This document shows positions 1-64,000 of a stretch of DNA of 64,000 nt, piece after piece (position 1 is the first letter of the stretch; every line of letters begins with the position of its first letter). Location: IMG/VR virus record IMGVR_UViG_3300037485_001872, positions 1 to 64,000 of that record. The stretch is one strand, 5' to 3'. The stretch comes from a virus. Under the pieces are notes generated by a model. The model was not told where the DNA came from. It did no database searches and saw only the letters and a program-made list of their open reading frames with translations. The position numbers were made by a program, and so were the translations under genes.

Positions 1-2228
1 GTTTTTATTCTGCTTACTCCACCTACTTGTAAGTTCATCAAATCACTTGTACTTCCACTAGCTAAGTTACCTGCGATTAATGTTCCTGCGGCTGAACCTG
101 TAAAAAATCCTGCTGTTGCTCCATCAAACGCACCATTACCTAAAGAAACTAATCCGTAATTAGCGGAAGCGGTTGGGGCTATTGGAATAGCTAACCTAGA
201 TATATCGGTAGTAGCCCCTATTGTAAGATTACCTGCTGTAGTTAAACTCATCCACCTATTATTGAAGTTATTATTTCCAAACCATAAGGCTGTAGAACTA
301 GCCCCCATACCTATTTGCCATGTAGGAGAACCTATACTGTTTGTACTAAATCCAAAATAAGCCCCTCCTGCGGTAGTCCCTCTGTCTACATTAAATTGAG
401 CGTCACCACTAGAAACACTTACACTGCCCGATATACTGGATGTACCCCTGATTACAAATTTATGTGCAGGTGTATTTGTACCTATCCCTACGTTTCCGTT
501 ATTCAAAATATTCATCGCGGTAGCTGTCCCAATCCCCACATTTCCATTATTCAAAATGGTCATTGCTTCTGTACCTCCATTGTTACCTACAAGGAAGTGC
601 ATATCTGCACCTGTTGTGCCTACACCTGATGTTGTTTTGAATGTTAATGGTGAAGTTGTCGTTGTTCCACCTACTATTAAGGGAGTAGTTAAAGATGTTA
701 CTAATGTACTTGCGCCTGAATTATCCACCTTAAACTTACTAACTCCCCCTACCTGCAAATTCATTAAATCACTTGTACTACCACTTGCAAGATTACCTGC
801 TATTAAAGTTCCATTAGCAGAACCTGTAAAATATCCTGATGTTGAACCATCAAACGCACCGTTACCTAAAGATACTAATCCATAGTTTGCTGAGGCTGTT
901 GGGGCTACTCCTATATGAAGTTTTGATACGGGAGAAGATACTCCTATTCCTAATCTTCCTGATGAAGTTATTCCTGCACTTGCTGCACCGCCATTAATTA
1001 TCACATCTCCATTGGCTGACATTTTTAAAATATCGGTTGCATAACTTGTAACTACACCGCTACTGTTACGACCAATATAATTGAACCTCATAATATTGGT
1101 TGTATTAGCTGCTGAATAAACATACTGCATTTCAAAGCCAGGATAAACAGAGCCAGTTGTAGTTAAGTTAGTTTGACCAAAAGCTATTGATGCCCCATCT
1201 GATGATGAAGCAGATGAGGTGTATATTCCTATTTTATTATCTCCATTGTATTCAAAGGATGAAGTTTCATAGGTTGATTTTGCCATTGTTCCTGCAATCC
1301 CCCTAACTAAATCTAATTTATTTACAGGATTGACAACACCTATCCCTATGTTACCGTTGTTTAAAATTCGCATAGCTTCAGTTGCACCATTATTTCCAAC
1401 TTGGAAAATATGGTCTGCTCCTGTTGCTCCTACGCCTGTTGTGGTTTTATAGGTAAGAGTTTGAGTAGTTGAAGTACCACCAATAATTGTAGGTGTAATA
1501 ACACCTCCTACAACTTTTAATTGGTTTGTAGTATCGTTAAAGAAAAAATTTGCATTATCTTCGGCAATAGTAGTACCATTAGAAAATAGTACAGAACCGT
1601 TAGTAAGGGATGGAAGTGTGAATCCTAATTTAGTTTCTTCTATTATGTAGAAGTTATTTAAATTAGCGTAATCTGCTGCGGGAATATTTATAGAATAAAT
1701 AAGTGCAACAGAAGTGTCTGTGTATGTTCCTGAAGCTGTCCAAGCCCCTGTTAAAGGGTTTAGGTTAGCCGTAACCACGACACCACCCGCTGTAAGAGGT
1801 GATGAAAACGTTGGCTTATTGTCAACGTTAATTTTGGAGAGGATACTATCTCCACTATCTCCGAACTCGTTTGCGTTAAAGGTGGCTCCCGTAGGAGGCG
1901 TGATTGTTCCGCTTGCTCCTGAGACAATTTCATAATATGTAATTTTGTAGACATTGTTTTCTAATGTGTTTAATCTTGTATCAAATAATGTTAGACTACT
2001 AACCCATGATACACCGTTTGAGTACCATATATTACCTATACTTCCATCAACGGTATTAATCACGTAGTAAATTTCTCCAGTGTGTAAACTTGCTGCGGGT
2101 AGGTCTGAGTAATCATCTACAATTGCCTCAAACCCAATAATGCCACCAACGGAATCCCGAAGGCAGCATAATTGTCTGTTTAATTTTAATATTTGTTGAT
2201 AAAGGGCTTTTTCTACATCTGTACTCAT
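1..2228 (-). CDS. Tail fibre / receptor-binding-like structural protein (C-terminus outside window)
   Basis: The frame is open from the ATG at 2228 to the left edge, so at least 742 residues are present and the C-terminus is missing. After a short helical start it becomes Gly/Thr/Ser/Asn-rich beta repeats. Units such as NNGNVGIGT followed by P and a hydrophobic stretch recur; this signature is typical of phage fibres and of proteins that carry an endosialidase-type chaperone at the C-terminus. A block of about 55 residues (ASANYGLVSLGNGAFDG onward) occurs twice. It is the most downstream gene seen in the leftward structural block, after other tail genes. Receptor binding is inferred from composition and place; whether a C-terminal chaperone exists cannot be seen. 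Confidence 0.72.
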   Translation of the reverse strand, partial: MSTDVEKALYQQILKLNRQLCCLRDSVGGIIGFEAIVDDYSDLPAASLHTGEIYYVINTVDGSIGNIWYSNGVSWVSSLTLFDTRLNTLENNVYKITYYEIVSGASGTITPPTGATFNANEFGDSGDSILSKINVDNKPTFSSPLTAGGVVVTANLNPLTGAWTASGTYTDTSVALIYSINIPAADYANLNNFYIIEETKLGFTLPSLTNGSVLFSNGTTIAEDNANFFFNDTTNQLKVVGGVITPTIIGGTSTTQTLTYKTTTGVGATGADHIFQVGNNGATEAMRILNNGNIGIGVVNPVNKLDLVRGIAGTMAKSTYETSSFEYNGDNKIGIYTSSASSSDGASIAFGQTNLTTTGSVYPGFEMQYVYSAANTTNIMRFNYIGRNSSGVVTSYATDILKMSANGDVIINGGAASAGITSSGRLGIGVSSPVSKLHIGVAPTASANYGLVSLGNGAFDGSTSGYFTGSANGTLIAGNLASGSTSDLMNLQVGGVSKFKVDNSGASTLVTSLTTPLIVGGTTTTSPLTFKTTSGVGTTGADMHFLVGNNGGTEAMTILNNGNVGIGTATAMNILNNGNVGIGTNTPAHKFVIRGTSSISGSVSVSSGDAQFNVDRGTTAGGAYFGFSTNSIGSPTWQIGMGASSTALWFGNNNFNNRWMSLTTAGNLTIGATTDISRLAIPIAPTASANYGLVSLGNGAFDGATAGFFTGSAAGTLIAGNLASGSTSDLMNLQVGGVSRIK
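14..180 (-). repeat. Fibre-gene direct repeat, copy 2
   Basis: This stretch matches 740-906 at an offset of 726 bases with scattered, mostly synonymous differences. It encodes a duplicated fibre module of about 55 residues. Confidence 0.8.
740..906 (-). repeat. Fibre-gene direct repeat, copy 1
   Basis: First copy, in reading direction, of the duplicated module repeated at 14-180. Protein similarity is higher than DNA similarity, so the duplication is under selection and not very recent. Confidence 0.8.
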
Positions 2229-2275
2229 TGAAATAAAATATTATAACATCCTTAGATGTCGGTGCAGAAAAAGTA

Positions 2276-3214
2276 TTACGCTATTCTACTAATAACAGCG
2301 GCTGTTGCACTGTAAAAATACATACGGAATATTCCTACTCCTAATGTTGCAGATGCGGCCACAGTTAATAAACCTGCTCCACCATTTGGTACATTAACAA
2401 GTTGTGTGATAGATGCATCTAAAGCTACGGTCACTGTACTTGCTCCTAAAGTATTATCTATTACAAAATCAAAGCTACTACCCCTTGCGTTTCCTAACAC
2501 AGCAACTATTGAAGCCACTGTTGGAAGTGTTACGGTAACTGGAGCCGCTGATGTACTTGTTATTACTCCTGCAAGTAATTGGGCTGCTGTTATTGCGGCT
2601 GATGTATTTACTGCTGTTGGTGTTGGTTTATTTATAATATAACCATCCCTGGCTGTAGCACCATCCACTGTAACACCCACCCCTACTATTTGCTCTGCAA
2701 CATTTGAGGTGAAAAGTCCAAGTGTATTTGCTCCTGCAACTAAAGTACCTTCTACGGCCACTCCTAATTGTGTATCAGAAATCCCATAAATTCCATTATC
2801 TTTATCTGCACCAAGTTGTAAAGCAAGAGCTCCTACAGTTCCATTTGCTAGGGATATTGCAGAATCTTTTAATAGCACACCATCAACTGTAACACCTGCT
2901 GCACCTGTAAGTTCAGCAATAGCATCTGTGGCTAATCCTGTTGATATTACTTCAGCAACAAGGGCTCCTTCAATTGCAATACCAAGGATTGTATCAGAAA
3001 CACCATAAAATCCATTATTACCATCCGTACCAAATTTAATAGCTAAATCTGAAACAGTACCATCACCTAGGGCTAGTTCTGTCATAACTATACCTCCAGC
3101 AATATCTGTTAATAAGTCTTGGAACAACTCAATTAATTCTTTTTCATTTTTTGAACCAACAAATTGAGCGAAGTTGGTTAGAGAAGTTCTAATTCTTGTG
3201 TTTGTAACTAACAT
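2276..3214 (-). CDS. Virion/tail structural protein with shared N-terminal anchor
   Basis: 312 residues. Residues 1-38 (MLVTNTRIRTSLTNFAQFV..., then ELIELFQDLL) closely match the start of the protein at 3561-5147, which suggests a common docking domain. The middle contains two related segments with the pattern LxxGTVxxLAxxxGxDxxNGxYGxSDT. The C-terminal ~100 residues are Ala/Thr/Val-rich beta sequence ending in SRIA. It belongs with the tail-fibre genes by position. Exact role unknown; a second fibre or a fibre-associated adhesin is likely. Confidence 0.7.
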   Translation of the reverse strand: MLVTNTRIRTSLTNFAQFVGSKNEKELIELFQDLLTDIAGGIVMTELALGDGTVSDLAIKFGTDGNNGFYGVSDTILGIAIEGALVAEVISTGLATDAIAELTGAAGVTVDGVLLKDSAISLANGTVGALALQLGADKDNGIYGISDTQLGVAVEGTLVAGANTLGLFTSNVAEQIVGVGVTVDGATARDGYIINKPTPTAVNTSAAITAAQLLAGVITSTSAAPVTVTLPTVASIVAVLGNARGSSFDFVIDNTLGASTVTVALDASITQLVNVPNGGAGLLTVAASATLGVGIFRMYFYSATAAVISRIA

Positions 3215-3225
3215 TTTTTATTTTA

Positions 3226-3552
3226 TTAAATTTTTGTAATTTTATTATTTATCCAATAAAGGGCATTGTTATCAAGTAGAAATTTATTTTGCTCGTTTAG
3301 TTCAAAATTTATTTCCTGAAGCACATCTTCACTATCATAATAGCCACTTACTATTTTAGTTTCGGTATCGTAATTAAACTTTACAATACTTACCTTATCA
3401 AGCGAAACGGCTGGTATAAGACTAAATACAGGGTACAAGTCAGAAGGCTTAGGTATTTCCTCTACTTCAATTCCATGTTCGGTTATTGTAGCATTTTTAG
3501 CTATTTTAATAATTAAGCCTTGCTCGTTATGTATAATTGCTTTTAGTTCCAT
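3226..3552 (-). CDS. Small protein between tail-fibre genes, unknown function
   Basis: 108 residues, acidic and soluble, no membrane segment. It lies 8 bases after the 3561-5147 gene and 11 bases before 2276-3214, so it is co-transcribed with them. It may be a fibre assembly or attachment factor; that is inference from position only. Confidence 0.65.
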   Translation of the reverse strand: MELKAIIHNEQGLIIKIAKNATITEHGIEVEEIPKPSDLYPVFSLIPAVSLDKVSIVKFNYDTETKIVSGYYDSEDVLQEINFELNEQNKFLLDNNALYWINNKITKI

Positions 3553-3560
3553 CTTTATAA

Positions 3561-5147
3561 TTAATTACTCGCTACCCATCTATCCCCTATGGGTGTTAAA
3601 ATTATCACTTCACCATTTGTGCCATTGGCAGTAACGGTAGCTGCCTGTACGAATCCATTGGCAATATTACTATGTGCTATAGATATAGTTAATCCAGCCG
3701 CAGGCTTTAATACTATTGAAAAATTATTAGTTGGATTTTTAACAAATGAAGTCATATTTACAGTACCAGCTCCAGTTAGATTTATTATTCCTGCGAATAA
3801 ATCTATTGACGTTGAATCTCTACCTGCTGTTGGAGCCATAGCAGCTACCGCAGCCATTGTAACTGTAATATCTGAAAAAGTCCTACTGTAATGTATATTC
3901 CCTAATGCAGATAAATTCTTTAAGTTATTACCAACCCAATCATCTTCTTTGGTTGTTACATAATCAAAGTTATCTACTATACAAACTTTACCTCTACCCA
4001 AAGTAGGTGCTATCAATACATTTTGACTATTTCTAACTTTTAAATATCCTGTAGAATTACTATGTGATGATGTGGCATTTATTACACTAGTTGATACATT
4101 AGATATATCTCCACTAATAATTCTATTAATTATATCCATGTAAAAAGTAACTCCATTTAGATTCTTAATACATATGGAAGCAAAATGTTTTGCATTGCTA
4201 AATACTGAATTGAAAAATCCACTAAATCCATTGACATATGAAATTACATCTGTAAAGATGCAATCTTTCATAGTAACTACATCAAGGTCATAAATTTCAT
4301 TCGTCCAAGTATTGTTAGTACATGAAGTAATTTTAACATTATTAAAATGGGGGTAAGAACTTCCATATCCTTCAATATGAATATTAGGCATCATAAACGC
4401 AGTTCCTTGTCCATCTGTAGACCTTTTAATATATGTATTAACAGTACCTCTTTGACTAGCTCCATAATCAGGAATGCAAATTCTTACATCCTTATAACCT
4501 GTGGGGTTTGTAGAAGCATCGTAAACTGATGTACTCATTGCTACAAAAGCCTGACCTGTAAGTGTACCTGTAGCTACTAATCCACATGACATACTTGGTG
4601 ACCATAATATCCATCTAGTTCCTCTACCTGTAGCTGATAAATCAGCTGCCCATCGTCTTACAATGAAATTTCTCCAATCTCCATTACCAATTTCAATATT
4701 TCTTATTGGGTCTTTTCTGAAGGTAATACACCCTTTTTGTCCTGTAATAGTTAAATCGTTCCAAGCTCCATTGTCTGTGGTGTAATGGATAATATCATTG
4801 GGATATAATTCACTGTAAACTACATTTTCAAATTCTGATTCACTTTTAGCAGTTAATGTAAGTGGTTCAATTGGAATAACAACATTTGTATCATTTCTTT
4901 CAGAACTACCTTGTAGTTTATGTAATGTTTGAAAATCTGTTATTTTATATTTAACTCCTGGTATTAATGCATTTGCTGTTTCTAATGACGTTATCTCTGT
5001 ATAGGTTCCTTCTATTACCGTAGTTACACTATCTAAATCTAATAATAAATCCTGAAAAAGCTCTATTAGTTTTTTTTCGTTTTTATTCCCCACAAACTGT
5101 GCAAAGTCTGTAAGGTCTTTTTTTACTCTATAATCGGTTACTAACAT
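3561..5147 (-). CDS. Tail spike/fibre-like protein with shared N-terminal anchor
   Basis: 528 residues. The first ~38 residues (MLVTDYRVKKDLTDFAQFV...) repeat the N-terminal anchor of the 2276-3214 protein. Residues ~130-400 are rich in short beta strands with Asn, Ser and Thr at turns, consistent with a right-handed beta-helix spike. The C-terminal ~90 residues form another beta domain ending in IGDRWVASN. A common anchor with different distal parts suggests that both attach to the same virion site. Confidence 0.7.
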   Translation of the reverse strand: MLVTDYRVKKDLTDFAQFVGNKNEKKLIELFQDLLLDLDSVTTVIEGTYTEITSLETANALIPGVKYKITDFQTLHKLQGSSERNDTNVVIPIEPLTLTAKSESEFENVVYSELYPNDIIHYTTDNGAWNDLTITGQKGCITFRKDPIRNIEIGNGDWRNFIVRRWAADLSATGRGTRWILWSPSMSCGLVATGTLTGQAFVAMSTSVYDASTNPTGYKDVRICIPDYGASQRGTVNTYIKRSTDGQGTAFMMPNIHIEGYGSSYPHFNNVKITSCTNNTWTNEIYDLDVVTMKDCIFTDVISYVNGFSGFFNSVFSNAKHFASICIKNLNGVTFYMDIINRIISGDISNVSTSVINATSSHSNSTGYLKVRNSQNVLIAPTLGRGKVCIVDNFDYVTTKEDDWVGNNLKNLSALGNIHYSRTFSDITVTMAAVAAMAPTAGRDSTSIDLFAGIINLTGAGTVNMTSFVKNPTNNFSIVLKPAAGLTISIAHSNIANGFVQAATVTANGTNGEVIILTPIGDRWVASN

Positions 5148-5172
5148 TATTAATTAATTAATCAATTAAATA

Positions 5173-5204
5173 CAAAAAGAAAGCCCTGAGATTTTCAGGG
5201 CTTT
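5173..5204 (-). terminator. Intrinsic terminator after the 860-residue structural gene
   Basis: AAAGCCCTGA and TCAGGGCTTT form a 10-bp stem with a 5-base loop. On the minus strand a T-rich run follows. It sits just past the stop of the gene at 5216-7798 and separates it from the fibre genes; a T-rich tract on the other side means it could also act in reverse. Confidence 0.85.
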
Positions 5205-5215
5205 CCGTTGTTAAT

Positions 5216-7798
5216 CTAGACAGCGTAGGCCATTACCCCATTTAACCCTGCGGCAGCTGCCACTTTGTTCATGAGTAACTCCACTGCTGTATGTCTACCA
5301 ACTTCAACTAAGAAGTGATAAGTATTAGTTTCGATATTTCTACCAGCCATTCCTTGGCTCATTGTGTTACGTTCAATATCAATTGCATAATCAATATATT
5401 GGGTAGTAGAACGAATACTTGATTCTTCACCTTTGAAAAGACGAGCTACAATATCTTCGTGTCTATCTTCACCTGTAAAGAATTGGCGAGACATATCTTC
5501 GAATTGGTACAAGTTACCACCTAAGTGTGTACGAGGAATCCAACGTGATAAATAAGTGATTGCGAAAATATCGTCTTCAACAAGACCAATTGCTTCACGG
5601 ATTTCAGTGATGTAGCCACCTGATACTTCAATCTGTACAGAGCTATCTGCAAATCCAATAGTGTCACGTAAACATTCGTCAGGATGTACTTCTAATACTT
5701 TTCCTTTAAATTTAATACCACAAAGACAGTCTGTGCTATAATCTGGACTTGGTTCTACTTTTGTCCAAGAATAAACATCAAAGTTTGCTGGGGCAGTTGT
5801 AGTATAATAATCAAGGTAGATTGGGTCACATTCTGGGCATACAACGTTAGTGATAACTGTTGTAGTGTATTTAGTTTGGCAACCACCACTAACTGTAGTG
5901 ATTGCTGTAAATCCAACATCATCTCCATCTAAATTCCCTGTTGCATTCACTGCTGTTACATAACCTGCTCCAACATCTGCTGTAAGTCCGATAATTTTAA
6001 AGGTGTTTGAATCAGAAATATACTCAAGAGTGTTATCTCCTGTTGCGGCTACTGCTGCTGCGTTTGCATTTACGAAATTTTGTGCTGTTAAAGCTAAACT
6101 TGTATCGAAAGTAGCTGTGTAACCTGTTCCATCAATAGTTATGGTGGCAGTTCCTGAAGTTCCACTAAGTGTAACAATTTGAGATGAGTAAAGAGTAGTT
6201 CCTGTTTCAATTGCAATTGTTAAATCTGGGTAGGCTGCTTGTAATTCAGTAAGGCGGCTAGTTCCACATTCATCATCTGGAAGAACAATTGTGTATTCTT
6301 CTGTAGATGCTGTACATCCTTCTAATTCTACCCATGCAACTGTTGCTGCATCTGTATGGTCACACACATCTGCTACAATATTTACAAACTCAACTGTTGA
6401 AGATGCACCAAAAATAGTAAATTCTGATGTAAATCCTGTATCGTCACCATCAAGGTCTCCTGTAGCATTTACTGCTGTAAGAGTTGCCACTTCATTTGTA
6501 GCAGAAATAACAGTGAAAGAGTTTGTTCCTAAGTTATAAACTAAAAGGTTATCTCCACTAGCTGCCACTGCTGCTGCATTTGTTGTTACAAAGTTTGCTG
6601 CTGTAGTTGCTAAATCTGTTGCGAAGGTTGCTGTGTAGTTAGAACCATCAATTGCAATTGTAGCAGTTCCTGAAGTACCTGAAAGGGTTACTACTTGTTG
6701 AGAATATGAAGCTGTTGTAGCTAAGAATATTGCAAGGTTAGCGGCACTTAATTTAGCACTAAGAATTACAGTGTAGAAACCAACGGCTCCATTCTGTCCA
6801 CTCTTAATTGCTGAACCTGCAACGGCTCCTGCGATGTTATCTACGGCTCCAATTGCATTAAAACCACCGTCTACAATACTAATTGCGTAAAGGTATCCAC
6901 CATTGTTTTCCAAATAGCCTGTTGGACAAGCTGCACATCCTTTTATTAAAGAAGCCACTGGAGTAGCAAAGGCTGCTGGAGTTGCACTTGAAAGAGCTAA
7001 AAATTCATAAACTGATTGTACACCATTACGTTCTTTACGAACTATTGTATATGATGGATATTGTGCTTGAACTAAAGCTAGAGATTCTTCGTCACCAATA
7101 TCTGTAACAGTTAAGGTGAAAAAGCTATAAGCTGTATCAGAATAGGTTGGAGAAGTTGTACAACTTTTTACAGGAGTGATTTCTACAAAATCTGACATCT
7201 TAACACCACCACGTAAATCATAGCTCTTTAAAAACTCAATTGCATTCAAAATAATAGGTGTGCAACTTACGTCTGTACAGTCATCACATGTAGTACAGTC
7301 AGAAACCCGTGGGTCACATAATTCTTCTGCCATTACATATGAAACGTCAACATAGTTTCCAGGGAATCCCATCATTCCAATAGCTTCACCAGAAAGACGA
7401 ATGAAAATTTCTTTTCTATCTCCTTTGGTAAAAGAAATTGATGTACCTGCGTCAATACCATTGTAACCAACAACTACTTCATCCACTTTTTGTTCTGAGT
7501 ACTTAGGAGCACTTACACGAACATCAAGCACTTCACTCATTTTAAAAGGGAAGGTTGAGAATGATTTGTTAGATTGGCTACGAGTAACAGCTAAGTCTGT
7601 GTTACCTACTTTAAACTGATAATCACGGTTTTTTGGTTTACCAGCGAAACTTGAAATGGCTGTTTGGCCATTAATTGTTTCCATAGTGGTATCAAAAATA
7701 CCTAATTGTCCTTTTGCTAATTGTAATGAACCTCCAGAGGTCATTACGTTGCCGCCAATTACTACGAAGTGACGGTCAAACGGTTTGTGTAATCCCAT
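5216..7798 (-). CDS. Large virion structural protein with internal tandem repeats
   Basis: 860 residues. The first ~165 residues and the last ~170 look like one split globular domain. Between them is a cysteine cluster (CDPRVSDCTTCDDCTDVSC, about residue 163) and two copies of a ~100-residue beta module that starts VTLSGTSGTATI. The end reads VEVGRHTAVELLMNKVAAA. It lies after the capsid and connector-like genes and before the fibres, in a single-gene unit closed by the terminator at 5173. The placement would suit a tail tube/sheath or head-decorating protein with an Ig-like insertion; no family could be assigned by eye. Confidence 0.7.
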   Translation of the reverse strand: MGLHKPFDRHFVVIGGNVMTSGGSLQLAKGQLGIFDTTMETINGQTAISSFAGKPKNRDYQFKVGNTDLAVTRSQSNKSFSTFPFKMSEVLDVRVSAPKYSEQKVDEVVVGYNGIDAGTSISFTKGDRKEIFIRLSGEAIGMMGFPGNYVDVSYVMAEELCDPRVSDCTTCDDCTDVSCTPIILNAIEFLKSYDLRGGVKMSDFVEITPVKSCTTSPTYSDTAYSFFTLTVTDIGDEESLALVQAQYPSYTIVRKERNGVQSVYEFLALSSATPAAFATPVASLIKGCAACPTGYLENNGGYLYAISIVDGGFNAIGAVDNIAGAVAGSAIKSGQNGAVGFYTVILSAKLSAANLAIFLATTASYSQQVVTLSGTSGTATIAIDGSNYTATFATDLATTAANFVTTNAAAVAASGDNLLVYNLGTNSFTVISATNEVATLTAVNATGDLDGDDTGFTSEFTIFGASSTVEFVNIVADVCDHTDAATVAWVELEGCTASTEEYTIVLPDDECGTSRLTELQAAYPDLTIAIETGTTLYSSQIVTLSGTSGTATITIDGTGYTATFDTSLALTAQNFVNANAAAVAATGDNTLEYISDSNTFKIIGLTADVGAGYVTAVNATGNLDGDDVGFTAITTVSGGCQTKYTTTVITNVVCPECDPIYLDYYTTTAPANFDVYSWTKVEPSPDYSTDCLCGIKFKGKVLEVHPDECLRDTIGFADSSVQIEVSGGYITEIREAIGLVEDDIFAITYLSRWIPRTHLGGNLYQFEDMSRQFFTGEDRHEDIVARLFKGEESSIRSTTQYIDYAIDIERNTMSQGMAGRNIETNTYHFLVEVGRHTAVELLMNKVAAAAGLNGVMAYAV

Positions 7799-7819
7799 TG
7801 TTAATTTTTATATTATATG

Positions 7820-8485
7820 TTAAAATTTATTGTTAATTCTTGTGTTGTCTATTTGAAAGTGTTGAAGATTATCTGTATTTATATTTAGATTTTTTACAGC
7901 TATAGAGATGATACGATTCATTGTTTTATCGTCCCATTCTGGGTTAGAGGTTGAAGAATTTATTCCATCTAGTGTTATGTATCCCTCAATATCAATTATC
8001 CTAGGATAACGGTAGTAGGACATAAATAAAGCATCTATTAAAAAATCATCTATAAAAACCCTAATTGTATTATTCGCTATGTAATAAAAACTCTCTCTAA
8101 AGTAAAAGGAAGGTTTATTATGTTCGTCAAAAAGAAGCTCTTGTGTGTTTTCTGCTTTGGCCTCCCATAGCTTGATACTATCTTTACATGTGGAAGTTTT
8201 TGCAATTGCTCTTAATGTTGCTAAGTCAAAGAAATCTGTGGGGATGGTGAAGTAGTGACTATCTGTAGTTTTACTACTTTCTTTTAACTTTTTATCTGGA
8301 ATTAATAACTTTTGAATGAGTCTAATATCATCTTCATTTCTTTTTTCTAACACCCACTCTATAAACTGATATTGAGCTTCATTAACCGCTGTTTTTATTC
8401 TTGGGTTATCAAACGCAATACCATCGTTTATATTGTTTTTATTAGCTTTTTCTCTTACTTGATTGAAGACTTCTATACTTAGCAT
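7820..8485 (-). CDS. Putative head-tail connector / tail-completion protein
   Basis: 221 residues, mixed helical, beginning MLSIEVFNQVREKANKNN. It has the size, helical N-terminus and early-tail position of the connector or gp4-like ring proteins that follow capsid genes in podovirus-like phages. It starts one base before the end of the 8487-9458 gene unit. The function is inferred from synteny and general features only. Confidence 0.55.
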   Translation of the reverse strand: MLSIEVFNQVREKANKNNINDGIAFDNPRIKTAVNEAQYQFIEWVLEKRNEDDIRLIQKLLIPDKKLKESSKTTDSHYFTIPTDFFDLATLRAIAKTSTCKDSIKLWEAKAENTQELLFDEHNKPSFYFRESFYYIANNTIRVFIDDFLIDALFMSYYRYPRIIDIEGYITLDGINSSTSNPEWDDKTMNRIISIAVKNLNINTDNLQHFQIDNTRINNKF

Positions 8486-8486
8486 T

Positions 8487-9458
8487 CTATGTTAACATAA
8501 TTTCCTCATAAATTTCTACTAGTTCAGTATCAGTTTTTAGTTTTTGGGTGATTGATTTAGAATCTACACCAAGGTCTACACCTTTATATTGGTATTGTCC
8601 ACCTAGTTTTGTAAGTTTACCATTTAAAATCATGGTCATCACTTTAACTTGAAGAACAATATCATTATATCCTTCATCCTCCTTAGCTTTTTCATAAAGT
8701 TTATTAAAAGCATCTGCATTTTGATAATCCTTATTCAACCATATTTCAAAATAACTCTGTAGGTCAACTAAATTTGGTTTTATATTCGGCCTAATAACTG
8801 ATAAGTGTTTTAGAATATTTATTAATTTAGTTTCATTTTCTATGCCTAACATTGAGAATGTACCAATTGCTTTAAATCTAGCATTAGTTCTTTTCTTATC
8901 AACGTCCATTGCTGTGTGTTTATCTTCAACAATGTAGTCAGCCATATTAAATTGAGGGGAACCTTCTTGACCCGCTGGGGTTAATTCAAAACTATTTACA
9001 GCAATAAACAAATCTAATAAGTCGTCTGGATTTGCTGTATTTAAAACTCTTCCGTCATATAAACTAATGCTGAAAGAATCCCAAAATTCTAAATTTTTAT
9101 TATCTAAACATAAATCACCGTGAATTGTTTCATATGGTGACACTATGTATTTTTTTAGTGCCTTAACCTTCTCTGACTTTACGTTATCATCTAGTCCTGC
9201 ATAACATGGACTACCTACGAAAAATCCTGTATCAAAGACACCTGTTTTTGTGTTTGCGTTTTGAATGACATATCTACATGCCACTGAGTTTTCGATGCCT
9301 TCTGATGGTAGTTTTGTTGTTCCTACTTTTTGGAACCCATCAGGAGCTGTTTTGTCTGGTTTATTTGAAATTTTATAAACGCTGTTTCTACGAATTTCAA
9401 GGCCATTAACCTTGACTATTACATCTTGTTCTTCTGTAGTTTCTACTGCTTTTGCCAT
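8487..9458 (-). CDS. Head-associated structural protein, unknown
   Basis: 323 residues, soluble, mixed alpha/beta with a helical, acidic C-terminal third. It immediately follows the major capsid gene and has its own promoter at 9481-9510, so it is probably made in quantity. A head-completion or auxiliary capsid role is plausible. No recognisable motif. Confidence 0.6.
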   Translation of the reverse strand: MAKAVETTEEQDVIVKVNGLEIRRNSVYKISNKPDKTAPDGFQKVGTTKLPSEGIENSVACRYVIQNANTKTGVFDTGFFVGSPCYAGLDDNVKSEKVKALKKYIVSPYETIHGDLCLDNKNLEFWDSFSISLYDGRVLNTANPDDLLDLFIAVNSFELTPAGQEGSPQFNMADYIVEDKHTAMDVDKKRTNARFKAIGTFSMLGIENETKLINILKHLSVIRPNIKPNLVDLQSYFEIWLNKDYQNADAFNKLYEKAKEDEGYNDIVLQVKVMTMILNGKLTKLGGQYQYKGVDLGVDSKSITQKLKTDTELVEIYEEIMLT

Positions 9459-9480
9459 TATTTTTGGTTTTTTATTTATG

Positions 9481-9510
9481 CAAATATAATACTTTTATTT
9501 GCATTTTCAA
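9481..9510 (-). promoter_or_regulatory. Bacteroidota-type late promoter
   Basis: On the minus strand, TTG (9510-9508), exactly 19 bases, then TATATTTG (9488-9481). The ATG of the 323-residue gene is about 22 bases further on. No TGACA box is present. Confidence 0.8.
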
Positions 9511-9512
9511 AG

Positions 9513-9535
9513 CCGATAAAATTAGATATTATCGG
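9513..9535 (-). other. Stem-loop next to the late promoter
   Basis: CCGATAA and TTATCGG can pair over a 9-base loop, directly upstream of the promoter TTG. It may help end the capsid transcript or be an operator. Confidence 0.5.
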
Positions 9536-9546
9536 TAAAATATATT

Positions 9547-9567
9547 GGGGGGAGGGACACTCCCCCC
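9547..9567 (-). terminator. Strong GC stem after the major capsid gene
   Basis: GGGGGGAG and CTCCCCCC form an 8-bp stem with a 5-base loop, about 20 bases beyond the capsid stop. The trailing sequence on the minus strand is AT-rich rather than a pure T run, so it may be a weaker terminator or a 3' stabiliser of the capsid mRNA. Confidence 0.65.
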
Positions 9568-9585
9568 TTTATTTAATTAGCTTAA

Positions 9586-11274
9586 TTAGCGTTTTAGTTC
9601 TATAACTAAGAACTTAGAAATATCTCTCACCCAACAAGCAGAAATACTATGTACCCAGAACTCACGTCCCATTGTCTTCGTAGAAGAAGCAATTTCTGAA
9701 GTTTTATCTGGGCTCCAACGGCCTGTTCCAAATCCCCACCACATGCTATCACCTTCTGGTTTAACATAGTAGATGTTTGCTCCTTTGTTTCCACCGTCAA
9801 TAAGTGTAGTTCCTGAAGGTAGGTTTGTACGTGCGTTTGAGTATTCTTCTTGTGCAGCATCCCATATTACTAAGCTATAGCTATCATGAGCTTCACCACG
9901 TCCTGCAAATCCTCTACTGAATCTTTCAGAACCTAATTGATAATTCAATGATGGGTCATATTCGATTTCAATATTTCCAATGTCAGGGATAGAAACTTTT
10001 GTAAATGCTACAGGAGATAGTTTTAGATGCATGTTATCACCTGAAACTGGGTTTTGGATAAGTCTATCGGTTCCTAAGAATATACCAAGGTTTTGAACTT
10101 GCATTCTAACTTCTTCTTGGAAGATGCTCAACATGTTTTCGAATGCACGAGCTCCTGCTTTAAACTTAATGTTACGTTCAATTGGTTGTAAGTCTGGACG
10201 ACCTTGGAAGATATATGCAGCGGCTTGACGGATGTGCTCACGAGTGATTCCACCTGGACGGCTATATTTAATAACCCTTCCTCTACGTATTTGATGCCAT
10301 AAACCTTCATTCAAACGTTTAACACCATTGCTACCACGAATTACACCACCTTTTTGGAATAGTAATTGTTGAGCTTCAATTTTCATGTGCTCTAACAACA
10401 CTAAGTATTCTAAAGTACTACCTAAACGTAATGTGTTAGAATTTACTTTACCATTGGCGTTCAATTTACCAACATAGAACATATCAAGCTTACGACCCAT
10501 ATCATCTTTGATTTTGGCCATTTCGTCTTGGAACATATTCCAATATTGTTTTGAGTGTGTAGCTGCTCCTGAGAATGACTTCATTCCTGCATACATAGTT
10601 TCAAATGTTTCAACACCTCTATGGTTTCCTAATACGAATTCGCAGGTCATGGTTCCCATGTTATCTGGACTTTCAAGGTTTGAGAATTGTGTAGAGAACT
10701 CACCAAGTACGTGACCAATTTTAAAATACTGAATACCAGCTTTTAATTTTGATTTATCAAAGTATTTAGCGGCATCTTGTGTGTTAATAGTGGCCATATG
10801 TAACCAGTAATCACCTTCTTGTGTAATAGGGTAGTCTTCTGAAATTACAAGTTGGTCTCCGTATTGTTTATCATATGTCAATACATCACCTGGTTGGTAA
10901 GGTTTAGACAATCCAATAGGGAAAAGACTTTCATCAATACCTGGAAAATCATGTTCTGTAGACGTATCTTTCATTGTGAACGTACCTGTTGGTTTATAAA
11001 CTGGTAGGTCATAAGTAAAAGTACCATCTGCACCATTTACTTCCATCACGGCTTTGTTTGCGAAAAGATTTTGGTAAATTGGAACCCTCACCTCTGCGAA
11101 ATTAGTGAATAAATTTACTAATCCAAGATGATTTTTGTTAGGGTCTTCTTTGTACCAAGATGAAAGGGAAGCCCTATCCATCCAGCCCATTTGTTTTACA
11201 CTTTCGGTTGTTTTGAATCCGATTACGGTATCACCATTGATTACCTTCGGAACATTAGTTATTACTGTGCTCAT
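9586..11274 (-). CDS. Major capsid protein (probable)
   Basis: 562 residues. It follows the acidic, coiled-coil protein expected for a scaffold, is closed by a strong stem-loop, and precedes connector-like genes; this is the normal place for the shell protein. The length suits an HK97-fold shell protein of a large phage. Visible features include an N-terminal arm (~60 residues), a long helical stretch about residues 270-380 (spine-like) and a C-terminal beta-rich part that ends FLVIELKR. The ATG at 11274 is the only sensible start. The fold itself is inferred and not directly visible. Confidence 0.75.
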   Translation of the reverse strand: MSTVITNVPKVINGDTVIGFKTTESVKQMGWMDRASLSSWYKEDPNKNHLGLVNLFTNFAEVRVPIYQNLFANKAVMEVNGADGTFTYDLPVYKPTGTFTMKDTSTEHDFPGIDESLFPIGLSKPYQPGDVLTYDKQYGDQLVISEDYPITQEGDYWLHMATINTQDAAKYFDKSKLKAGIQYFKIGHVLGEFSTQFSNLESPDNMGTMTCEFVLGNHRGVETFETMYAGMKSFSGAATHSKQYWNMFQDEMAKIKDDMGRKLDMFYVGKLNANGKVNSNTLRLGSTLEYLVLLEHMKIEAQQLLFQKGGVIRGSNGVKRLNEGLWHQIRRGRVIKYSRPGGITREHIRQAAAYIFQGRPDLQPIERNIKFKAGARAFENMLSIFQEEVRMQVQNLGIFLGTDRLIQNPVSGDNMHLKLSPVAFTKVSIPDIGNIEIEYDPSLNYQLGSERFSRGFAGRGEAHDSYSLVIWDAAQEEYSNARTNLPSGTTLIDGGNKGANIYYVKPEGDSMWWGFGTGRWSPDKTSEIASSTKTMGREFWVHSISACWVRDISKFLVIELKR

Positions 11275-11285
11275 TTTAATATGTT

Positions 11286-12383
11286 TTATTTATCTATTAG
11301 TTCTTCTAAACTTAACTCTTTTCCACTTCCCTTGCCTTGTACTGAAAGTTTTATACTATCCCCAGATTTCTTAACTAGGTTTAGTGTTTTTAGTGTAGAC
11401 AACTCCTTGTTTCTAGAAAAATCTTTAAATTTTTGTTTTAAAAATTCTTCGGGGTCTGTAAGGTAGAGGGTTAAATCTGCTGCTGTTTTTGGGTCTTTTC
11501 GTCTTTCGTTGTAAAGAGTGTCAACCTCAAACTTACCATCTTTTTTCTTAGTTGCTACATCTAAGAGTTTTTTTTGTGTTGCGTCATTTAACTCATATGA
11601 AGTGGAATAAATTTCCTTTAAATCCTTTCTATAATTCTGAAGAGCTTTTTCTGCTTCTTCTTTTTGAATTATTGCTTGCGAATTTAAATATTCAACATGC
11701 TTATCAAATGCTATATGAAATTCGTTTACGGCTTCTTCTGCTTTTTCACCTAGAACTTCTTTTGCTTTAAATCCATCTATAATTGTAGAAATTACATCTT
11801 CAGCGATTCCTTGTGCTGTAAATTTCATTTTTAAAATTTCAGATTGGCCTTCTTCTGAAGTAACATCTAAACTATCTAAAGGAGATATTACTTTGTCATA
11901 GGCATCTAAAGCTTGGCGAATATTACCGCCATTTTTTTCAATGTCAATTAACTTTCTTGTGAGGTCTGATGTTTTGTCAATATCAATTTTATTGGCTAAA
12001 AGTTCACCTTTCTTTGTTTCCTCTTGTAATTCTACAATTTGGTTAAAAGTGTCTTCGTCAATATTGGCATCCTCATATGCCACTTCATTTCCGTTTTCAT
12101 CTACGATGGTCTCTAAGGCCACCCATTTTCCCATACTCACCATCTTATCCACCATTTCTTTATATGGAGAACCTAAAATAGCTTCAGGTGCTTCAGTAGT
12201 TGGTGGGGGTGTTTTTGGTTCTGGTGGGTTTAAATCTAGAATCTCTGTAATTTCAATCTCTTCTTCTGAAGGTGTTATAACAGGTGGTACTAAATCTGCG
12301 GGCTCTAGAAAATCTTCAATTGATTTAACTTCTCCTTCACCTACAGCAAAACTTAATGGTTCGTGGTTTTCAAATGTGTTCAT
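11286..12383 (-). CDS. Putative capsid scaffolding protein
   Basis: 365 residues, strongly acidic and Glu/Lys-rich. The N-terminal ~80 residues are Pro/Glu-rich and probably disordered; about 120-330 is long helical sequence with coiled-coil character; the end (KELSLEELIDK) is a short charged helix. It lies 11 bases upstream of the capsid gene in the same direction. These are the usual traits of scaffolds. A TATATTTG sits one base ahead of the ATG (12392-12385) but with no TTG at the right distance, so a promoter there is uncertain. Confidence 0.65.
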   Translation of the reverse strand: MNTFENHEPLSFAVGEGEVKSIEDFLEPADLVPPVITPSEEEIEITEILDLNPPEPKTPPPTTEAPEAILGSPYKEMVDKMVSMGKWVALETIVDENGNEVAYEDANIDEDTFNQIVELQEETKKGELLANKIDIDKTSDLTRKLIDIEKNGGNIRQALDAYDKVISPLDSLDVTSEEGQSEILKMKFTAQGIAEDVISTIIDGFKAKEVLGEKAEEAVNEFHIAFDKHVEYLNSQAIIQKEEAEKALQNYRKDLKEIYSTSYELNDATQKKLLDVATKKKDGKFEVDTLYNERRKDPKTAADLTLYLTDPEEFLKQKFKDFSRNKELSTLKTLNLVKKSGDSIKLSVQGKGSGKELSLEELIDK

Positions 12384-12481
12384 ACAAATATACGTTGGTT
12401 TTTTAAAAAAGTAAAGTAAATAAAATTACAACAGTAGCTTTATTCCCTTAATAATATTTATTTTTATTATAAAATTTAATT

Positions 12482-12757
12482 TTATTTAAATGTTCTACAA
12501 ACTCCTATTGCTGAACCCGATGCCAGCTTTATATCTTTAATAGTTAACTCATCTTTACATCTGATTAACATTGTAGTTGCTAATGTAATGCCACTAAGTC
12601 CTAAATAAACAAAAGCATTTCCTCCATTACTATCTACAAGTTTTGTAAGTACTGCGGCTGCGTTTATAATAATGTGGTCATAGTCTACATTATTTTGTTC
12701 TGTAGTGGTTATTATTTTTGTTCCTCTTCCTCCTAGGGTATGTTGGTCTGTTTTCAT
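12482..12757 (-). CDS. Short paralogue of the N-terminal module of 13751-14788
   Basis: 91 residues that align along their whole length with residues 1-91 of the protein at 13751-14788 (MxxDQHTxGGRGTKIIxTTEQ at the start, GSAIGVCRxFK at the end). It ends exactly where the larger protein continues into its adhesin-like part. It is therefore either a duplicated stand-alone decoration module or a truncated copy. Virion role inferred from location. Confidence 0.65.
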   Translation of the reverse strand: MKTDQHTLGGRGTKIITTTEQNNVDYDHIIINAAAVLTKLVDSNGGNAFVYLGLSGITLATTMLIRCKDELTIKDIKLASGSAIGVCRTFK

Positions 12758-12787
12758 ATTTTTTAAACTGTTACTATTGTTACTCTT

Positions 12788-13036
12788 TTAAATTCTTTCA
12801 TATTGTTGTTTATTAAATTTTTCAGTTGCTATTTCTTTAGGTTTAATTTTACTTAATTTTATTTTATGTGCTTTATGTAAAGCAAGAAGATTAGTAAGTC
12901 TTTGTAATTCTTCTGTATTAGTTTCATTATCAACTCTACTTTGTATTTTTACTATATTATCTTCATTACTAGATTTAATTATATTAAGATTATTAATCTC
13001 TCTTTCTTCTAATTCTTCTAATGTGTATGTTTTCAT
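12788..13036 (-). CDS. Small charged helical protein, unknown
   Basis: 82 residues, rich in Glu, Lys and Asn with heptad-like Leu/Ile, so a coiled coil is likely. It lies between the membrane protein at 13041 and the 12482 gene. No family recognised. Confidence 0.6.
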   Translation of the reverse strand: MKTYTLEELEEREINNLNIIKSSNEDNIVKIQSRVDNETNTEELQRLTNLLALHKAHKIKLSKIKPKEIATEKFNKQQYERI

Positions 13037-13040
13037 AATG

Positions 13041-13346
13041 TTAAACTGTTGTTATTGATACGGTATTATTTGCTTGTAAATATATTATATCTCCATCAGG
13101 GTTTCCACTATTGCAAGTCATCAATGCTGATGGAATTGTTAATAATATTAAGTTTCCAAGAATATCACTAAATACTGCATCATCTCCAACCGTATTACCT
13201 GTTTGGTCAATACTTAAAGCACATTGCCAAAAATAATAACTTAACCCTTTGTGGAAGATTGAACGAATTAATCCGTACACTAAAGATATTGGCATTAAAA
13301 TAAACGCCATTAAACTTGCTACAATCATTAATATTAAATTTATCAT
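13041..13346 (-). CDS. Small membrane protein (holin or virion membrane factor?)
   Basis: 101 residues. Residues 1-30 form one long hydrophobic segment (LILMIVASLMAFILMPISLV) and there is a second hydrophobic stretch about 65-80. Together with the next small TM gene it could take part in lysis, but no endolysin is visible nearby, so this is only a suggestion. Confidence 0.6.
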   Translation of the reverse strand: MINLILMIVASLMAFILMPISLVYGLIRSIFHKGLSYYFWQCALSIDQTGNTVGDDAVFSDILGNLILLTIPSALMTCNSGNPDGDIIYLQANNTVSITTV

Positions 13347-13347
13347 T

Positions 13348-13524
13348 TTATTTCTTTAAAGTTGCTTTGTATTTTTTATATTCGTTAAGAGTCCTTCCTA
13401 ATGTATATATTATTGTAGCTAACAACAAAATGGTCTGCAAACCAACATTAAGGTCAACAGTCTTTATTGTTATAAAACAAAGGACATTTGCCCCTACTAC
13501 TTTAAGGTCTTCTAATTCTATCAT
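13348..13524 (-). CDS. Small single-TM protein
   Basis: 58 residues from the ATG at 13524, whose A overlaps the stop codon of the upstream gene. A longer frame exists upstream, but it would run through that gene. One clear membrane segment near residues 28-45 (GLQTILLLATIIYTLG) is followed by a Lys-rich tail, the layout of small holins. Function unproven. Confidence 0.6.
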   Translation of the reverse strand: MIELEDLKVVGANVLCFITIKTVDLNVGLQTILLLATIIYTLGRTLNEYKKYKATLKK

Positions 13525-13751
13525 TAATTGCTTGGTGGGAATGGTGGTGGTAAAGGTGGAACATACTCGCCTTGCGGTAAATCTAAAACCCAAGCATATT
13601 GACTTGCCTCAACTTCGGGTTCATCTTCATCTGATAACATTAAATACCAAACATCATCAATATCTTGAACGCAATTAAAAAATTGATATTCTGTGTAATA
13701 TTTACCTTGTATTTGGTCTTTTTCTTGCTCTGTTAAAATGTATCCTATCAT
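13524..13751 (-). CDS. Small acidic protein with proline-rich tail
   Basis: 75 residues beginning MIGYILTEQEKDQIQGKYY and ending PPLPPPFPPSN. It is linked by one-base overlaps to both neighbours, which suggests translational coupling. Its place beside the decoration protein suggests a virion accessory or chaperone role. Confidence 0.6.
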   Translation of the reverse strand: MIGYILTEQEKDQIQGKYYTEYQFFNCVQDIDDVWYLMLSDEDEPEVEASQYAWVLDLPQGEYVPPLPPPFPPSN

Positions 13752-14788
13752 TATACTTGTCTTGAAAGGGTTGTTTGAAATGCTTGTACGGCTGTGTAAA
13801 AGTTAGACATTTGACTTATTGATAAACTATTACCTAATGAGGTAAAAGCTATTTCTAAAGTATCAAATCTTAAAGGAACTCCAAGACTATTTAATGCTCC
13901 TAAATATACATTGTAATTTATTGTTCCATTACTTGCATGTGTAACAGTAGTATTTGTTGAATTTACAGAAAAATTTAAAGTTGTAGATAAATTTCTTGAT
14001 GCTTGTCTAAACCCAGTTGTACTTGTAACTATTGTGCTACTTCCATTTGAATCATCATTTATAGCAGGATAAGTTATGTTATTTGTATATCTCATATATG
14101 TACCTAATAAAGAAAGTCCATTAAATACTCCCAAAATTATACTTACACTTCCTGTTCTATTTGTTCTTGAATAAATACCAAATGAAGCATTATTTTGAGA
14201 TAATTCAACAGATGGATTTAATCCAGTATTCATATATGCACTCGCACCATTTGGCGTAACCCCCGTACTCGCAAAAGTCCACCCACTTGAAAACGTACCC
14301 GTAAAACTTGACGATTTTAAGTTCTGAGCACAAGATGCTGCACTTGCCCCTACCATTGGATATATGGCTTTCATATTTGCCCAAACACTATTTGCTTTTA
14401 AATCTAAAACAAGTTGCAATGTTGCACTTTGTTCAGTTGCATTTAATGAGCCTCCAGCAGCAATTACCCTATTATAAAATGCTACATAATCGGCATCTGT
14501 AACTTGTATTCCCGTTTTAAATTTTCTACAAACTCCTATGGCTGACCCTGATGAAAGTTTTATATTTTTAATTGTTAATTCATTTTTACATCTTATTAAC
14601 ATTTTACTAGCTAGGGTTATACCAGAAAGTCCTAAATAGGTAAGGGCATCTTCACCGTTACTATCTATTAGTTTTGTTATTACAGAATCTTCATTTATAA
14701 CTATATACTCATACTCTACAGCGTCTTGCTCTGTAGTAGATATTATTTTTGTACCTCTACCTCCAATAGTGTGTTGGTCTACTCTCAT
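13751..14788 (-). CDS. Decoration/adhesin-like virion protein
   Basis: 345 residues. Residues 1-91 form a module shared with 12482-12757. About 100-150 resembles a helical linker (CAQNLKSSSFTG region), and about 155-345 is a Ser/Thr/Asn-rich all-beta domain resembling laminin-G/concanavalin-like carbohydrate binders. It is encoded between the portal region and the scaffold, where head-fibre genes often lie in phages of Bacteroidota. Sugar binding is inferred from composition. Confidence 0.6.
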   Translation of the reverse strand: MRVDQHTIGGRGTKIISTTEQDAVEYEYIVINEDSVITKLIDSNGEDALTYLGLSGITLASKMLIRCKNELTIKNIKLSSGSAIGVCRKFKTGIQVTDADYVAFYNRVIAAGGSLNATEQSATLQLVLDLKANSVWANMKAIYPMVGASAASCAQNLKSSSFTGTFSSGWTFASTGVTPNGASAYMNTGLNPSVELSQNNASFGIYSRTNRTGSVSIILGVFNGLSLLGTYMRYTNNITYPAINDDSNGSSTIVTSTTGFRQASRNLSTTLNFSVNSTNTTVTHASNGTINYNVYLGALNSLGVPLRFDTLEIAFTSLGNSLSISQMSNFYTAVQAFQTTLSRQV

Positions 14789-14807
14789 TTAGTTCTTATT
14801 TATTTAA

Positions 14808-15716
14808 TTAAGTGAAAGGCATATTAATTGGTGAAGAAAAACATTCAGTGTGACCACTGAACTTTATCATGGGTTTATATCTTAATTTCTTATTTGCCTC
14901 TATTATCTTTGCCTCCCAATTTACTGCTAGGTATAAAGAAGTACGAATTTCAGTTACTAATCTATGTTTATAGGGTATCTTGGCTTTTACAAACCTATCT
15001 TTTATACGTTTTAATGATGTTATTCCAACTTTGTAAAAATTCTCATATTCTGAGTATAAATGTAAAAAGTAAATAGTTGCTGGAATTTTTAACCACTCTT
15101 CTTTATTTTTTTCTGATAGTCTAATATTATGAACTCCCCTATGTAGCTCCTCATTACATGTTGGGCATCCTTGCCCAGATAAATGATTTCGCCTACTCTG
15201 CATAAAGCTACCGTGTTTTTTACATGTTATGTTTATTATCCCCTTGTGTTTATTATAAATAACATTTTCATAGGTATATTTATTTTCATGTATAATACTT
15301 GCTATTTCTATAAAATCATCTATTGGTCTTAGTTGATTATTTGAACAGGTAGGACAACCTTTCCCTGCCAAATGATTGTTAGGAAATTGACTAAATTCCC
15401 CATGCTCCTTACATATTATTTTTACCTTTTTAAGTGCTGTTTTATAACTTGTATTACTATAGTCATACTTATCTTCATGTACCTCTTTACATTGTAATAA
15501 AAATTCACTATTTGTCTTTGTATAATTCGTATTACAAAAAGTACAACCATGACCAATTAAATGTTTACTAGGTGCTTGTTCAAATATATGACCTTGTTTA
15601 CACTTTATAGAAACCTTTACTTTACAATTTATATACTCTACCTCTGAATAATCATACTTATTACCATGTACTTGTATACTTTTATTAATAAATTCTAATG
15701 TTGAACTTTTTTCCAT
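14808..15716 (-). CDS. Putative homing endonuclease: zinc repeats plus GIY-YIG-like domain
   Basis: 302 residues. Three tandem ~55-residue repeats (about 5-62, 63-122 and 123-180) each contain HxxKYDYS-like starts and end in CxxC (CTFC, CPTC, CPTC), a DNA-binding zinc repeat seen in phage homing enzymes. The C-terminal part begins ATIYFLHLYSEY and continues FYKVGIT, like the T5orf172 branch of GIY-YIG nucleases. It sits between portal and the decoration gene, 2 bases after portal, and is probably a mobile intruder in the structural operon. Confidence 0.75.
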   Translation of the reverse strand: MEKSSTLEFINKSIQVHGNKYDYSEVEYINCKVKVSIKCKQGHIFEQAPSKHLIGHGCTFCNTNYTKTNSEFLLQCKEVHEDKYDYSNTSYKTALKKVKIICKEHGEFSQFPNNHLAGKGCPTCSNNQLRPIDDFIEIASIIHENKYTYENVIYNKHKGIINITCKKHGSFMQSRRNHLSGQGCPTCNEELHRGVHNIRLSEKNKEEWLKIPATIYFLHLYSEYENFYKVGITSLKRIKDRFVKAKIPYKHRLVTEIRTSLYLAVNWEAKIIEANKKLRYKPMIKFSGHTECFSSPINMPFT

Positions 15717-15718
15717 TT

Positions 15719-18475
15719 TTAGTTTTTATTAACTTCTGCGATATATCTATCCTGCTTTAGTTTCTCTTTCTGAAGTGCTAGTTTATCTACTTCTAGTTTT
15801 AATTTTGCTTCATTGGTTTTAAAAGTATCTTTGGCAGTATTTATACGTAACTCTAAATCTTTTAGTTTTAAAGCATGCTCTTCTGAAAATTGTTCGTTAT
15901 TAATAAATCTATCAGCTTCATCATTATAAAATTGTAATTGTGGTAATGAAGAATTATTATCAACGGCTTTTCCTAATCCTGATAAGTATGATACTGTTAA
16001 GTCTTTTTGCCTATCCTTTTCACTTTCCCCAGCTTTAAATATTCTTTCTTCCTCCGTAGCATTCTTAGTGGCTTCTAGTTGTTGTGTTAATAAATCTTGT
16101 TCATGCTTACGTTGCGCCTGGGTATTTAAATCTCTTCTCATTCTTTCTAAACGAGCAATTTCCATTAAACTCACCATACTATCAGAACCCATAATAGCTG
16201 CTAATTCAAGACTATCAGAGTCTAAGGTATTTCTATTTAGGAGAGATTGTTTTAATGTTTCTAGTTCCTTACGTTTTTTACTATTAGATATGGCCATAAT
16301 ACCAAGTCTACGTAATGGAAAATCCTTATCTTGAAATTTAAGGAAAGCCTTTGACATGTCACTTTTAGTGTATGACACTGAAATATCGTGACCATCACCT
16401 TGAGCATGTTGTGCTAAATTTAAGTGTATTTCAAGTGCTCTTTTCTTTGCGGCACTAAAGTCTTCATATAGATAATCTGTTTGTGTAGTGGTTGCTGAGG
16501 CATTTTGTCTTACACCCTCTGCTGTCTGGTACTTAACTGGTGTACCCAATGCTGGAGGATTTATACCAAATTGCTCATAAGCTAATAACTTGTAGTGTTC
16601 TGCTTGTTGTTGTTTAGCTAATATTTGATTAGAAAAAGATAGGTCTACAAGTTGGAATTGATTAAATGCTGATTTTCCTTGAAGATTCTGAGAAGAACCA
16701 TCAACACCGAAAAGTCCTGAATCTTTTATTATTCTAGATACGTTTAAAAGAGATGTTTCTGTATCCCCATATTCTTTTATATCTGAGGGTAAAAAGTTAA
16801 CATCGAATAAAAAGAATGCTCCTATTTCTTTTTCCTGTAGATTATATTCACCATTTTTAGCAATGTTATACATGTTTTGGTAAGGCATAATTTTATCTGC
16901 TGGAGCCTTTCCAATTAATCCTGCCAGTGGCAATTGTACATCGTAAATATTACTATCACCTTTTATTTGAAATTCTAAAGGCTCTATAGCATAATATAAA
17001 TCTTCTTTCAGATTAGTAGTACCTGTTGTAGCTTTTTTACCTTTCCAAACCTGCGGGATATAATCCCATACTATTGTATTAGGTTCCCTATTGTCTTTAA
17101 GTGTTTCTAAAGATACATTTTTAAGACTCTTTATATTATAATCCTCTAAGAAGTCGGGAAGAAGTTCATCTGTAACTATTTTTGATTCAATCCTACCTGT
17201 TTCAGTTACATATGTTATATAAGCGACTCTTTGCCAGCTTCTCCAATATGCCTCTGTAACTTGAATTAAATCTGTACGTAAATTTAAATCCTCACGTAAA
17301 TAGGATGCATATTGATTGGCTGTTTGCCTATTTCCATCAAAATGTCTTGGTAGAAAACTTGGGAATGATTCCTCGGTTCCATCTTTTTTATAGATGGTTT
17401 GTTGCGCTAAAGGTACACCGAAATGGTCTTGAATACCTAATAAGAAATTATAATCGTGATATTGTTCATTTGGTACTAGGTTATTTTTACCCGTACTTTT
17501 ATATAAATCAGAGGAGAACATTCCAGAAGTTTCCTGGTGTTCTGCTTTTCTTTGATTTAAAATTTGTTTTTTTGTTTCTTCTGAGAAGTGATGACCGTCT
17601 CTATTAACAAAATCAGAGGGGGTGAAGAAGTGTACTCTTCCTCCATATTCTCCAAGTTGTGGATATTTGACATCAACTGTTTGAGAAAAAAATGTATTTA
17701 TAGGGCTCCATCTCTCTATTCCATAACTATCATACTTAGTATAATAATGGGAAAACCATCTTCCTGTTAGTAATTGGTCATAAATTAACTCACTGTCCAA
17801 TTCATCTAGATGGAAACGTTCCGTATCGGCTTCTAAGGTGTTTTCTGCCCATTCCACCGCAGTTGTCTTCCAATCTTTCCTCATGTAGTTTTCTATCTCA
17901 GGAGGAGTTAATTCTTGTCTGGCGTTCTGTATCTGCTCAATATATGCAGCTTTCTCTTCTTCGTTTTTAAAATCCGTTTTATCTGGATTTATTCCTCTAT
18001 CAAGAAGTCTTAATTGAATCTCTTTTTCTACCTCCTCATTTATGAACTTATGTATAAGTTCTGACTTTGTTCTTATATACTCATTAGAAGATATTTCGTC
18101 AATGTTTGTGGGGTGAAATTTATCACGACCCTCATTCATAATACTTCTCAGATAGTTTACAATTATACCTAATATATCATAGTGTCGTATTGTATTTGGT
18201 ATTTCAAATTCTTCTAGAAGGTTAGAAACTTCTCTTAACTGGGGAATAAGCTCAGAGATTTCCATATAACTTAACTTTCCCTCACACATTCTGTAGTAAT
18301 CACAGAAGCGTTGATTTTCACGGAATTGTGTAAGCCCTATTAATTCAAGAGCGTCCATAGTGGATTTCTTCCACCTATCACCTTTTTTACTTGATGGAAT
18401 TGCCTGTGCTGGTAGAGTGGAAACCACATTACCATCAGAAAAGGCAGAATACCATGCATGGAGATTATCAGACAT
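15719..18475 (-). CDS. Portal protein (probable)
   Basis: 918 residues, long for a portal but within the range of large phages. Evidence is position (downstream of large terminase, upstream of scaffold and capsid), size, and layout: mixed N-terminal wing region, long helices around 620-700, and a ~200-residue C-terminal coiled coil rich in Lys/Glu/Gln (barrel-like). No catalytic motif. It has its own promoter at 18481-18510, and the ATG is only 5 bases past the TATATTTG element. Confidence 0.72.
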   Translation of the reverse strand: MSDNLHAWYSAFSDGNVVSTLPAQAIPSSKKGDRWKKSTMDALELIGLTQFRENQRFCDYYRMCEGKLSYMEISELIPQLREVSNLLEEFEIPNTIRHYDILGIIVNYLRSIMNEGRDKFHPTNIDEISSNEYIRTKSELIHKFINEEVEKEIQLRLLDRGINPDKTDFKNEEEKAAYIEQIQNARQELTPPEIENYMRKDWKTTAVEWAENTLEADTERFHLDELDSELIYDQLLTGRWFSHYYTKYDSYGIERWSPINTFFSQTVDVKYPQLGEYGGRVHFFTPSDFVNRDGHHFSEETKKQILNQRKAEHQETSGMFSSDLYKSTGKNNLVPNEQYHDYNFLLGIQDHFGVPLAQQTIYKKDGTEESFPSFLPRHFDGNRQTANQYASYLREDLNLRTDLIQVTEAYWRSWQRVAYITYVTETGRIESKIVTDELLPDFLEDYNIKSLKNVSLETLKDNREPNTIVWDYIPQVWKGKKATTGTTNLKEDLYYAIEPLEFQIKGDSNIYDVQLPLAGLIGKAPADKIMPYQNMYNIAKNGEYNLQEKEIGAFFLFDVNFLPSDIKEYGDTETSLLNVSRIIKDSGLFGVDGSSQNLQGKSAFNQFQLVDLSFSNQILAKQQQAEHYKLLAYEQFGINPPALGTPVKYQTAEGVRQNASATTTQTDYLYEDFSAAKKRALEIHLNLAQHAQGDGHDISVSYTKSDMSKAFLKFQDKDFPLRRLGIMAISNSKKRKELETLKQSLLNRNTLDSDSLELAAIMGSDSMVSLMEIARLERMRRDLNTQAQRKHEQDLLTQQLEATKNATEEERIFKAGESEKDRQKDLTVSYLSGLGKAVDNNSSLPQLQFYNDEADRFINNEQFSEEHALKLKDLELRINTAKDTFKTNEAKLKLEVDKLALQKEKLKQDRYIAEVNKN

Positions 18476-18480
18476 TTTTA

Positions 18481-18510
18481 CAAATATATGACATTTTTAT
18501 TACATTTCAA
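18481..18510 (-). promoter_or_regulatory. Late promoter of the portal gene
   Basis: Minus strand TTG (18510-18508), 19 bases, TATATTTG (18488-18481), then 5 bases to the ATG. Perfect match to the Bacteroidota consensus, predicting a nearly leaderless mRNA. It restores portal expression downstream of the inserted homing gene. Confidence 0.82.
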
Positions 18511-18531
18511 AGACAATAAAATTTTATCAAA

Positions 18532-19173
18532 CTAAGTATACCTCAAATATGTTTTATTTGGGGTGTTTCCATTTAGCATACTTATAATGCTTGTTTTTGA
18601 AAAATGATTATTATATTGTGCTGCTTCTTTTGCTGATTCATAATATACACCTGTTTGAATATCTAAAACTATTTTTCTTAATTTTTCACATCTCTTTTCA
18701 ATAGCTTCTAAACTAGCTTTTTTACCTTTTTGACATGCAGTTCTTTTTTCTATTACTTCTTTAGATTGTTTTTTACCTAAATTTGCTTTTCTTAATTTTT
18801 CTCTTGTCGCTTCAGATGGGCTAACCCCCATTCTAGCTATTGACATTTTTAAAATAGTTTCTTTAGACTTTAATCTAGGTATTTCATTATACCCTGGTAA
18901 TGTACAATTTAAACCTTCTTCTAAGACATTATAAAAAAGACCCCAAGCCCTCTCTAATAAAAATAATATTTCAAACTCACAATATTCAATTATTTCAAAA
19001 GTATGCTTTTCTACTCCATACTTACAAAGAGAGTTATAAAGTTTGGGTTGGTCTTTACAGTTTTTCGAGAAGTAAGACCACCATCTTTTTTGAATATCTT
19101 TTGAACTCCCTATATAAATTCTTCCAGTAGGTGATGTTATTTTATAAATCCCACATTTAATTTTTCTTCTCAT
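18532..19173 (-). CDS. GIY-YIG homing endonuclease
   Basis: 213 residues. The catalytic domain starts GIYKITSPTGRIYIGSS (residues 8-24) with the expected downstream Arg (about R30) and Glu (about E73). About 105-160 are NUMOD3-like repeats (KMSIARMG, KLRKANLG, KRTACQKGKK). The C-terminus is a NUMOD1-like helix-turn-helix (TGVYYESAKEAAQ). It is a free-standing selfish endonuclease between terminase and portal. It is clearly related to the gene at 25437-26114. Confidence 0.9.
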   Translation of the reverse strand: MRRKIKCGIYKITSPTGRIYIGSSKDIQKRWWSYFSKNCKDQPKLYNSLCKYGVEKHTFEIIEYCEFEILFLLERAWGLFYNVLEEGLNCTLPGYNEIPRLKSKETILKMSIARMGVSPSEATREKLRKANLGKKQSKEVIEKRTACQKGKKASLEAIEKRCEKLRKIVLDIQTGVYYESAKEAAQYNNHFSKTSIISMLNGNTPNKTYLRYT

Positions 19174-19176
19174 TTT

Positions 19177-21231
19177 TTAGTAATTTATACTTTCTTTTTT
19201 TCTTTTTATATTAACAAACCCTTTACTCATCATTTTGGCATCTTTTATATTTTTCTTTCGAATAGCATCATCTATATTTTTTTCTCGTGGAATTATTCTA
19301 CGCCTATCTAATTCTCTAGCCCAACCTAATGCTAAAGAAAAAGCTGTTAATCTATCATGATTTTCATCATATTTAAAATCAATAATTTCTTCTAGTAGGT
19401 CTACATCTGGTATAAAATAAACACCTAATTTAGTTATGGGGGTTCCATCATCTTCATAACCTATAACCACTTCTTCATTACAGTAATCTGCGGCTAGGGA
19501 TAATAAATATGCTTGGTTTTTTACAGATGGATATATTCCTAAATTATTAGATGGTTTCGAATTTGGATTTATTAACTTTGAAAATTCTACACCGTCTGCT
19601 AGAAGCATTTCCGCTTTATTTTTACTTTTTAAGTACTCTATAAATGCGGTATCAACATTTTCTATTAAAGTTTCTGCTCCCCACCCCTCTATCATTAACT
19701 CACAATTTCTATTAAATGCAATCATTGTTGATGGTCTAGCTGCATAAGAACATTTTATTATTTCTATTGGGGTTGAAAGATTAAATCTTCGTTGTAATAT
19801 ATATAATGTACCTACCGAATCTGTTCCTGATAAAGCTTGTTTATAGCCATCTAAACCTCCTACAAACTCACCATAAGATGGCTTTATTATTGGAGGGTCA
19901 TCAAAAAATATAACAGGTGCATTACACATTCCTCCTTTAAAAGGATATTGTGCTCTTTGTTTTTCAGAAAATTCATATCCTAAAATACCACTACCTTTAT
20001 CAAAAATATCCACATTTCTTCCAATATTACCTTCTTCTATTAACTTTTGTCTATGTAGTCTAGCATCATTTGATGGAAATGGGGAATTTACATTAGATAT
20101 GAAGCAGTCTTCAGTACATGTTGGATAATACATCTTTCGTTTATTTGTAGCATCAGCGTCTTTCTTAACTTTAATAAGTTCCTCGTGTAAAACTTTTTTA
20201 GCATTAGACCAATCTGTAGTTTGTATATTAATTTTTTTAAGTTCTTTATCTTCTACTTTTAAATAACCCGCTAAATTGTTTTCTATTTTAATAAGTCCTG
20301 ATTCTCCCGTCATTTGTGCTGGAACAAACACCCCAAATGTACTTCTCTTCCATGTTATATCTGTTATATCTGGTACTTTATTTTCAAGCCTATCCCAATC
20401 CATTGGCATAATATTATATGTTGTTGGGTCAGATAACACTGTTGCAGCATCTTTTGATAGTTCTACGTTCCCACTCGTCCCAGTTAAAATAGGAACAAGC
20501 TTCATTCCATGTATTGTCTTAAAAGCAGGAAGAGCACTTTGTAAAAATGGAATAAATCCGAACTTGCCACATTCGTCCAATACCCACCCTACTGGAGAAC
20601 CTCCCGCACCTTTTTCAGATGCTTTACCTATCCCATCAACCGCATTCTTTATTATTATTTCTGAGTATGGGATTTCTTCATTAGACTTATGCTTGACCCC
20701 TAATTTTATATGGCTATTCCAATCTTGGGTGTTTGAAGGAAGTTTAAAAGCAGGGTGCATATTAATCATTCCTATTTTTATAAGTCCTGATAATTGTTTT
20801 AAATCTGGGTCAGAACCCCCAATTACTTCTGATTTTCCATTTTCTTTAGTTGTGGCAAGGTGTGATAGTACAGAGGATATTATACTACTTTTACTATATC
20901 TTCTTGTTCCAAATAACATTAAAACTTTATCTAAATCCTCTGCTGCTTGGTAATTTTCCATAAAATACCACTCATTATCTCTAAGAGGTGGATTCATTAT
21001 TTTTTCAGTTTTATCTGGTTGTGGTATTGGAGTTTTAAAATAATTTAAATGAAAATATAACCATGGATGAATGTGTATACCTCCTATAGTTATACCATGG
21101 TTAATTTTATACCATTCTTCTTTAAAAAATTGTAATGTTGATTTTTCTTGTTCCCAATACGGAAGTTTCTTATTCCACTCAGGAATATTCTTCATATTAA
21201 TGAACATTTCATTACTACTACTTACACTCAT
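19177..21231 (-). CDS. terL: Terminase large subunit
   Basis: 684 residues. The ATPase domain shows a Walker A-like P-loop LFGTRRYSKSS (106-116) and Walker B VGWVLDE (214-220). The RNase H-like nuclease domain begins around FVGGLDGYKQ (about residue 455), where the first catalytic Asp is expected, and continues to the late acidic motif near YDENHDRLTAFSLA. It packages phage DNA into the prohead through the portal. It overlaps the preceding gene by 14 bases, as terminase subunits often do. Confidence 0.9.
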   Translation of the reverse strand: MSVSSSNEMFINMKNIPEWNKKLPYWEQEKSTLQFFKEEWYKINHGITIGGIHIHPWLYFHLNYFKTPIPQPDKTEKIMNPPLRDNEWYFMENYQAAEDLDKVLMLFGTRRYSKSSIISSVLSHLATTKENGKSEVIGGSDPDLKQLSGLIKIGMINMHPAFKLPSNTQDWNSHIKLGVKHKSNEEIPYSEIIIKNAVDGIGKASEKGAGGSPVGWVLDECGKFGFIPFLQSALPAFKTIHGMKLVPILTGTSGNVELSKDAATVLSDPTTYNIMPMDWDRLENKVPDITDITWKRSTFGVFVPAQMTGESGLIKIENNLAGYLKVEDKELKKINIQTTDWSNAKKVLHEELIKVKKDADATNKRKMYYPTCTEDCFISNVNSPFPSNDARLHRQKLIEEGNIGRNVDIFDKGSGILGYEFSEKQRAQYPFKGGMCNAPVIFFDDPPIIKPSYGEFVGGLDGYKQALSGTDSVGTLYILQRRFNLSTPIEIIKCSYAARPSTMIAFNRNCELMIEGWGAETLIENVDTAFIEYLKSKNKAEMLLADGVEFSKLINPNSKPSNNLGIYPSVKNQAYLLSLAADYCNEEVVIGYEDDGTPITKLGVYFIPDVDLLEEIIDFKYDENHDRLTAFSLALGWARELDRRRIIPREKNIDDAIRKKNIKDAKMMSKGFVNIKRKKESINY

Positions 21232-21763
21232 CTCTGTTTATGAATTCTAATATTTCTGGAAAATTTTCTTCCATCATTCTGGCCATTGGTATTGATATTA
21301 TTTTATCTGAGTGAATAGGTAGTACAACTTTTTTGATTTTTTGCTGAACATTTAACTTATTTTTCTCCTTTTTAAAAAATATTACATTCTTTAAAATATC
21401 TTCTTGAAAGTCCATCTCATCTCCTCTATTTATAGCTGCCTCAGAATCCTCTGAAACACCATAATCTTGCCACCTTTCCGTTTCAAAATAAGTATGGGCT
21501 CTCTCTATATAATTATCTAATTCCTCAACAAGAGTTGAATTAAATTTTTTTATCTCCTCATTTTTTAGATTTCCATCCGATTCTTTTATTACGTCTTGCA
21601 TTTTTGTGCAGAACCCCTTTAGAATTTTTATATGGAGAGTGTGTTCATCTTTTCTAAATTTTCTAAGAGAAATATCTGCCCAATTGACAGTTCTTAGATA
21701 GTTTGCCTCTCGTTCAAGAACCTCTCCATGTTCTTCTATAAATAATAATGCGTCTTCAATCAT
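21218..21763 (-). CDS. Terminase-associated protein (small subunit candidate)
   Basis: 181 residues, helical and charged, directly upstream of terL and overlapping it by 14 bases. Position and size fit a terminase small subunit, but no helix-turn-helix is obvious, so the assignment is by synteny alone. Confidence 0.55.
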   Translation of the reverse strand: MIEDALLFIEEHGEVLEREANYLRTVNWADISLRKFRKDEHTLHIKILKGFCTKMQDVIKESDGNLKNEEIKKFNSTLVEELDNYIERAHTYFETERWQDYGVSEDSEAAINRGDEMDFQEDILKNVIFFKKEKNKLNVQQKIKKVVLPIHSDKIISIPMARMMEENFPEILEFINRDECK

Positions 21764-21775
21764 GATGTTTTTAAA

Positions 21776-21801
21776 CGAAAAAGTCGGAGGGTTACTCCGA
21801 C
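21776..21801 (-). terminator. Intrinsic terminator upstream of the terminase genes
   Basis: GTCGGAG and CTCCGAC form a 7-bp stem with a 5-base loop, followed on the minus strand by TTTTT. It ends the first segment of the leftward operon just before 21763. Confidence 0.85.
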
Positions 21802-21821
21802 ATTCCGTATGGTTAAGTGGT

Positions 21822-22151
21822 TTATTTTACTATTTCTAGCTGTGGTTTTGAAAGTTCTTCAATACTAGTTGCAACTCCTGCATCTGTGTTGTCTTGATGT
21901 ACTACAAACATTGTACCTAACATATCTGAGAGTGCCATTCCTTTTTCTGTCAGGTAAACTAAAGGTTTATTTTCATCTGAAAACATTTCCTCTGGGGTTG
22001 GCTTCATAGTCCAAAAGGTTTTTCTTTCATCATCATTTAAATGTGTAAGAAGATTTAATAAGGAGGTGAATACGGCTCCTGGCATAATTACTTTCGCATC
22101 TTCTTTATACGAGAATTTTGTGTAATCGGTTGGTGTTTCGGTTTTTTTCAT
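21822..22151 (-). CDS. Unknown late-operon protein
   Basis: 109 residues, soluble, acidic, mixed alpha/beta. Its start overlaps the 22148 gene by 4 bases and it is followed by the terminator at 21776. No recognisable motif. Confidence 0.65.
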   Translation of the reverse strand: MKKTETPTDYTKFSYKEDAKVIMPGAVFTSLLNLLTHLNDDERKTFWTMKPTPEEMFSDENKPLVYLTEKGMALSDMLGTMFVVHQDNTDAGVATSIEELSKPQLEIVK

Positions 22152-22396
22152 ATACGTTCTTTTTTTAATATTGCTGTTTCTGCTAAAAATGTTGCTATTT
22201 CAATATAATCTATGGCTTGACAAATTTTATTCATTTGTTCAATTTGTACATCTGTTTCCTCATCACCTTCATTTTCTAACATTGGTGTGGCTCCTTCTAG
22301 GAGGTCTATAAACTCTGCTGCAATTTCTCTTATAGAATTTATTGTATCATTCGATGTATTGGGTTTACCAACTTTCCATTCTCCTAGATTTTTCAT
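22148..22396 (-). CDS. Small helical protein, unknown
   Basis: 82 residues, Glu/Ile-rich and helical. It overlaps both neighbours by 4 bases (ATGA type), so it is translationally coupled in the packaging-accessory cluster. Confidence 0.65.
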   Translation of the reverse strand: MKNLGEWKVGKPNTSNDTINSIREIAAEFIDLLEGATPMLENEGDEETDVQIEQMNKICQAIDYIEIATFLAETAILKKERI

Positions 22397-22848
22397 ACTA
22401 ATAAGCTTTTAATATAGTTATCAATGAAAGGAGCTTCCTTTAAAGAAAGAGATTTTTCCTTCATTATCTTTAATAAATCAGGCCGTCTTGATTGTACTTC
22501 TCCTTTATCTATTACAAAGATGTTTTCAGAGTTTTTTGTATATCCCTCTACAATTTTAAGTTCTTCCTCAGAAAGTTCTAATTCCACACCTAAAATAACA
22601 GATGTTAAATAACATTCAGCCACTCTATGCATTAATTTATTTAAATCAGCAATTAGTAAGCTTTGATATTGCACTAATGCAAAGTGTTCTGTACATAGAT
22701 TTTTTTGAATATTTACATCTGATGCATCTTGTACACTTTTTTCTATTCCTTTTATTTCTTCCACTAACTTTTTTACAGTGGCATTAATTTTTTCAATCCC
22801 ATCAATATGGGAGGCCAATCTTTCTTTTACTTTATTTGTCATCATCAA
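22393..22848 (-). CDS. Coiled-coil protein, unknown
   Basis: 151 residues; about 10-60 is a predicted coiled coil rich in Lys, Glu and Val. Start codons at 22848, 22845 and 22842 are all possible (MMM). It overlaps the upstream gene by 17 bases. Confidence 0.62.
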   Translation of the reverse strand: MMMTNKVKERLASHIDGIEKINATVKKLVEEIKGIEKSVQDASDVNIQKNLCTEHFALVQYQSLLIADLNKLMHRVAECYLTSVILGVELELSEEELKIVEGYTKNSENIFVIDKGEVQSRRPDLLKIMKEKSLSLKEAPFIDNYIKSLLV

Positions 22849-23059
22849 TTTCGTTTATTCTTTTTTCAAATTTAATTGTTCTTTCAATAGCTGCCATAAA
22901 GTCTGTATCTTTAATATGCATAAGCCATGCTGAGTGTGTATCATCTGGTTTAATTTTAGAATCTCGTAGAACAGAATATATTAATTCTCCAAAACTAAAA
23001 TTAGGAACAGTGGTGTGTAATTCGGTTAATTTATCTATTAAAAGTAATTGTATCCTCAT
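22832..23059 (-). CDS. Small protein, unknown
   Basis: 75 residues, mixed helix and strand, starting MRIQLLLIDKLTELH. It lies one base after the DUF1573-like gene and overlaps the coiled-coil gene downstream. Confidence 0.6.
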   Translation of the reverse strand: MRIQLLLIDKLTELHTTVPNFSFGELIYSVLRDSKIKPDDTHSAWLMHIKDTDFMAAIERTIKFEKRINEIDDDK

Positions 23060-23060
23060 T

Positions 23061-23738
23061 TTATTTTGTTTTTAATCCTTTAACTTTAATTTCAATTGAT
23101 TCAAAATTTGCAGCGGATGGTGTTTTTTTATATGTTATGTGTACCCTCTTTCCCCACACACCTAATGATAATTTAGAGGTATCTACACCTATAGTAAGCT
23201 CTGTTTGAGTAGGTGATAACACTCTAAAAGTTGGTGTTGTACATCCACAATTTGCTGTAGCTGTTTTTATTATTCCAGTACCTTCTAGAATAAGCTTAAC
23301 AGTCATATTTGTTGTATTATTCATCAACCCATAGTCTACGACATAATGACTTCCATCGGATGATAGATTTATATTAACTTTACTTGGACTTAAATTTATA
23401 ATATTAAAATCTTCTGAATTTGTAGTGTGAACTAATAGTCTTGGCCATTTTGGAACCAATGCTTTTTCTTCTAGACCACATGCTTCTTCTTTTTGTCCTG
23501 CCTTACGTCTTATGAAACAACCACATGCATTACACTGAGGTTCATTTACATCCACTATATTAACAGCATTTGCTAAAAAGTTTATTACATTATTCTTTAT
23601 CCCTTCAACACCAGCATTTGCAGAATTATACTCACATCCAGCACAAATCTTCAACCGTGCTTCATACCAATCCTCCCCAATTGGTAGGGGACTAGAAAAA
23701 GCATCAATTATACTCTCCACTTTACTTATCTTTTTCAT
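23061..23738 (-). CDS. Zinc-cluster plus DUF1573-like protein
   Basis: 225 residues. The N-terminal half has paired cysteines typical of zinc binding: CAGC near residue 33, CNAC and CGC near 70-76, and a lone Cys near 88. The C-terminal half, about 105-225, is an Ig-like beta domain with TANCGCTTPTF, the signature of DUF1573, a domain common in Bacteroidota. The combination is unusual. It lies 4 bases inside the HU-like gene's end. Its role is unknown; virion or assembly factor is a guess. Confidence 0.65.
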   Translation of the reverse strand: MKKISKVESIIDAFSSPLPIGEDWYEARLKICAGCEYNSANAGVEGIKNNVINFLANAVNIVDVNEPQCNACGCFIRRKAGQKEEACGLEEKALVPKWPRLLVHTTNSEDFNIINLSPSKVNINLSSDGSHYVVDYGLMNNTTNMTVKLILEGTGIIKTATANCGCTTPTFRVLSPTQTELTIGVDTSKLSLGVWGKRVHITYKKTPSAANFESIEIKVKGLKTK

Positions 23739-24172
23739 CTTTCGTTTTGTATTTTTTCTATATCTTTAAAATTCATTCTACAAGTCCACATTTTCATCAT
23801 CATTTGTGGTCTTTTAAAATTTACAAGTTTTGTTTTGAACTTTATGGTTCCGTCTTTTATTTGTTCTTTAGCATGTTGAAAAATAATTGAGTGAAGATGT
23901 TCAAGCTTCTCAAGTTTTTTTCTAGCCTCTTCAGAAACTGATGTTCCATTTTTATCTCGGCTCTCTATTTTATATTTTACTAAGTTTCTATAATAGGCTG
24001 CGAAATATAAATTTCCAATAAATGGTAGATGTATATTTACATGATTTGTTTTAATTAAATAATGTAAAAAATCTATGCTTGATGCTAATACCTCTTCTAC
24101 ATCAGATTTTTTATATCCGTGTTTTTTTACAACATTTTCAATTAATTCGTCTTTTAATAATATACTACCCAT
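23735..24172 (-). CDS. HU/IHF-fold DNA-binding protein
   Basis: 145 residues. The N-terminus (LIENVVKKHGYKKSDVEEVLASSIDFL) has the two-helix start of HU/IHF proteins and is followed by VNIHLPFIGNLYF, matching the beta segment of that fold. The arm region is replaced by a Lys/Glu helix, and the C-terminal ~50 residues are basic. IHF-like genes close to terminase are a feature of crAss-like phages, which is one reason to suspect that relationship. Confidence 0.65.
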   Translation of the reverse strand: MGSILLKDELIENVVKKHGYKKSDVEEVLASSIDFLHYLIKTNHVNIHLPFIGNLYFAAYYRNLVKYKIESRDKNGTSVSEEARKKLEKLEHLHSIIFQHAKEQIKDGTIKFKTKLVNFKRPQMMMKMWTCRMNFKDIEKIQNER

Positions 24173-24551
24173 TTATAAATTTAATACCGAATTTTGGTTC
24201 TGAGTCCTTTTCGGATTCAATATAATTTTTTAAAGCTTCTACAGTGGCTGCTAATGCTTTTTCATTATTTCTAAAACCTGATTTAACTAAATATCCTTTT
24301 TTAGTAAGTTCAGCATTAATTTGATTTAGGTTTGTTCTTTTTAATTCTGGATTACTTTGTAGAATAAAGTTTTTAGTATCCTCAGAATATCCTTTGATTA
24401 TGTAGTAAGTCAAAACATCTACCAATTTAGGACGAAGATAGTTTTTACCTTTTTTTAAATTATGACACATTGTATAAAATGTCAAGAACTTTCTTAACAA
24501 ATCATATTCACTATAGAATGGTAATTCAAAGGTATAAAGTTTTTTACTCAT
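24165..24551 (-). CDS. Helical, possibly winged-helix protein
   Basis: 128 residues, basic. The segment RTNLNQINAELTKKGYLVKSGFRNNEK looks like a recognition-helix-plus-wing arrangement. It is the second gene of the leftward operon, so it could be a late regulator. Inference only. Confidence 0.55.
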   Translation of the reverse strand: MSKKLYTFELPFYSEYDLLRKFLTFYTMCHNLKKGKNYLRPKLVDVLTYYIIKGYSEDTKNFILQSNPELKRTNLNQINAELTKKGYLVKSGFRNNEKALAATVEALKNYIESEKDSEPKFGIKFING

Positions 24552-24721
24552 AATTTTATTAAAACATAGAAGGTTAAAAAGCTAATTTGTGTAATACACA
24601 TTGCTATAAAATTATAAGTGTTACCAAATATCCACTCATCACTCTTCAATCTAAAAAATTGAGTTAGAGTATAGATAAGACCTATAAAAGGAATATGTGG
24701 TATAAGGTATCTAAATTTCAA
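24548..24721 (-). CDS. Small membrane protein with TTG start, first gene of the late operon
   Basis: A 57-residue frame starts with TTG at 24721 and ends in TGA overlapping the ATG of the next gene. The residues are strongly hydrophobic (LIPHIPFIGLIYTL and IAMCITQISFLTFYVLI), suggesting two membrane spans. The TTG is 5 bases past the TATCTTTG promoter element, so the message would be almost leaderless. No ATG alternative keeps the frame. Confidence 0.5.
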   Translation of the reverse strand: MKFRYLIPHIPFIGLIYTLTQFFRLKSDEWIFGNTYNFIAMCITQISFLTFYVLIKL

Positions 24722-24726
24722 CACCA

Positions 24727-24762
24727 CAAAGATACAAAATTAAATTTGAAAGATTTAATCAA
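24727..24762 (-). promoter_or_regulatory. Putative main promoter of the leftward late operon
   Basis: Minus strand TATCTTTG (24734-24727). The best TTG lies 25 bases upstream (24762-24760), longer than usual, so recognition may need help from a phage factor. Confidence 0.6.
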
Positions 24763-25130
24763 GTTTTAATCAAAATCTTTTCGGGCATAGGGGGTAGCTT
24801 CTTATCTAAGAATAATACTCTACAATATACTAAGAGAATATTAATTGTAAGAGTAATTGGTTAGAACTTATTGCTCCTTCAACGCAAGAACCCCATGTCA
24901 GAAAATGGTAGTTTTCTGCTGTGGGTTCCGTACATGTGACCAATTTATTTTATTAAATTTCCACCTTCCGCAAAGAGCCTATCTAACTCAGCACCTATCG
25001 AGTAATGTAGACGTTTAGCCGCCATATCCGCAGGTATTACTCAAACCCACCCTGCTACAGTCTTGGACTTCTGGTACTGTAATGTTTCGTTTAATCCCCA
25101 GGTACGTTTTTATTCACCCCGAATTAAATA
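24763..25130. other. Divergent intergenic region with strong RNA-type hairpins, no gene
   Basis: No plausible protein gene. It holds a long imperfect stem: GAACCC (24888-93) with GGGTTC (24923-28), enclosing CAGAAAA (24899-905) with TTTTCTG (24912-18). It also holds a 7-bp long-range pair, GAGTAAT (25000-06) with ATTACTC (25036-42). Base composition is less AT-rich than flanking DNA, consistent with a structured RNA or protein-binding control region. Confidence 0.55.
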
Positions 25131-25133
25131 TAA

Positions 25134-25167
25134 ATAAAAAACCCACAACAGGTAGAGCTGCTGCGGG
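25134..25167 (-). terminator. Terminator of the leftward noncoding RNA
   Basis: On the minus strand CCCGCAGCAG and CTGTTGTGGG form a 10-bp stem with two G-T pairs, a 6-base loop and a following TTTTTT. The wobble pairs work only on the minus strand, which fixes the direction. Confidence 0.85.
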
Positions 25168-25303
25168 CTTAATATGGTCTAAGGTAGACACAATCTTGCT
25201 ACACCTCTACGTGCATTTGTTTTAATTTGTTGCGGTTACAGGCTACGACCCTGCTGTTTCTGGGATATGAACCCAGTGTGTAATCCATTTTTCACTCAAC
25301 CGC
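25134..25303 (-). ncRNA. Self-contained noncoding RNA, about 170 nt
   Basis: A promoter at 25338-25308 and a terminator at 25167-25134 bracket a sequence with no reading frame of note. With the four-base spacing seen elsewhere the transcript would begin at the first base of a 6-7-bp closing stem (GCGGTT with AACCGC). The 5' half forms the tRNA-like cloverleaf described separately; the 3' half leads to the terminator. Function unknown. Confidence 0.65.
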
Positions 25304-25304
25304 C
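25231..25304 (-). tRNA. tRNA-like cloverleaf with CAT anticodon loop
   Basis: Minus strand: acceptor GCGGTT pairs with AACCGC; a 3-bp D-like stem GTG/CAC closes a loop with GG; the anticodon arm CTGGG-TTCATAT-CCCAG is perfect with CAT at 25269-25267; and a 5-base variable region is followed by GCAGG/CCTGT. The T loop is GTCGTAG, not TTCRANY, and the D stem is short, so it may be a degenerate or mimic tRNA-Met/Ile rather than a working one. No CCA is encoded. Confidence 0.45.
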
Positions 25305-25307
25305 CTA

Positions 25308-25338
25308 CAAAGGTAGGCAATTAATTTTAAAAAAACAA
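25308..25338 (-). promoter_or_regulatory. Promoter of the leftward noncoding RNA
   Basis: Minus strand TTG (25338-25336), 20 bases, TACCTTTG (25315-25308). The predicted +1 falls at the start of the tRNA-like acceptor stem. Confidence 0.7.
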
Positions 25339-25390
25339 GAGAATAATATTATATTTTATTTTGTGTGAATATGATGAAATATTATTTATT

Positions 25391-25420
25391 TTGTACTATC
25401 ACTTTTATGTCCTATATTTG
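25391..25420 (+). promoter_or_regulatory. Promoter of the rightward GIY-YIG gene
   Basis: TTG (25391-93), 19 bases, TATATTTG (25413-20). It lies inside the longer frame that begins at 25365, which argues for translation from the ATG at 25437. Confidence 0.82.
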
Positions 25421-25436
25421 CATTATTAAAACTAAT

Positions 25437-26114
25437 ATGAAATTAATAGGAGTATATATGATAACATCACCTACTGGGAGACGTTATATTGGAAGTTCTA
25501 TTAATATTGATAATAGATGGAAACAGTATATTAAGGGGTATTGTGATGGGCAACATAAACTTAAAAATTCATTTTTAAAATATGGTAGTGAAGCACATAC
25601 TTTTGAAATAATAGCTATAACTACTCCAGGAGAAAGATTAAAGTGGGAACATATTTTAGGAATGTATTATGATGTTTTAGGAGAGAAAGGAATGAATTGT
25701 ATTTTACCAGGATATGATGATATACCTGCTATATACAGTGATGAAACAAGAGAAAAAATAGCTAAAATTCATATTGGAGCTAAACGTTCTGAAGAATCAA
25801 AAAAGAGAATGTCAATTGCCCAAATGGGTAAGAAAATGGCTCCAGAATCTATTGCAAAAACAGTAGCTGCAAATAAAGGTAGAAAATATACTCCTGAGCA
25901 AATAATAAATTATTGTAAGGGGCAGGCAAATAGAAATGAGGATTGGTTAAGAAAAATAGGAGAATCTAAACAAAAATTAGTATTAGATACTTACACTGGT
26001 ATTTTTTATAATTCTGCAAAAGAAGCTTGTTTAGTAACAAACTATAAATATGAATATTTTTGTAGTATGTTAATAGGTAAAAAAAGAAATAGAACAACTT
26101 TACAATATGTTTAA
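25437..26114 (+). CDS. GIY-YIG homing endonuclease
   Basis: 225 residues from the ATG at 25437; the upstream 24 codons overlap the promoter and are not used. The GIY-YIG motif is LIGVYMITSPTGRRYIGSS at residues 3-21, followed by NUMOD3-like repeats (KIHIGAKRSEES, RMSIAQMGKK) and a C-terminal NUMOD1-like segment TGIFYNSAKEAC. Close relative of 18532-19173. It is the first rightward gene after the divergent region. Confidence 0.88.
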   Translation: MKLIGVYMITSPTGRRYIGSSINIDNRWKQYIKGYCDGQHKLKNSFLKYGSEAHTFEIIAITTPGERLKWEHILGMYYDVLGEKGMNCILPGYDDIPAIYSDETREKIAKIHIGAKRSEESKKRMSIAQMGKKMAPESIAKTVAANKGRKYTPEQIINYCKGQANRNEDWLRKIGESKQKLVLDTYTGIFYNSAKEACLVTNYKYEYFCSMLIGKKRNRTTLQYV

Positions 26115-26134
26115 TTAAATAAAACCATAAAATT

Positions 26135-26377
26135 ATGATACATTATGAAAGGGATATAGAGGTTAACAGTTTTGAAGATTATCTAGATTGTTGGGATTTT
26201 TTAAGTATGGATTTAATCACAGATAAATTCTGGAATGAAAACTATGAGTTCATAAAATCTATGACTTTTGATTTATATCAAGTAGAAAAGAATCTAGGAG
26301 AGATAAACCTAAAACTATCAGCAAAAAGATTGGAAATAATTTTTTCCAACTTATTTAAATACGGAATAATTTCATAA
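26135..26377 (+). CDS. Small acidic protein, unknown
   Basis: 80 residues, helical, Asp/Glu-rich. It follows the GIY-YIG gene by 20 bases and precedes the tnpB relic. No family recognised. Confidence 0.6.
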   Translation: MIHYERDIEVNSFEDYLDCWDFLSMDLITDKFWNENYEFIKSMTFDLYQVEKNLGEINLKLSAKRLEIIFSNLFKYGIIS

Positions 26378-26423
26378 ATATAATAATTTTAGAATATACT
26401 TAAAATTTAAAAAAGTGAATAGA

Positions 26424-26620
26424 TTGAAGGCATATAAGTTTAGACTTTATCCAAATAAGCAGCAAGAGATTTTATTGCCAGTAAAAACATTTTAAAAGAA
26501 GGTCGTAGGAGTTTAGGCGACTTAACAGACACAGAGACAGAGGTTACAAAGTCTATGAAGTGTTTAAAATTAAGTAACAATAATTGTTATTTAAATTATA
26601 ACTATGGAATTATCAGTTAA
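26424..26620 (+). pseudogene. Relic of an IS200/IS605-type tnpB gene with internal deletion
   Basis: From 26424 the frame reads LKAYKFRLYPNKQQEILLP, the standard TnpB/OrfB N-terminus, and stops at about 26495. In another frame, 26486-26620 reads ILKEGRRSLGDLTDTETEVTKS, resembling the TnpB C-terminal tail. About 300 codons, including the whole nuclease, are missing between them. The deletion joined the two ends out of frame. The right end, where TnpB guide RNAs arise, is still present up to the terminator at 26649. Confidence 0.7.
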
Positions 26621-26648
26621 TTATATTTATGTTTTAAATTTTAAATAA

Positions 26649-26678
26649 GACCACATCTTTACCGAGTGGTCTTTTTTT
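26649..26678 (+). terminator. Intrinsic terminator
   Basis: GACCAC and GTGGTC pair over an 11-base loop and are followed by seven T. It closes the transcript after the tnpB relic. Confidence 0.8.
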
Positions 26679-26684
26679 ATCCCC

Positions 26685-26987
26685 ATGTTACTATCAGAAA
26701 TTGAAGACAAGTTATATATACACCAACAAACAATGTTGGATACACCAGAACCCAGGGAAATACTTGAGGCTTTAATAACTGTATTTGAAAAAAATGGAAA
26801 ATTTTACCTAGTGGAGGGTTATCCACAAATGAGACTTTATCAAAATGGTGTTTTAGCTGATGTAATATGTGAGTCTAAACTCCTTTTTAGATTTAAAAGA
26901 GTGGAATATGTTCCCCTTCATAAAATACCACACCACGTAAGTGATAACCTATGCCAAAGAAAACAGTCAAACGAAGAACAAATATAG
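26685..26987 (+). CDS. Unknown protein
   Basis: 100 residues, no motif seen. The ATG lies 6 bases past the terminator's T run, so expression depends on read-through or on an unseen promoter. It overlaps the HNH gene by 37 bases. Confidence 0.55.
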   Translation: MLLSEIEDKLYIHQQTMLDTPEPREILEALITVFEKNGKFYLVEGYPQMRLYQNGVLADVICESKLLFRFKRVEYVPLHKIPHHVSDNLCQRKQSNEEQI

Positions 26988-27388
26988 AACGCCCTTTTAA
27001 TATGGGTGAATGGACATCTGCAATGATGTTTGGGACAATCAGGTCAGCCTTGAGAAAAGCGTTTCAATATAACTGGAATCCAGCAAAAAAGGCTTTAGAA
27101 AATGCTAGAAGACAAAGTCAATCTAAAACAAATTTAAGACTAAAATATGAATATAAATGTGCTTGTTGTGGTAAATATTTTGAAAGAAAATTAGTAAATT
27201 TAGACCACAAGTTAGAGTGTGGAAGTTTAAAAACATGGGATGATGTAGCCCCATTCCTACAAAACCTTCTTCCTGAAGATGAAAATGCTTACCAAGTTTT
27301 ATGTATAGGAACAAAAGAGAAACCAGGGTGTCATCTAATTAAAACTAAAGAGTATATGGATAATAAGAGAAAAAATGAAAAACTATAA
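26951..27388 (+). CDS. HNH-like zinc nuclease
   Basis: 145 residues, basic. The C-terminal part has CACCGKYF (zinc knuckle), then LVNLDHKLECG (the DH of an HNH core) and VLCIGTKEKPGCHLIKTKE (the second metal-binding part, CxxH). This is the compact HNH seen in phage recombination or packaging nucleases. It precedes SSB, so a DNA-processing role fits. Confidence 0.65.
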   Translation: MPKKTVKRRTNIERPFNMGEWTSAMMFGTIRSALRKAFQYNWNPAKKALENARRQSQSKTNLRLKYEYKCACCGKYFERKLVNLDHKLECGSLKTWDDVAPFLQNLLPEDENAYQVLCIGTKEKPGCHLIKTKEYMDNKRKNEKL

Positions 27389-27500
27389 TTTTAAATATTT
27401 TGTATATTCCCATATAAGATTAGATATAATCTGTATTCCGTATTATTTAAAACATAATAAATCTTGTAATGGTTATTTTTTAAAAAGATTATAATAAATT

Positions 27501-27530
27501 TTGTTTTCTCATTTTTTATTCGTATATTTG
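27501..27530 (+). promoter_or_regulatory. Promoter of the SSB operon
   Basis: TTG (27501-03), 19 bases, TATATTTG (27523-30), then CATC and the ATG. Perfect consensus; predicts a leaderless mRNA. Confidence 0.88.
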
Positions 27531-27534
27531 CATC

Positions 27535-28224
27535 ATGAATTACAATAATTTTAATATCAAAGCAAGTTCGGGAACGTTTTATCAAACTTCTCCCACTCCT
27601 CAAGAAGGATTCGTAGCCAATTCCTATACAGATAGGCAAACCAAAGAAGAAAAAACAAACTACCATCGAGAGGTGGAAAGTTTGCACGGGAAATTACATT
27701 CTATTAAACTTAAAGATGGAAAGTATGGAGAACAACTATGCATCTCCTTAACCCAATCTAATGGTGACGCAAACGTTTTACAGCTTAAAGTTTTTAACAC
27801 TGGTACAAGTGTAAATGATTATATTAAATCTTTTGTTCAAGTAATGGAGAATTTAGTATTAGGTGCTGAAACAGAAATTACTTTAAATCGCACTAGTAAG
27901 GACAAGAAAGACAAGCTTTATGCAAATGTTTTTATTTCTCAAGACGGTGAAAAAATACAATGGGCGTTTAAAACAGTGGGAGAGGATAGTCCAGTTCCAA
28001 AAGCTAAAAAAGTAATTAACAAAGTTAAGAAAACAGAATCATGGGATTTTGATGATGTTAATGAATTTTATTATGATAAGCTTAAAAAACTTTCTAATAA
28101 TGTAGCTGCTCCACAATCACCACCTCCTGACCAACAGTCTACACCAACAGCAGAAGCCCCTGAAGAAAATGCACAGGATGATACCCAACTATCACAAGAC
28201 GAAACACAAGATTTACCATTTTAA
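27535..28224 (+). CDS. ssb: Single-stranded DNA-binding protein (probable)
   Basis: 229 residues. The N-terminal ~150 residues are beta-rich, compatible with an OB fold (LHSIKLKDGKYGEQLCISL, then KLYANVFISQDG). From about 185 the chain is Pro/Gln/Glu/Asp-rich and ends in TQDLPF, the acidic hydrophobic tip by which bacterial and phage SSBs recruit partners. It leads an operon with HNH and PhoH-like genes behind a strong promoter, as expected for an abundant replication protein. The core is diverged, so the tail is the main evidence. Confidence 0.72.
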   Translation: MNYNNFNIKASSGTFYQTSPTPQEGFVANSYTDRQTKEEKTNYHREVESLHGKLHSIKLKDGKYGEQLCISLTQSNGDANVLQLKVFNTGTSVNDYIKSFVQVMENLVLGAETEITLNRTSKDKKDKLYANVFISQDGEKIQWAFKTVGEDSPVPKAKKVINKVKKTESWDFDDVNEFYYDKLKKLSNNVAAPQSPPPDQQSTPTAEAPEENAQDDTQLSQDETQDLPF

Positions 28225-28773
28225 ATGAGTAATTTAAATATAAAAGAGGTTTCAAAAATATGTTTCAAGTGTAACATTGAGAAGCCTCTTTTTGATTTTT
28301 ATAAACACTCTAAGATGTCTGATGGGCATGTAAACAAATGTAAAGACTGTAATAAAAAAGATGTTTCAGAAAATTATGAGAGAAATGTTACAGAAACCCC
28401 AGGGTTTATAGATAAGGAACGAAAGAGAGGGAGAGATAAATTTCATAGATTATATACAGGTATGGGTAAATCAAATCCAACCTCTACAAATAATCATAAG
28501 GAAAAGTATCCTGAAAAAAGAAAAGCCATATCTATGTCTACAAGTTTACCTAAGCCATTTGATAATGCTGAAAGACATCATTGGAGTTATAATGAATCGC
28601 ATTATAAAGACGTAATTTGGCTTACAAAAAAAGAACACATGAAGGCTCATAGGTTTATAATTTATGACCAATTATTTTTTAAATATAGACGAATAGATAC
28701 TGGTCATCTTCTTTTAACTAAAGAGGAACATGAAAAATATATTAAACATTGCATTATTAATAACGAAGATTAA
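28225..28773 (+). CDS. HNH-type zinc protein
   Basis: 182 residues. Zinc knuckle CFKCNIEKPLFDFYKHSKM with a second CKDC about residues 38-41, then ERHHWSYNESHYKDVIWLT and KEHMKAH, which match the His-rich metal-binding core of an HNH fold. The ATG abuts the SSB stop. A recombination endonuclease or a homing-type nuclease is possible. Confidence 0.6.
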   Translation: MSNLNIKEVSKICFKCNIEKPLFDFYKHSKMSDGHVNKCKDCNKKDVSENYERNVTETPGFIDKERKRGRDKFHRLYTGMGKSNPTSTNNHKEKYPEKRKAISMSTSLPKPFDNAERHHWSYNESHYKDVIWLTKKEHMKAHRFIIYDQLFFKYRRIDTGHLLLTKEEHEKYIKHCIINNED

Positions 28774-29048
28774 TGAAAAATAAAAAAGCATTAAACCTAC
28801 ATAAAATGTGGGTGGCATATATAATGTCTGAGGTAAAAGAAGTTACATTTATTTCTTTTTTGAAAAGAAAAGACCCTGATGATGACTTTAAGCTTAAAGA
28901 TTATATCTCTGTTAAACTTAAAAACAGCTCTGGTGGAAGAGATGTAATAGATTTTGAGGTGAAGTGTCCAATTGATAAAGTTGGTGGAAAGGAGTATGAA
29001 TATCTATTGCATAATCTAAAGAATAGAGAGTATGAGAGCGTTGTATGA
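28773..29048 (+). CDS. Unknown small protein
   Basis: 91 residues, Lys- and Asp-rich, mixed alpha/beta. Its start overlaps the previous stop by one base (TAATG), so it is in the SSB operon. No motif. Confidence 0.58.
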   Translation: MKNKKALNLHKMWVAYIMSEVKEVTFISFLKRKDPDDDFKLKDYISVKLKNSSGGRDVIDFEVKCPIDKVGGKEYEYLLHNLKNREYESVV

Positions 29049-29052
29049 TAAA

Positions 29053-29178
29053 ATGAAAGAAGAGGGTACTCTTCACATTCTTTTTCCTCAAGCATCTGGT
29101 GTTTGGAAAAGAGATGAATTACAATTTATAACACTTTGTAATGAACCATTCCTGGGAGATGATGAGGAAGAAGAATGA
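29053..29178 (+). CDS. Very small acidic protein
   Basis: 41 residues ending in GDDEEEE. It lies 4 bases after the upstream stop and overlaps the next start as ATGA. The tight coupling supports it; function unknown. Confidence 0.45.
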   Translation: MKEEGTLHILFPQASGVWKRDELQFITLCNEPFLGDDEEEE

Positions 29179-29330
29179 CTATAGATGATTGTAAACTCCA
29201 GATAGCTCAAGATAATAATTTCTCAAAATGGGACTTGGTATATTTTGTAGCAACAGAATCTGTGGATTTAGTTAATAAAATGATAAATGACACCATCCTA
29301 TTGTATCACAAAACACAAGTAAATTTATAA
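29175..29330 (+). CDS. Very small protein upstream of phoH
   Basis: 51 residues (MTIDDCKLQIAQDNNFSKW start), helical. It overlaps the preceding gene by 4 bases and phoH by one base. Supported by this continuous overlap chain. Confidence 0.45.
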   Translation: MTIDDCKLQIAQDNNFSKWDLVYFVATESVDLVNKMINDTILLYHKTQVNL

Positions 29331-30004
29331 TGGTAAAATCTAGATACTCTACAAAAAACATTTCTAACAACTTTCTTACATTTGACTTATTAACTCCCAC
29401 GGAAAAACAACGGGGGATTATGGGTTTTAAAAATGACATCACATGTATCACTGGAGACCCTGGCACTGGCAAAAGCTTTTTGGCATTATATTATGCCTTA
29501 GAACAACTCGCAAATCGCTCCTGTGAAAAAATCATATTAACAAAACCTCTCGTAGAAGTAGGGAAGAGTATGGGGTTTTTACCTGGCACAGAAGATGACA
29601 AGACAAAAGCCTACACAACTTCCTTCTATGAAATAATTGAAAACATTCTTGGTAGAGACCAATTTAAAATGCTCATCAATTCTAAAAAAATATGCTTTGA
29701 GCCAATAAACTTTTGCCGAGGAATGACCTATGCTAACAACATCATAATAGCCGATGAGTGTCAGAACGCTACATTACATGAATTAGTTACATTTGCTACA
29801 AGACTTAGCGACACCTCAAAGCTAATAATGCTAGGAGATGTTTGGCAATCAGACATACGCAATAGTGGCTTTGAACCTTTTACAAAAATATTTGCCTCAG
29901 TGGTTAAAAATATTCACCTAGATGAAAGCTTTCAAATGAGGCATAAGTTAATAACAGACATGTATAAATTATATAAATCACATTTAGAAAATGGAAAACC
30001 TTAA
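29330..30004 (+). CDS. PhoH-like ATPase
   Basis: 224 residues. Walker A GDPGTGKS at 42-49, a Walker B-type IIIADECQNA near 137, and the PhoH-specific MLGDVWQSDI further on. Phage PhoH proteins are P-loop ATPases related to the helicase core, with roles proposed in RNA or phosphate metabolism. It is the sixth gene of the SSB operon. Confidence 0.88.
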   Translation: MVKSRYSTKNISNNFLTFDLLTPTEKQRGIMGFKNDITCITGDPGTGKSFLALYYALEQLANRSCEKIILTKPLVEVGKSMGFLPGTEDDKTKAYTTSFYEIIENILGRDQFKMLINSKKICFEPINFCRGMTYANNIIIADECQNATLHELVTFATRLSDTSKLIMLGDVWQSDIRNSGFEPFTKIFASVVKNIHLDESFQMRHKLITDMYKLYKSHLENGKP

Positions 30005-30263
30005 TAATCAAACACTATTTGGTAAAGCCTCTATAGTTAGTGCTTTTGATTTTGGCCAAGAAGTTTGGTTTTTAAATGGCCGACATATCATGAATGGAAC
30101 CGTAGTGGCAATAAAAGGAAGTAAGCACTGTTACTACGCCCATGAAGACATCGAACTTGAAATAAAGTATACAAATGGTGAGATGGGATGTAATTTCTGG
30201 GTGAAGGAAGAAGATGTTTTTAAAACTAAAGAATATTTAATAAATACAATACTAAATCAATAA
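29991..30263 (+). CDS. Unknown small beta-rich protein
   Basis: 90 residues, overlapping phoH by 14 bases. The sequence VWFLNGRHIMNGTVVAI looks like a small SH3-like barrel. No function assigned. Confidence 0.55.
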   Translation: MENLNNQTLFGKASIVSAFDFGQEVWFLNGRHIMNGTVVAIKGSKHCYYAHEDIELEIKYTNGEMGCNFWVKEEDVFKTKEYLINTILNQ

Positions 30264-30266
30264 ATT

Positions 30267-30425
30267 ATGAATTTTATAAACTCTTACACATCAACTCGTA
30301 AACAAAATGACAAAGCTGTTCTAGAACTACGTTTTGGAACCCTTACAATATTTGAATTGTACTATGATGCCAGTGCTGCTCATTTTAGAATTATGCTTCT
30401 TAACTTTGGCTTAGAAATAAAATAA
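30267..30425 (+). CDS. Very small protein, unknown
   Basis: 52 residues (MNFINSYTSTRKQND start), ending one base into the next ATG. Position in the overlap chain supports it. Confidence 0.45.
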   Translation: MNFINSYTSTRKQNDKAVLELRFGTLTIFELYYDASAAHFRIMLLNFGLEIK

Positions 30426-30550
30426 TGCAAGATACATTAATCATCACTCTTTCACAAGAAGACTACATGAAGCTTACTAAGCTCGCAGAAAGACTTGGAG
30501 AAACCTCAATAGAGGTTGCAACCAATATTATTAAAGCGGCCATAAGCTAA
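30425..30550 (+). CDS. Very small helical protein, unknown
   Basis: 41 residues; LSQEDYMKLTKLAERLGETS resembles a ribbon-helix-helix-like DNA-binding segment, which is only suggestive. TAATG overlaps on both sides. Confidence 0.42.
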   Translation: MQDTLIITLSQEDYMKLTKLAERLGETSIEVATNIIKAAIS

Positions 30551-30696
30551 TGAAAGAAAACGCAATAGACTTTGTGAAATACATTACAGAGAATTATTCC
30601 TTTAAGTATAATAATTATTTTAGGAATGATACACCCCTGGTGCAACCAATTCCACTAGAAAAAATCTATGACCAGTGGTTGAAGAGGACGATTTAA
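30550..30696 (+). CDS. Very small protein, end of the SSB operon
   Basis: 48 residues; start overlaps the previous stop. The last 42 bases are antisense to the leftward gene at 30655. Confidence 0.42.
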   Translation: MKENAIDFVKYITENYSFKYNNYFRNDTPLVQPIPLEKIYDQWLKRTI

Positions 30697-30999
30697 GTAC
30701 TCTCCCACTTTAAGCTTCTCAGCTGGTATATACGTTGTTGCACTATTTGTAAATAGTGTAAATCCGTATAAAAATTTTGGTCTCCATTCTCCTTTTCCTC
30801 CCCACTCCCACATAGGTATATCTTCAAAATACCTAATCTCAGTGAGTATTAATTGGTAGTCTTCTACATAGAATCTAAACCCTTCCAATAAATGTCTATC
30901 TTCATCTCCATCAAGTCCTAGATATATAGTTTGTAAATCTATACTAGGTTTATCATGTAATAAATCAATAGTGTTATAATTTATTCTATATTTTTTCAT
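30655..30999 (-). CDS. Leftward unknown protein inside the rightward block
   Basis: 114 residues from the ATG at 30999, which follows an AT-rich leader; an upstream in-frame ATG at 31059 is less likely. Balanced composition with GLDGDEDRHLLEGFRFYVEDY suggests a real globular protein. Convergent with the SSB operon. No family recognised. Confidence 0.5.
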   Translation of the reverse strand: MKKYRINYNTIDLLHDKPSIDLQTIYLGLDGDEDRHLLEGFRFYVEDYQLILTEIRYFEDIPMWEWGGKGEWRPKFLYGFTLFTNSATTYIPAEKLKVGEYLNRPLQPLVIDFF

Positions 31000-31231
31000 T
31001 TTATATTTAATAATTTTGTTATGGTGCGAAATTCGTTTATTGAAGGACACTCTATGCACATTTGCTGATGATTACACATAGAGCTTATAAAATTATTTTT
31101 AAAAGCATTGTCATAAAAATGTAAAAGCATTTTAAAGCGTTTTAAGCCACTTTCTCTTATAAGGAGATAATAACCCCCTCCTTTCTAAATATACAAGCTC
31201 TGTAAAAGCCCCAGGTGGCAAATTTAATAAA

Positions 31232-32191
31232 TTACACCCATGTTTTAAGCTGCTGAATATCTCTTATTGTTTTAGAAGAGCATCCTATAATTTTAGATAT
31301 ATCATAAGAACTTAAATCTTTATATTGACCATAACGTATTTCTTTTACAATTTCTTCATTTAACTTTGTTGTTCTTTTATTCTGTGAATTTTTCTTTCCC
31401 GTGATAAATCTACAATTAGTGGGGGTATAATTACCATTAACATCTATCCTATCCATCTCTAATCCTTTTTCATATCCGTTATTTAAACACCATTCTGAAA
31501 ATTTCCAAAAATCTTCTTGCCATTCTTGACACATTTTAATACCACGTCCTCCATAATTTTTATCATTAGATTTACATCTAGCATCTATCCCATACCATAA
31601 TCTAAATACTGGTGATGTATTTTTACAAGGTTGTCTCTTACACTCACACGGGGAAGTTTTTAATTTAGAAATTTTTACCCCAGACATTTTAAAAGTTTTA
31701 CCACAGCTACATGTACCTTCAAACATTTGATAAATACTACTTTTTTCAACCTCCTTAAAGGTTATATCATAAAGAGTTGAAAAACTGTAGGTTGGTTGAT
31801 ATTTAAAATATGAGTTTTCTGGGGAATGTGGTAAAGAAAAATCTTTTCTAGTAAGTTCAAACGATTGATTTAAATCAGGAGTATTATCCTCGTACCATTT
31901 AAGAAAGTCTATAAAATATTTCCATTCTTTACATTTATCTTTAAGTTTTGTAAACCTACCATAGATTGGGTGTTCTTCATAATGACTATTTTCTTTGTAT
32001 TTTGTACGTGTTATTTTATTCATACCACATTTTAAACAAGGTATATTTAATAATTTATTTTGAAGATGAGAAAGATTTAATTCTTTAAACTCTCCACAAA
32101 CACTGCATTCGCATTTAAACTTCCTATATATGTTAATAGTTACATCATCTACTATTCTCCAACCTTTATAATCTTTTCCTAGGTAATTCAT
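31232..32191 (-). CDS. HNH homing endonuclease with zinc repeats
   Basis: 319 residues from the ATG at 32191, chosen because a TATATTTG lies exactly 4 bases ahead of it. The N-terminal half carries zinc knuckles (CECSVC, CLKCG, CSCG, CEC). The catalytic part reads LWYGIDARCKSND, NYGGRGIKMCQEW, LEMDRIDVNGNYTPTNCRF and TGKKNSQNKR, a classic HNH homing core of the AP2-associated type. The C-terminus is a helix-turn-helix (SSYDISKIIGCSSKTIRDI). It is transcribed against its neighbours, a sign of independent insertion. Confidence 0.88.
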   Translation of the reverse strand: MNYLGKDYKGWRIVDDVTINIYRKFKCECSVCGEFKELNLSHLQNKLLNIPCLKCGMNKITRTKYKENSHYEEHPIYGRFTKLKDKCKEWKYFIDFLKWYEDNTPDLNQSFELTRKDFSLPHSPENSYFKYQPTYSFSTLYDITFKEVEKSSIYQMFEGTCSCGKTFKMSGVKISKLKTSPCECKRQPCKNTSPVFRLWYGIDARCKSNDKNYGGRGIKMCQEWQEDFWKFSEWCLNNGYEKGLEMDRIDVNGNYTPTNCRFITGKKNSQNKRTTKLNEEIVKEIRYGQYKDLSSYDISKIIGCSSKTIRDIQQLKTWV

Positions 32192-32195
32192 AACA

Positions 32196-32203
32196 CAAAT
32201 ATA
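32196..32203 (-). promoter_or_regulatory. Promoter element of the HNH homing gene
   Basis: Minus strand TATATTTG (32203-32196), four bases before the ATG at 32191. No TTG at the usual distance, so it is a partial match. Confidence 0.5.
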
Positions 32204-32486
32204 CGGCATTATTTTTAAATTTCCTAATAGATAAAATTATATTATACAGGTGGGTATTTTATAAGTTGTGGTATTATTAAAAATTTCATATTAAAAAAAT
32301 TTTTTAGGGGTCTAAAATTTAAAAATGTATTGTGTGATAGATGTACGGATAGACAATATCGTAGAAGGCCACGGCATTTTGCAAACTTGGTGCACCCCCT
32401 ACCAACTTTTTACTAGCTTGTTTCTAATATCCTGCAAACCTTGTTAACCGCTTGCAAAAATATATTTATTTTAGCTCCTTTATATT

Positions 32487-32714
32487 TTGCCTTATAAGAC
32501 CTTATTATTAGTTGGTAGGCTTATTTATATGCTAGGTTATTTATATTGCCTTATATGTTGCCTTGTTGCCTTGTTTAAGCATAATAGTTAACATGAATCT
32601 ATTTAGGTTAATAGAGATTTTTATGCGGCAATTATTAATAACATTCATATGACATTCGCATGACAATTGCCTATTGCGGTTATGGTATTTAGTATTACCT
32701 TTGTATTGCCTTAT
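32487..32714 (+). repeat. Iterated TTGCCTTAT-like repeats (origin-like region)
   Basis: TTGCC units start at 32487, 32546, 32558, 32566, 32667 and 32706. Five continue CTTAT or CTTGT. The surrounding 32210-32860 has no gene, is very AT-rich, and also carries several GTTAAC and TGCAAA words. Short direct repeats in an AT-rich gap resemble iterons, but replication origin function is inference. Confidence 0.45.
32649..32703 (+). promoter_or_regulatory. Box promoter of the DUF932 gene
   Basis: ATGACA at 32649 and 32660 (11 apart), TTG (32674-76), 19 bases, TACCTTTG (32696-703). It is the first member of the box-promoter family, read left to right. Confidence 0.82.
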
Positions 32715-32782
32715 TAATTAAACTACTTAGCACGGATTTACTCCGATGACTGAGGAACGCTCTTTGACATCTTGGCAATTAT

Positions 32783-32821
32783 ATAGGGGGTTAACTAAGG
32801 TTAACAACACAAAACCCCTAT
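32783..32821 (+). promoter_or_regulatory. Structured leader of the DUF932 gene
   Basis: ATAGGGG (32783-89) pairs with CCCCTAT (32815-21), enclosing two GTTAAC words. A further hairpin CGGA-TTTAC-TCCG lies about 50 bases upstream. The ~160-base leader is unusual in a genome with mostly leaderless genes. Confidence 0.5.
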
Positions 32822-32862
32822 TCTATGCAAACTAATTTCAATTTTAAAGCAAATTAAAACAC

Positions 32863-33768
32863 ATGGAAACAAACACAATTTTAGACGGTATTTTAGCAGG
32901 TAATGCGCACGTTGAATCGTTAAGGACTCAAGTAATTCAAGCCAAAAAAATGCAATTGCATTCAGGTGTTGAGGGGTTCGAAAGTCCCGAATCTTACGGG
33001 GTTTATAGACATACGGGGGGTGCACCTTTGGGGGTTGTTGGTTCAGTTTTTCAACCAATGGATTTAAACGTATTTATTGACTCGATTGAACAAAGTGTTG
33101 CTAATTGTGGCAATGGTTTGGATATATCTAAGTTACAATATGATGAGTTCAAAGGGGGTTCAAAAGTGGCCTTTTCTTTGCCCGTTAAATCTTACAAACT
33201 TAAAACCCCTCAAGTGGGGGACATAGTTGAAACGAAATTAATGTTTTCAACGGGGTTTGATGGACTAACTAAATGTAGCCTATCTTATATGACTAAGCGG
33301 TTATGGTGTACTAATGGAGCGGCTGCATGGGACAAAAAAACTAGCTTTGAACTTTCCTTTAAAAATACCATTGGGAACCAATTTAAGGTTATGATGTTTT
33401 GTGATGAGGTTATGAATTCAATTAACAATATAGAGGCTTATATTAAGCAACTAAATGAGTTGAATGAATTTAAAGTGACCAAGGAGCAACAAGACAGATT
33501 TGTGACCAAGCTAACAGGCTTTAACATGGGGGAGTATAAAGACCTTAACACTAACAAGCGAAATATTTTAGATAGAATAAATCGTGATATTCTTATTGAA
33601 AGCAATAACACGGGAATGACAGCCTTTAGCTTGTTGCAAGGTATTACAAGATACACCACTCATGAATTGGGCAAAGGGGATGTTAATGCTGTACTTTTTG
33701 ACAATGCAGCTAAACTAAACCAAAAAGCCCATGAACTTGTACTAGTGGAATCATCTAGTTGGAACTAA
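32863..33768 (+). CDS. DUF932 phage/plasmid-like protein
   Basis: 301 residues. Contains the family hallmarks: SYGVYRHTGGAPLGVVGSVFQP near the start, FKGGSKVAFSLPV, then FSTGFDGLTKCSLSYMTKRLWCTNGA, and a helical C-terminal half. DUF932 proteins are widespread in phages and plasmids, often near recombination and SSB genes, and their role is not settled. It has its own promoter, a structured leader and a terminator. Confidence 0.85.
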   Translation: METNTILDGILAGNAHVESLRTQVIQAKKMQLHSGVEGFESPESYGVYRHTGGAPLGVVGSVFQPMDLNVFIDSIEQSVANCGNGLDISKLQYDEFKGGSKVAFSLPVKSYKLKTPQVGDIVETKLMFSTGFDGLTKCSLSYMTKRLWCTNGAAAWDKKTSFELSFKNTIGNQFKVMMFCDEVMNSINNIEAYIKQLNELNEFKVTKEQQDRFVTKLTGFNMGEYKDLNTNKRNILDRINRDILIESNNTGMTAFSLLQGITRYTTHELGKGDVNAVLFDNAAKLNQKAHELVLVESSSWN

Positions 33769-33776
33769 CAAAGGAA

Positions 33777-33800
33777 AGCCCCGAAAGGGGCTTTTTTTAT
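33777..33800 (+). terminator. Intrinsic terminator after the DUF932 gene
   Basis: AAAGCCCC-GAAA-GGGGCTTT with a GAAA tetraloop, followed by further T. Confidence 0.9.
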
Positions 33801-33901
33801 GTCTAAATTTTAGCCCCTTTATTCTAGTTAATATAAATTAGTTAACACACATGTATAACACACACAGATTTAAACTAGTTAACACAAATATAAACACAAA
33901 T

Positions 33902-33937
33902 ATGACATTGTTATGACACAAAAAAGTTGTAACTTTG
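33902..33937 (+). promoter_or_regulatory. Box promoter
   Basis: ATGACA at 33902 and 33913 (11 apart) around TTG (33908-10), then 19 bases and TAACTTTG (33930-37). Here the second box falls in the spacer, unlike most members. Confidence 0.72.
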
Positions 33938-33954
33938 AAGTCAAATATTAAATT

Positions 33955-34368
33955 ATGGAACCTATACTAATTACTACAGACATTGCCAAAGCTATTGGCA
34001 AGGCTATTGCCGAACAAAGCAAATCTATTCTAACTAACAGAGAAAAAGAATTCAAAGTTAGCTTTAACATTCGAGGGGATGTAAACGTAAAAAAAGGAAA
34101 CGATTTTCAACAAATAGTTAACTTTTCAATTGATTGGCAAAAAGCATTTTTATTCGCACTAAATAAGCTAAATAAAGACACGGCAAATACAGTGTTAAAG
34201 GAATTTTTACAAGCTCCTGAAATTGAAATTACAAAGGAATTCAAAACACGTTGTGATACTATCATTAAAGAAATTAAACAAGCTAGTTTAAAAACCGTAT
34301 CAGGTAAGGTTACAATTAATAATCCTTTTCTATCTACTAATGAAATAGAGGTTTGCGAAAATTGCTAA
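33955..34368 (+). CDS. Unknown protein
   Basis: 137 residues, helical, Lys-rich, ending in NEIEVCENC. Single-gene unit with its own promoter and terminator. No family recognised. Confidence 0.65.
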   Translation: MEPILITTDIAKAIGKAIAEQSKSILTNREKEFKVSFNIRGDVNVKKGNDFQQIVNFSIDWQKAFLFALNKLNKDTANTVLKEFLQAPEIEITKEFKTRCDTIIKEIKQASLKTVSGKVTINNPFLSTNEIEVCENC

Positions 34369-34390
34369 ATCGAAATAAGTTAAAACAAAA

Positions 34391-34416
34391 AGCTCACAGA
34401 AATGTGGGCTTTTTTT
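34391..34416 (+). terminator. Intrinsic terminator
   Basis: AGCTCAC and GTGGGCT (one G-T pair) with a 6-base loop and a following T run. Confidence 0.85.
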
Positions 34417-34472
34417 ATGACACAAAGATGACATTAAAAAGCTTGTATAATTAAAAAATAGTTGTACCTTTG
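34417..34472 (+). promoter_or_regulatory. Box promoter
   Basis: ATGACA at 34417 and 34428, TTG (34443-45), 19 bases, TACCTTTG (34465-72). It directly abuts the preceding terminator. Confidence 0.82.
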
Positions 34473-34491
34473 AGTAACAAATTAAAACATC

Positions 34492-34749
34492 ATGCATAAA
34501 AACTTAGTAGTAACTCGCACAGGCCAAACGGCCACAGGTAAATTAGGCAATTTAATCGGCCACAGTATGGACAGTTCAAACACTGTAAGACCTTTGTCAG
34601 CAAGTGACAAACATTTGCAGCAAATGAATTTAGCTCGTATACGTTTGGCCAAATCATTTGTAGAACCTGAATTGTCAAATGAATTAGCAAAATTCGAAGC
34701 TAGTTTAATTGAATCTAAGGAAGACTTTTATGACATTCAAACTAACTAA
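34492..34749 (+). CDS. Unknown small protein
   Basis: 85 residues; a basic, Gly/Thr-rich start (VVTRTGQTATGKLGNLIGH) followed by a helical Glu-rich half. Single-gene unit. No function seen. Confidence 0.6.
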   Translation: MHKNLVVTRTGQTATGKLGNLIGHSMDSSNTVRPLSASDKHLQQMNLARIRLAKSFVEPELSNELAKFEASLIESKEDFYDIQTN

Positions 34750-34767
34750 AATGAAACGCTTAAAATT

Positions 34768-34794
34768 AGCTCGCTGTAAAAAGCGGGCTTTTTT
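34768..34794 (+). terminator. Intrinsic terminator
   Basis: AGCTCGC and GCGGGCT (one G-T pair), 8-base loop, TTTTTT. A reading frame that runs across it is probably not real. Confidence 0.82.
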
Positions 34795-34882
34795 ATTGGT
34801 TGAAAGTATTAATATAGATAAGTTTGTTTATATCTATATTAGTTTGTGTACAATTATTGGTGGGCTTTCCTTACTTTATTTG

Positions 34883-34937
34883 ATGACAAAAAGATGACAA
34901 AACTATTTTGCAGTGTTATAATTAAGTTGTAAATTTG
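34883..34937 (+). promoter_or_regulatory. Box promoter
   Basis: ATGACA at 34883 and 34894, TTG (34908-10), 19 bases, TAAATTTG (34930-37). Precedes the gene at 35004. Confidence 0.82.
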
Positions 34938-34944
34938 TATCCTA

Positions 34945-35013
34945 ATGATAGAGGTAATAATCCAAACGATAGTTATTTATTCAATCCTAATTTATAACCT
35001 CCTATGTTTATAA
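34945..35013 (+). CDS. Possible leader peptide
   Basis: 22 hydrophobic residues (MIEVIIQTIVIYS start) beginning 8 bases after the promoter element and ending inside the start of the 35004 gene. It could couple translation of that gene or be a membrane micropeptide. Confidence 0.32.
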   Translation: MIEVIIQTIVIYSILIYNLLCL

Positions 35014-35645
35014 AGTTTCAAACTAAGGTGGTAAAACGTAAACAAGTGGTTAAACGTTTGCTATTCTATTACGAGCAAGCCACAGCCACTGAATTAACGT
35101 ACAATTGGTATGTAGAAGCAAACCAATTTTGCCGTGAATTATCCACAGCTTTTAAAACACCATTGTTTCAAGTTGCTGGCATAGTTTCTGCAATGAGTCC
35201 CCAAAAAAATTGGCAAGAAAATAAAAAGCTTGCCTATCAATTCATGAAAGGTAAACGAGGTGGACAAACTAAGCAGCAAATTTTAAAAGCTGAAAGGTGC
35301 TTGATATGTGACAGTGAAACTGAAATATTTTCGTTGCTAACTAAGAAGGGATTAAAAACAAGTTACTTTTATACTAACTTATTACACCCTGATTTTGACA
35401 GTGGGGTGACAATTGATAGACATGCAATCGGTGCTAGTTTAAATGAATTAAAAGACATTAACACAAACATGAAAGCTGCCGTGTTAACAAAGCCACAGTA
35501 CGATTTTTTTGCCTCATGCTTCAATGATGTAGCAAAGGTCAAAAAAGTATTACCATTACAAGTACAAGCCACAGTTTGGCAAAGCTACAGACGGTTGAAA
35601 GGACTTGTTGAAAGTTATAACACAAACGAAGATATTCCATTTTAG
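35004..35645 (+). CDS. Unknown protein with SSB-like C-terminal tip
   Basis: 213 residues. Helical N-terminal region, then VAGIVSAMSPQKNWQENKKLAYQFMKG and FDSGVTIDRHAIG, features reminiscent of helix-hairpin-helix DNA glycosylase-like phage proteins (compare DUF7178). It ends TNEDIPF, very close to the DDDIPF tip of bacterial SSBs. That tip usually docks onto SSB-binding partners, so the protein may mimic SSB. Fold assignment is tentative. Confidence 0.6.
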   Translation: MFIKFQTKVVKRKQVVKRLLFYYEQATATELTYNWYVEANQFCRELSTAFKTPLFQVAGIVSAMSPQKNWQENKKLAYQFMKGKRGGQTKQQILKAERCLICDSETEIFSLLTKKGLKTSYFYTNLLHPDFDSGVTIDRHAIGASLNELKDINTNMKAAVLTKPQYDFFASCFNDVAKVKKVLPLQVQATVWQSYRRLKGLVESYNTNEDIPF

Positions 35646-35647
35646 TT

Positions 35648-35884
35648 ATGATAGATTGTAGTACTTATTACGTTTATGCTAATGGTGAAAGGATTGGTAA
35701 AACCATTACGGTTAATGATGGTGTAGATGTTATGGAAAGCATCATGCAAAAAATCAATTCAATTAAGCATTCAAATTATTACACCACAGAATTCAAATCC
35801 AAACTAACTAATATAACCTTCAAAAGGATATATGGTGGACACAGAAATGAAGGAGTTAATTACCACAATGACTTTATATTTTAA
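35648..35884 (+). CDS. Unknown small protein
   Basis: 78 residues, mixed strands and one helix. It follows the 35004 gene by 2 bases, so shares its promoter. Confidence 0.58.
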   Translation: MIDCSTYYVYANGERIGKTITVNDGVDVMESIMQKINSIKHSNYYTTEFKSKLTNITFKRIYGGHRNEGVNYHNDFIF

Positions 35885-35938
35885 TGACAAAAAAATGACA
35901 CAGAAACTTTTTTAATTCAAAAATGTTTCGTACCTTTG
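35884..35938 (+). promoter_or_regulatory. Box promoter
   Basis: ATGACA at 35884 and 35895, TTT instead of TTG at the -33 position (35909-11), TACCTTTG (35931-38), then AATC and ATG. Confidence 0.72.
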
Positions 35939-35942
35939 AATC

Positions 35943-36449
35943 ATGGAAGTAATATATAAAGAAGATGGCCGAGGTACTATCATCACTCCTTTTTTTCATG
36001 AGGTTTATAATAAAAAGGAAAGGATTGAAGTGAATTTTAGCTCATTAGCTAAAGAAATCTTTTCGTTTGCTAAATATGGTGTTATTCAATTTATCATTGA
36101 AACAGACTCTTTAGAAAAAGCAGTTGAATTAGCCAAGGATAGAATAAATCTATTATTTCCTATGTATCCTAAACAAAATGAAATTATAAAGGTTACGGGC
36201 TTTAAATATAATAATGAAAATGTAAAAGTTCCATTTGAGTTATCATTCATGGAAAATACACATCACCAAAATCAATTCACTGCTAATTCCTATAAAACTA
36301 AAATAGGTGACTTATTAAGATATGATTGTAACGGAGATGGTTGGGGATTTTGGTATATTGTAGATGACAATGGAAAAAGAATTTCTGAAAGGTTAAAAGG
36401 AACAACATTTTTAGGTGCAATATCTGATGGTATAATTACAAAGAAATAA
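35943..36449 (+). CDS. Unknown protein, leaderless gene
   Basis: 168 residues, mixed alpha/beta, ending in an antiparallel beta part (GDGWGFWYIVDDNGKRISERL). The ATG is 4 bases after the promoter element. No family recognised. Confidence 0.62.
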   Translation: MEVIYKEDGRGTIITPFFHEVYNKKERIEVNFSSLAKEIFSFAKYGVIQFIIETDSLEKAVELAKDRINLLFPMYPKQNEIIKVTGFKYNNENVKVPFELSFMENTHHQNQFTANSYKTKIGDLLRYDCNGDGWGFWYIVDDNGKRISERLKGTTFLGAISDGIITKK

Positions 36450-36450
36450 G

Positions 36451-36505
36451 TGACAAAAAAATGACAAAAAGATTTTGTAGTGTAACGAAAAAATCGTACC
36501 TTTAA
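36451..36505 (+). promoter_or_regulatory. Box promoter of the large noncoding RNA region
   Basis: GTGACA (36451) and ATGACA (36462), TTG (36476-78), 19 bases, TACCTTTA (36498-505). Confidence 0.75.
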
Positions 36506-36552
36506 ATCATCCAAAACTTGGCTTAGTATCCAAAATACAGAGTAGGGGAGCC

Positions 36553-36606
36553 ATGGTTGAAACAAATTGGGTAAAGGAAACAGTTAATCAATATAAACAA
36601 AAATAG
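36553..36606 (+). CDS. Possible 17-residue micropeptide inside the RNA region
   Basis: ATG at 36553, TAG at 36604-06, encoding MVETNWVKETVNQYKQK. A GGGGAG lies just ahead. It could be a real micropeptide, or it could be chance. Confidence 0.25.
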   Translation: MVETNWVKETVNQYKQK

Positions 36607-36689
36607 TTGTCCATGATGTTGAGAAATGTAGGGGGAATAATGTAGATTTCCCCAAAGTTTCTTTCTTAGGACTAAAAAATAATTAAAAT

Positions 36690-36826
36690 GGGGGATTAGT
36701 AGTAGCGGTTAGAATAGCTAACGTGTAAAGGATAACAAAAGTGGAGTAATTACCCACCATGTTAAACTTCGGATAAACCGAAAAAATACACTTTAGAAGA
36801 CACGGGTTCAAATCCCGTATCCCTCT
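36690..36826 (+). ncRNA. tRNA-like domain with expanded anticodon arm
   Basis: GGGGGAT (36690-96) pairs with ATCCCTC (36819-25) as a 7-bp acceptor stem. The T arm ACGGG-TTCAAAT-CCCGT (36802-18) is perfect and has a canonical T loop. TAGC/GCTA with a GG-containing loop is D-arm-like. Between GTGTA and TACAC, where an anticodon loop should be, lie about 60 bases with two hairpins. It is too long for a tRNA and too short for a normal tmRNA. Confidence 0.5.
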
Positions 36827-37014
36827 GCCCAAATTTATATTCCGAAAGGAACGAACAACGAGGCGTCAGCACACGCCTACAATCTAACCTAGTTAGAAGA
36901 GAATTTGGGGTAAAAACACTGCACCGCCCAATATATGTGGCCATCGCAAAGTTGAATTTAGTTCAACAACAAGCCTCGCCTCGTTGAAATTCACAGCGGG
37001 GTTGAGGTAGTGAA

Positions 37015-37161
37015 ATGAAATCAGGAATGTACGTTAAACTAGGGGAACTAAAATACATGTTCCTAGGATTTACAGACTATAAACAAAAATATTGTTTCTT
37101 AGCTGATATACATGGTAACACACATACACAACTTCGTAAAAATTTAACCATATGCATATAA
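37015..37161 (+). CDS. Small protein, unknown
   Basis: 48 residues; MYVKLGELKYMFLGFTDYK suggests a small SH3-like beta barrel. Immediately follows the RNA region. Confidence 0.5.
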   Translation: MKSGMYVKLGELKYMFLGFTDYKQKYCFLADIHGNTHTQLRKNLTICI

Positions 37162-37233
37162 TCACCATCCTTGTTATCTTATTTCTTTTATCTGTAATTA
37201 CAGCAAACCGAAATGGAAGCAGAAATAATTAAG
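37153..37233 (+). CDS. Membrane micropeptide
   Basis: 26 residues with one hydrophobic helix (IITILVILFLLSVITA) and a basic tail. It overlaps the stop of the previous gene and the start of the next one. Confidence 0.4.
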
Positions 37234-37404
37234 AAGCTTGAACGTGGTATTTTTAGAATAACACAAGGTACTGGCACAGCAGTTTCTGAGCGTTGTGGGT
37301 TCTATTTTAAGCTATTAAAGCCACTGAATGAGTTTATGTATGAGGATTTATTTGAAAAATATAAAAAAGCATTACAATTCCGTGACAATAAATTGAAAAA
37401 ATAG
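37213..37404 (+). CDS. Unknown small protein
   Basis: 63 residues, Lys/Glu-rich. Overlaps the micropeptide gene; no motif. Confidence 0.52.
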   Translation: MEAEIIKKLERGIFRITQGTGTAVSERCGFYFKLLKPLNEFMYEDLFEKYKKALQFRDNKLKK

Positions 37405-37407
37405 TTG

Positions 37408-37415
37408 TAGCTTTG
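37408..37415 (+). promoter_or_regulatory. Partial promoter element
   Basis: TAGCTTTG with a TGACA word 25 bases ahead (37383), but no TTG at the usual distance. Confidence 0.45.
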
Positions 37416-37433
37416 AAGCATAATATTTAACAC

Positions 37434-37736
37434 ATGAACATACAAGAAAACATCATCAGAGAAAAAATCACCTTTAGAGGTGGAGGAGTTGAAATCAGTC
37501 TTAACTCAGTTGGATTTGAAGGAGAAAAAATGACTGCCTACCAAAATTATTTAGGAGGAGGTATGCTAGGTAGAATAGCAAATGACTGCACCATTAAAAA
37601 TTGGAGAGATAATTCTGAGCTAGTTAAAATAGCAGACGAGCTTAGTAGATATATGTTTGAGGTTACAAATCCTGAGGGAGATTGGGAGAGTACTACCTAT
37701 GAACAGAACCAAAACCTACCTATATCAGCTTATTAA
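37434..37736 (+). CDS. Unknown protein
   Basis: 100 residues, acidic, with a Gly-rich stretch NYLGGGMLGRIAND. Looks like a phage DUF found near accessory genes; function unknown. Confidence 0.58.
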   Translation: MNIQENIIREKITFRGGGVEISLNSVGFEGEKMTAYQNYLGGGMLGRIANDCTIKNWRDNSELVKIADELSRYMFEVTNPEGDWESTTYEQNQNLPISAY

Positions 37737-37792
37737 TCATGAACAAAGAATTGGTAATGTAGTAACTTTTTATCGTTAAAATAAATAATAAA

Positions 37793-37999
37793 ATGAGAAC
37801 ATTTAAAGAATTAAAACAGTCGATTGACAATAACGAAGAATTGGTGTGGAATGACCCAGACCCGATAAAAAACAATGATTATACTATCACATACATTGAA
37901 CCGATTAATGAGGACTTTGATGAATATACACCTATATTAATACAATATGGTGGTGGTAGTGAGGCTGAAGTATTTTTACATGAAATTTTAAAAAAGTAA
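37793..37999 (+). CDS. Unknown small acidic protein
   Basis: 68 residues, Asp/Glu-rich (IEPINEDFDEYTPIL). First of six tightly packed genes. Confidence 0.55.
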   Translation: MRTFKELKQSIDNNEELVWNDPDPIKNNDYTITYIEPINEDFDEYTPILIQYGGGSEAEVFLHEILKK

Positions 38000-38003
38000 T
38001 ACA

Positions 38004-38411
38004 ATGAATAAGCAAGAAACAATAAAAACAATCAGAGAAATCATCAGTAATTGGGGAAGTCCGATTACTGACGCAGATATGGAACTAATCAGTTCACCCA
38101 TCATCAACCAGGTGAGCAAAGACCATTTTAGTTTGGCAGAAAGTTTCCATCTCGACTATGTGGGTGTAACAACTTATGTACACGAAATTGTAACCGATGA
38201 AACCGATATGTCATACGAAGACCTTTCGGAAGATATACTAAAAAAAGTAATCATTGCGTTTGTTATTGAAAACTTCAATGAGTTTCAATTGGTTAATACC
38301 ACTAAAGAAAAATTTCGTCCTTACATATATGACAGTGAGGGAGAATATTTAATTGGTGGTGAAGAAGTGGCCGTGTTTATTGAAAGTTTCATAAAACTTT
38401 ATAGTAACTAA
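38004..38411 (+). CDS. Unknown acidic protein
   Basis: 135 residues, helical, pI clearly acidic. One base separates it from the next gene. Acidic small proteins of this kind are frequent among phage host-takeover or anti-defence genes, which is a statistical remark only. Confidence 0.58.
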   Translation: MNKQETIKTIREIISNWGSPITDADMELISSPIINQVSKDHFSLAESFHLDYVGVTTYVHEIVTDETDMSYEDLSEDILKKVIIAFVIENFNEFQLVNTTKEKFRPYIYDSEGEYLIGGEEVAVFIESFIKLYSN

Positions 38412-38412
38412 G

Positions 38413-38730
38413 ATGAAAACAGAAGATATTTTTTTCGAAAATTATACACCCGAATATAATCAGGTGTTATTAAAAGAACTACAAGCCAAAGAAGATACGG
38501 GTTCAACGCTACCCGAAGATATGTGTTCGTGGAATGGTTGTATGTATGAAACATATGGAGAAGAATTAGATTATGTTATAAAACAACCGAGTAACCGTAT
38601 ATGGACAATCATAGAAGAGGATGGAGTAATGTATATTTCAGCAGGTTATCATATAGTTAACAGATTGGGCTATTTTATTACTAATGAGGAAATCACTGAC
38701 TTTTCAGAAGACTATTTAATAGAGGAATAA
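38413..38730 (+). CDS. Unknown acidic protein
   Basis: 105 residues; ends in TAATG overlapping the next start. No motif. Confidence 0.57.
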   Translation: MKTEDIFFENYTPEYNQVLLKELQAKEDTGSTLPEDMCSWNGCMYETYGEELDYVIKQPSNRIWTIIEEDGVMYISAGYHIVNRLGYFITNEEITDFSEDYLIEE

Positions 38731-39032
38731 TGCAAATAGTATTCAATAAAGAAACCGCTGTAGTTGGTAGCATGGATGGTATACATGTATTCAATACCAT
38801 TAACATTGAAAAGCCTGAATACAACTGCCCCGAAGAAGTTGTGGATAAGGTGGTGGAAATGTTTAATGAGGGATATGACTTATCTTGTATAGATGAATGT
38901 TTATTATATGCTAATTGCACAACAGAAGCAAGAGAGGTAATGGTGGAGGGGTTATATAAAATAATGTACCAACCAAAGCTTAATATTGGTAATGATACTT
39001 TTGACACTTATACAGGAGAACTATGCAAATAA
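38730..39032 (+). CDS. Unknown protein
   Basis: 100 residues, alternating helix and strand, acidic. Overlaps both neighbours. Confidence 0.57.
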   Translation: MQIVFNKETAVVGSMDGIHVFNTINIEKPEYNCPEEVVDKVVEMFNEGYDLSCIDECLLYANCTTEAREVMVEGLYKIMYQPKLNIGNDTFDTYTGELCK

Positions 39033-39247
39033 TATTCGGAAACATAACCTTTAACCACCTGAGCCAAGGAGAGCTTAGTTTGTTTAAAACCAAAAAAGAT
39101 TTGAAGGCTCTTATACACCGTGTAGACCTTACATTGGATGTGAAGGAGGAGAAGCTTGTGGATGTAATTGATTTGAATGAAGGAAACTATTCAGCATGGA
39201 TTGTTCCCGCAAAATTTGAAGGAGAAATTATTTATGAACAAAAATAA
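39023..39247 (+). CDS. Unknown small protein
   Basis: 74 residues; a beta start (MQIIFGNITFNHLSQ) followed by a charged helix. Overlaps the upstream gene by 10 bases. Confidence 0.55.
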   Translation: MQIIFGNITFNHLSQGELSLFKTKKDLKALIHRVDLTLDVKEEKLVDVIDLNEGNYSAWIVPAKFEGEIIYEQK

Positions 39248-39458
39248 ATTAACACAACAGGAACGTGATGAAATTAGCAAGGCTAAGAGTACACACAAAG
39301 GACGACTGAAAAATCAAGCAGCAGAAATGCAAGCAGCAAGCCATGACTTAATTCGTCAGGTGCTTCTAAATGATACTCCTAATTGGGGTGGAATGAAACT
39401 AAATGGGATAGATATTGACACGCCATCTCGTAGTGTTTACAAAACATTCAAAAGATAA
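39234..39458 (+). CDS. Unknown basic helical protein
   Basis: 74 residues from the ATG at 39234; an upstream in-frame ATG lies deep in the previous gene. Lys/Arg-rich helix (RDEISKAKSTHKGRLKNQ), so nucleic-acid binding is conceivable. Confidence 0.52.
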   Translation: MNKNKLTQQERDEISKAKSTHKGRLKNQAAEMQAASHDLIRQVLLNDTPNWGGMKLNGIDIDTPSRSVYKTFKR

Positions 39459-39529
39459 TGGGAGGCTTTGTATTTATTATGGCTGTAGGAATATTTTTTT
39501 ATTGGCTTGGAACGTATGCCGAAAAATAA
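39458..39529 (+). CDS. Membrane micropeptide
   Basis: 23 residues, almost entirely one hydrophobic helix (GGFVFIMAVGIFFYWLG). TAATG overlap with the upstream gene. Confidence 0.4.
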   Translation: MGGFVFIMAVGIFFYWLGTYAEK

Positions 39530-39722
39530 AATTTATTTCAGTGAAGCTCAACAAGGCTATTGTGAGGGAACTCTCTCAGGTAACAGAAGTGGGAACCAAA
39601 AGGAAATCATTTTGCCCAATGGTAAAAGCATACTACTTTATGAGTATCAATATAGCACGACAATGGTTACGTATCCTGACAGAAAATTGACAAAGTGTTT
39701 GTGCGGAAATTCAACTAAATAA
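39516..39722 (+). CDS. Unknown small protein
   Basis: 68 residues from the ATG at 39516; Gly/Ser/Asn-rich, beta-like. Overlaps the micropeptide gene by 14 bases and ends within the next promoter. Confidence 0.5.
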   Translation: MPKNKIYFSEAQQGYCEGTLSGNRSGNQKEIILPNGKSILLYEYQYSTTMVTYPDRKLTKCLCGNSTK

Positions 39723-39732
39723 CGTATCTTTG
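39676..39732 (+). promoter_or_regulatory. Box promoter
   Basis: CTGACA (39676) and TTGACA (39687), TTG (39699-701), a long 23-base spacer, TATCTTTG (39725-32), then TAAC and ATG. Confidence 0.68.
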
Positions 39733-39736
39733 TAAC

Positions 39737-39901
39737 ATGAAACACTATCAATATTTTTTCAAAACAGAAAGTGGAGAAACTAAGTTGGCTTGGGGTGTAG
39801 CAAAAAGTGAGACGGCATTAAGAAGTAGCCTAGCTAATTTAGATATTCACGGCATCTCTAGGGGACGAGCTAAAACACACAAAAAATGTATTTCCATCTA
39901 A
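39737..39901 (+). CDS. Small leaderless gene, unknown
   Basis: 54 residues (MKHYQYFFKTESGETK start), basic C-terminus. The ATG is exactly 4 bases past the promoter element. Confidence 0.55.
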   Translation: MKHYQYFFKTESGETKLAWGVAKSETALRSSLANLDIHGISRGRAKTHKKCISI

Positions 39902-39961
39902 TCTTATATTGCATTTCTCTTCTCTTTAAAAAGAGGACAAATAATATATAATTTTATTGAT

Positions 39962-39992
39962 TTGGATATTCCAATTAATTGTTGTACATTTG
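39962..39992 (+). promoter_or_regulatory. Promoter of a small noncoding RNA
   Basis: TTG (39962-64), 20 bases, TACATTTG (39985-92), with no TGACA box. Confidence 0.75.
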
Positions 39993-39996
39993 TACT

Positions 39997-40096
39997 TCGT
40001 TATTGGTTCGATTAATACTATAACTTAGGCCGTTCGCAAAACTTGATAAATCCTAAGAAACCCTGTTGGAAATCGAACTTCTAGCAGGGTTTTTTA
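39997..40096 (+). ncRNA. Small structured RNA, ~100 nt, with possible pseudoknot to its terminator
   Basis: Starts just after a promoter and ends at an intrinsic terminator (AACCCTG 40059-65 with CAGGGTT 40085-91, then T). CTTAGG (40024-29) pairs with CCTAAG (40052-57). The terminator loop contains AATCGAAC (40071-78), the exact complement of GTTCGATT near the 5' end (40006-13). No open reading frame. The loop-to-5' pairing suggests a folded regulatory RNA or a control of termination. Confidence 0.68.
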
Positions 40097-40410
40097 TTGC
40101 CCGTTGTTGTATTGGATTAAACAAGTTAAAATAAATCCTCGGTGGCGAAAACGGAAATACATACTAATAAATAAAGGTGGTTGAAGTCCATATGTGTCTT
40201 GTAAACGGTTTGACATTTATGGCGGGTGATAGAAATTAATAAGGCCGCATTTATTAAAAGACAATAAAAGAAAGTAAGTCTGGATGATTTGCTTCTCCTG
40301 AAAGGGAACTCAAGTATTGTTATTTAGCTTAATGATTCTAATAGAATGACAATCGGGGAAGGTATCACCCAAGATAAAAACCGTTTTATGCAAACTAGGG
40401 TAGAATTCAA
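40097..40410 (+). other. Intergenic region, no gene or promoter seen
   Basis: About 310 bases after the small RNA terminator, without a convincing frame or TAnnTTTG element. Scattered G-rich words (GGTGGCGAAAACGG, GGCGGGTGATAG) in otherwise AT-rich DNA suggest a further RNA or a remnant, not proven. Confidence 0.4.
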
Positions 40411-40466
40411 ATGACAAACAAATGACAATTTCCCTATTGTAATTCCCAAATATAGTTGTAGCTTTG
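40411..40466 (+). promoter_or_regulatory. Box promoter
   Basis: ATGACA at 40411 and 40422, TTG (40437-39), 19 bases, TAGCTTTG (40459-66). A 19-base leader follows. Confidence 0.82.
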
Positions 40467-40485
40467 TGTTGTAATATTATAGCAT

Positions 40486-40842
40486 ATGACATTCACAGAC
40501 AAACTAATCAAAGACATTCGTAATGGTAAGGGGTTCTCTAAAACCCTAAGAGGTAAATCACCCAAGTCAGGGTACATGGTTGCTCTCTCAGACTATCGTG
40601 AGCGTACAATTCCCCGTACAAAAAATATAGAACGTATTGGATACGAGCTTCAAGAATTTATCAAGGCTAACTTATTTCCATTATTAAATGGAGCATACCT
40701 AGGTGTATGGGTTACAGATAAAAACATTGTATTTGATGTCTCCGAGAATCTTGCCTCCGAGGTTCTTACAAAAGAACTAGGAAGGGTTCGTAAGCAACAA
40801 GCAATTTGGGATGTGGTTAATGGATGCGAAATATTTATATAA
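40486..40842 (+). CDS. Unknown basic protein
   Basis: 118 residues; the N-terminal 45 are rich in Lys and Arg (GKGFSKTLRGKSPKSG), the rest alpha/beta. Co-transcribed with 40849. Confidence 0.6.
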   Translation: MTFTDKLIKDIRNGKGFSKTLRGKSPKSGYMVALSDYRERTIPRTKNIERIGYELQEFIKANLFPLLNGAYLGVWVTDKNIVFDVSENLASEVLTKELGRVRKQQAIWDVVNGCEIFI

Positions 40843-40848
40843 GGTAGT

Positions 40849-41313
40849 ATGTATATATTAACTAAAATCGCACGGGAGGCATCATTAGATGTTCCATTCA
40901 TAAACGCAGGGGGTTGTGCTATATTTGCATTAAACATGGCAAAAGAGTTAGCTCCTCTTCGTCCTGAGATTTATAATATTAGTTCACTGATACCAAAATT
41001 TGCAAAACAATACAGTAAGCAAAAAACCCTCTTAGCCACTTCTTGTGACCATGTTGTAATTAAAGTTGCAGGAGTTTATTTAGATAGTAATGGTGTAGCA
41101 CATAATAAAGATGCCGTTAGAAAACCATGGTATGGTAGAACATTCACCAAGGTGAGTTTAAAGGAGACACAGGAAGCTGTACAACATAAATCAAATTGGA
41201 ATCCTAAATTTGACCGTGATGAATATAAGAGTGTATTAGAGGAGCAGATTAAATTGGCCGTATCAAAAAACCTATGCCCCTTACTTAAAGACAAATTTAT
41301 AACAAAGAAATGA
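40849..41313 (+). CDS. Putative papain-like fold protein
   Basis: 154 residues. INAGGCAIFALNMAKEL (Cys at the start of a helix), then CDHVVIKVAGVYLDSNGV (His-strand-Asp) match the Cys-His-Asp order of NlpC/P60-type or papain-like cysteine hydrolases. No signal peptide, so it acts inside the cell unless it leaves through a holin. Fold assignment by motif only. Confidence 0.5.
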   Translation: MYILTKIAREASLDVPFINAGGCAIFALNMAKELAPLRPEIYNISSLIPKFAKQYSKQKTLLATSCDHVVIKVAGVYLDSNGVAHNKDAVRKPWYGRTFTKVSLKETQEAVQHKSNWNPKFDRDEYKSVLEEQIKLAVSKNLCPLLKDKFITKK

Positions 41314-41513
41314 AAGCAACTAGAATACAAAGAGACTTCTGTTATGCCTATGATTTTCTATTCACTACAGAAGCAGAACAACTAGCAAGGAAAGCTATTA
41401 TACGTTCCTTCTCTTTAAGTGTAGAAATTCCACGAAGAAACTTCTTTGAATATAATAATGTTTATGACAAATTAATGACAAAAAAACTTGTTTGCATCAA
41501 AAAAATAATATAA
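41310..41513 (+). CDS. Unknown basic protein
   Basis: 67 residues, ATGA overlap with the upstream gene. Its last 16 codons lie over the next promoter, so the C-terminus may be poorly constrained. Confidence 0.45.
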   Translation: MKATRIQRDFCYAYDFLFTTEAEQLARKAIIRSFSLSVEIPRRNFFEYNNVYDKLMTKKLVCIKKII

Positions 41514-41518
41514 CTTTG
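41464..41518 (+). promoter_or_regulatory. Box promoter
   Basis: ATGACA at 41464 and 41475, TTG (41488-90), 20 bases, TAACTTTG (41511-18), TACC, ATG. Confidence 0.8.
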
Positions 41519-41522
41519 TACC

Positions 41523-42071
41523 ATGTTAAAAGAGTTCGGAATTAAATCAGAAAGTTTTGCTTTATTGGAAGCATTCAAAAAAGAAAGTGAAAAGTTAGGT
41601 GCTGAATATCATACAGTGTTCAATGCTTTCACAGAAGAGAAATTTAAAGATAAGGAGGGGATGTTTTTTGCACAGGCCATTGATGGTACTTGGAGTTTAA
41701 GGTCAGAAGAACAAGAAGGTAAAATACTTTTTGCTTTAACAGGAAGTATTTGTTTAGCTCCTAATTTAGTATTCACTCTTCCTGAGCAGTGGAATGAAGG
41801 AATTGCCGCTATAAAAAATCTTGTAACAGATAGTAAAAAAGTATTTAACCCAAAGAAAATTTATGGGTATGATGCTAAGACTAAGCTTAAAGGAAAATGT
41901 AAACTACATAGCATAGATGAACTTGATAACGTATGGGCATTTGTATCTTGTGAGAACTCAGACTGTTGGGCAGAATCTTTTACAACGGCTCAAGCAGCAT
42001 TGGATTATGTAGGAGAGCGTTTGATGGTGTTCGATGATGTGAAGGAGTTTGGTAAGTGGTTGGCGGCATAA
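41523..42071 (+). CDS. Unknown protein, leaderless gene
   Basis: 182 residues, acidic, mixed fold, with two cysteines close together near the end (CENSDCWAESF). The ATG is 4 bases past the promoter element. No family recognised. Confidence 0.62.
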   Translation: MLKEFGIKSESFALLEAFKKESEKLGAEYHTVFNAFTEEKFKDKEGMFFAQAIDGTWSLRSEEQEGKILFALTGSICLAPNLVFTLPEQWNEGIAAIKNLVTDSKKVFNPKKIYGYDAKTKLKGKCKLHSIDELDNVWAFVSCENSDCWAESFTTAQAALDYVGERLMVFDDVKEFGKWLAA

Positions 42072-42190
42072 AAATCTCTTTTCATAACTCATTGATAATC
42101 ACACCCCAAGTCAGGTTTCTCCACCGTACGGAGACAAGTTTTTGGTGGGGAAAATGGCCGCATTGAAAAATCTTAACTACTTGATAATCA

Positions 42191-42403
42191 ATGAAAGAAC
42201 TAATTGCATATTACACAGAAATAGGTAGACATGATGTCGTTGCCAATTTAAAGGAAGTACAAATTGACCAAACCATAATAGATAACGAGAATTATTCACG
42301 CCTATCGGATGAATTAGAGAACAGTTTCTATTGGAAATATACCGAAATGGGTTACGATTATTGGAATAATTTGTTTTCTGAATTACTTACGTTAAATTTG
42401 TAA
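42191..42403 (+). CDS. Unknown small acidic protein
   Basis: 70 residues, Glu/Asn-rich. The upstream 120 bases hold a hairpin TCTCC/GGAGA and two copies of TTGATAATCA, the second next to the ATG. Confidence 0.52.
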   Translation: MKELIAYYTEIGRHDVVANLKEVQIDQTIIDNENYSRLSDELENSFYWKYTEMGYDYWNNLFSELLTLNL

Positions 42404-42431
42404 AGCCTTGGTATCAGGGGGTTGGAGGAGG

Positions 42432-42629
42432 ATGGAGAACCCCCTAATATTGTATTCTTGGTACTGTGCAATACCTAGTACCGTGTTTGGCATATTTCCA
42501 AATTGCATATACCATTTTCTCCCACGTCTTTTTCATGTTATTTTATTTGGATACCTCTCTTACTATGTAGGAGGGTTGCTTTCAATTTATGGGGAAAGAG
42601 ATTTTGTTGCGGCAATTTTCTTACAATAA
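42432..42629 (+). CDS. Small membrane protein
   Basis: 65 residues from the ATG at 42432, preceded by GGAGGAGG, one of the very few Shine-Dalgarno-like sequences in the window. Hydrophobic throughout, with two likely spans (LYSWYCAIPSTVFGIF and VILFGYLSYYVGGLL). Confidence 0.5.
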   Translation: MENPLILYSWYCAIPSTVFGIFPNCIYHFLPRLFHVILFGYLSYYVGGLLSIYGERDFVAAIFLQ

Positions 42630-42630
42630 C

Positions 42631-42675
42631 ATGACACAATATGTTTGGTGGTTTAAATATCTAGTTGTATCTTTG
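42631..42675 (+). promoter_or_regulatory. Box promoter
   Basis: ATGACA (42631), with a degenerate TTACAA 11 bases upstream, TTG (42645-47), 20 bases, TATCTTTG (42668-75). Confidence 0.75.
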
Positions 42676-42694
42676 TTCTGTTAATAATCAACAT

Positions 42695-42886
42695 ATGAAT
42701 CCAAAATTAAGAATCCAAAACATTGACGGAGTTACCAAGGAATTTGATAAGAAAGAAGATGCCATTGAGTTTATTCAAAATCTCTTTATAGAAAATGAGG
42801 ATTGGTCAGAAATGAAAAACCCCAATACATATGCAGAATGTGTAAATTACCTAGTAAAGTTTTGTGATAATTGGATATTGATATGA
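42695..42886 (+). CDS. Unknown small acidic protein
   Basis: 63 residues from the ATG at 42695; a longer frame would cross the promoter. Asp/Glu-rich; ATGA overlap with the next gene. Confidence 0.55.
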   Translation: MNPKLRIQNIDGVTKEFDKKEDAIEFIQNLFIENEDWSEMKNPNTYAECVNYLVKFCDNWILI

Positions 42887-43122
42887 ACATACACGAATTA
42901 AAAAAAGAGCATTCTAAGCTAACTAGTATAAATGACCATACAGGGGCAGCTCAGTTAATAATAAATCAATTTGGAACTTTTGATGATAAGTTTAATATGG
43001 GAGTGCTTGCTAGTAAACATGAGAAGCAAGGGTATATGACTCCATGGGATTTAGAGATTAGAGACCAATTGGTTAAGAAGTGGTGGCCTTTCTTTAAGAT
43101 GTTATGTAATGAGGTGGTATAA
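42883..43122 (+). CDS. Unknown protein
   Basis: 79 residues from the ATG at 42883; helical, with a Trp-rich C-terminal segment (KKWWPFFKMLCNEVV). Confidence 0.52.
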   Translation: MNIHELKKEHSKLTSINDHTGAAQLIINQFGTFDDKFNMGVLASKHEKQGYMTPWDLEIRDQLVKKWWPFFKMLCNEVV

Positions 43123-43170
43123 AAGAGAATGTTAAAAGAGATTTTTAAGCGGCCAAATCCTGATGATAAT

Positions 43171-43215
43171 ATGACAATACTTATTTGGTGATGTCAATTA
43201 GTAGTTGTAACTTTG
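43171..43215 (+). promoter_or_regulatory. Box promoter
   Basis: ATGACA (43171), a partial copy just upstream, TTG (43185-87), 20 bases, TAACTTTG (43208-15), AGCT, ATG. Confidence 0.77.
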
Positions 43216-43219
43216 AGCT

Positions 43220-43402
43220 ATGAAAGAATCTAAAAAAGAATTTATTAAACGTAACATTAAATCTTATGGTAGAGAGGATTTTATCTCTTTGCTTAATGAA
43301 AATATTCAAAATCTAGCTGAGGATGGAATGGCTAATGAGAATAAGTTTCAGATTAAATGGTTTTGTGATATGTTAATTCAAATAGAAAAAGATGAACTTT
43401 AA
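43220..43402 (+). CDS. Unknown small helical protein, leaderless gene
   Basis: 60 residues, Lys/Glu-rich. ATG exactly 4 bases after the promoter element. Overlaps the next gene by 11 bases. Confidence 0.55.
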   Translation: MKESKKEFIKRNIKSYGREDFISLLNENIQNLAEDGMANENKFQIKWFCDMLIQIEKDEL

Positions 43403-43646
43403 AAAACAATACCGAGACTTTGAAATGCGTATTCTACGAGAACTAGAAACTCGTGTTCTTAGAAGTACCTATAAGTCAAAGCATGTTGATACCCATGCTA
43501 TACGAGTTAATATATTTGGGTACACTGAGCTAGTTCATCTAAATGGTAAGTTAGTTTTCCTAGATGATTCAGGCTATGCTTATTCTATATTTTCTGATTG
43601 TACCTTGGAGGATTTGATTGATGTTCTTAATTCTTGTATAGACTAG
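43392..43646 (+). CDS. Unknown protein
   Basis: 84 residues; a basic helical first half and a beta second half. No motif. Confidence 0.55.
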   Translation: MNFKKQYRDFEMRILRELETRVLRSTYKSKHVDTHAIRVNIFGYTELVHLNGKLVFLDDSGYAYSIFSDCTLEDLIDVLNSCID

Positions 43647-43676
43647 ATGGATAAGAGATTTTTTAGCGGAATTTTC

Positions 43677-43732
43677 CTGACAATAAAATGACAAAATAAG
43701 CTTGGTGGTGTGAAACCCTTGTCGTACCTTTG
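43677..43732 (+). promoter_or_regulatory. Box promoter
   Basis: CTGACA (43677) and ATGACA (43688), TTG (43702-04), 20 bases, TACCTTTG (43725-32). Confidence 0.8.
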
Positions 43733-43750
43733 AAAGACAATAAAAACAAC

Positions 43751-44431
43751 ATGAAAAAAGTATTATATCTTAATTATGGCAGACCATTCCCAACTGCTGA
43801 ACCTGATGGGGAAAGTGTAAAATTTCTTGATATTAAGTCATTTAGAATTGTTTGGGGAAATATTGAGGTGACGGATTTGAAGGGGGAGATACATTACCTA
43901 CCCATGGTGTGTAATTTGTTTTATTACAATGGTGTATACTACTCAGATATTTGGGTGGAAATGATTCATGATAATGTCGCCTCAGAACAATTCGACATTA
44001 ATAAAACTAAGCTAACTAATCCACTTCCTATTCAACACCCAAGTTTAGGCGAGGTGCTTCAAATACTAACAGATGAAATTGAGGTGGATGGGGAAACTAT
44101 GCAATACATTTTGGAGGAGTGTAATATGGACGAGCAAATGTTCAAGCAACTTCTAAATACCAAGGACTATGTTTCAAATTACCTAGCAGAGTATTTAGCT
44201 GAAAGAAAGGAAGGGAAAGGAAAGAATAAGGAGCTGAAACACCGCCTAAAAATGATTGAGGAAGATATGGCCGCCATTGTATCCTTTATAAAAGAGGGGG
44301 GTTTATCTGAAACATTTAAAAACCCAACACCTTTCACTGATGAAGCTTGGACTCATATAAGCAACATTGAAATAGCTTGTAACCTACAGGCAGATGAATC
44401 TTTGAATTGGAAGCCTTTTAGAAAGAACTAG
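43751..44431 (+). CDS. Unknown acidic protein
   Basis: 226 residues from the ATG at 43751; an in-frame TTG upstream lies in the promoter. The N-terminal ~85 residues are beta, the rest helical with a coiled-coil-like stretch near 150-180 (KGKNKELKHRLKMIEEDM). No family recognised. Confidence 0.6.
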   Translation: MKKVLYLNYGRPFPTAEPDGESVKFLDIKSFRIVWGNIEVTDLKGEIHYLPMVCNLFYYNGVYYSDIWVEMIHDNVASEQFDINKTKLTNPLPIQHPSLGEVLQILTDEIEVDGETMQYILEECNMDEQMFKQLLNTKDYVSNYLAEYLAERKEGKGKNKELKHRLKMIEEDMAAIVSFIKEGGLSETFKNPTPFTDEAWTHISNIEIACNLQADESLNWKPFRKN

Positions 44432-44432
44432 T

Positions 44433-44702
44433 ATGAATCCAGAAGAAGAATCATTAAAGACTTTTTGGAGAGATGTGAGGAATCAGGAGATGACAATTAG
44501 ATATGCAGCAGAACTAGTATGGAACTATCTTTACTCCCACCCGAAAGAATTCTTAACTCGGAAGCAGTTCATAGAGGATAACCACCTCAATAGTCAATTG
44601 GAATTTATAGTAGTTAATCAGGTTTGGAATGATATTGAGAATAATGACACCCTTATATATTGGGACTTTAAATCTTATTATGAAAACCTTACACTAATAT
44701 GA
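44433..44702 (+). CDS. Unknown protein
   Basis: 89 residues, helical and Trp-rich. It follows the previous gene by one base; its end overlaps the next box promoter. Confidence 0.55.
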   Translation: MNPEEESLKTFWRDVRNQEMTIRYAAELVWNYLYSHPKEFLTRKQFIEDNHLNSQLEFIVVNQVWNDIENNDTLIYWDFKSYYENLTLI

Positions 44703-44742
44703 CATTAAAAGTTTGTAGTGTAATAAATTAGTTGTAGCTTTG
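44699..44742 (+). promoter_or_regulatory. Box promoter
   Basis: ATGACA (44699), TTG (44713-15), 19 bases, TAGCTTTG (44735-42). Only one clear box. Confidence 0.77.
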
Positions 44743-44762
44743 TATCAACAAATAGAAACAAC

Positions 44763-45296
44763 ATGAACCTACCGACAACTTGGCTAGAAGCCCTAGAAAA
44801 AAAGAAACAAGAAGCAGAAAGTAACCCAACAGCCTTTAAATTTAATGATGGTGGAAGAGCCTCAGCAGGATTTAAGGGAACCACGGGAGATTGCGTTGTA
44901 AGAGCCATTGCCATTGCTACTAAGCAAGAGTATAAATTGGTGTATGACGAACTGACAGAACGTATTAAATCTTTCGCCACCTCCTCTCGGAGTAGAGCCG
45001 CCAAGAGTATTAAAACGCATTCACCATCTAAAGGAGTTCACAGGGAGGTTTATGAAAAATATCTATCTGAACTAGGATGGAAGTTTGTTCCCACCATGGG
45101 AATTGGAACAGGATGCACATTACATATCGGGGATGTAGTGAAGAAGGAGGGGGAAATTCTTTGCTCCTCTAATCGGATTATTGCTAGAGTGAGCAAGCAT
45201 TTAGTGGCCATTGTAGAAGGGGTTGTTGAAGACACCTATGATTGTACAAGAGGAGGTAACAGATGTATCTATGGATATTACACTCAGCTGACATAA
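44763..45296 (+). CDS. Papain-like fold protein (phage cysteine hydrolase-like)
   Basis: 177 residues. GFKGTTGDCVVRAIAIAT (Cys ahead of a helix, about residue 44), then VSKHLVAIVEG (His) and VEDTYDCTRGG (Asp) give the Cys-His-Asp order of papain-like enzymes. Proteins with this GDCVxRAI signature are common in phages and lack a proven role. A Ser/Arg/Lys-rich loop (SSRSRAAKSIKTH) precedes the His strand. Intracellular protease or deubiquitinase-like activity is conceivable but unproven. Confidence 0.58.
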   Translation: MNLPTTWLEALEKKKQEAESNPTAFKFNDGGRASAGFKGTTGDCVVRAIAIATKQEYKLVYDELTERIKSFATSSRSRAAKSIKTHSPSKGVHREVYEKYLSELGWKFVPTMGIGTGCTLHIGDVVKKEGEILCSSNRIIARVSKHLVAIVEGVVEDTYDCTRGGNRCIYGYYTQLT

Positions 45297-45331
45297 ATAT
45301 TTTGGTATTTAAAAATTAAGTTGTAACTTTG
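45288..45331 (+). promoter_or_regulatory. Box promoter
   Basis: CTGACA (45288), TTG (45302-04), 19 bases, TAACTTTG (45324-31), AATC, ATG. It starts inside the preceding gene's stop. Confidence 0.77.
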
Positions 45332-45335
45332 AATC

Positions 45336-45479
45336 ATGGAAGAAATAGTAAAAGCATTAGAAATTGAAATGTTAAGACTTGTTCGAAAGTTACAAGATAA
45401 ATCAGCAACTAAGCAAGATGCTATAAATTTGGCAGTGCTTACTGAGTGTTTAGAAAAAATAAATAAATTCATTAAATAA
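45336..45479 (+). CDS. Small helical protein, leaderless gene
   Basis: 47 residues, one long amphipathic helix-turn-helix pair (MEEIVKALEIEMLRL...). ATG 4 bases after the promoter element. Confidence 0.55.
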   Translation: MEEIVKALEIEMLRLVRKLQDKSATKQDAINLAVLTECLEKINKFIK

Positions 45480-45482
45480 ATC

Positions 45483-45896
45483 ATGTTTATAGTTAATTAC
45501 AAAAGAAAAGACAATGGTGAGTCATTGGGTTATCACTTGGATACATTTGGTAGTTTAGGTAAGAAAGAACACGCTAAATGTTATGGTGATGATACTGACA
45601 CTCAGGAAGATATTGATAGTCAATTAGCGGTGATTAGAAAAAACTTAAACCATCGCCTAAGTGAAGGTGGTGGAGGTGGAATGTTTGCTGAGATATTTAT
45701 TAAGCAAAAGGAGCAATCATATCAAGGATTAAATGCCGACCAAATTGATATTGTTGCAGAAGCAGTTGTTTATAAAGAACAAGAGTTAGTTGCTCATACA
45801 ATAGTTGATGAAAATGGTGTACATAAAATTCGTAAACCATTGGTTGATGTTGTTGTGGACATGGTTAAAAAAGTTGCAGGTTATGGCAAAGATTAA
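45483..45896 (+). CDS. Unknown protein
   Basis: 137 residues; starts with a beta hairpin, has a glycine run (EGGGGGMFAE) near residue 62, ends helical and basic. No motif. Confidence 0.57.
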   Translation: MFIVNYKRKDNGESLGYHLDTFGSLGKKEHAKCYGDDTDTQEDIDSQLAVIRKNLNHRLSEGGGGGMFAEIFIKQKEQSYQGLNADQIDIVAEAVVYKEQELVAHTIVDENGVHKIRKPLVDVVVDMVKKVAGYGKD

Positions 45897-46080
45897 TTTA
45901 GATAGACACGTTTGGGAGGATGTTAAAGATTATGAATCTTTATATCAAATTAACCAAGAAGGTGTGGTGATTCAAAGTACAGGAGTCTCAATAATGGAGT
46001 CTAAACTTTATTCCCCTCTACCTGAGAATGAGAGACAAGGTAAATTAGGTTGTATAAATACTCAACTTCTTGACAAATAA
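45883..46080 (+). CDS. NUMOD4-like fragment
   Basis: 65 residues from the ATG at 45883. VWEDVKDYESLYQINQEG is the NUMOD4 motif that normally introduces HNH homing endonucleases, but no nuclease follows. It looks like the leftover N-terminus of an eroded homing gene that kept an open frame, overlapping the upstream gene by 14 bases. Confidence 0.55.
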   Translation: MAKINLDRHVWEDVKDYESLYQINQEGVVIQSTGVSIMESKLYSPLPENERQGKLGCINTQLLDK

Positions 46081-46125
46081 ATGACAATACTTTCTTGTTT
46101 ATATCAAACATCGGTTGTAGCTTTG
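46070..46125 (+). promoter_or_regulatory. Box promoter
   Basis: TTGACA (46070) and ATGACA (46081), TTG (46095-97), 20 bases, TAGCTTTG (46118-25), TTCT, ATG. Confidence 0.82.
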
Positions 46126-46129
46126 TTCT

Positions 46130-46384
46130 ATGCAAATGAAACACTTTAATATCATTGCCGAGGATGGAAAGGTTGTAGGAACAATTGTAAATTGCTCCTC
46201 AGACCCACACGGAAGACTCTCGTTAACTAAAAGGATGAAGGTGGCACTAGAGGAACACTTTGATGTAGATGTTGTCTTAAATGAGCTCCCTGACGTTTTT
46301 ACAAACTCTCCTAAATACACTATGAAAATTTTTAGAGGTGGGTATAGGGAGGAAATATCAATAATGGAAACTTGGATATATTAA
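46130..46384 (+). CDS. Unknown small protein, leaderless gene
   Basis: 84 residues, alpha/beta. Exact 4-base spacing to the promoter element. Confidence 0.58.
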   Translation: MQMKHFNIIAEDGKVVGTIVNCSSDPHGRLSLTKRMKVALEEHFDVDVVLNELPDVFTNSPKYTMKIFRGGYREEISIMETWIY

Positions 46385-46394
46385 ACAAATTAAA

Positions 46395-46877
46395 ATGAAA
46401 ACAGAGATAACAAAAGGAAAATGGCAAGTAAGGGATGAAGGAAGTAATGGTATTTACATTAAATCTGAGGAACACACTAGTGCCATAGGTAAATTTTTTA
46501 CTAATAACGAAGTGATAAAGAATAGAGAAGAAGCCTTGGCGAATGCTAACTATATAGTGAATGCTGTAAATTCTCATGAAGAATTAAAGGCAGCATTGGT
46601 TGAAGCTAAAAGATGTTTATTAAATAGTACATATGATGAACTTTGCACACCTATCAAAATAATAGACCGAGCTCTTAAAAACTGTGTACCTGAATGCCCT
46701 TATAAAGAAGGGGAGTTAATATGGGCGAAAACTGCTCTTGGATTAGAGGTATTACCATGTACAGGAAAAATAGTTGATGGAGATATTGAAATTTGGCTTT
46801 GGATGGATAAGAGGAGTGATAGAAAAACTACGACTAAATTCCATGCTTCAACAAATGGATTAACTTTCCCTGAGTAA
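46395..46877 (+). CDS. Phage protein with the EALANANYI motif
   Basis: 160 residues. REEALANANYIVNAVNSHEELKAAL resembles the ANAxLIAxAPELLEAL segment of a widespread but uncharacterised phage family; a beta domain follows with three cysteines near residues 95-101. Role unknown. Confidence 0.6.
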   Translation: MKTEITKGKWQVRDEGSNGIYIKSEEHTSAIGKFFTNNEVIKNREEALANANYIVNAVNSHEELKAALVEAKRCLLNSTYDELCTPIKIIDRALKNCVPECPYKEGELIWAKTALGLEVLPCTGKIVDGDIEIWLWMDKRSDRKTTTKFHASTNGLTFPE

Positions 46878-46879
46878 TT

Positions 46880-47200
46880 ATGACAAATTTTAAAGTAGGC
46901 TACCATAAAAGATTCTCAAAGGACGGAACGGTTTATACCCAATCTGTACGAATTAATATGAATACATTAATATCTTTGAGAGAAGTTAGACAGAGTGAAA
47001 TTGATTTAGGTTTTCCTAGGCGAAAAGAATATGACCCAACAGGCTACCATGATATTCCTCATTTTAGTTGTAGGTATGAAGGAGTCGGTAAGAAAGCTAC
47101 ATGCTATTCTTATATGACCCTAACTCAGACACGTTTTTCTAATTTATTTTTGAAGCTAAATTTAAAAGACAGGAACACTTATTTAATAATTGAAAAATAA
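46880..47200 (+). CDS. Unknown basic protein
   Basis: 106 residues, beta-rich, basic; the stop overlaps the next start by one base. No motif. Confidence 0.57.
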   Translation: MTNFKVGYHKRFSKDGTVYTQSVRINMNTLISLREVRQSEIDLGFPRRKEYDPTGYHDIPHFSCRYEGVGKKATCYSYMTLTQTRFSNLFLKLNLKDRNTYLIIEK

Positions 47201-47436
47201 TGGAAGGCTTTTCAGGAGATTTAGAAAAATATAAAAAATGTCGAGACTTTTTAAAAGCATGTGGTTATGACGTAAACTCAGCTATACATGTTGGTGGTAA
47301 CAGGTTTGAATTTGAAGAGGCATCATTTAATAGTGAAAAGAAAGGATGTCGTAATATTCATAAGATTTTAGCCTGGGTGGGGGATAATGGTGTTGGGTAT
47401 AAAGTAAAGAAAATAGGTTGGATTTGTATTGATTAA
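47200..47436 (+). CDS. Unknown small protein
   Basis: 78 residues, alpha/beta, Gly- and Lys-rich end. Coupled to both neighbours. Confidence 0.55.
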   Translation: MEGFSGDLEKYKKCRDFLKACGYDVNSAIHVGGNRFEFEEASFNSEKKGCRNIHKILAWVGDNGVGYKVKKIGWICID

Positions 47437-47439
47437 AAT

Positions 47440-47931
47440 ATGAGAAGAGTACTTTTTAAAAAATGGAAAGATTTTCCTGACAATAAGGTTAGATGTGGTA
47501 TGGTAGGAATGTTTGAAGAAGATTTTACACATGAGGGTGATTTTCATCAGTGGGCTCCCGCATATGAAGAGTTTGAATCTGGGGCTGGAAATTACATAGT
47601 AGCTTTAATCGAAACAACTGATGGAACTATAGAGGAAGTGCTTCCTAAAAATATGAAAATAAAATTCGGAGTGTTTTGTAATCAAATGGTGGGAAGAATG
47701 GTGAGGGCTAATTCCTTAGTTGAGGCCATAAATAACCTACCCATTAAGCTTAAAAAGCATTGGAGTGTTATTATGTACCGAGATGAAGATGGTCTCTCTA
47801 TTAGCGTTAGAAAAGAGTTTTTAGAGGATATGTCTCTTGCAGAAGTTGTAGAAGACCATGTGCTTTTTGGTGATACAGATGCCGATATTATTGTTTTAAA
47901 TCCTAGTGGAGTAGGAGTAATTTATTTATAA
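47440..47931 (+). CDS. Unknown protein
   Basis: 163 residues, alpha/beta with a Trp-rich first part (FLKKWKDF...) and an acidic C-terminal half. No family recognised. Confidence 0.58.
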   Translation: MRRVLFKKWKDFPDNKVRCGMVGMFEEDFTHEGDFHQWAPAYEEFESGAGNYIVALIETTDGTIEEVLPKNMKIKFGVFCNQMVGRMVRANSLVEAINNLPIKLKKHWSVIMYRDEDGLSISVRKEFLEDMSLAEVVEDHVLFGDTDADIIVLNPSGVGVIYL

Positions 47932-47934
47932 ACT

Positions 47935-48372
47935 ATGATAAATCTTGATAATTTTGACGGCCATTTAGTATTGTATTGCAAAAATAATTACTATGTACCC
48001 AATATAGACTTTTTAACAGGGTTAAGAAGGATTTGGGCTATTCGCTGTGGATATGACTATAAGGATGGTAACACCTCTGTAGATAGATATATAGCAGACC
48101 ATTTGTATGATGTTTTGAAATTAACAGATTTTCATCCTAGCTTACAAGAACTTTTACATAATTACATCGTAAACAATTATTATGATGATGGTAAAACTGC
48201 CATTGAAAATATAATTATGTTTTATAGGAGTAGAATAAGTATGCTTATAATAAGGGAAAAGGTAAACACCTATTGGAAACCTCTAATACATCTACCTAAA
48301 ACTCAAAGAAGAGTGTTTAAGAGAATAGTTAGAGGGAATGGTCGCTATAATGATTACAAGTTAATAAACTAG
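47935..48372 (+). CDS. Unknown protein
   Basis: 145 residues, Tyr-rich helical protein with a basic end. Closes a run of five co-directional genes from 46395. Confidence 0.57.
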   Translation: MINLDNFDGHLVLYCKNNYYVPNIDFLTGLRRIWAIRCGYDYKDGNTSVDRYIADHLYDVLKLTDFHPSLQELLHNYIVNNYYDDGKTAIENIIMFYRSRISMLIIREKVNTYWKPLIHLPKTQRRVFKRIVRGNGRYNDYKLIN

Positions 48373-48434
48373 ATAAATGAACACACCTGTAAATTTTGAA
48401 AACTTTTTTGTATATTTGTATGTACATACAAAAT

Positions 48435-48671
48435 ATGATAGGAATTTATAAAATTACATCTCCATCTGGTAAAATTTACATTGGTAGTTCTAAAAACATA
48501 GAAAGAAGAAAAGAAGACTATCGCTATAAACGATTTAAATATCAAATAAACCAACCCAAACTAATCTCAATAGAGATAGAAATGGAAGATATAAGCAATG
48601 AAGAATGTTTTATTATAAAAGCACCAAAAATAACCAACAATCAATTAAAAATAACTAAAATACTATGGTAA
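48435..48671 (+). CDS. Truncated GIY-YIG nuclease
   Basis: 78 residues from the ATG at 48435. The start MIGIYKITSPSGKIYIGSSKNIERR is an intact GIY-YIG motif, but the chain diverges after about residue 35 and lacks the NUMOD tail of the two full-length copies. The catalytic Glu could be in EDISNEECF. Likely an eroding homing gene. TATATTTG at 48411-18 may be its promoter element. Confidence 0.6.
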   Translation: MIGIYKITSPSGKIYIGSSKNIERRKEDYRYKRFKYQINQPKLISIEIEMEDISNEECFIIKAPKITNNQLKITKILW

Positions 48672-48856
48672 TATTCAGCATAATCGTATTAATAATTTTT
48701 ATCTTAACCACCCCACATTTAATAAATTGGATGTGGAGAAATATTCTTGATGATTTAATCGTGCTAGGAATATTTATTTCAATCATATACACTGTAACAA
48801 CAGCGTATGCACTAAAGTACTTAATCATATGGGCTTACCCATTACTAGTAGCATAA
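48665..48856 (+). CDS. Small two-TM membrane protein
   Basis: 63 residues with hydrophobic spans about 3-18 and 28-60. Overlaps the GIY-YIG fragment by 7 bases. Unknown role. Confidence 0.5.
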   Translation: MVIFSIIVLIIFILTTPHLINWMWRNILDDLIVLGIFISIIYTVTTAYALKYLIIWAYPLLVA

Positions 48857-48860
48857 TAAA

Positions 48861-48915
48861 GAGACATAAAAATGACAAAAAAATCTTGTAGCGTAACAAA
48901 AAAGTTGTACATTTG
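48861..48915 (+). promoter_or_regulatory. Box promoter
   Basis: GAGACA (48861) and ATGACA (48872), TTG (48886-88), 19 bases, TACATTTG (48908-15). Confidence 0.77.
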
Positions 48916-48929
48916 TATCATCAAATAAC

Positions 48930-49112
48930 ATGAAACTATCTACAGAAATAATTGAAGGAATCACATACACCAAAGTGGAAGGAGTGGGACAAACGTTTTC
49001 AGTGAAAGGAGTTAAGTCTATCAAAGAAGTACTTTCTATATTAGATAAGATAGAAAAGGACTCAGAACGGTTTTTTACTAAAGTGGCTAGTATTTCTATT
49101 TTGGAGGTGTAA
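48930..49112 (+). CDS. Unknown small protein
   Basis: 60 residues, beta start and a helical centre. Its stop codon lies on the first bases of the attC-like element. Confidence 0.52.
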   Translation: MKLSTEIIEGITYTKVEGVGQTFSVKGVKSIKEVLSILDKIEKDSERFFTKVASISILEV

Positions 49113-49238
49113 CGGTATTTGGCTTTACGCAGGTGGGGCTAAATAGCGCAAAACTTTCAACCTGCACAAATGATTATTAAAAGCACTCAAGCTGGGTTTA
49201 AGCACTAACCCCCACTTGCGTAAAACCAATGTTAGGCG
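49109..49238 (+). repeat. Integron attC-like site
   Basis: A ~130-base imperfect inverted repeat. The left arm GTAACGGTATTTGGCTTTAC, then GCAGGTGGGG; the right arm CCCCCACTTGCG, then TAAAACCAATGTTAGGCG. The end GTTAGGC is the canonical attC core site. It is visibly more GC-rich than the phage DNA around it. The complementary box CGCCTAAC occurs at 49456-63, just after the next gene. Confidence 0.65.
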
Positions 49239-49248
49239 AAGTTAAATT

Positions 49249-49452
49249 ATGGAAGCAAGAGATTTTTACAACAAACGAATTAATGAAGATTCAACTATTG
49301 GAAGTGTTCAATTAATGGAAGAATACGCAAAGCATATTATTGAAATAAATTTTTGCGATGGTACTTCTTCTGATTTTGAAAAGCTAACAGTTGATGAATT
49401 GCAGAAGATACATAAAAATATAAATCTATGTGTCGATTGGGTGAACGCTTAA
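49249..49452 (+). CDS. Gene-cassette protein, unknown
   Basis: 67 residues, acidic. It begins 10 bases after the GTTAGGC core and ends a few bases before CGCCTAAC, exactly the layout of an integron cassette. No promoter element precedes it. Function unknown. Confidence 0.6.
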   Translation: MEARDFYNKRINEDSTIGSVQLMEEYAKHIIEINFCDGTSSDFEKLTVDELQKIHKNINLCVDWVNA

Positions 49453-49494
49453 TTTCGCCTAACTAGTAGATTAGAGAAATAAAACCCAACTTTA

Positions 49495-49719
49495 ATGGTA
49501 ACAATATCAACGACTTATAATATAGATTTCACTTTAAAAAACTATCCGAATTACGGGGTAACAAATAAAGGGATTGTTATTAGTCTACAACGATGTAAAA
49601 TTTTAAAAAGAACAGTTGTCGGTTATTCAAAGGGTTATTATATTGGAGGAAAATTTATAACTCTTACTAAGTTAAGAACCATGTTAGTTAAGGTAGAAAA
49701 GATAAAATGCCCATTTTAA
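49495..49719 (+). CDS. NUMOD4-like small protein
   Basis: 74 residues; YPNYGVTNKGIVISLQRCKILK resembles the NUMOD4 pattern, followed by a basic strand-helix. No HNH domain follows. Another possible relic of a homing gene, or a small DNA-binding protein. Confidence 0.5.
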   Translation: MVTISTTYNIDFTLKNYPNYGVTNKGIVISLQRCKILKRTVVGYSKGYYIGGKFITLTKLRTMLVKVEKIKCPF

Positions 49720-49728
49720 TAATTAAAT

Positions 49729-49759
49729 TTGTAAAATAGAAATAAAAATATTATATTTG
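49729..49759 (+). promoter_or_regulatory. Promoter without TGACA box
   Basis: TTG (49729-31), 20 bases, TATATTTG (49752-59), CACC, ATG. Confidence 0.8.
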
Positions 49760-49763
49760 CACC

Positions 49764-49964
49764 ATGATAAAAAAACAAGGAATATTTACAGGAACTGACA
49801 CAGCTGGTTATGAAAACGGCTCAACGTACACAATCTTAATCAATCAATCTGAAATCGGTTGTCCCATCTCAATTGTAGCCATAGGAGAAACTTTTGTAGG
49901 AAGTGTTTCTTACAATACAATCAACTTATTTTTAACGGATTGGAATAATCTAAAAAATATCTAG
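49764..49964 (+). CDS. Small protein, leaderless gene upstream of primase
   Basis: 66 residues, beta-rich (KQGIFTGTDTAGYENGSTYT). It starts the primase operon, 4 bases after the promoter element. Confidence 0.55.
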   Translation: MIKKQGIFTGTDTAGYENGSTYTILINQSEIGCPISIVAIGETFVGSVSYNTINLFLTDWNNLKNI

Positions 49965-49971
49965 AGGAACT

Positions 49972-50187
49972 ATGAACATCTTATTAGCAATTACATTTGT
50001 ATTTGGGGTATTACGATTATTTACGGCAACTAAGCTATTTGACATAACTTTAGGTTATTTTTTCGGAAGTTTATTTGGAGTGCATAATAAGCGTAATAAC
50101 TTATTTGAAGGTTTACTAGTAGCTTTTGATGTATGGTTTTTTTATTTTAGTTTAATATTTCAGAGTTGGTGGTGGTTATTTAAATAA
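49972..50187 (+). CDS. Small membrane protein
   Basis: 71 residues with spans about 2-15 and 50-66 (LLVAFDVWFFYFSLIFQ). Between the leaderless gene and primase. Confidence 0.5.
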   Translation: MNILLAITFVFGVLRLFTATKLFDITLGYFFGSLFGVHNKRNNLFEGLLVAFDVWFFYFSLIFQSWWWLFK

Positions 50188-50190
50188 AAT

Positions 50191-51279
50191 ATGGATTTAA
50201 GAAGAATAGCCTTTAATTATTTATCGAAGGGATTGAGTGTGATTCCTATAGATAACCTAAAACGCCCTACAATCCACTCATGGTATGAATTCCAAAAGCG
50301 TTATATGACCCCAGAGGAAGTTGAAAAGTATTTTAAAGATGCATGGGGTATCGCAGTTTTAGGAGGCACAATTAGTTCTGATATTGAGGGTTATTCTCTT
50401 ATAATGATTGACGTAGATACTAAAAACTTCGATGACCAAATAACATATAAGCAAGTAGTTGACGCTATTCCAGAAGATATTTTTAAAAAATTAGTAGTGG
50501 TGAGTACTATGAACGGTGGGTATCATTGGTATTTGAGAGCACCTATAGCTGGAAGGAATCAGAAATTTGCAATGCGTCCAACATCAGAAGAGGAACGTAA
50601 AGAAAATCCAAAGGAACTTATGAGAGTACTTTTGGAATCAAGAGCCAATGGAGGCTACTGCTTGGCTCCTGTAACCCCAGGTTATGAAGTTATTTCAAAT
50701 AATAAGAAAATTCATATCTTGGATTTAGATGAGTATTACTCCATATCTGACTCATTAGGTTCCTTTAATAGGGTTATAAATGAAGGACTTTTATTCGAAC
50801 AATTTCAAGAAGAAAAGAAAAATAAATTTTTAGTCTCACCCTTCGATGATTATAATAAGAGAGAAAATGCATTAAATATATTGATGCGAAATGGGTATAG
50901 TGTTGTGGGAGATACTCGTGGGGATAAGATTATGGTAAAGAGACAAGGCAACAGTAGCAGTAAACATTCAGGATATATTGTAGAGCAAGGTAGTAGATAT
51001 ATAAATTTTAGCACTAGTACTGGTTTTGACAGTTCAAAGTCATATAGTTGTTCAGAATTATTTACCTTATTAGAGTGTGAAAATAATTGGAGTAAAAGCT
51101 ATAAAGCCCTTATAGAAATGGGGTATGGTCACTCAGTAAATATGGATAAAAATGTGAGAGAGTTTGTGGATGCGTTTAGGAAAGGAAATCTTATGAGACT
51201 TTTAGAAATTCAATTTGCTGCAACTAAAACAGATAAAGGTATAGAAATAAATAATAAGACTTTTAATATCAAATTATAA
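50191..51279 (+). CDS. Primase-polymerase (archaeo-eukaryotic primase type)
   Basis: 362 residues. The catalytic domain (1-~190) shows the metal-binding DVD at residues 74-76 in LIMIDVDTKN, then GGYHWYL with His112, and ESRANGGYCLAPVTPG, which together mark the bifunctional primase/polymerase family. The C-terminal ~140 residues have a globular region with repeated Ser and conserved Tyr/Trp, as in primase C-terminal domains. It would make primers for phage replication. No helicase is fused to it and none is visible in the window. Confidence 0.85.
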   Translation: MDLRRIAFNYLSKGLSVIPIDNLKRPTIHSWYEFQKRYMTPEEVEKYFKDAWGIAVLGGTISSDIEGYSLIMIDVDTKNFDDQITYKQVVDAIPEDIFKKLVVVSTMNGGYHWYLRAPIAGRNQKFAMRPTSEEERKENPKELMRVLLESRANGGYCLAPVTPGYEVISNNKKIHILDLDEYYSISDSLGSFNRVINEGLLFEQFQEEKKNKFLVSPFDDYNKRENALNILMRNGYSVVGDTRGDKIMVKRQGNSSSKHSGYIVEQGSRYINFSTSTGFDSSKSYSCSELFTLLECENNWSKSYKALIEMGYGHSVNMDKNVREFVDAFRKGNLMRLLEIQFAATKTDKGIEINNKTFNIKL

Positions 51280-51286
51280 TATCTAA

Positions 51287-51406
51287 TTTTATAGATTAGG
51301 AATATTTTATAAAAATGTATTTGAAGCTGGAAAAGCTATTAATAAAACTGGTTTTGAAATTCACGAATTAATATTAAAAAATAATGAATCTTTTATATAT
51401 GTATGA
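51287..51406 (+). pseudogene. NUMOD1 relic of a GIY-YIG homing gene
   Basis: The frame reads LGIFYKNVFEAGKAINKTG and ends FIYV, matching the C-terminal TGIFYNSAKEAC...LQYV of the intact gene at 25437. No start or catalytic part remains. Confidence 0.55.
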
Positions 51407-51433
51407 TTTACAAACAAAGGATAAAGTTTTAAC

Positions 51434-51478
51434 ATTACAATATAATGACAATACTTTCAAATATTAATTGTATCTTTG
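51434..51478 (+). promoter_or_regulatory. Weak box promoter
   Basis: ATTACA (51434) and ATGACA (51445), no good TTG, TATCTTTG (51471-78), TACT, ATG. Confidence 0.6.
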
Positions 51479-51482
51479 TACT

Positions 51483-51560
51483 ATGAATCAATTTATAATA
51501 CTCACAGCACTATGTTTTATTGTACCAATGTTTTTAGGAAGGAAGAAAGATGAAGCTTAA
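51483..51560 (+). CDS. Membrane micropeptide
   Basis: 25 residues: one hydrophobic helix and a charged tail RKKDEA. Leaderless layout; overlaps the lipoprotein-like gene by 11 bases. Confidence 0.45.
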   Translation: MNQFIILTALCFIVPMFLGRKKDEA

Positions 51561-51741
51561 AATTGTAATTTTAATAGCTCTCTGCTCATTACTATCTAAC
51601 TGCCAAAGTGTTTTTGTATGGACAGTACAAGATGTTATTGGTTTAGGTTTTCTAGGTCTAATAATAATTATTGGTTTATTTATTGGGTTGTTAATCCTCC
51701 TTGATAAATTTAAAATGTGGTGGAAAAATAATTTTAAATAA
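51550..51741 (+). CDS. Small lipoprotein-like membrane protein
   Basis: 63 residues. Starts MKLKIVILIALCSLLSNC, a plausible lipoprotein signal with lipobox LLSNC; a second hydrophobic segment lies at about 27-50. Lipoprotein plus overlapping membrane micropeptide recalls spanin pairs, but other membrane roles are equally possible. Confidence 0.52.
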   Translation: MKLKIVILIALCSLLSNCQSVFVWTVQDVIGLGFLGLIIIIGLFIGLLILLDKFKMWWKNNFK

Positions 51742-51742
51742 A

Positions 51743-52069
51743 ATGATTAAAGTTTATATAGCAAGTCCCTACACTAAAGGGGATGTTTCAGAAAATGTAC
51801 GTCTTCAAATGACTACTATGAATACATTAATAGAAGAAGGGTATTCCCCATTTTGTCCTCTTTTATTTCACTTTCAGGATTTAATGTTTCCTCAAGCTTA
51901 TAATAAGTGGATAGCTCTTTCAGCAGATTGGGTACTTAGTTGTGATGTTCTTTTAAGATTAGAAGGAGAAAGTGCTGGAGCAGATGGGGAAGTGCGTTTA
52001 ACCACTGAAAATAATATCCCTGTAGTGTTTTCTCTTACTGAATTATATTCGATGTATGAACCCACCTAA
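51743..52069 (+). CDS. DUF1937/nucleoside deoxyribosyltransferase-like protein
   Basis: 108 residues from the ATG at 51743, inside a longer frame that would overlap the upstream gene. IKVYIASPYT, then EEGYSPFCPLLFHFQ and LRLEGESAGADGEV, match the Rossmann-like fold of nucleoside 2-deoxyribosyltransferase relatives (DUF1937/DUF4406). Phage versions probably act on nucleotides. Confidence 0.7.
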   Translation: MIKVYIASPYTKGDVSENVRLQMTTMNTLIEEGYSPFCPLLFHFQDLMFPQAYNKWIALSADWVLSCDVLLRLEGESAGADGEVRLTTENNIPVVFSLTELYSMYEPT

Positions 52070-52589
52070 AAAATATCCCTGTAAAGAATGCGGAACTTTA
52101 GTTGTCATTAGAAGTAAGGGAAAATGTCCGTTATGTCGGTCATTAGAGTTAAAATCAGCCTCAATGGGGGATATTTCATACAAAACACCTAAAAAAGGGG
52201 AAAGTAAACAACAAAAAGCAAGAAAAGAAAAAAGAGATTGTCTCTCACAATTCTTTAAAGAGCAAATTGAATTATTGGCACAGAATCCATATTGTAGAGA
52301 GACAGGAGTTCAAATTATACCGAGCTCTTTTTCAGTTTGTCATATTCTCCCTAAGAGAAATCATTTTTCTATACAATGCCACCCAGACAATGTAATATTT
52401 CTACATGTGGATGTACATTCTCGCTTTGATAGGCTCCTAGATGAACATAGATTTTCTGAGCTAACTAAGATGAATATATGGCCTATAGTTAAATTTAAAT
52501 TAGAGAGGCTACTTCCTGAGTTAAAGGAGGTGACAAAACTAGGGGAAGCCTTAAAAGATTTTCTTTATGAAATTAATGCACAAAAATGA
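52056..52589 (+). CDS. NinG-like / HNH-type zinc protein
   Basis: 177 residues. Zinc ribbon CKECGTLVVIRSKGKCPLC at the start, a Lys-rich linker, then CHILPKRNHFSIQCHPDNVIFLHVDVHSRFD, which has the spacing of an HNH or NinG-type nuclease core. NinG proteins help recombination in lambdoid phages. Overlaps the previous gene by 14 bases. Confidence 0.68.
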   Translation: MNPPKKYPCKECGTLVVIRSKGKCPLCRSLELKSASMGDISYKTPKKGESKQQKARKEKRDCLSQFFKEQIELLAQNPYCRETGVQIIPSSFSVCHILPKRNHFSIQCHPDNVIFLHVDVHSRFDRLLDEHRFSELTKMNIWPIVKFKLERLLPELKEVTKLGEALKDFLYEINAQK

Positions 52590-52629
52590 CAAATAAATTT
52601 TGTAATAACAATAAAAACTTGTAAATTTG
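52586..52629 (+). promoter_or_regulatory. Box promoter
   Basis: ATGACA (52586), TTG (52600-02), 19 bases, TAAATTTG (52622-29), CACT, ATG. Confidence 0.78.
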
Positions 52630-52633
52630 CACT

Positions 52634-52939
52634 ATGAATTTATATAACGATTTAAAAGAAGGAGACAAAGTACGTGTATTAAGAAGTGGAAGTCGCTATA
52701 ATACACATCCAGAGTTAGCTAAAGAGCTAGATGTTTTAGTTGATGCTAAATGTTATTTTAAAGTAGAGGAACCTAAAACAGGAATTTACACCTTCATGAG
52801 ATACATTTCTTTTTCTAATTGTAAAAGGGTGTTATTAATGAGGACAGGGGTTAAAAGATTTAAGTATTATGCTTTCGGTATAGAAAATAACTATGAATTA
52901 TATGACAACCCACCATTTGAATTATACAAACAAAAATGA
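52634..52939 (+). CDS. Unknown beta-rich protein, leaderless gene
   Basis: 101 residues; GDKVRVLRSGSRYN suggests a KOW/SH3-like barrel. Spacing to the promoter is exactly 4 bases. Begins an operon through the exonuclease genes. Confidence 0.57.
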   Translation: MNLYNDLKEGDKVRVLRSGSRYNTHPELAKELDVLVDAKCYFKVEEPKTGIYTFMRYISFSNCKRVLLMRTGVKRFKYYAFGIENNYELYDNPPFELYKQK

Positions 52940-53112
52940 ATAGATACTACTGCCACTCAAAACTAAAAGGACTAGAAGGATTTTTTCCTAGAGAAAAGAC
53001 TTTCAAGTGTACTGAAGAAAGGTTTGCATTAATACAAAATGATGCTCGGTATAAGTATTTAGATGCATTATTTTCAACCCATAATTATACATTACAATTT
53101 CAACTAATATGA
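52936..53112 (+). CDS. Small protein, unknown
   Basis: 58 residues with 4-base overlaps on both sides (ATGA). Basic; no motif. Confidence 0.48.
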   Translation: MNRYYCHSKLKGLEGFFPREKTFKCTEERFALIQNDARYKYLDALFSTHNYTLQFQLI

Positions 53113-53558
53113 ACAGAAAACAAAGACTAGCCTATGATTTGGCTATAGAAAAACAGGAAAGAGTGAATGTCATTTCAGCAAAGTTTGCAGAGTTTGATGG
53201 CTTTGAATTTTTGGATGATGCTCCGACATTATATCCTGATGGTTATTGGTATCTAGAGGTGGACGGTGAAAAAATCCACATGGAAATTGAAGACTTTGAC
53301 TATCTAAATAACTATGGGTTACTCATGGAGTTTGTAAATAATATTGAAGAGTTCTATCCATATAACATTGTAGTAGTTCGCTCACAGTGCCAAATTTTCC
53401 GTCAAGAGGATGGTAAACCAATAATAGAAGTGATGGCCACATCTAAACCAGAAGCTATTTTTGAAGCTGTAGGACAACTTTTAGATGTTTTGGCCGATGC
53501 AGCTCTTGAACAAATTGCTCAAGAAAACACTTCACTTAATAAATTAGACGTAAACTAA
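53109..53558 (+). CDS. Unknown acidic protein
   Basis: 149 residues, mixed alpha/beta, acidic. Overlaps the exonuclease start by one base, so it is likely translated in step with it. No family recognised. Confidence 0.6.
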   Translation: MNRKQRLAYDLAIEKQERVNVISAKFAEFDGFEFLDDAPTLYPDGYWYLEVDGEKIHMEIEDFDYLNNYGLLMEFVNNIEEFYPYNIVVVRSQCQIFRQEDGKPIIEVMATSKPEAIFEAVGQLLDVLADAALEQIAQENTSLNKLDVN

Positions 53559-54316
53559 TGAAAATAGAAAGACCAATAATAGTATTTGACCTTGAAACTA
53601 CCTCGGTGGATACAGAAACAGCTAGAATTGTACAAATTGCGGCTATAAAAATAAACCATGATGGTAGTACAGAAGAAAAAAATCTTCTTATAAACCCCAC
53701 TATTCCAATTCCTCTTGAAACATCTGAAATTCATGGGATTACAGATGAAATGGTGAAGAATGCTCCTACATTTAAACAAGTGGCTCAGAGTATGAAAAAT
53801 TGGTTTAAGGGTTGTGATGTTGCTGGGTTTAATTCAGATAGTTATGATATTCCTGTTATAAGTGCTGAGATGGAACGTTGTGGTATTACATTTCTAGATT
53901 GGGAATTTAATTTAGTGGATGTGATGAAGATGTACAGACACTTCTATCCAAATAAACTAACAGACATTTATAAACGTTTTACAGGAAAAGAACTAGAGGA
54001 TGCCCACGATGCACTGGGAGATGTTAAAGCCACCATGGTAGTGATGAAACATATTTTAGAAAACCATTTTGATAGTATACCGACTCCCGAAGAAGTTGAT
54101 GTTTTATTGCAGGGTGAGAAGTTCAGGGTGGACATTGGAGGTAAAATGTATAAAGATGCTGAAGGAGTTGTAAGATGGAATTTTTCAAAGAATGTGGGAC
54201 AACCCGTTCTTGCCGACCCAGGATTCTATAATTGGTTCCTAAAACAAAGCTTCCCAAAAGACTCAAAAGATAAACTTTTAAATTTAATTCAAAATAATAA
54301 AGAAAGACATGCCTAA
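53558..54316 (+). CDS. DnaQ-type 3'-5' exonuclease
   Basis: 252 residues. The DEDDh motifs are complete: ExoI FDLETTS (Asp11, Glu13), ExoII FNSDSYDIPV (Asp97), ExoIII HDALGDVKAT (His150, Asp155). The last ~75 residues are a separate small domain ending NNKERHA. Such proteins proofread or process DNA ends; no DNA polymerase is visible in the window. Confidence 0.9.
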   Translation: MKIERPIIVFDLETTSVDTETARIVQIAAIKINHDGSTEEKNLLINPTIPIPLETSEIHGITDEMVKNAPTFKQVAQSMKNWFKGCDVAGFNSDSYDIPVISAEMERCGITFLDWEFNLVDVMKMYRHFYPNKLTDIYKRFTGKELEDAHDALGDVKATMVVMKHILENHFDSIPTPEEVDVLLQGEKFRVDIGGKMYKDAEGVVRWNFSKNVGQPVLADPGFYNWFLKQSFPKDSKDKLLNLIQNNKERHA

Positions 54317-55250
54317 TTTATATTGGAAATTACAATCAATTAATCAAACAGAGGAATTAGAAGTGGATTCCCTAGAATACAACCTATACAGGGAGCATTT
54401 TAAGAAAGATTTTAACACACGGGAATTAATGTCAATGCAGGAAACTATAGAGCACTATAGGCTTAATGCTTGGCGAACACCACTTTATTCCCGTATATAT
54501 TCTCTTACAGTAGCTTATGTAGAAAAAGAACAAGTTCGTATAGTGTATTATACAGGGGATGAAAAAGACATTATTCAAACCTTCTTAAACACCCTAAAAA
54601 ACGATTATTTTAAAGACTATATTGTTACACATTATGGGGCAGAATATATACTTCCATATTTGGGTACTAGGATAGATAAGAGTGGTATAGTTTCTTCGGT
54701 TCCAAACGGCCTACAATACAAAAATATGAAGCCATGGAATTTGACGGGATGCTGTGTTAGGGATTATTATACAGGAGCTGGAGCTTATAAACACAATTTA
54801 AAGGAATTAGCATGGATTTATAATATTCCTTGTAATTTTATTGACCCTGTAGATGAGTTTACATACTTTCAAATGAAAGAGTTGGAAGCTTTAAAAGAAA
54901 GTGCTATTGATGAAATTTTCACCCTAGTTAATGTACATAGATGTATGATGGGAGAATCTAAAATAGAATCCTTAACTTATTCGGAAGTAAGGGTGGAATC
55001 TGTGGAAGAAATAAAACCAACAAACTTTTTAGCTCTCCTATATGAATCTCAGGCAATGACCCTTGAAGTTAGAGAAGGGCTTGAGAGACAACTGAAAAAG
55101 AAAAAGATGACCAAGAGAGACCGAGAAATTGTTAGAGAGATACTTTTGGGAACCTATTTATTAACAGACTTTATTAACGGAAGTCAAGATACAAAAGCAG
55201 TGATAGAAAAGAAAACAAAAGAAGTGGATAATTTTTTAGCAACAATATAA
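54309..55250 (+). CDS. Degenerate exonuclease-fold homologue (inactive?)
   Basis: 313 residues. The order of elements follows a PolB-type 3'-5' exonuclease: strand LTVAYVEKEQVRIV where ExoI should be, VTHYGAEYILPYL resembling ExoII, KHNLKELAWIYNIPC resembling the SLKxLA helix, and a late ESAIDEIFTLV helix. The ExoI Asp/Glu pair and the ExoII Asp are missing. A Lys/Arg helix (KKKKMTKRDREIVRE) follows. It may be a structural or recruiting partner of the active enzyme encoded 8 bases upstream. Fold is inferred. Confidence 0.5.
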   Translation: MPNLYWKLQSINQTEELEVDSLEYNLYREHFKKDFNTRELMSMQETIEHYRLNAWRTPLYSRIYSLTVAYVEKEQVRIVYYTGDEKDIIQTFLNTLKNDYFKDYIVTHYGAEYILPYLGTRIDKSGIVSSVPNGLQYKNMKPWNLTGCCVRDYYTGAGAYKHNLKELAWIYNIPCNFIDPVDEFTYFQMKELEALKESAIDEIFTLVNVHRCMMGESKIESLTYSEVRVESVEEIKPTNFLALLYESQAMTLEVREGLERQLKKKKMTKRDREIVREILLGTYLLTDFINGSQDTKAVIEKKTKEVDNFLATI

Positions 55251-55957
55251 TGGGAAAAATAAATTTAATAAATAAACTAACTACCGACTGTTGGTTCTAT
55301 GAGGATAATAAAGAATTATTGGCTCCTCATATGGGGAAGTTTTATATAAGTTACTCCTCGATTTCTTCATGGGAGGATTATCGTAGTGATTTTATAAAAC
55401 AAAAACTTGTAGGTATTTCTTTACCAGAGTCTGTGTATTCGAACTTCGGCTCGTGGGTGGGTGAAAGTGTTGAGCACGGGAAAGTACAAACTAATAATTA
55501 TGGCTTTACAGGACACGAAAACATTTCTTTAATTGAACGTAAACCAAATGCCAAATATGAAAGGATGGTGTTGATTGATATGGGGGAATATTGCATTATT
55601 GGCTTCATAGATATTCTAGAAGAAAAAACAAATAAGGTGGTGGATTTGAAGGATGTAAAGACTGGAGGTAGTAAAAAAGAGGAAGAATATAAAAAAGAAA
55701 GTTATGTTCAATTACTTATATATGCACATGCTCTAGTCTTAGAAGGGTATACAATAGATAGTATGGGTGTTTGGTTCTGTAGACGTACGGGCTCCCACAT
55801 AAAACCGCCCTTACATTTATCAAATGAGCAGTTTTATATTCCTTTGGTGTATGATGCGAAAAGAGTGAAGTATGCCCTAGATAAGGTAGAAAGAGTAGTG
55901 AAAGAAATTAGTGAATTTTACACTACTTTTACAAAATTCTTTGGTGATTCAAAATAA
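55250..55957 (+). CDS. PD-(D/E)XK (RecB/Cas4-like) nuclease
   Basis: 235 residues. YSSISSWEDYR (the start typical of RecB-like nucleases), then IGFIDILEEKTNKVVDLKDVKTGG with Asp and the DxK dyad, and SYVQLLIYAHALVLEG, the Q-motif helix. Usually processes DNA ends with a helicase or exonuclease partner. One-base overlap with the previous gene. Confidence 0.8.
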   Translation: MGKINLINKLTTDCWFYEDNKELLAPHMGKFYISYSSISSWEDYRSDFIKQKLVGISLPESVYSNFGSWVGESVEHGKVQTNNYGFTGHENISLIERKPNAKYERMVLIDMGEYCIIGFIDILEEKTNKVVDLKDVKTGGSKKEEEYKKESYVQLLIYAHALVLEGYTIDSMGVWFCRRTGSHIKPPLHLSNEQFYIPLVYDAKRVKYALDKVERVVKEISEFYTTFTKFFGDSK

Positions 55958-55971
55958 TTAACGTATCTTTG
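55941..55971 (+). promoter_or_regulatory. Promoter without TGACA box
   Basis: TTG (55941-43), 20 bases, TATCTTTG (55964-71), TATT, ATG; it lies across the end of the nuclease gene. Confidence 0.72.
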
Positions 55972-55975
55972 TATT

Positions 55976-56140
55976 ATGGAAATTTTAGATAGAGCTATAA
56001 AGGGGGAATCCCTTAACGCAAAGGAAAAAGAGGAACTTACAAAACACCTCTCCCAATACGATGGAACCCCCTACTTGCAGGAAATCCTAAACAAAATACC
56101 GAGTTTAAAATATATTGAATTACCAGAAATTCCACTATGA
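55976..56140 (+). CDS. Small leaderless gene, unknown
   Basis: 54 residues, helical (LNAKEKEELTKHLSQYDG). Starts an overlap chain of six small genes; ATGA overlap with the next. Confidence 0.55.
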   Translation: MEILDRAIKGESLNAKEKEELTKHLSQYDGTPYLQEILNKIPSLKYIELPEIPL

Positions 56141-56310
56141 CAATTATAATAACAATCCTCCTAATTCTATTCATCACCAAACTAATGTGGAGATGGAATT
56201 TAGACTTCTCTGAAACAAGTGATGGTGAATGGTATGTACGTGGATTCTGGAGTACAAGAAATCCAGATGGTAGTTTTAATAGACATGATAAACTTTTAAT
56301 GAGAATGTAA
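56137..56310 (+). CDS. Small membrane-anchored protein
   Basis: 57 residues: one N-terminal span (MTIIITILLILFITKL) and a soluble tail. 4-base and one-base overlaps. Confidence 0.48.
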   Translation: MTIIITILLILFITKLMWRWNLDFSETSDGEWYVRGFWSTRNPDGSFNRHDKLLMRM

Positions 56311-56444
56311 TGAATAAAATAGTTAAAATTTACGACTTTTTGGTTGATATAGTGTTAATAGGCACTATTGGGGGTATAATTGTCTATTATCTATTTCACA
56401 TATTACAATTTATTTACTACACCCTTACTAATTTTTTTATATGA
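56310..56444 (+). CDS. Small membrane protein
   Basis: 44 residues, one or two hydrophobic spans (VDIVLIGTIGGIIVYYLF). Stop overlaps the next ATG. Confidence 0.45.
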   Translation: MNKIVKIYDFLVDIVLIGTIGGIIVYYLFHILQFIYYTLTNFFI

Positions 56445-56827
56445 AAAAAGATGATTTTGGAACCATCACTGATTTTGGTGATAGATATACAACCTGCGAT
56501 AGATGTGTTTACAAAGATTTAGGTATGGGTGGTTTTAATACTGTATGTAGACATTGTATGAAAACTCATACAGAAACAGAGGGCTATTCAGCACTACCTG
56601 AGAAGGAAGATGTATTTAGTACTCTTGGAAATATGTTAGACCCCACAACAAAGTTTGTAAATAATATAGGCTCATGTTTTCCTACTGAGGCAAAATATGG
56701 AGAAGAAAGGACTGTAGTTAATAGTGGTAAAGAATTTATAGAATACTTTGCTAACACTGGAGAAAAACGTTGGTTAGCTCCAAATGAATCGGCAACATAT
56801 AAACTAAAATGGGTGTTATGCGAATAG
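56441..56827 (+). CDS. Zinc-knuckle protein, unknown
   Basis: 128 residues. CDRC and CRHC separated by about 14 residues near the N-terminus form a likely zinc site; the rest is mixed. Fits a small DNA- or RNA-binding phage protein. Confidence 0.58.
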   Translation: MKKDDFGTITDFGDRYTTCDRCVYKDLGMGGFNTVCRHCMKTHTETEGYSALPEKEDVFSTLGNMLDPTTKFVNNIGSCFPTEAKYGEERTVVNSGKEFIEYFANTGEKRWLAPNESATYKLKWVLCE

Positions 56828-56982
56828 AATGGACTTTTGAAGAAGACCACATGTTTGTTAAACTAGCTGGGAAAACATTTCAAGCAGATGTTTTATTTAT
56901 TGATAATGAGGAAAAGCATTATGGGGTTGTGGCTGAGTATGGACAAGATTATATTGATTTTAACGTAGCAAGAATATTATAA
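56818..56982 (+). CDS. Small acidic protein
   Basis: 54 residues, beta-rich, acidic (MRIEWTFEEDHMF start). Overlaps both neighbours by 10 and 1 bases. Confidence 0.47.
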   Translation: MRIEWTFEEDHMFVKLAGKTFQADVLFIDNEEKHYGVVAEYGQDYIDFNVARIL

Positions 56983-57179
56983 TGGAAAAAACAGCAGTAG
57001 ACTATTTAATAGAAATTCTAGAAGCACCTTGCAGGGGTATACCAACCTTCGTCATTGAAAAAGCTAAAGAGATTCATAAACAGCAGCTATTAGATGCGTG
57101 GAAACAAGGTAATAATGAAGGATATTTAAATACTCTCATAACAGCAGAGGATTATTATAATGACACCTATGGAAAATAA
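56982..57179 (+). CDS. Small helical protein, paralogue of the next gene
   Basis: 65 residues. MEKTAVDYLIEILE, then AKEIHKQQLLDAWKQG and YYNDTY match a short phage family often seen in Bacteroidota phages; role unknown. Confidence 0.6.
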   Translation: MEKTAVDYLIEILEAPCRGIPTFVIEKAKEIHKQQLLDAWKQGNNEGYLNTLITAEDYYNDTYGK

Positions 57180-57399
57180 AACAGCTTTACAGCAATTAAT
57201 AGAAGAATTAAGTATAGTTAACCCACATTCAGTAGGTCAGGTTATTTTAATGGTTAAACACTATTTAAAAACTGAAAAAGAACAGATTTGTGATGCTTAC
57301 TTTCAGGGGATAGGTTTTTGTCTAAATGAACGAGAGGGTACGGGAGATACTGATGATGCTAGTGCTGAGTTTTACTTTACAGAAACCTTTAAACAATGA
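57160..57399 (+). CDS. Small helical protein, paralogue of the previous gene
   Basis: 79 residues (ATG at 57160; the ATG at 57169 is also possible). ENKTALQQLIEELS and KTEKEQICDAYFQG align with the preceding protein. Tandem duplication followed by divergence is likely. Confidence 0.6.
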   Translation: MTPMENKTALQQLIEELSIVNPHSVGQVILMVKHYLKTEKEQICDAYFQGIGFCLNEREGTGDTDDASAEFYFTETFKQ

Positions 57400-57554
57400 A
57401 ATATTTAACAATAGACAAAACAGCTAAAATTTCTATTTACTCAAAGTCTATTAAACCTACAACTAATTCAGAATTAATTATAGTGGATTTAGTTGAAAAT
57501 CAGGTGAGTTATGATGGAGGAAATTTGTGGGTACTTACTAAGTGGGCAAGATAA
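57396..57554 (+). CDS. Small protein, unknown
   Basis: 52 residues, beta-like. Overlaps the ATPase start by one base. Confidence 0.47.
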   Translation: MKYLTIDKTAKISIYSKSIKPTTNSELIIVDLVENQVSYDGGNLWVLTKWAR

Positions 57555-58549
57555 TGATACTACAACAAGGTGATGTTATTAAATTTTCTAGCGATGCTAC
57601 ATTTCTAGAAGAAATACCAAAAGGTAATTGGCTCCTTAACTTGGACACAGTGTCCATGTATTTGTCCAAGCTTCCTCAATTTACCCTTCCATCAAAGATT
57701 TATGGGGATTATTTGACCACCAGTAAACATTACTTATCGTCCTTTAATTCCCTTCCAAACTCCACTGGGGTGTTACTATCGGGGAGTTCGGGTAGTGGAA
57801 AAAGCTTACTAGCTAAGATGGTTTGCGAAATGTCCAACCTTCCTGTAATTATTATTAGTGAATACTATACAGGAACACAGTTTCATAAGGTTTTAAATGA
57901 AATATCACAGGATGTTGTAATTTTCATTGATGAGTTTGAGAAGATTTATGACACCCATGAGAAGCAAAATGAATTTTTGCCAATTTTAGATGGTGTTTTT
58001 CAGAATAAAAAACTGTTTATTTTCACCACAAATAATCCTTCGGTGAATAAATTCCTTTTAAATCGGCCAGGTAGAGTCAGATACCATAGGCATTTCACAG
58101 GGCTTTCTGAAGAGCTTATTGAAGAAGTACTTTCGGATAATGTAACCGATGTAGATGTTAAGAAGCAAATATCTGAAATCTGTCTTACGTTAGGTGATGT
58201 TTCCTATGACGCTTTACAGTCTATTTTACAAGAAGTTAATATGTATAGCATTTCCCCAGCTGAGGCTGTAAATCTTTTGAATATAGAGGTGCAATCTTCG
58301 CATTACAGAGTGTTTCTCATAATAAAGGGAAAACATTACACTTCTTCCTTTGAAGGCCATCCTGTGGTAAATGAGGAGTACTCAGTGGGGTATAAAGACG
58401 ATGGGGGTTGGTGGGATAAGTCGTACATTGTAAAATTAAGGGATTTTGATATTTATTATGAATCTGGGGGACGTGTTGAGTTAAGACATAAAGAGGAAAC
58501 CACTGTTCTTAGGTTTGAAAAAATAGTTCCATATAAATTTGAACTATGA
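57554..58549 (+). CDS. AAA+ ATPase
   Basis: 331 residues from the ATG at 57554. Walker A GSSGSGKS (77-84), Walker B VVIFIDEFEK (121-130), sensor 1 in FIFTTNN (about 160) and an RPGR arginine motif (171-174) are all present. The C-terminal ~100 residues form a separate beta-rich domain. It resembles central-domain remodellers (BCS1/FtsH-like ATPase class). Role in this phage unknown; candidate for remodelling a replication or transcription complex. Confidence 0.8.
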   Translation: MILQQGDVIKFSSDATFLEEIPKGNWLLNLDTVSMYLSKLPQFTLPSKIYGDYLTTSKHYLSSFNSLPNSTGVLLSGSSGSGKSLLAKMVCEMSNLPVIIISEYYTGTQFHKVLNEISQDVVIFIDEFEKIYDTHEKQNEFLPILDGVFQNKKLFIFTTNNPSVNKFLLNRPGRVRYHRHFTGLSEELIEEVLSDNVTDVDVKKQISEICLTLGDVSYDALQSILQEVNMYSISPAEAVNLLNIEVQSSHYRVFLIIKGKHYTSSFEGHPVVNEEYSVGYKDDGGWWDKSYIVKLRDFDIYYESGGRVELRHKEETTVLRFEKIVPYKFEL

Positions 58550-58581
58550 CATTGTTTTTACACAAAATATTCGTACCTTTG
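58546..58581 (+). promoter_or_regulatory. Box promoter of the sigma factor gene
   Basis: ATGACA (58546), TTG (58552-54), 19 bases, TACCTTTG (58574-81). The box abuts the TTG as in the promoter at 33902. Confidence 0.78.
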
Positions 58582-58588
58582 TATTGTA

Positions 58589-59092
58589 ATGTCTGATGAA
58601 GAATATTTAAAAGGGTGTAAGCAAAATTCACAATTTCACCAGAAAGCCCTATACGATGCTTTTTCCAAGCAAATGTTTGGAGTGTGTTTGCAATATTGTA
58701 AAAATAAACACCAAGCTGAGGATGCATTGCAGGAAGGGTGGTTGAAGGTATTTAAGTATATTAAATCTCTAACTCTTACAGGTTTGTTAGTGGGATGGAT
58801 TCGTAAAATCATGGTGCACACCTGTCTAGATATTAATAGAAAAAATAACAATAATTTAGTTGAATATAATGATGCAATGGGTGTAATGGTGTCCCCGTCA
58901 AATAATATGGATGCTAAATACCTTCTCTCTGTTATAAATAAACTCCCAGAAGGTTATAAACAAGTGTTTTTATTATTTGCTGTTGAGGGATGGAGTCATA
59001 AACAAATAGCAGAACAATTAAATATTCAGGAGGCGACATCACGGACACAGTACTTGAGGGCTAGAAATATGTTACGTAAAATATTATGTTAA
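58589..59092 (+). CDS. ECF-like RNA polymerase sigma factor
   Basis: 167 residues. Region 2: HQKALYDAFSKQMFGVCLQYC, then KHQAEDALQEGWLKVFKYI, the core-binding and -10-reading helices of ECF sigmas. Region 4: LPEGYKQVFLLFAVEGWSHKQIAEQLN and EATSRTQYLRARNMLRKIL, a clear helix-turn-helix. No anti-sigma domain. It would redirect host polymerase to phage promoters; which ones is not shown. Confidence 0.88.
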   Translation: MSDEEYLKGCKQNSQFHQKALYDAFSKQMFGVCLQYCKNKHQAEDALQEGWLKVFKYIKSLTLTGLLVGWIRKIMVHTCLDINRKNNNNLVEYNDAMGVMVSPSNNMDAKYLLSVINKLPEGYKQVFLLFAVEGWSHKQIAEQLNIQEATSRTQYLRARNMLRKILC

Positions 59093-59280
59093 AATGTAAG
59101 TGGAATTCGGGAAACCTAGCGATTCTTTGCTCATTCTGTTCTAAAATCTTAAAAACAGGGAATGAGTTTTCAGAAGAGGAACATAAATGTATAAGAGGGG
59201 ATGTTGAACTCCCAGCACAATATTGTACAACTTGTAATAACAGCCTTTGGAAAATTCTTAGGAATAATACAAAAAAATGA
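59086..59280 (+). CDS. Small zinc-ribbon protein
   Basis: 64 residues; CSFC and CTTC pairs about 40 residues apart with an additional Cys before the second. It overlaps the sigma factor stop by 7 bases, so it may be its co-regulator. Confidence 0.57.
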   Translation: MLKCKWNSGNLAILCSFCSKILKTGNEFSEEEHKCIRGDVELPAQYCTTCNNSLWKILRNNTKK

Positions 59281-59310
59281 CAATACTCTCAACTATTAAT
59301 TGTATATTTG
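59277..59310 (+). promoter_or_regulatory. Box promoter with poor -33
   Basis: ATGACA (59277), no TTG, TATATTTG (59303-10), CACT, ATG. Confidence 0.62.
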
Positions 59311-59314
59311 CACT

Positions 59315-59659
59315 ATGAAATTATCAATAAATCCCCCACCAAATGACCGTAAATGTATGCGATGTGGAAAACCTTCCTCAGAATGTTTACCCTTTAGAAA
59401 AGAAGGAGACCCTTTAGTTGGAAATTTTGAGGGAGCCAAGTTAGTTAAAATCTTTAGAGATATGGGTGATAACTTGGATATTCCTGATGAACAGAGAGTT
59501 TTATATGATAAAATTATAGACGCATATTGTCATGTTACAGACTTTACCATTCTTGAAGAGGAATTTGGAGTAGAACAAGTAAAATCAGCAATGATGTATG
59601 ACCAACTATGTAGTACAGTAGCTTCCTCATGGGAGTGTAGAGATTGTATAATATTATGA
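59315..59659 (+). CDS. Zinc-binding protein, leaderless gene
   Basis: 114 residues from the ATG at 59315. CMRCGKPSSEC at the start and CRDC at the end suggest one zinc site joining both termini. Function unknown. Confidence 0.58.
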   Translation: MKLSINPPPNDRKCMRCGKPSSECLPFRKEGDPLVGNFEGAKLVKIFRDMGDNLDIPDEQRVLYDKIIDAYCHVTDFTILEEEFGVEQVKSAMMYDQLCSTVASSWECRDCIIL

Positions 59660-59985
59660 AAGAATATATATTGTGTGCCGCAATTTGGTATAAAGATATT
59701 CCACTAAAAAAAGTGATTGAAGGGGTATTACCAAAAAACTGTAATGTTGGAATAGTTGTACTAGGACATAGACATGGACAATGTATGTGGACAATGGGAA
59801 GCTTAACAGGATTACGAAGTGTTACAAATGGGGAAGATAGTGTAGGAGAATATGAACAAGGTTTTTTGACTAATACGAATAAATTTGTAGGAAGGAAAGA
59901 AGCGTGGGTAATAGCAAAGGAGGCTAATCAAATAATTAAACAGTCTGGTGGTGAAGGTATATTATATAGCGAAGATTTATATTAA
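59656..59985 (+). CDS. Conserved phage protein, unknown
   Basis: 109 residues from the ATG at 59656 (4-base overlap with the previous stop). ILCAAIWYKD, then VVLGHRHGQCMW and EQGFLTNTNKFVGRKEAW are hallmarks of a widespread uncharacterised phage family. Confidence 0.65.
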   Translation: MKEYILCAAIWYKDIPLKKVIEGVLPKNCNVGIVVLGHRHGQCMWTMGSLTGLRSVTNGEDSVGEYEQGFLTNTNKFVGRKEAWVIAKEANQIIKQSGGEGILYSEDLY

Positions 59986-59987
59986 AA

Positions 59988-60470
59988 ATGAACATAAGAA
60001 TAAAAAAACTAAACGAATTAGCACAGATTCCAAAACAAGCCCATGCATTTGATGGGGGATGGGATGTTGTATGTACAGAAATTGAGCAAGTGGCCGAGGA
60101 TTTTGTTATATGTAAACTTGGGTTTGCATTAGAGGTTCCTGAACGCTATAAGTTAACTCTTGTACCAAGGAGTTCCCTCACTAGTACACATTGGATTGTA
60201 CAGAACTCGCCAGGATTGGGAGATGCCCACTACAGAGGAGAATATCAATATAGATTTAGAGCTCTACCTACAGGGGTTTTTAGAAAGTCTAATGCAGTTT
60301 ATAAGTTATCATATCCAGAATTTCCATATAAAGTGGGAGACAGAATTGGTCAGGTGTATTTGGAGGAAGTGATTCCTATGACCTTTAAGGAGGTTGACTA
60401 TTTATATGAAAGTGAAAGAAATACAGGTGGTTATGGTAGTACAGGAAATTCACCCTTAATTACTGACTAA
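59988..60470 (+). CDS. dut: dUTPase
   Basis: 160 residues. All five motifs are recognisable: AFDGGWDV (20-27), PRSSL (60-64), GLGDAHYRGE (75-84, catalytic Asp and Tyr), GDRIGQV (117-123) and RNTGGYGSTG (144-153). Hydrolyses dUTP to dUMP, keeping uracil out of DNA and feeding dTMP synthesis, in keeping with the ribonucleotide reductase nearby. Confidence 0.9.
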   Translation: MNIRIKKLNELAQIPKQAHAFDGGWDVVCTEIEQVAEDFVICKLGFALEVPERYKLTLVPRSSLTSTHWIVQNSPGLGDAHYRGEYQYRFRALPTGVFRKSNAVYKLSYPEFPYKVGDRIGQVYLEEVIPMTFKEVDYLYESERNTGGYGSTGNSPLITD

Positions 60471-60799
60471 TGAGTGGTGGACATTACGACTACAGGTATC
60501 ATGCACTCAATGAGTTAGCTGACGCTATAGAGCAAGATTTTTTGCAAGACGGAAAATACATGACAGGTGATTATTCTGCTCCTCACATTGGCTTTAGTAG
60601 ACACCCACAAGTAGGAGCCGATAGAATTGGTGATGCCACAGAGGAAGAACGCCCTTTAATATTGGCAGAAATAAAATCATTAATAGCAGATTTAAAAAAA
60701 TGTGCTTTTAGGGCTAGAGAAATTGAATGGTATATGTCTGGAGACACTGGAGCAACTTCTTATTTAAAAAGATTGAATACATATGAAAACAGGAATTAA
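60470..60799 (+). CDS. MSGGHYDY-type phage protein
   Basis: 109 residues. Begins MSGGHYDYRYHALNELADAIE and ends YMSGDTGATSYLKRL, the signature of a common phage family with no known function. One-base overlap with dut. Confidence 0.68.
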   Translation: MSGGHYDYRYHALNELADAIEQDFLQDGKYMTGDYSAPHIGFSRHPQVGADRIGDATEEERPLILAEIKSLIADLKKCAFRAREIEWYMSGDTGATSYLKRLNTYENRN

Positions 60800-61112
60800 A
60801 GACTTCTTTAAACAACTACGAGAAAAGGAAAGATTTGAAAAGAGGGTGGAGGAACTTCATTATACTTCAGGGACAGAAACAGAAAAATTCACACCTTTGT
60901 ACAGACAAAGAATGTTAGGAATACCAAACATAACATTTTCTATTTGTTATAAGGAGACTATCCCAGGTCAACTAACTATACCAAATAGTGAAACGTTTCT
61001 ATTTAGATTAGATGATGAAGATTTAAAATACTTTGCTGACAAATACCGACCTCAATTACAAAAAGAACTTGAAGAAAATATAGCTACATTAAAGAATGAA
61101 TATGACATCTAA
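60783..61112 (+). CDS. Unknown charged protein
   Basis: 109 residues, Lys/Glu-rich at both ends, beta-rich middle. Overlaps both neighbours by 17 bases. Confidence 0.57.
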   Translation: MKTGIKDFFKQLREKERFEKRVEELHYTSGTETEKFTPLYRQRMLGIPNITFSICYKETIPGQLTIPNSETFLFRLDDEDLKYFADKYRPQLQKELEENIATLKNEYDI

Positions 61113-61350
61113 AGATAAAGCAATACTAGAATGTTGGAAAATCTGGCAACTAACAGAAACTGACGAAGATTTAAAGAATGTAAGTATGGAATGGCTTGAT
61201 GCAGTGTGGCAAGCTATTTTCATTTTTAATAATGTAGATGTTGACCTTTGTGATGAAATGTTAGAAGAGTTAAACTCAGTGGATAAGTTTAAAAATTATT
61301 CTAAATTTAGAGAAGTTTTTTATTTTATTCCCTTGGAAGACTTTAATTAA
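61096..61350 (+). CDS. Unknown small helical protein
   Basis: 84 residues, acidic with several Trp. It ends within the RNR promoter. Confidence 0.55.
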   Translation: MNMTSKDKAILECWKIWQLTETDEDLKNVSMEWLDAVWQAIFIFNNVDVDLCDEMLEELNSVDKFKNYSKFREVFYFIPLEDFN

Positions 61351-61363
61351 AATTGTATATTTG
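61333..61363 (+). promoter_or_regulatory. Promoter of the ribonucleotide reductase gene
   Basis: TTG (61333-35), 20 bases, TATATTTG (61356-63), 26-base leader. Confidence 0.8.
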
Positions 61364-61389
61364 CATTATTAAAAATTATTATAAAAAAC

Positions 61390-63606
61390 ATGAGTAAAGG
61401 AAAACAATTACTATCAGATTTAAAATTATACTCTGATTATTTGAAATGGAATGAGGATTTGGGACGTTATGAAACATGGGCGGAGGCGTGTAAAGATGTG
61501 TTAGATACACACTTACTAAAATATGGAGAAAAGGTTCAACCTCTTATTAATGAGGTGTTACCACATTATATAAATAAAGAGTTCTTAACATCACAAAGAA
61601 ATCTTCAGTTTAGGAAAGAAAGTATTGCAAAAAATAATGCTAAACTTTACAATTGCTCTGTACTATATGCTTATGCCCCTGACTGTTTTAATAAGGGGTT
61701 TTTTATGTTATTATCTGGTTGTGGACTAGGTGTTAATTTAAAAAATAAATACACCTCCCAAATGCCAAATATTGAGAAAAGAACAGAAGAAACTGTTACT
61801 TTTGTAGTTCCCGACAGTATTGAGGGTTGGGCAGAATCAATGAAAGTTCTTATTAGTTCATATTGTCAACACCCATCTCTCTATCCACAATATTTTGGAA
61901 AGAAAATAAGAATGGATTATTCTTTAATAAGAGAAGAGGGTAGTTATATAACAGGAGGGTTTTCGGCTCCTGGGCACATGGGTTTGAGGCAATCAATAGA
62001 TTTAATTGAAAAACTTTTTGATAAAGAACTTTCTAAAGCAGATAGTATTGAATTTAGAAGCTATTTAATATATAATGTATTTATGTATATATCGGATGCT
62101 GTTCTATCTGGTGGTGTAAGGAGGTCGGCCATGAATGTTATAATTGATGAAGATGATACTGAGATGGTTTACGCTAAAACAGGTGATTGGAGAACAACCC
62201 ATCCACATTTTGCAAGAAGTAATAATTCGGTGGGTTTGATGAAATACTCTTTCTCAAAAGAGAAGTTTCAAGAACTAATTGATTTAAATGTTGGTGATAA
62301 TGATATTGGTTTTGTTTTATTAGAATCTGAAAATCAGATGTTTAACCCCTGTTTCGAGATTGGCTTTGATTTCTATGATAAAATTAAAGATAGAAACTAC
62401 ACTGTAATTCAGCTTTGTAATCTATGTGAAGGTAATGCAATGTCTTGTTACAATAATAGAGGAAAATTTGAGGAAGAACGTTTCTATAGATTATGTCGTA
62501 ATTTAGCCATTGTGGGGTCATTGCAGGCTGGATACACATCTTTTCCATACTTGGGTAAGGAAACGGAAGAAATAGTGGCTGGAGAGGCTTTATTGGGTTG
62601 TAGTATAACAGGGTGGATGAATGTTCCCGAATTATTTAACCCTGAAATTTTATCCAAGGGGGTAGAAATAATTAGACAAACAAATAAAGAAGTGACCGAG
62701 CTTATTGGTATCAGTATTGCAGCTAGATTAACCTGTACAAAACCATCTGGAAATGCCTCAGTTATTTTACAAACACCTTCTGGAATACACCCAGAGCATT
62801 CTGAGAGATATTTTAGAATAATGCAACTAAATAAAAATTCTGAAGTTGCCAAGTATTTAGAAGAAAAACAACCTTTCTTAATAGAAGAATCTGTATGGAG
62901 CCGTACAAATACTGATTATGTTGTTTTTATTCCTGTAGAAAATCCAAAACAAGGGTATTTTAAGGAAAATTTAACAGATATTGAGCATTTGAGGTTAATA
63001 AACATGGTACAAGAGCATTGGGTTTTTAAGGGGAATAACCCAGAGGTGGCCTATAACCCTAATATCCACCATAACGTATCTAATACAGTGTTAATAGATG
63101 ACAAAGAGGCCATTGTAGATTATATTTTTAATAATCAGAAATACTTTGTAGCAGTTTCTTTTTTAGATAGAAGTGGTGATAAGGATTTTAATCAAGCTCC
63201 ATTTACATCGGTGTTAACATCGGAGGAATTACTAAAAGAATATGGGGATGCAGCTTTATTAGCATCAGGTTTAATAGTAGATGGTTTAGATGTTTTTGAT
63301 AATAATTTATGGGAAGCTTGTGATTACATATTAGATAGGGATAAAAAACTCTATGGTATTAGAAAAGAAAAGCTGTTAAAGAAAGACTGGTTAGAAAGGG
63401 CTAGAAAGTTTGCAAAAAACTATTTTAAAAATGATTTAAAGAAGTTAATATATTGCCTTAAAGATTTACACCTATACCATAAATGGTGTACTGTAAATAG
63501 AGAGTTGAAACCAATTAACTTTTTTGAAATACTATCGGCTCCCACATTTAAAAATGTGAACACTATGGGGGCTGTAGCATGTTCTGGGGGTAGTTGTGAA
63601 ATATAA
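61390..63606 (+). CDS. nrdJ: Class II (adenosylcobalamin) ribonucleoside-triphosphate reductase
   Basis: 738 residues, almost the same length as the monomeric Lactobacillus leichmannii enzyme. Active-site loop NPCFE (319-323) holds the radical cysteine Cys321 and Glu323. Cys89 in YNCSV and Cys343 in CNLCE are the redox pair, and the C-terminal CSGGSC places the recycling thiols at 731 and 736. The loop between Cys321 and Cys343 is about 11 residues longer than in the model enzyme. LTCTKPSGNASVILQTPSG is also typical. It makes dNTPs without oxygen but depends on vitamin B12 supplied by the host. Confidence 0.92.
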   Translation: MSKGKQLLSDLKLYSDYLKWNEDLGRYETWAEACKDVLDTHLLKYGEKVQPLINEVLPHYINKEFLTSQRNLQFRKESIAKNNAKLYNCSVLYAYAPDCFNKGFFMLLSGCGLGVNLKNKYTSQMPNIEKRTEETVTFVVPDSIEGWAESMKVLISSYCQHPSLYPQYFGKKIRMDYSLIREEGSYITGGFSAPGHMGLRQSIDLIEKLFDKELSKADSIEFRSYLIYNVFMYISDAVLSGGVRRSAMNVIIDEDDTEMVYAKTGDWRTTHPHFARSNNSVGLMKYSFSKEKFQELIDLNVGDNDIGFVLLESENQMFNPCFEIGFDFYDKIKDRNYTVIQLCNLCEGNAMSCYNNRGKFEEERFYRLCRNLAIVGSLQAGYTSFPYLGKETEEIVAGEALLGCSITGWMNVPELFNPEILSKGVEIIRQTNKEVTELIGISIAARLTCTKPSGNASVILQTPSGIHPEHSERYFRIMQLNKNSEVAKYLEEKQPFLIEESVWSRTNTDYVVFIPVENPKQGYFKENLTDIEHLRLINMVQEHWVFKGNNPEVAYNPNIHHNVSNTVLIDDKEAIVDYIFNNQKYFVAVSFLDRSGDKDFNQAPFTSVLTSEELLKEYGDAALLASGLIVDGLDVFDNNLWEACDYILDRDKKLYGIRKEKLLKKDWLERARKFAKNYFKNDLKKLIYCLKDLHLYHKWCTVNRELKPINFFEILSAPTFKNVNTMGAVACSGGSCEI

Positions 63607-63629
63607 TAATTTGTAATATTACTGTCATG

Positions 63630-63658
63630 AAAGCGAAATGTAAAAGTTTCGCTTTTTT
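63630..63658 (+). terminator. Intrinsic terminator after RNR
   Basis: AAGCGAAA (63631-38) and TTTCGCTT (63647-54) form an 8-bp stem followed by T. Confidence 0.88.
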
Positions 63659-63683
63659 GTTTAATAAATTTTTCGTATATTTG
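63657..63683 (+). promoter_or_regulatory. Promoter overlapping the RNR terminator
   Basis: TTG (63657-59), a short 16-base spacer, TATATTTG (63676-83). 24-base leader to the last gene. Confidence 0.62.
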
Positions 63684-63707
63684 TACCATAGATTAAAACA
63701 CTACACA

Positions 63708-64000
63708 ATGATACCATGTATTTGTATAGACGACAAAAATAAACCCTCCATCATCCCTGATAGTTTATGGGTGAAGGAAGGGGAGCGTTACACTATTAGC
63801 CACATATATCAACATCAAAATTCTGAACAAAAAGGACTTCAGAGTTGTGACCTGGCCGAATTAGATATTTCAGCCTACATTCCCTATAAGCATTTTCTAT
63901 TAACTCGTTTTGCTATTAATGCAAATGACCTAGAGAAATTAAAAGCTTTATTAAAGGATTGTACGGATATGAATGATGCCGACATTAGTGAGTTAATTGA
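63708..64000 (+). CDS. Unknown protein, cut by the window end
   Basis: At least 97 residues are open to the edge. Starts MIPCICIDDKNKPSIIPD; LWVKEGERYTISHIYQH resembles a small beta barrel, followed by a helical part. Frame and promoter support it; no function assigned. Confidence 0.65.
   Translation, partial: MIPCICIDDKNKPSIIPDSLWVKEGERYTISHIYQHQNSEQKGLQSCDLAELDISAYIPYKHFLLTRFAINANDLEKLKALLKDCTDMNDADISELI

Follow-up and report, generated by a model that had tools for sequence, protein, structure and literature searches.

An 11-bp-spaced direct repeat at a block of phage promoters matches an element upstream of hemA in Bacteroidota

Promoters of the rightward small-gene block

The source record, IMGVR_UViG_3300037485_001872 (134 kb), is a phage akin to Cellulophaga phi17:2 and the csAss phages; the window that we analysed comprises its positions 1 to 64,000. 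Within a single block of small genes (32.6-59.3 kb), about 22 rightward promoters carry a box of two TGACA-like half-sites repeated at a step of 11 bp. Most share the core and the spacing of 19-20 with the Bacteroidota housekeeping promoter (-33 TTG/TTTG, -7 TAnnTTTG), but differ from it in having the box and a bias toward TAnCTTTG. An earlier note, made from the letters of this DNA, had described some 20 rightward promoters on one plan. The promoter class is real and that observation is confirmed, as T[GT]ACA pairs upstream of TAnnTTT[GA] on the + strand numbered 19 at step 11 and 0 at steps 7-10 and 12-16.

All of the box promoters lie on the + strand. The first (32650..32703) contains TGACA at 32650 and 32661, TTG at 32674 and TAnnTTTG at 32696, and precedes a DUF932 gene (32863-33768). 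Others are found at 34418..34472 (copies at 34418 and 34429), preceding 34492-34749; at 34884..34937 (34884 and 34895), preceding a DUF7178 gene (35004-35645); at 36451..36504 (36451 and 36462), with TACCTTTA as its -7 element; at 40412..40466 (40412 and 40423), preceding 40486-40842; at 41465..41518 (41465 and 41476), preceding 41523-42071; at 43678..43732 (43678 and 43689), preceding 43751-44431; and at 46071..46125 (46071 and 46082), preceding 46130-46384. Most of the two-copy sites were already listed in the earlier note, in which 36451/36462 are one base off because they mark the T of TGACA, but three were overlooked. One of these, 33903..33937 (copies at 33903 and 33914), has the TTG between its copies in a -27/-16 register and precedes a 137-aa gene (33955-34368); the other two, 35885..35938 (35885 and 35896; preceding 35943-36449) and 39677..39732 (39677 and 39688; preceding 39737-39901), are without TTG. 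The promoter at 48862..48915 (TGACA at 48873; preceding 48930-49112) had been called a clear two-copy case, although its distal copy is the imperfect AGACA at 48862. A further pair, 35396/35407, sits inside a gene without a promoter and is probably due to chance.

Several sites that had been described as one-copy have two copies. TTACA-N6-TGACA is present at 42621..42675 (TTACA at 42621, TGACA at 42632; preceding 42695-42886), 44689..44742 (44689 and 44700; preceding 44763-45296) and 45278..45331 (45278 and 45289; preceding 45483-45896). Similarly, 58547..58581 reads TGACA-N6-TTACA (58547 and 58558), has the -27/-16 register and precedes an ECF-type sigma factor gene (58589..59092, + strand; Sigma70_r2 and Sigma70_r4_2). 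The variants reported at 43171 and 52586 are box promoters with a degenerate distal copy in one case (43161..43215; TGATG at 43161, TGACA at 43172; preceding 43220-43402) and a poor one in the other (52576..52629; ATGCA at 52576, TGACA at 52587; preceding 52634-52939). To these variants we add three promoters in the -36/-25 register, namely 37372..37415 (TTACA at 37372, TGACA at 37383; without TTG; preceding 37434-37736), 51435..51478 (TTACA at 51435, TGACA at 51446; preceding 51550-51741) and 59267..59310 (ATACA at 59267, TGACA at 59278; preceding 59315-59659), as well as 55918..55971, which has TTACA-N6-TTACA (55918 and 55929) and precedes 55976-56140.

Geometry and confinement of the box

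The + strand of the window contains 12 copies of TGACA-N6-TGACA, spanning 32.6-46.1 kb, its - strand contains none, and TGACA pairs at other steps from 9 to 16 are absent from the window. A third-order Markov model of the 32-60 kb sequence, used as a control, gave a chance expectation of 0.08, with a maximum of 1 across 300 runs. When strict TTG-N19/20-TAnnTTTG cores were considered, the proximal box was at -34 to -37 from the TA in 13 of 20 within 32-60 kb and in 0 of 20 elsewhere (other + regions and the - strand).

The main register, about -47/-36 from the -7 element (distal copy at -46 to -48), is used by 17 of the 22 box promoters. TTG is present at a spacing of 19-20 in 15 of these 17, and the proximal copy starts 13 bases ahead of TTG in 11 of 14. 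The box takes the place of the -33 TTG in three promoters (-36/-25) and straddles a TTG in two (-27/-16). TAnnTTTG is found in all but one of the 22, the exception being TACCTTTA, and 17 of the 21 read TAnCTTTG; the phage's boxless promoters have no such bias. Box offset may follow -33 rather than -7, but this trend is suggestive only (Fisher p=0.09). The 11-bp direct repeat, one helical turn as the earlier note had pointed out, is most simply a site for a tandem or two-headed DNA-binding activator.

The description of the family as phage-wide was too broad. Promoters of this phage outside the rightward block were without the box, and it was not found in related phages. Queries of viral contigs with the DUF932 protein and with the portal alone returned no close relatives; AAA-ATPase relatives are distant, and the box was not found in them. 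Scanning viral contigs for the whole array identified 10 contigs with one array apiece, and we therefore rejected the box as a widespread phage promoter family. Single box promoters are also present in phage contigs unrelated to this phage.

The same element upstream of bacterial heme genes

None of 395 Bacteroidota genomes showed the 11-bp repeat together with a TTG-N19 core, in agreement with the claim that the known Bacteroidota promoter does not include the box, and a general Bacteroidota element was rejected. The box is not peculiar to the phage, however. At hemA loci picked by protein family alone, ATGACA-N5-ATGACA with 0-1 mismatch was present upstream of hemA in all 30 Chitinophagaceae; the shuffled-sequence control gave about 0.3 in 30. 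The distal copy lies at -46/-47 from the -7 element in 25 of these loci and at -57/-58, one helical turn upstream of the phage register, in the other five. A search of 61 genomes for pairs spaced from TAnnTTTG as in the phage gave 25 matches (23 hemA, one hemH and one PD40 gene) and 0 control matches. There was also one box match upstream of each of hemC and ccmE, and the phage's variant TTACA-N6-TGACA was found at four hemA loci in Bacteroidota outside Chitinophagaceae.

The hemA match thus covers half-site, variant, step, orientation and distance, with -46/-47 as the shared register. The two sets differ in that the phage has about 22 sites against one per host genome, and in that the -36/-25 and -27/-16 registers occur in the phage. 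In addition, just 3 of 30 host hemA promoters have a -33 TTG, which points to an activator site; the phage -36/-25 register, in which the box replaces TTG, is likewise as expected for an activator. No earlier report of the Chitinophagaceae element was found in the literature searched; it would be a strongly conserved and apparently undescribed heme-synthesis operator across a large part of Bacteroidota.

One candidate reader is an AraC-family protein (HTH_18 domain) whose gene is linked to the hem cluster of Chitinophagaceae. It is single copy in 32 of 41 Chitinophagaceae, in seven it is encoded no more than about 12.5 kb from hemA, and it has the box above chance in its own promoter. No clear orthologue was found in six box-positive genomes outside Chitinophagaceae, and no DNA-binding regulator adjoining hemA was noticed in six loci there. 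An OmpR-family reader responding to a signal other than phosphate is possible; for RprY, a member of that family, no binding motif was given in the literature searched.

A model for recruitment of a host activator

We propose, with a probability of roughly two in three, that (A)T[G/T]ACA-N6-T[G/T]ACA is a putative operator bound by a host protein that activates the heme-biosynthesis regulon of Bacteroidota, and that the phage has recruited this activator. According to this model, the phage would have copied the hemA upstream element ahead of about 22 promoters of the block, presumably its early genes. TTG and TAnnTTTG would be read by the host polymerase carrying the principal sigma factor of Bacteroidota. 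The activator would occupy both half-sites from the same side of the helix, either immediately upstream of -33 or replacing it, and would recruit or stabilise polymerase. A phage-coded regulator for the regulon postulated in the earlier note is probably not needed, since hemA shares the orientation, the step and the distance to TAnnTTTG; one protein would read both hemA and phage boxes, in each case as an activator. Counting against a host activator, the host regulon is apparently very small compared with some 22 phage sites, the AraC-family candidate lacks a clear orthologue in the six genomes mentioned above, and most phage proteins belong to no known family, so that a reader of the box may lie among them.

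An unlikely alternative is that a phage protein not recognised as a regulator, and produced shortly after the DNA enters, activates these promoters and defines an early-to-middle regulon, the hemA likeness then reflecting convergence or shared ancestry of two regulators. The sites are far denser in this one block than in any bacterial genome, and the -27/-16 register ahead of gene 33955 could signal autoregulation. Yet convergence would have to account for the half-site and its TTACA variant as well as for the step, the orientation and the register, and the ECF sigma factor and a protein with a DnaA-C HTH were the only phage proteins found with a recognisable regulator domain and the only DNA-binding candidates found; the predicted structure of the 33955-34368 product (mean pLDDT 44) is too low in confidence for use. 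T4 MotA and lambda CII are phage-coded activators whose promoters combine a core of host type with a box around -35, and in the CII site, TTGC-N6-TTGC, the two direct copies are separated by roughly one helical turn. The present class resembles theirs in its host-type core and putative activator box, but this box is common to host hem genes, has a step of 11 and lies mostly wholly upstream of -33. The CII-type layout itself (10-bp step, repeat straddling -35) was not found, as only 2 of the 22 straddle TTG.

That a host or phage repressor keeps the block off, as immunity or timing control, is improbable: straddling the -33 TTG is a classic repressor position, but most boxes are upstream of -33, and the scarcity of this TTG at host hemA makes a purely repressed promoter unlikely. 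Very little probability attaches to an UP-like element contacted by alpha-CTD of RNA polymerase. Counted from the start, its copies would fall near -58 and -47, like the two E. coli UP subsites, and an injected ADP-ribosyltransferase comparable to T4 Alt might first modify the polymerase; one giant virion protein matches ART-PolyVal weakly, below the Pfam cut-off. Many host promoters would be expected to contain such an element, however, and the box is found almost solely at hemA and a small number of other genes. The most remote reading is a Pho-box-like site through which phosphate state would drive the promoters via the OmpR-family regulator PhoB. The E. coli Pho box is an 11-bp direct repeat of TGTCA, and the opposite strand of the phage box reads TGTCA-N6-TGTCA. 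Its orientation is reversed, though, with copies reading TGACA toward the promoter, four PhoU-family loci of 3.3 kb, which covered the pst promoters in part, had no box, and the genes that bear it are hemA, hemH, hemC and ccmE rather than phosphate genes.

If a host heme activator does read these boxes, a single host protein would govern hemA plus some 22 phage promoters. A more tentative suggestion is that a lytic phage has its whole early programme wired to a heme-biosynthesis regulator, in which case the cell's heme or redox state would determine how strongly the phage takes over, and infection would in turn pull the regulator off hemA. The likely host of this uncultured phage would be narrowed to box-bearing, non-flavobacterial Bacteroidota, and promoter operators common to phage and host could aid host prediction.

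An early block of small genes is a feature of phi14:2 and crAss001, crAss-like phages of a related order in which a virion RNA polymerase reportedly transcribes the early genes (PMC8375218, PMC10136315). In contrast, the promoters described here are of host type and a virion RNA polymerase was not recognised; no family match to RNA polymerase was obtained among the phage proteins. One DxDGD-type motif, DYDGD, is present in a 2354-aa ORF without known function.

A paired repeat at rightward phage promoters

The window contains 12 exact TGACA-N6-TGACA pairs, all on the + strand, as compared with 0.08 expected from a Markov control, and no TGACA pairs at other steps from 9 to 16. When T[GT]ACA pairs preceding TAnnTTT[GA] were counted, the + strand contained 19 at step 11 and none at steps 7-10 or 12-16; the − strand contained two at step 11 and two at step 13. 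These results bear out the pattern of box promoters claimed in an earlier note, and its presence in the phage is certain. The family comprises 22 promoters, all rightward, between 32,650 and 59,310. Most sites previously described as one-copy turned out to be two-copy with TTACA as the distal copy, whereas 43161 and 52576, both included in the 22, have one good half-site only. Promoters without the box occupy 25-32 kb and 60-75 kb; others are on the late strand, and a few fall inside the box block. A lone TGTCA-N6-TGTCA pair, in reverse orientation, lies at record positions 74325-74340 (10325-10340 of L009, a further stretch of the record), upstream of a promoter at 74379.

TAnCTTTG was the −7 element of 17 of 21 box promoters versus 3 of 14 boxless ones, and TATATTTG that of 1 versus 9, with promoter 55964 scored as boxless and later shown to have a TTACA pair. 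This bias is a second sign that the box promoters form a separate class. In the main register (17 promoters), the copies are at −46 to −48 and −35 to −37 from the T of the −7 element. The −36/−25 register (three promoters) is offset from it by one helical turn and lacks TTG, the box occupying the expected −33 place. Two promoters of a −27/−16 register have TTG between the copies and precede the 137-aa gene 33955 and an ECF sigma factor gene (58589-59092), in whose promoter the box lies across the −33 element. Thirteen bases separate the start of the proximal copy from TTG in 11 of 14 main-register promoters; the indication that box position is tied to −33 and not to −7 is no more than suggestive (p=0.09).

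The hemA upstream element

Thirty Chitinophagaceae hemA loci were chosen by protein family PF05201, blind to the box. In all 30, hemA is preceded by ATGACA-N5-ATGACA or a close variant with at most one mismatch in the TGACA pair, as compared with about 0.3 comparable cases in 30 for shuffled upstream sequence, which contradicts the view that the box is specific to the phage. In 25 loci the distal copy begins at −46/−47 and in five it begins one turn further upstream, at −57/−58; only 3 of the 30 promoters have a −33 TTG. Searching 61 Chitinophagaceae genomes for the pair at the hemA distance from TAnnTTTG gave 25 matches (23 hemA, one hemH and one PD40 protein) and none in the control, and a larger genome scan gave one match each before hemC and ccmE, both Pfam-confirmed. 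Among 28 hemA loci sampled more widely, eight had the pair (one a Chitinophaga MAG), and four of the eight carried TTACA-N6-TGACA, as in the phage. Three flavobacterial hemA loci had no pair; their upstream sequence differs, and each has an AraC-type gene in divergent orientation. Given the hemA, hemH, hemC and ccmE data and the TTACA variant, the phage box corresponds to a putative host heme-regulon element: the half-site, its variant, the step, the orientation and the position all agree. The strongly conserved, putative hemA operator of Chitinophagaceae and other Bacteroidota (loci L207-L236, L277, L280, L283 and L284) apparently has no description in the literature searched.

Distribution of the box

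Phage-family matches were obtained for the terminase, the portal and one virion protein, and among annotated phages csAssE-Sib and Cellulophaga phi17:2/phi4:1 are closest (portal identity 36-40%). Host-type promoters without box pairs were found in phi17:2 and csAssE-Sib, and phi4:1, one 131-kb relative and smaller fragments had no box pair either; the box is not a phage-family trait. A whole-array scan of 2.9 million viral contigs identified 10 contigs with one array apiece. ATGACAAAAAAATGACA lies upstream of a promoter in four of them, and the two of these four that were examined resemble tailed temperate-type phages in gene content. A 44.7-kb phage contig (L044, 1581-1640) has six consecutive TGACA copies at an exact 11-bp step before a Bacteroidota-type TTG/TATAACTTTG promoter. 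In a different phage (L035, 184,913 bases), one region (1621-6294 and record positions 183262-184685) contains eight TTGACA-N5-TTGACA pairs with the same step; the five inspected are all upstream of E. coli-type −35/−10 promoters, perhaps a parallel promoter class that may be unrelated to the box class.

No 11-bp pair with a TTG-N19 core was found in 395 Bacteroidota genomes, which rules out the box as a general host promoter element. An array scan of about 85,000 genomes yielded 106 stretches, in which hemA (Chitinophagaceae and relatives) and tyrosine recombinases (Bacteroidales elements) recurred. TGACA-N6-TGACA precedes the Bacteroidota promoter of such mobile-element recombinase genes in L045, L047, L069, L082, L084, L093, L094, L103, L113, L131, L145 and L149.

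Candidate regulators and mechanism

The best-supported explanation, to which we assign a probability of about two in three, is that a host activator would be shared by the hem genes and the phage box promoters. The earlier note had taken these promoters as a phage regulon with an unknown regulator; that a phage-coded activator reads the box appears unlikely beside the occurrence of the same element at host hem genes. The host would be a non-flavobacterial Bacteroidota, provided that the activator is indeed shared.

A 307-aa AraC-family protein (HTH_18) is present as a single copy in 32 of 41 Chitinophagaceae, and in seven its gene is about 12.5 kb or less from hemA. The half of the protein that binds DNA shows homology to the AraC-type neighbour of flavobacterial hemA. 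In the promoter region of the gene for the 307-aa protein, the box occurs in 6 perfect and 7 one-mismatch cases versus 0.06 and 1.7 by chance. AraC proteins place two HTHs in successive major grooves on one DNA face, which would fit the 11-bp pair; the repeat would suit an OmpR-family regulator as well. No clear AraC orthologue was found in six box-positive genomes outside Chitinophagaceae, which counts against this protein, and it is a candidate reader only.

Since most host hemA promoters have no −33 TTG and the box stands in its place in one phage register, the simplest reading is that the box protein would activate by touching polymerase near −33. As most phage promoters retain TTG, they may be strong already and boosted further by the box. 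In the −27/−16 register the protein may repress, or work in the manner of CII.

Gene content of the phage

The whole record is 134,122 bases, of which the window covers 1-64000. Structural genes, mostly leftward, occupy both ends, and a single rightward region (~25-75 kb) contains many small genes of unknown function together with a DUF932 gene, nucleases, an AAA ATPase, the ECF sigma factor, ribonucleotide reductase and DNA polymerase. From this map and from crAss-like relatives, on which early timing is based (PMC8375218, PMC10136315), the box block would consist of early genes. Distant homologues of the sigma factor (23-32% identity) occur in other crAss-like phages, e.g. cr115_1. A 96-aa stand-alone DnaA C-terminal HTH protein is encoded immediately downstream of the DNA polymerase gene (L009 3821-4111). 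Giant late proteins on the − strand (4-6910 and 9456-16520 of L010, another stretch of the record; L009 11986-19998) contain LPD23, weak ART-PolyVal, radical-SAM and nicotianamine-synthase-like domains. Several putative GIY-YIG homing endonuclease ORFs, recognised by sequence alone, are dispersed in the phage (window 18532-19173, 25371-26114 and 48420-48671; L009 11336-11986).
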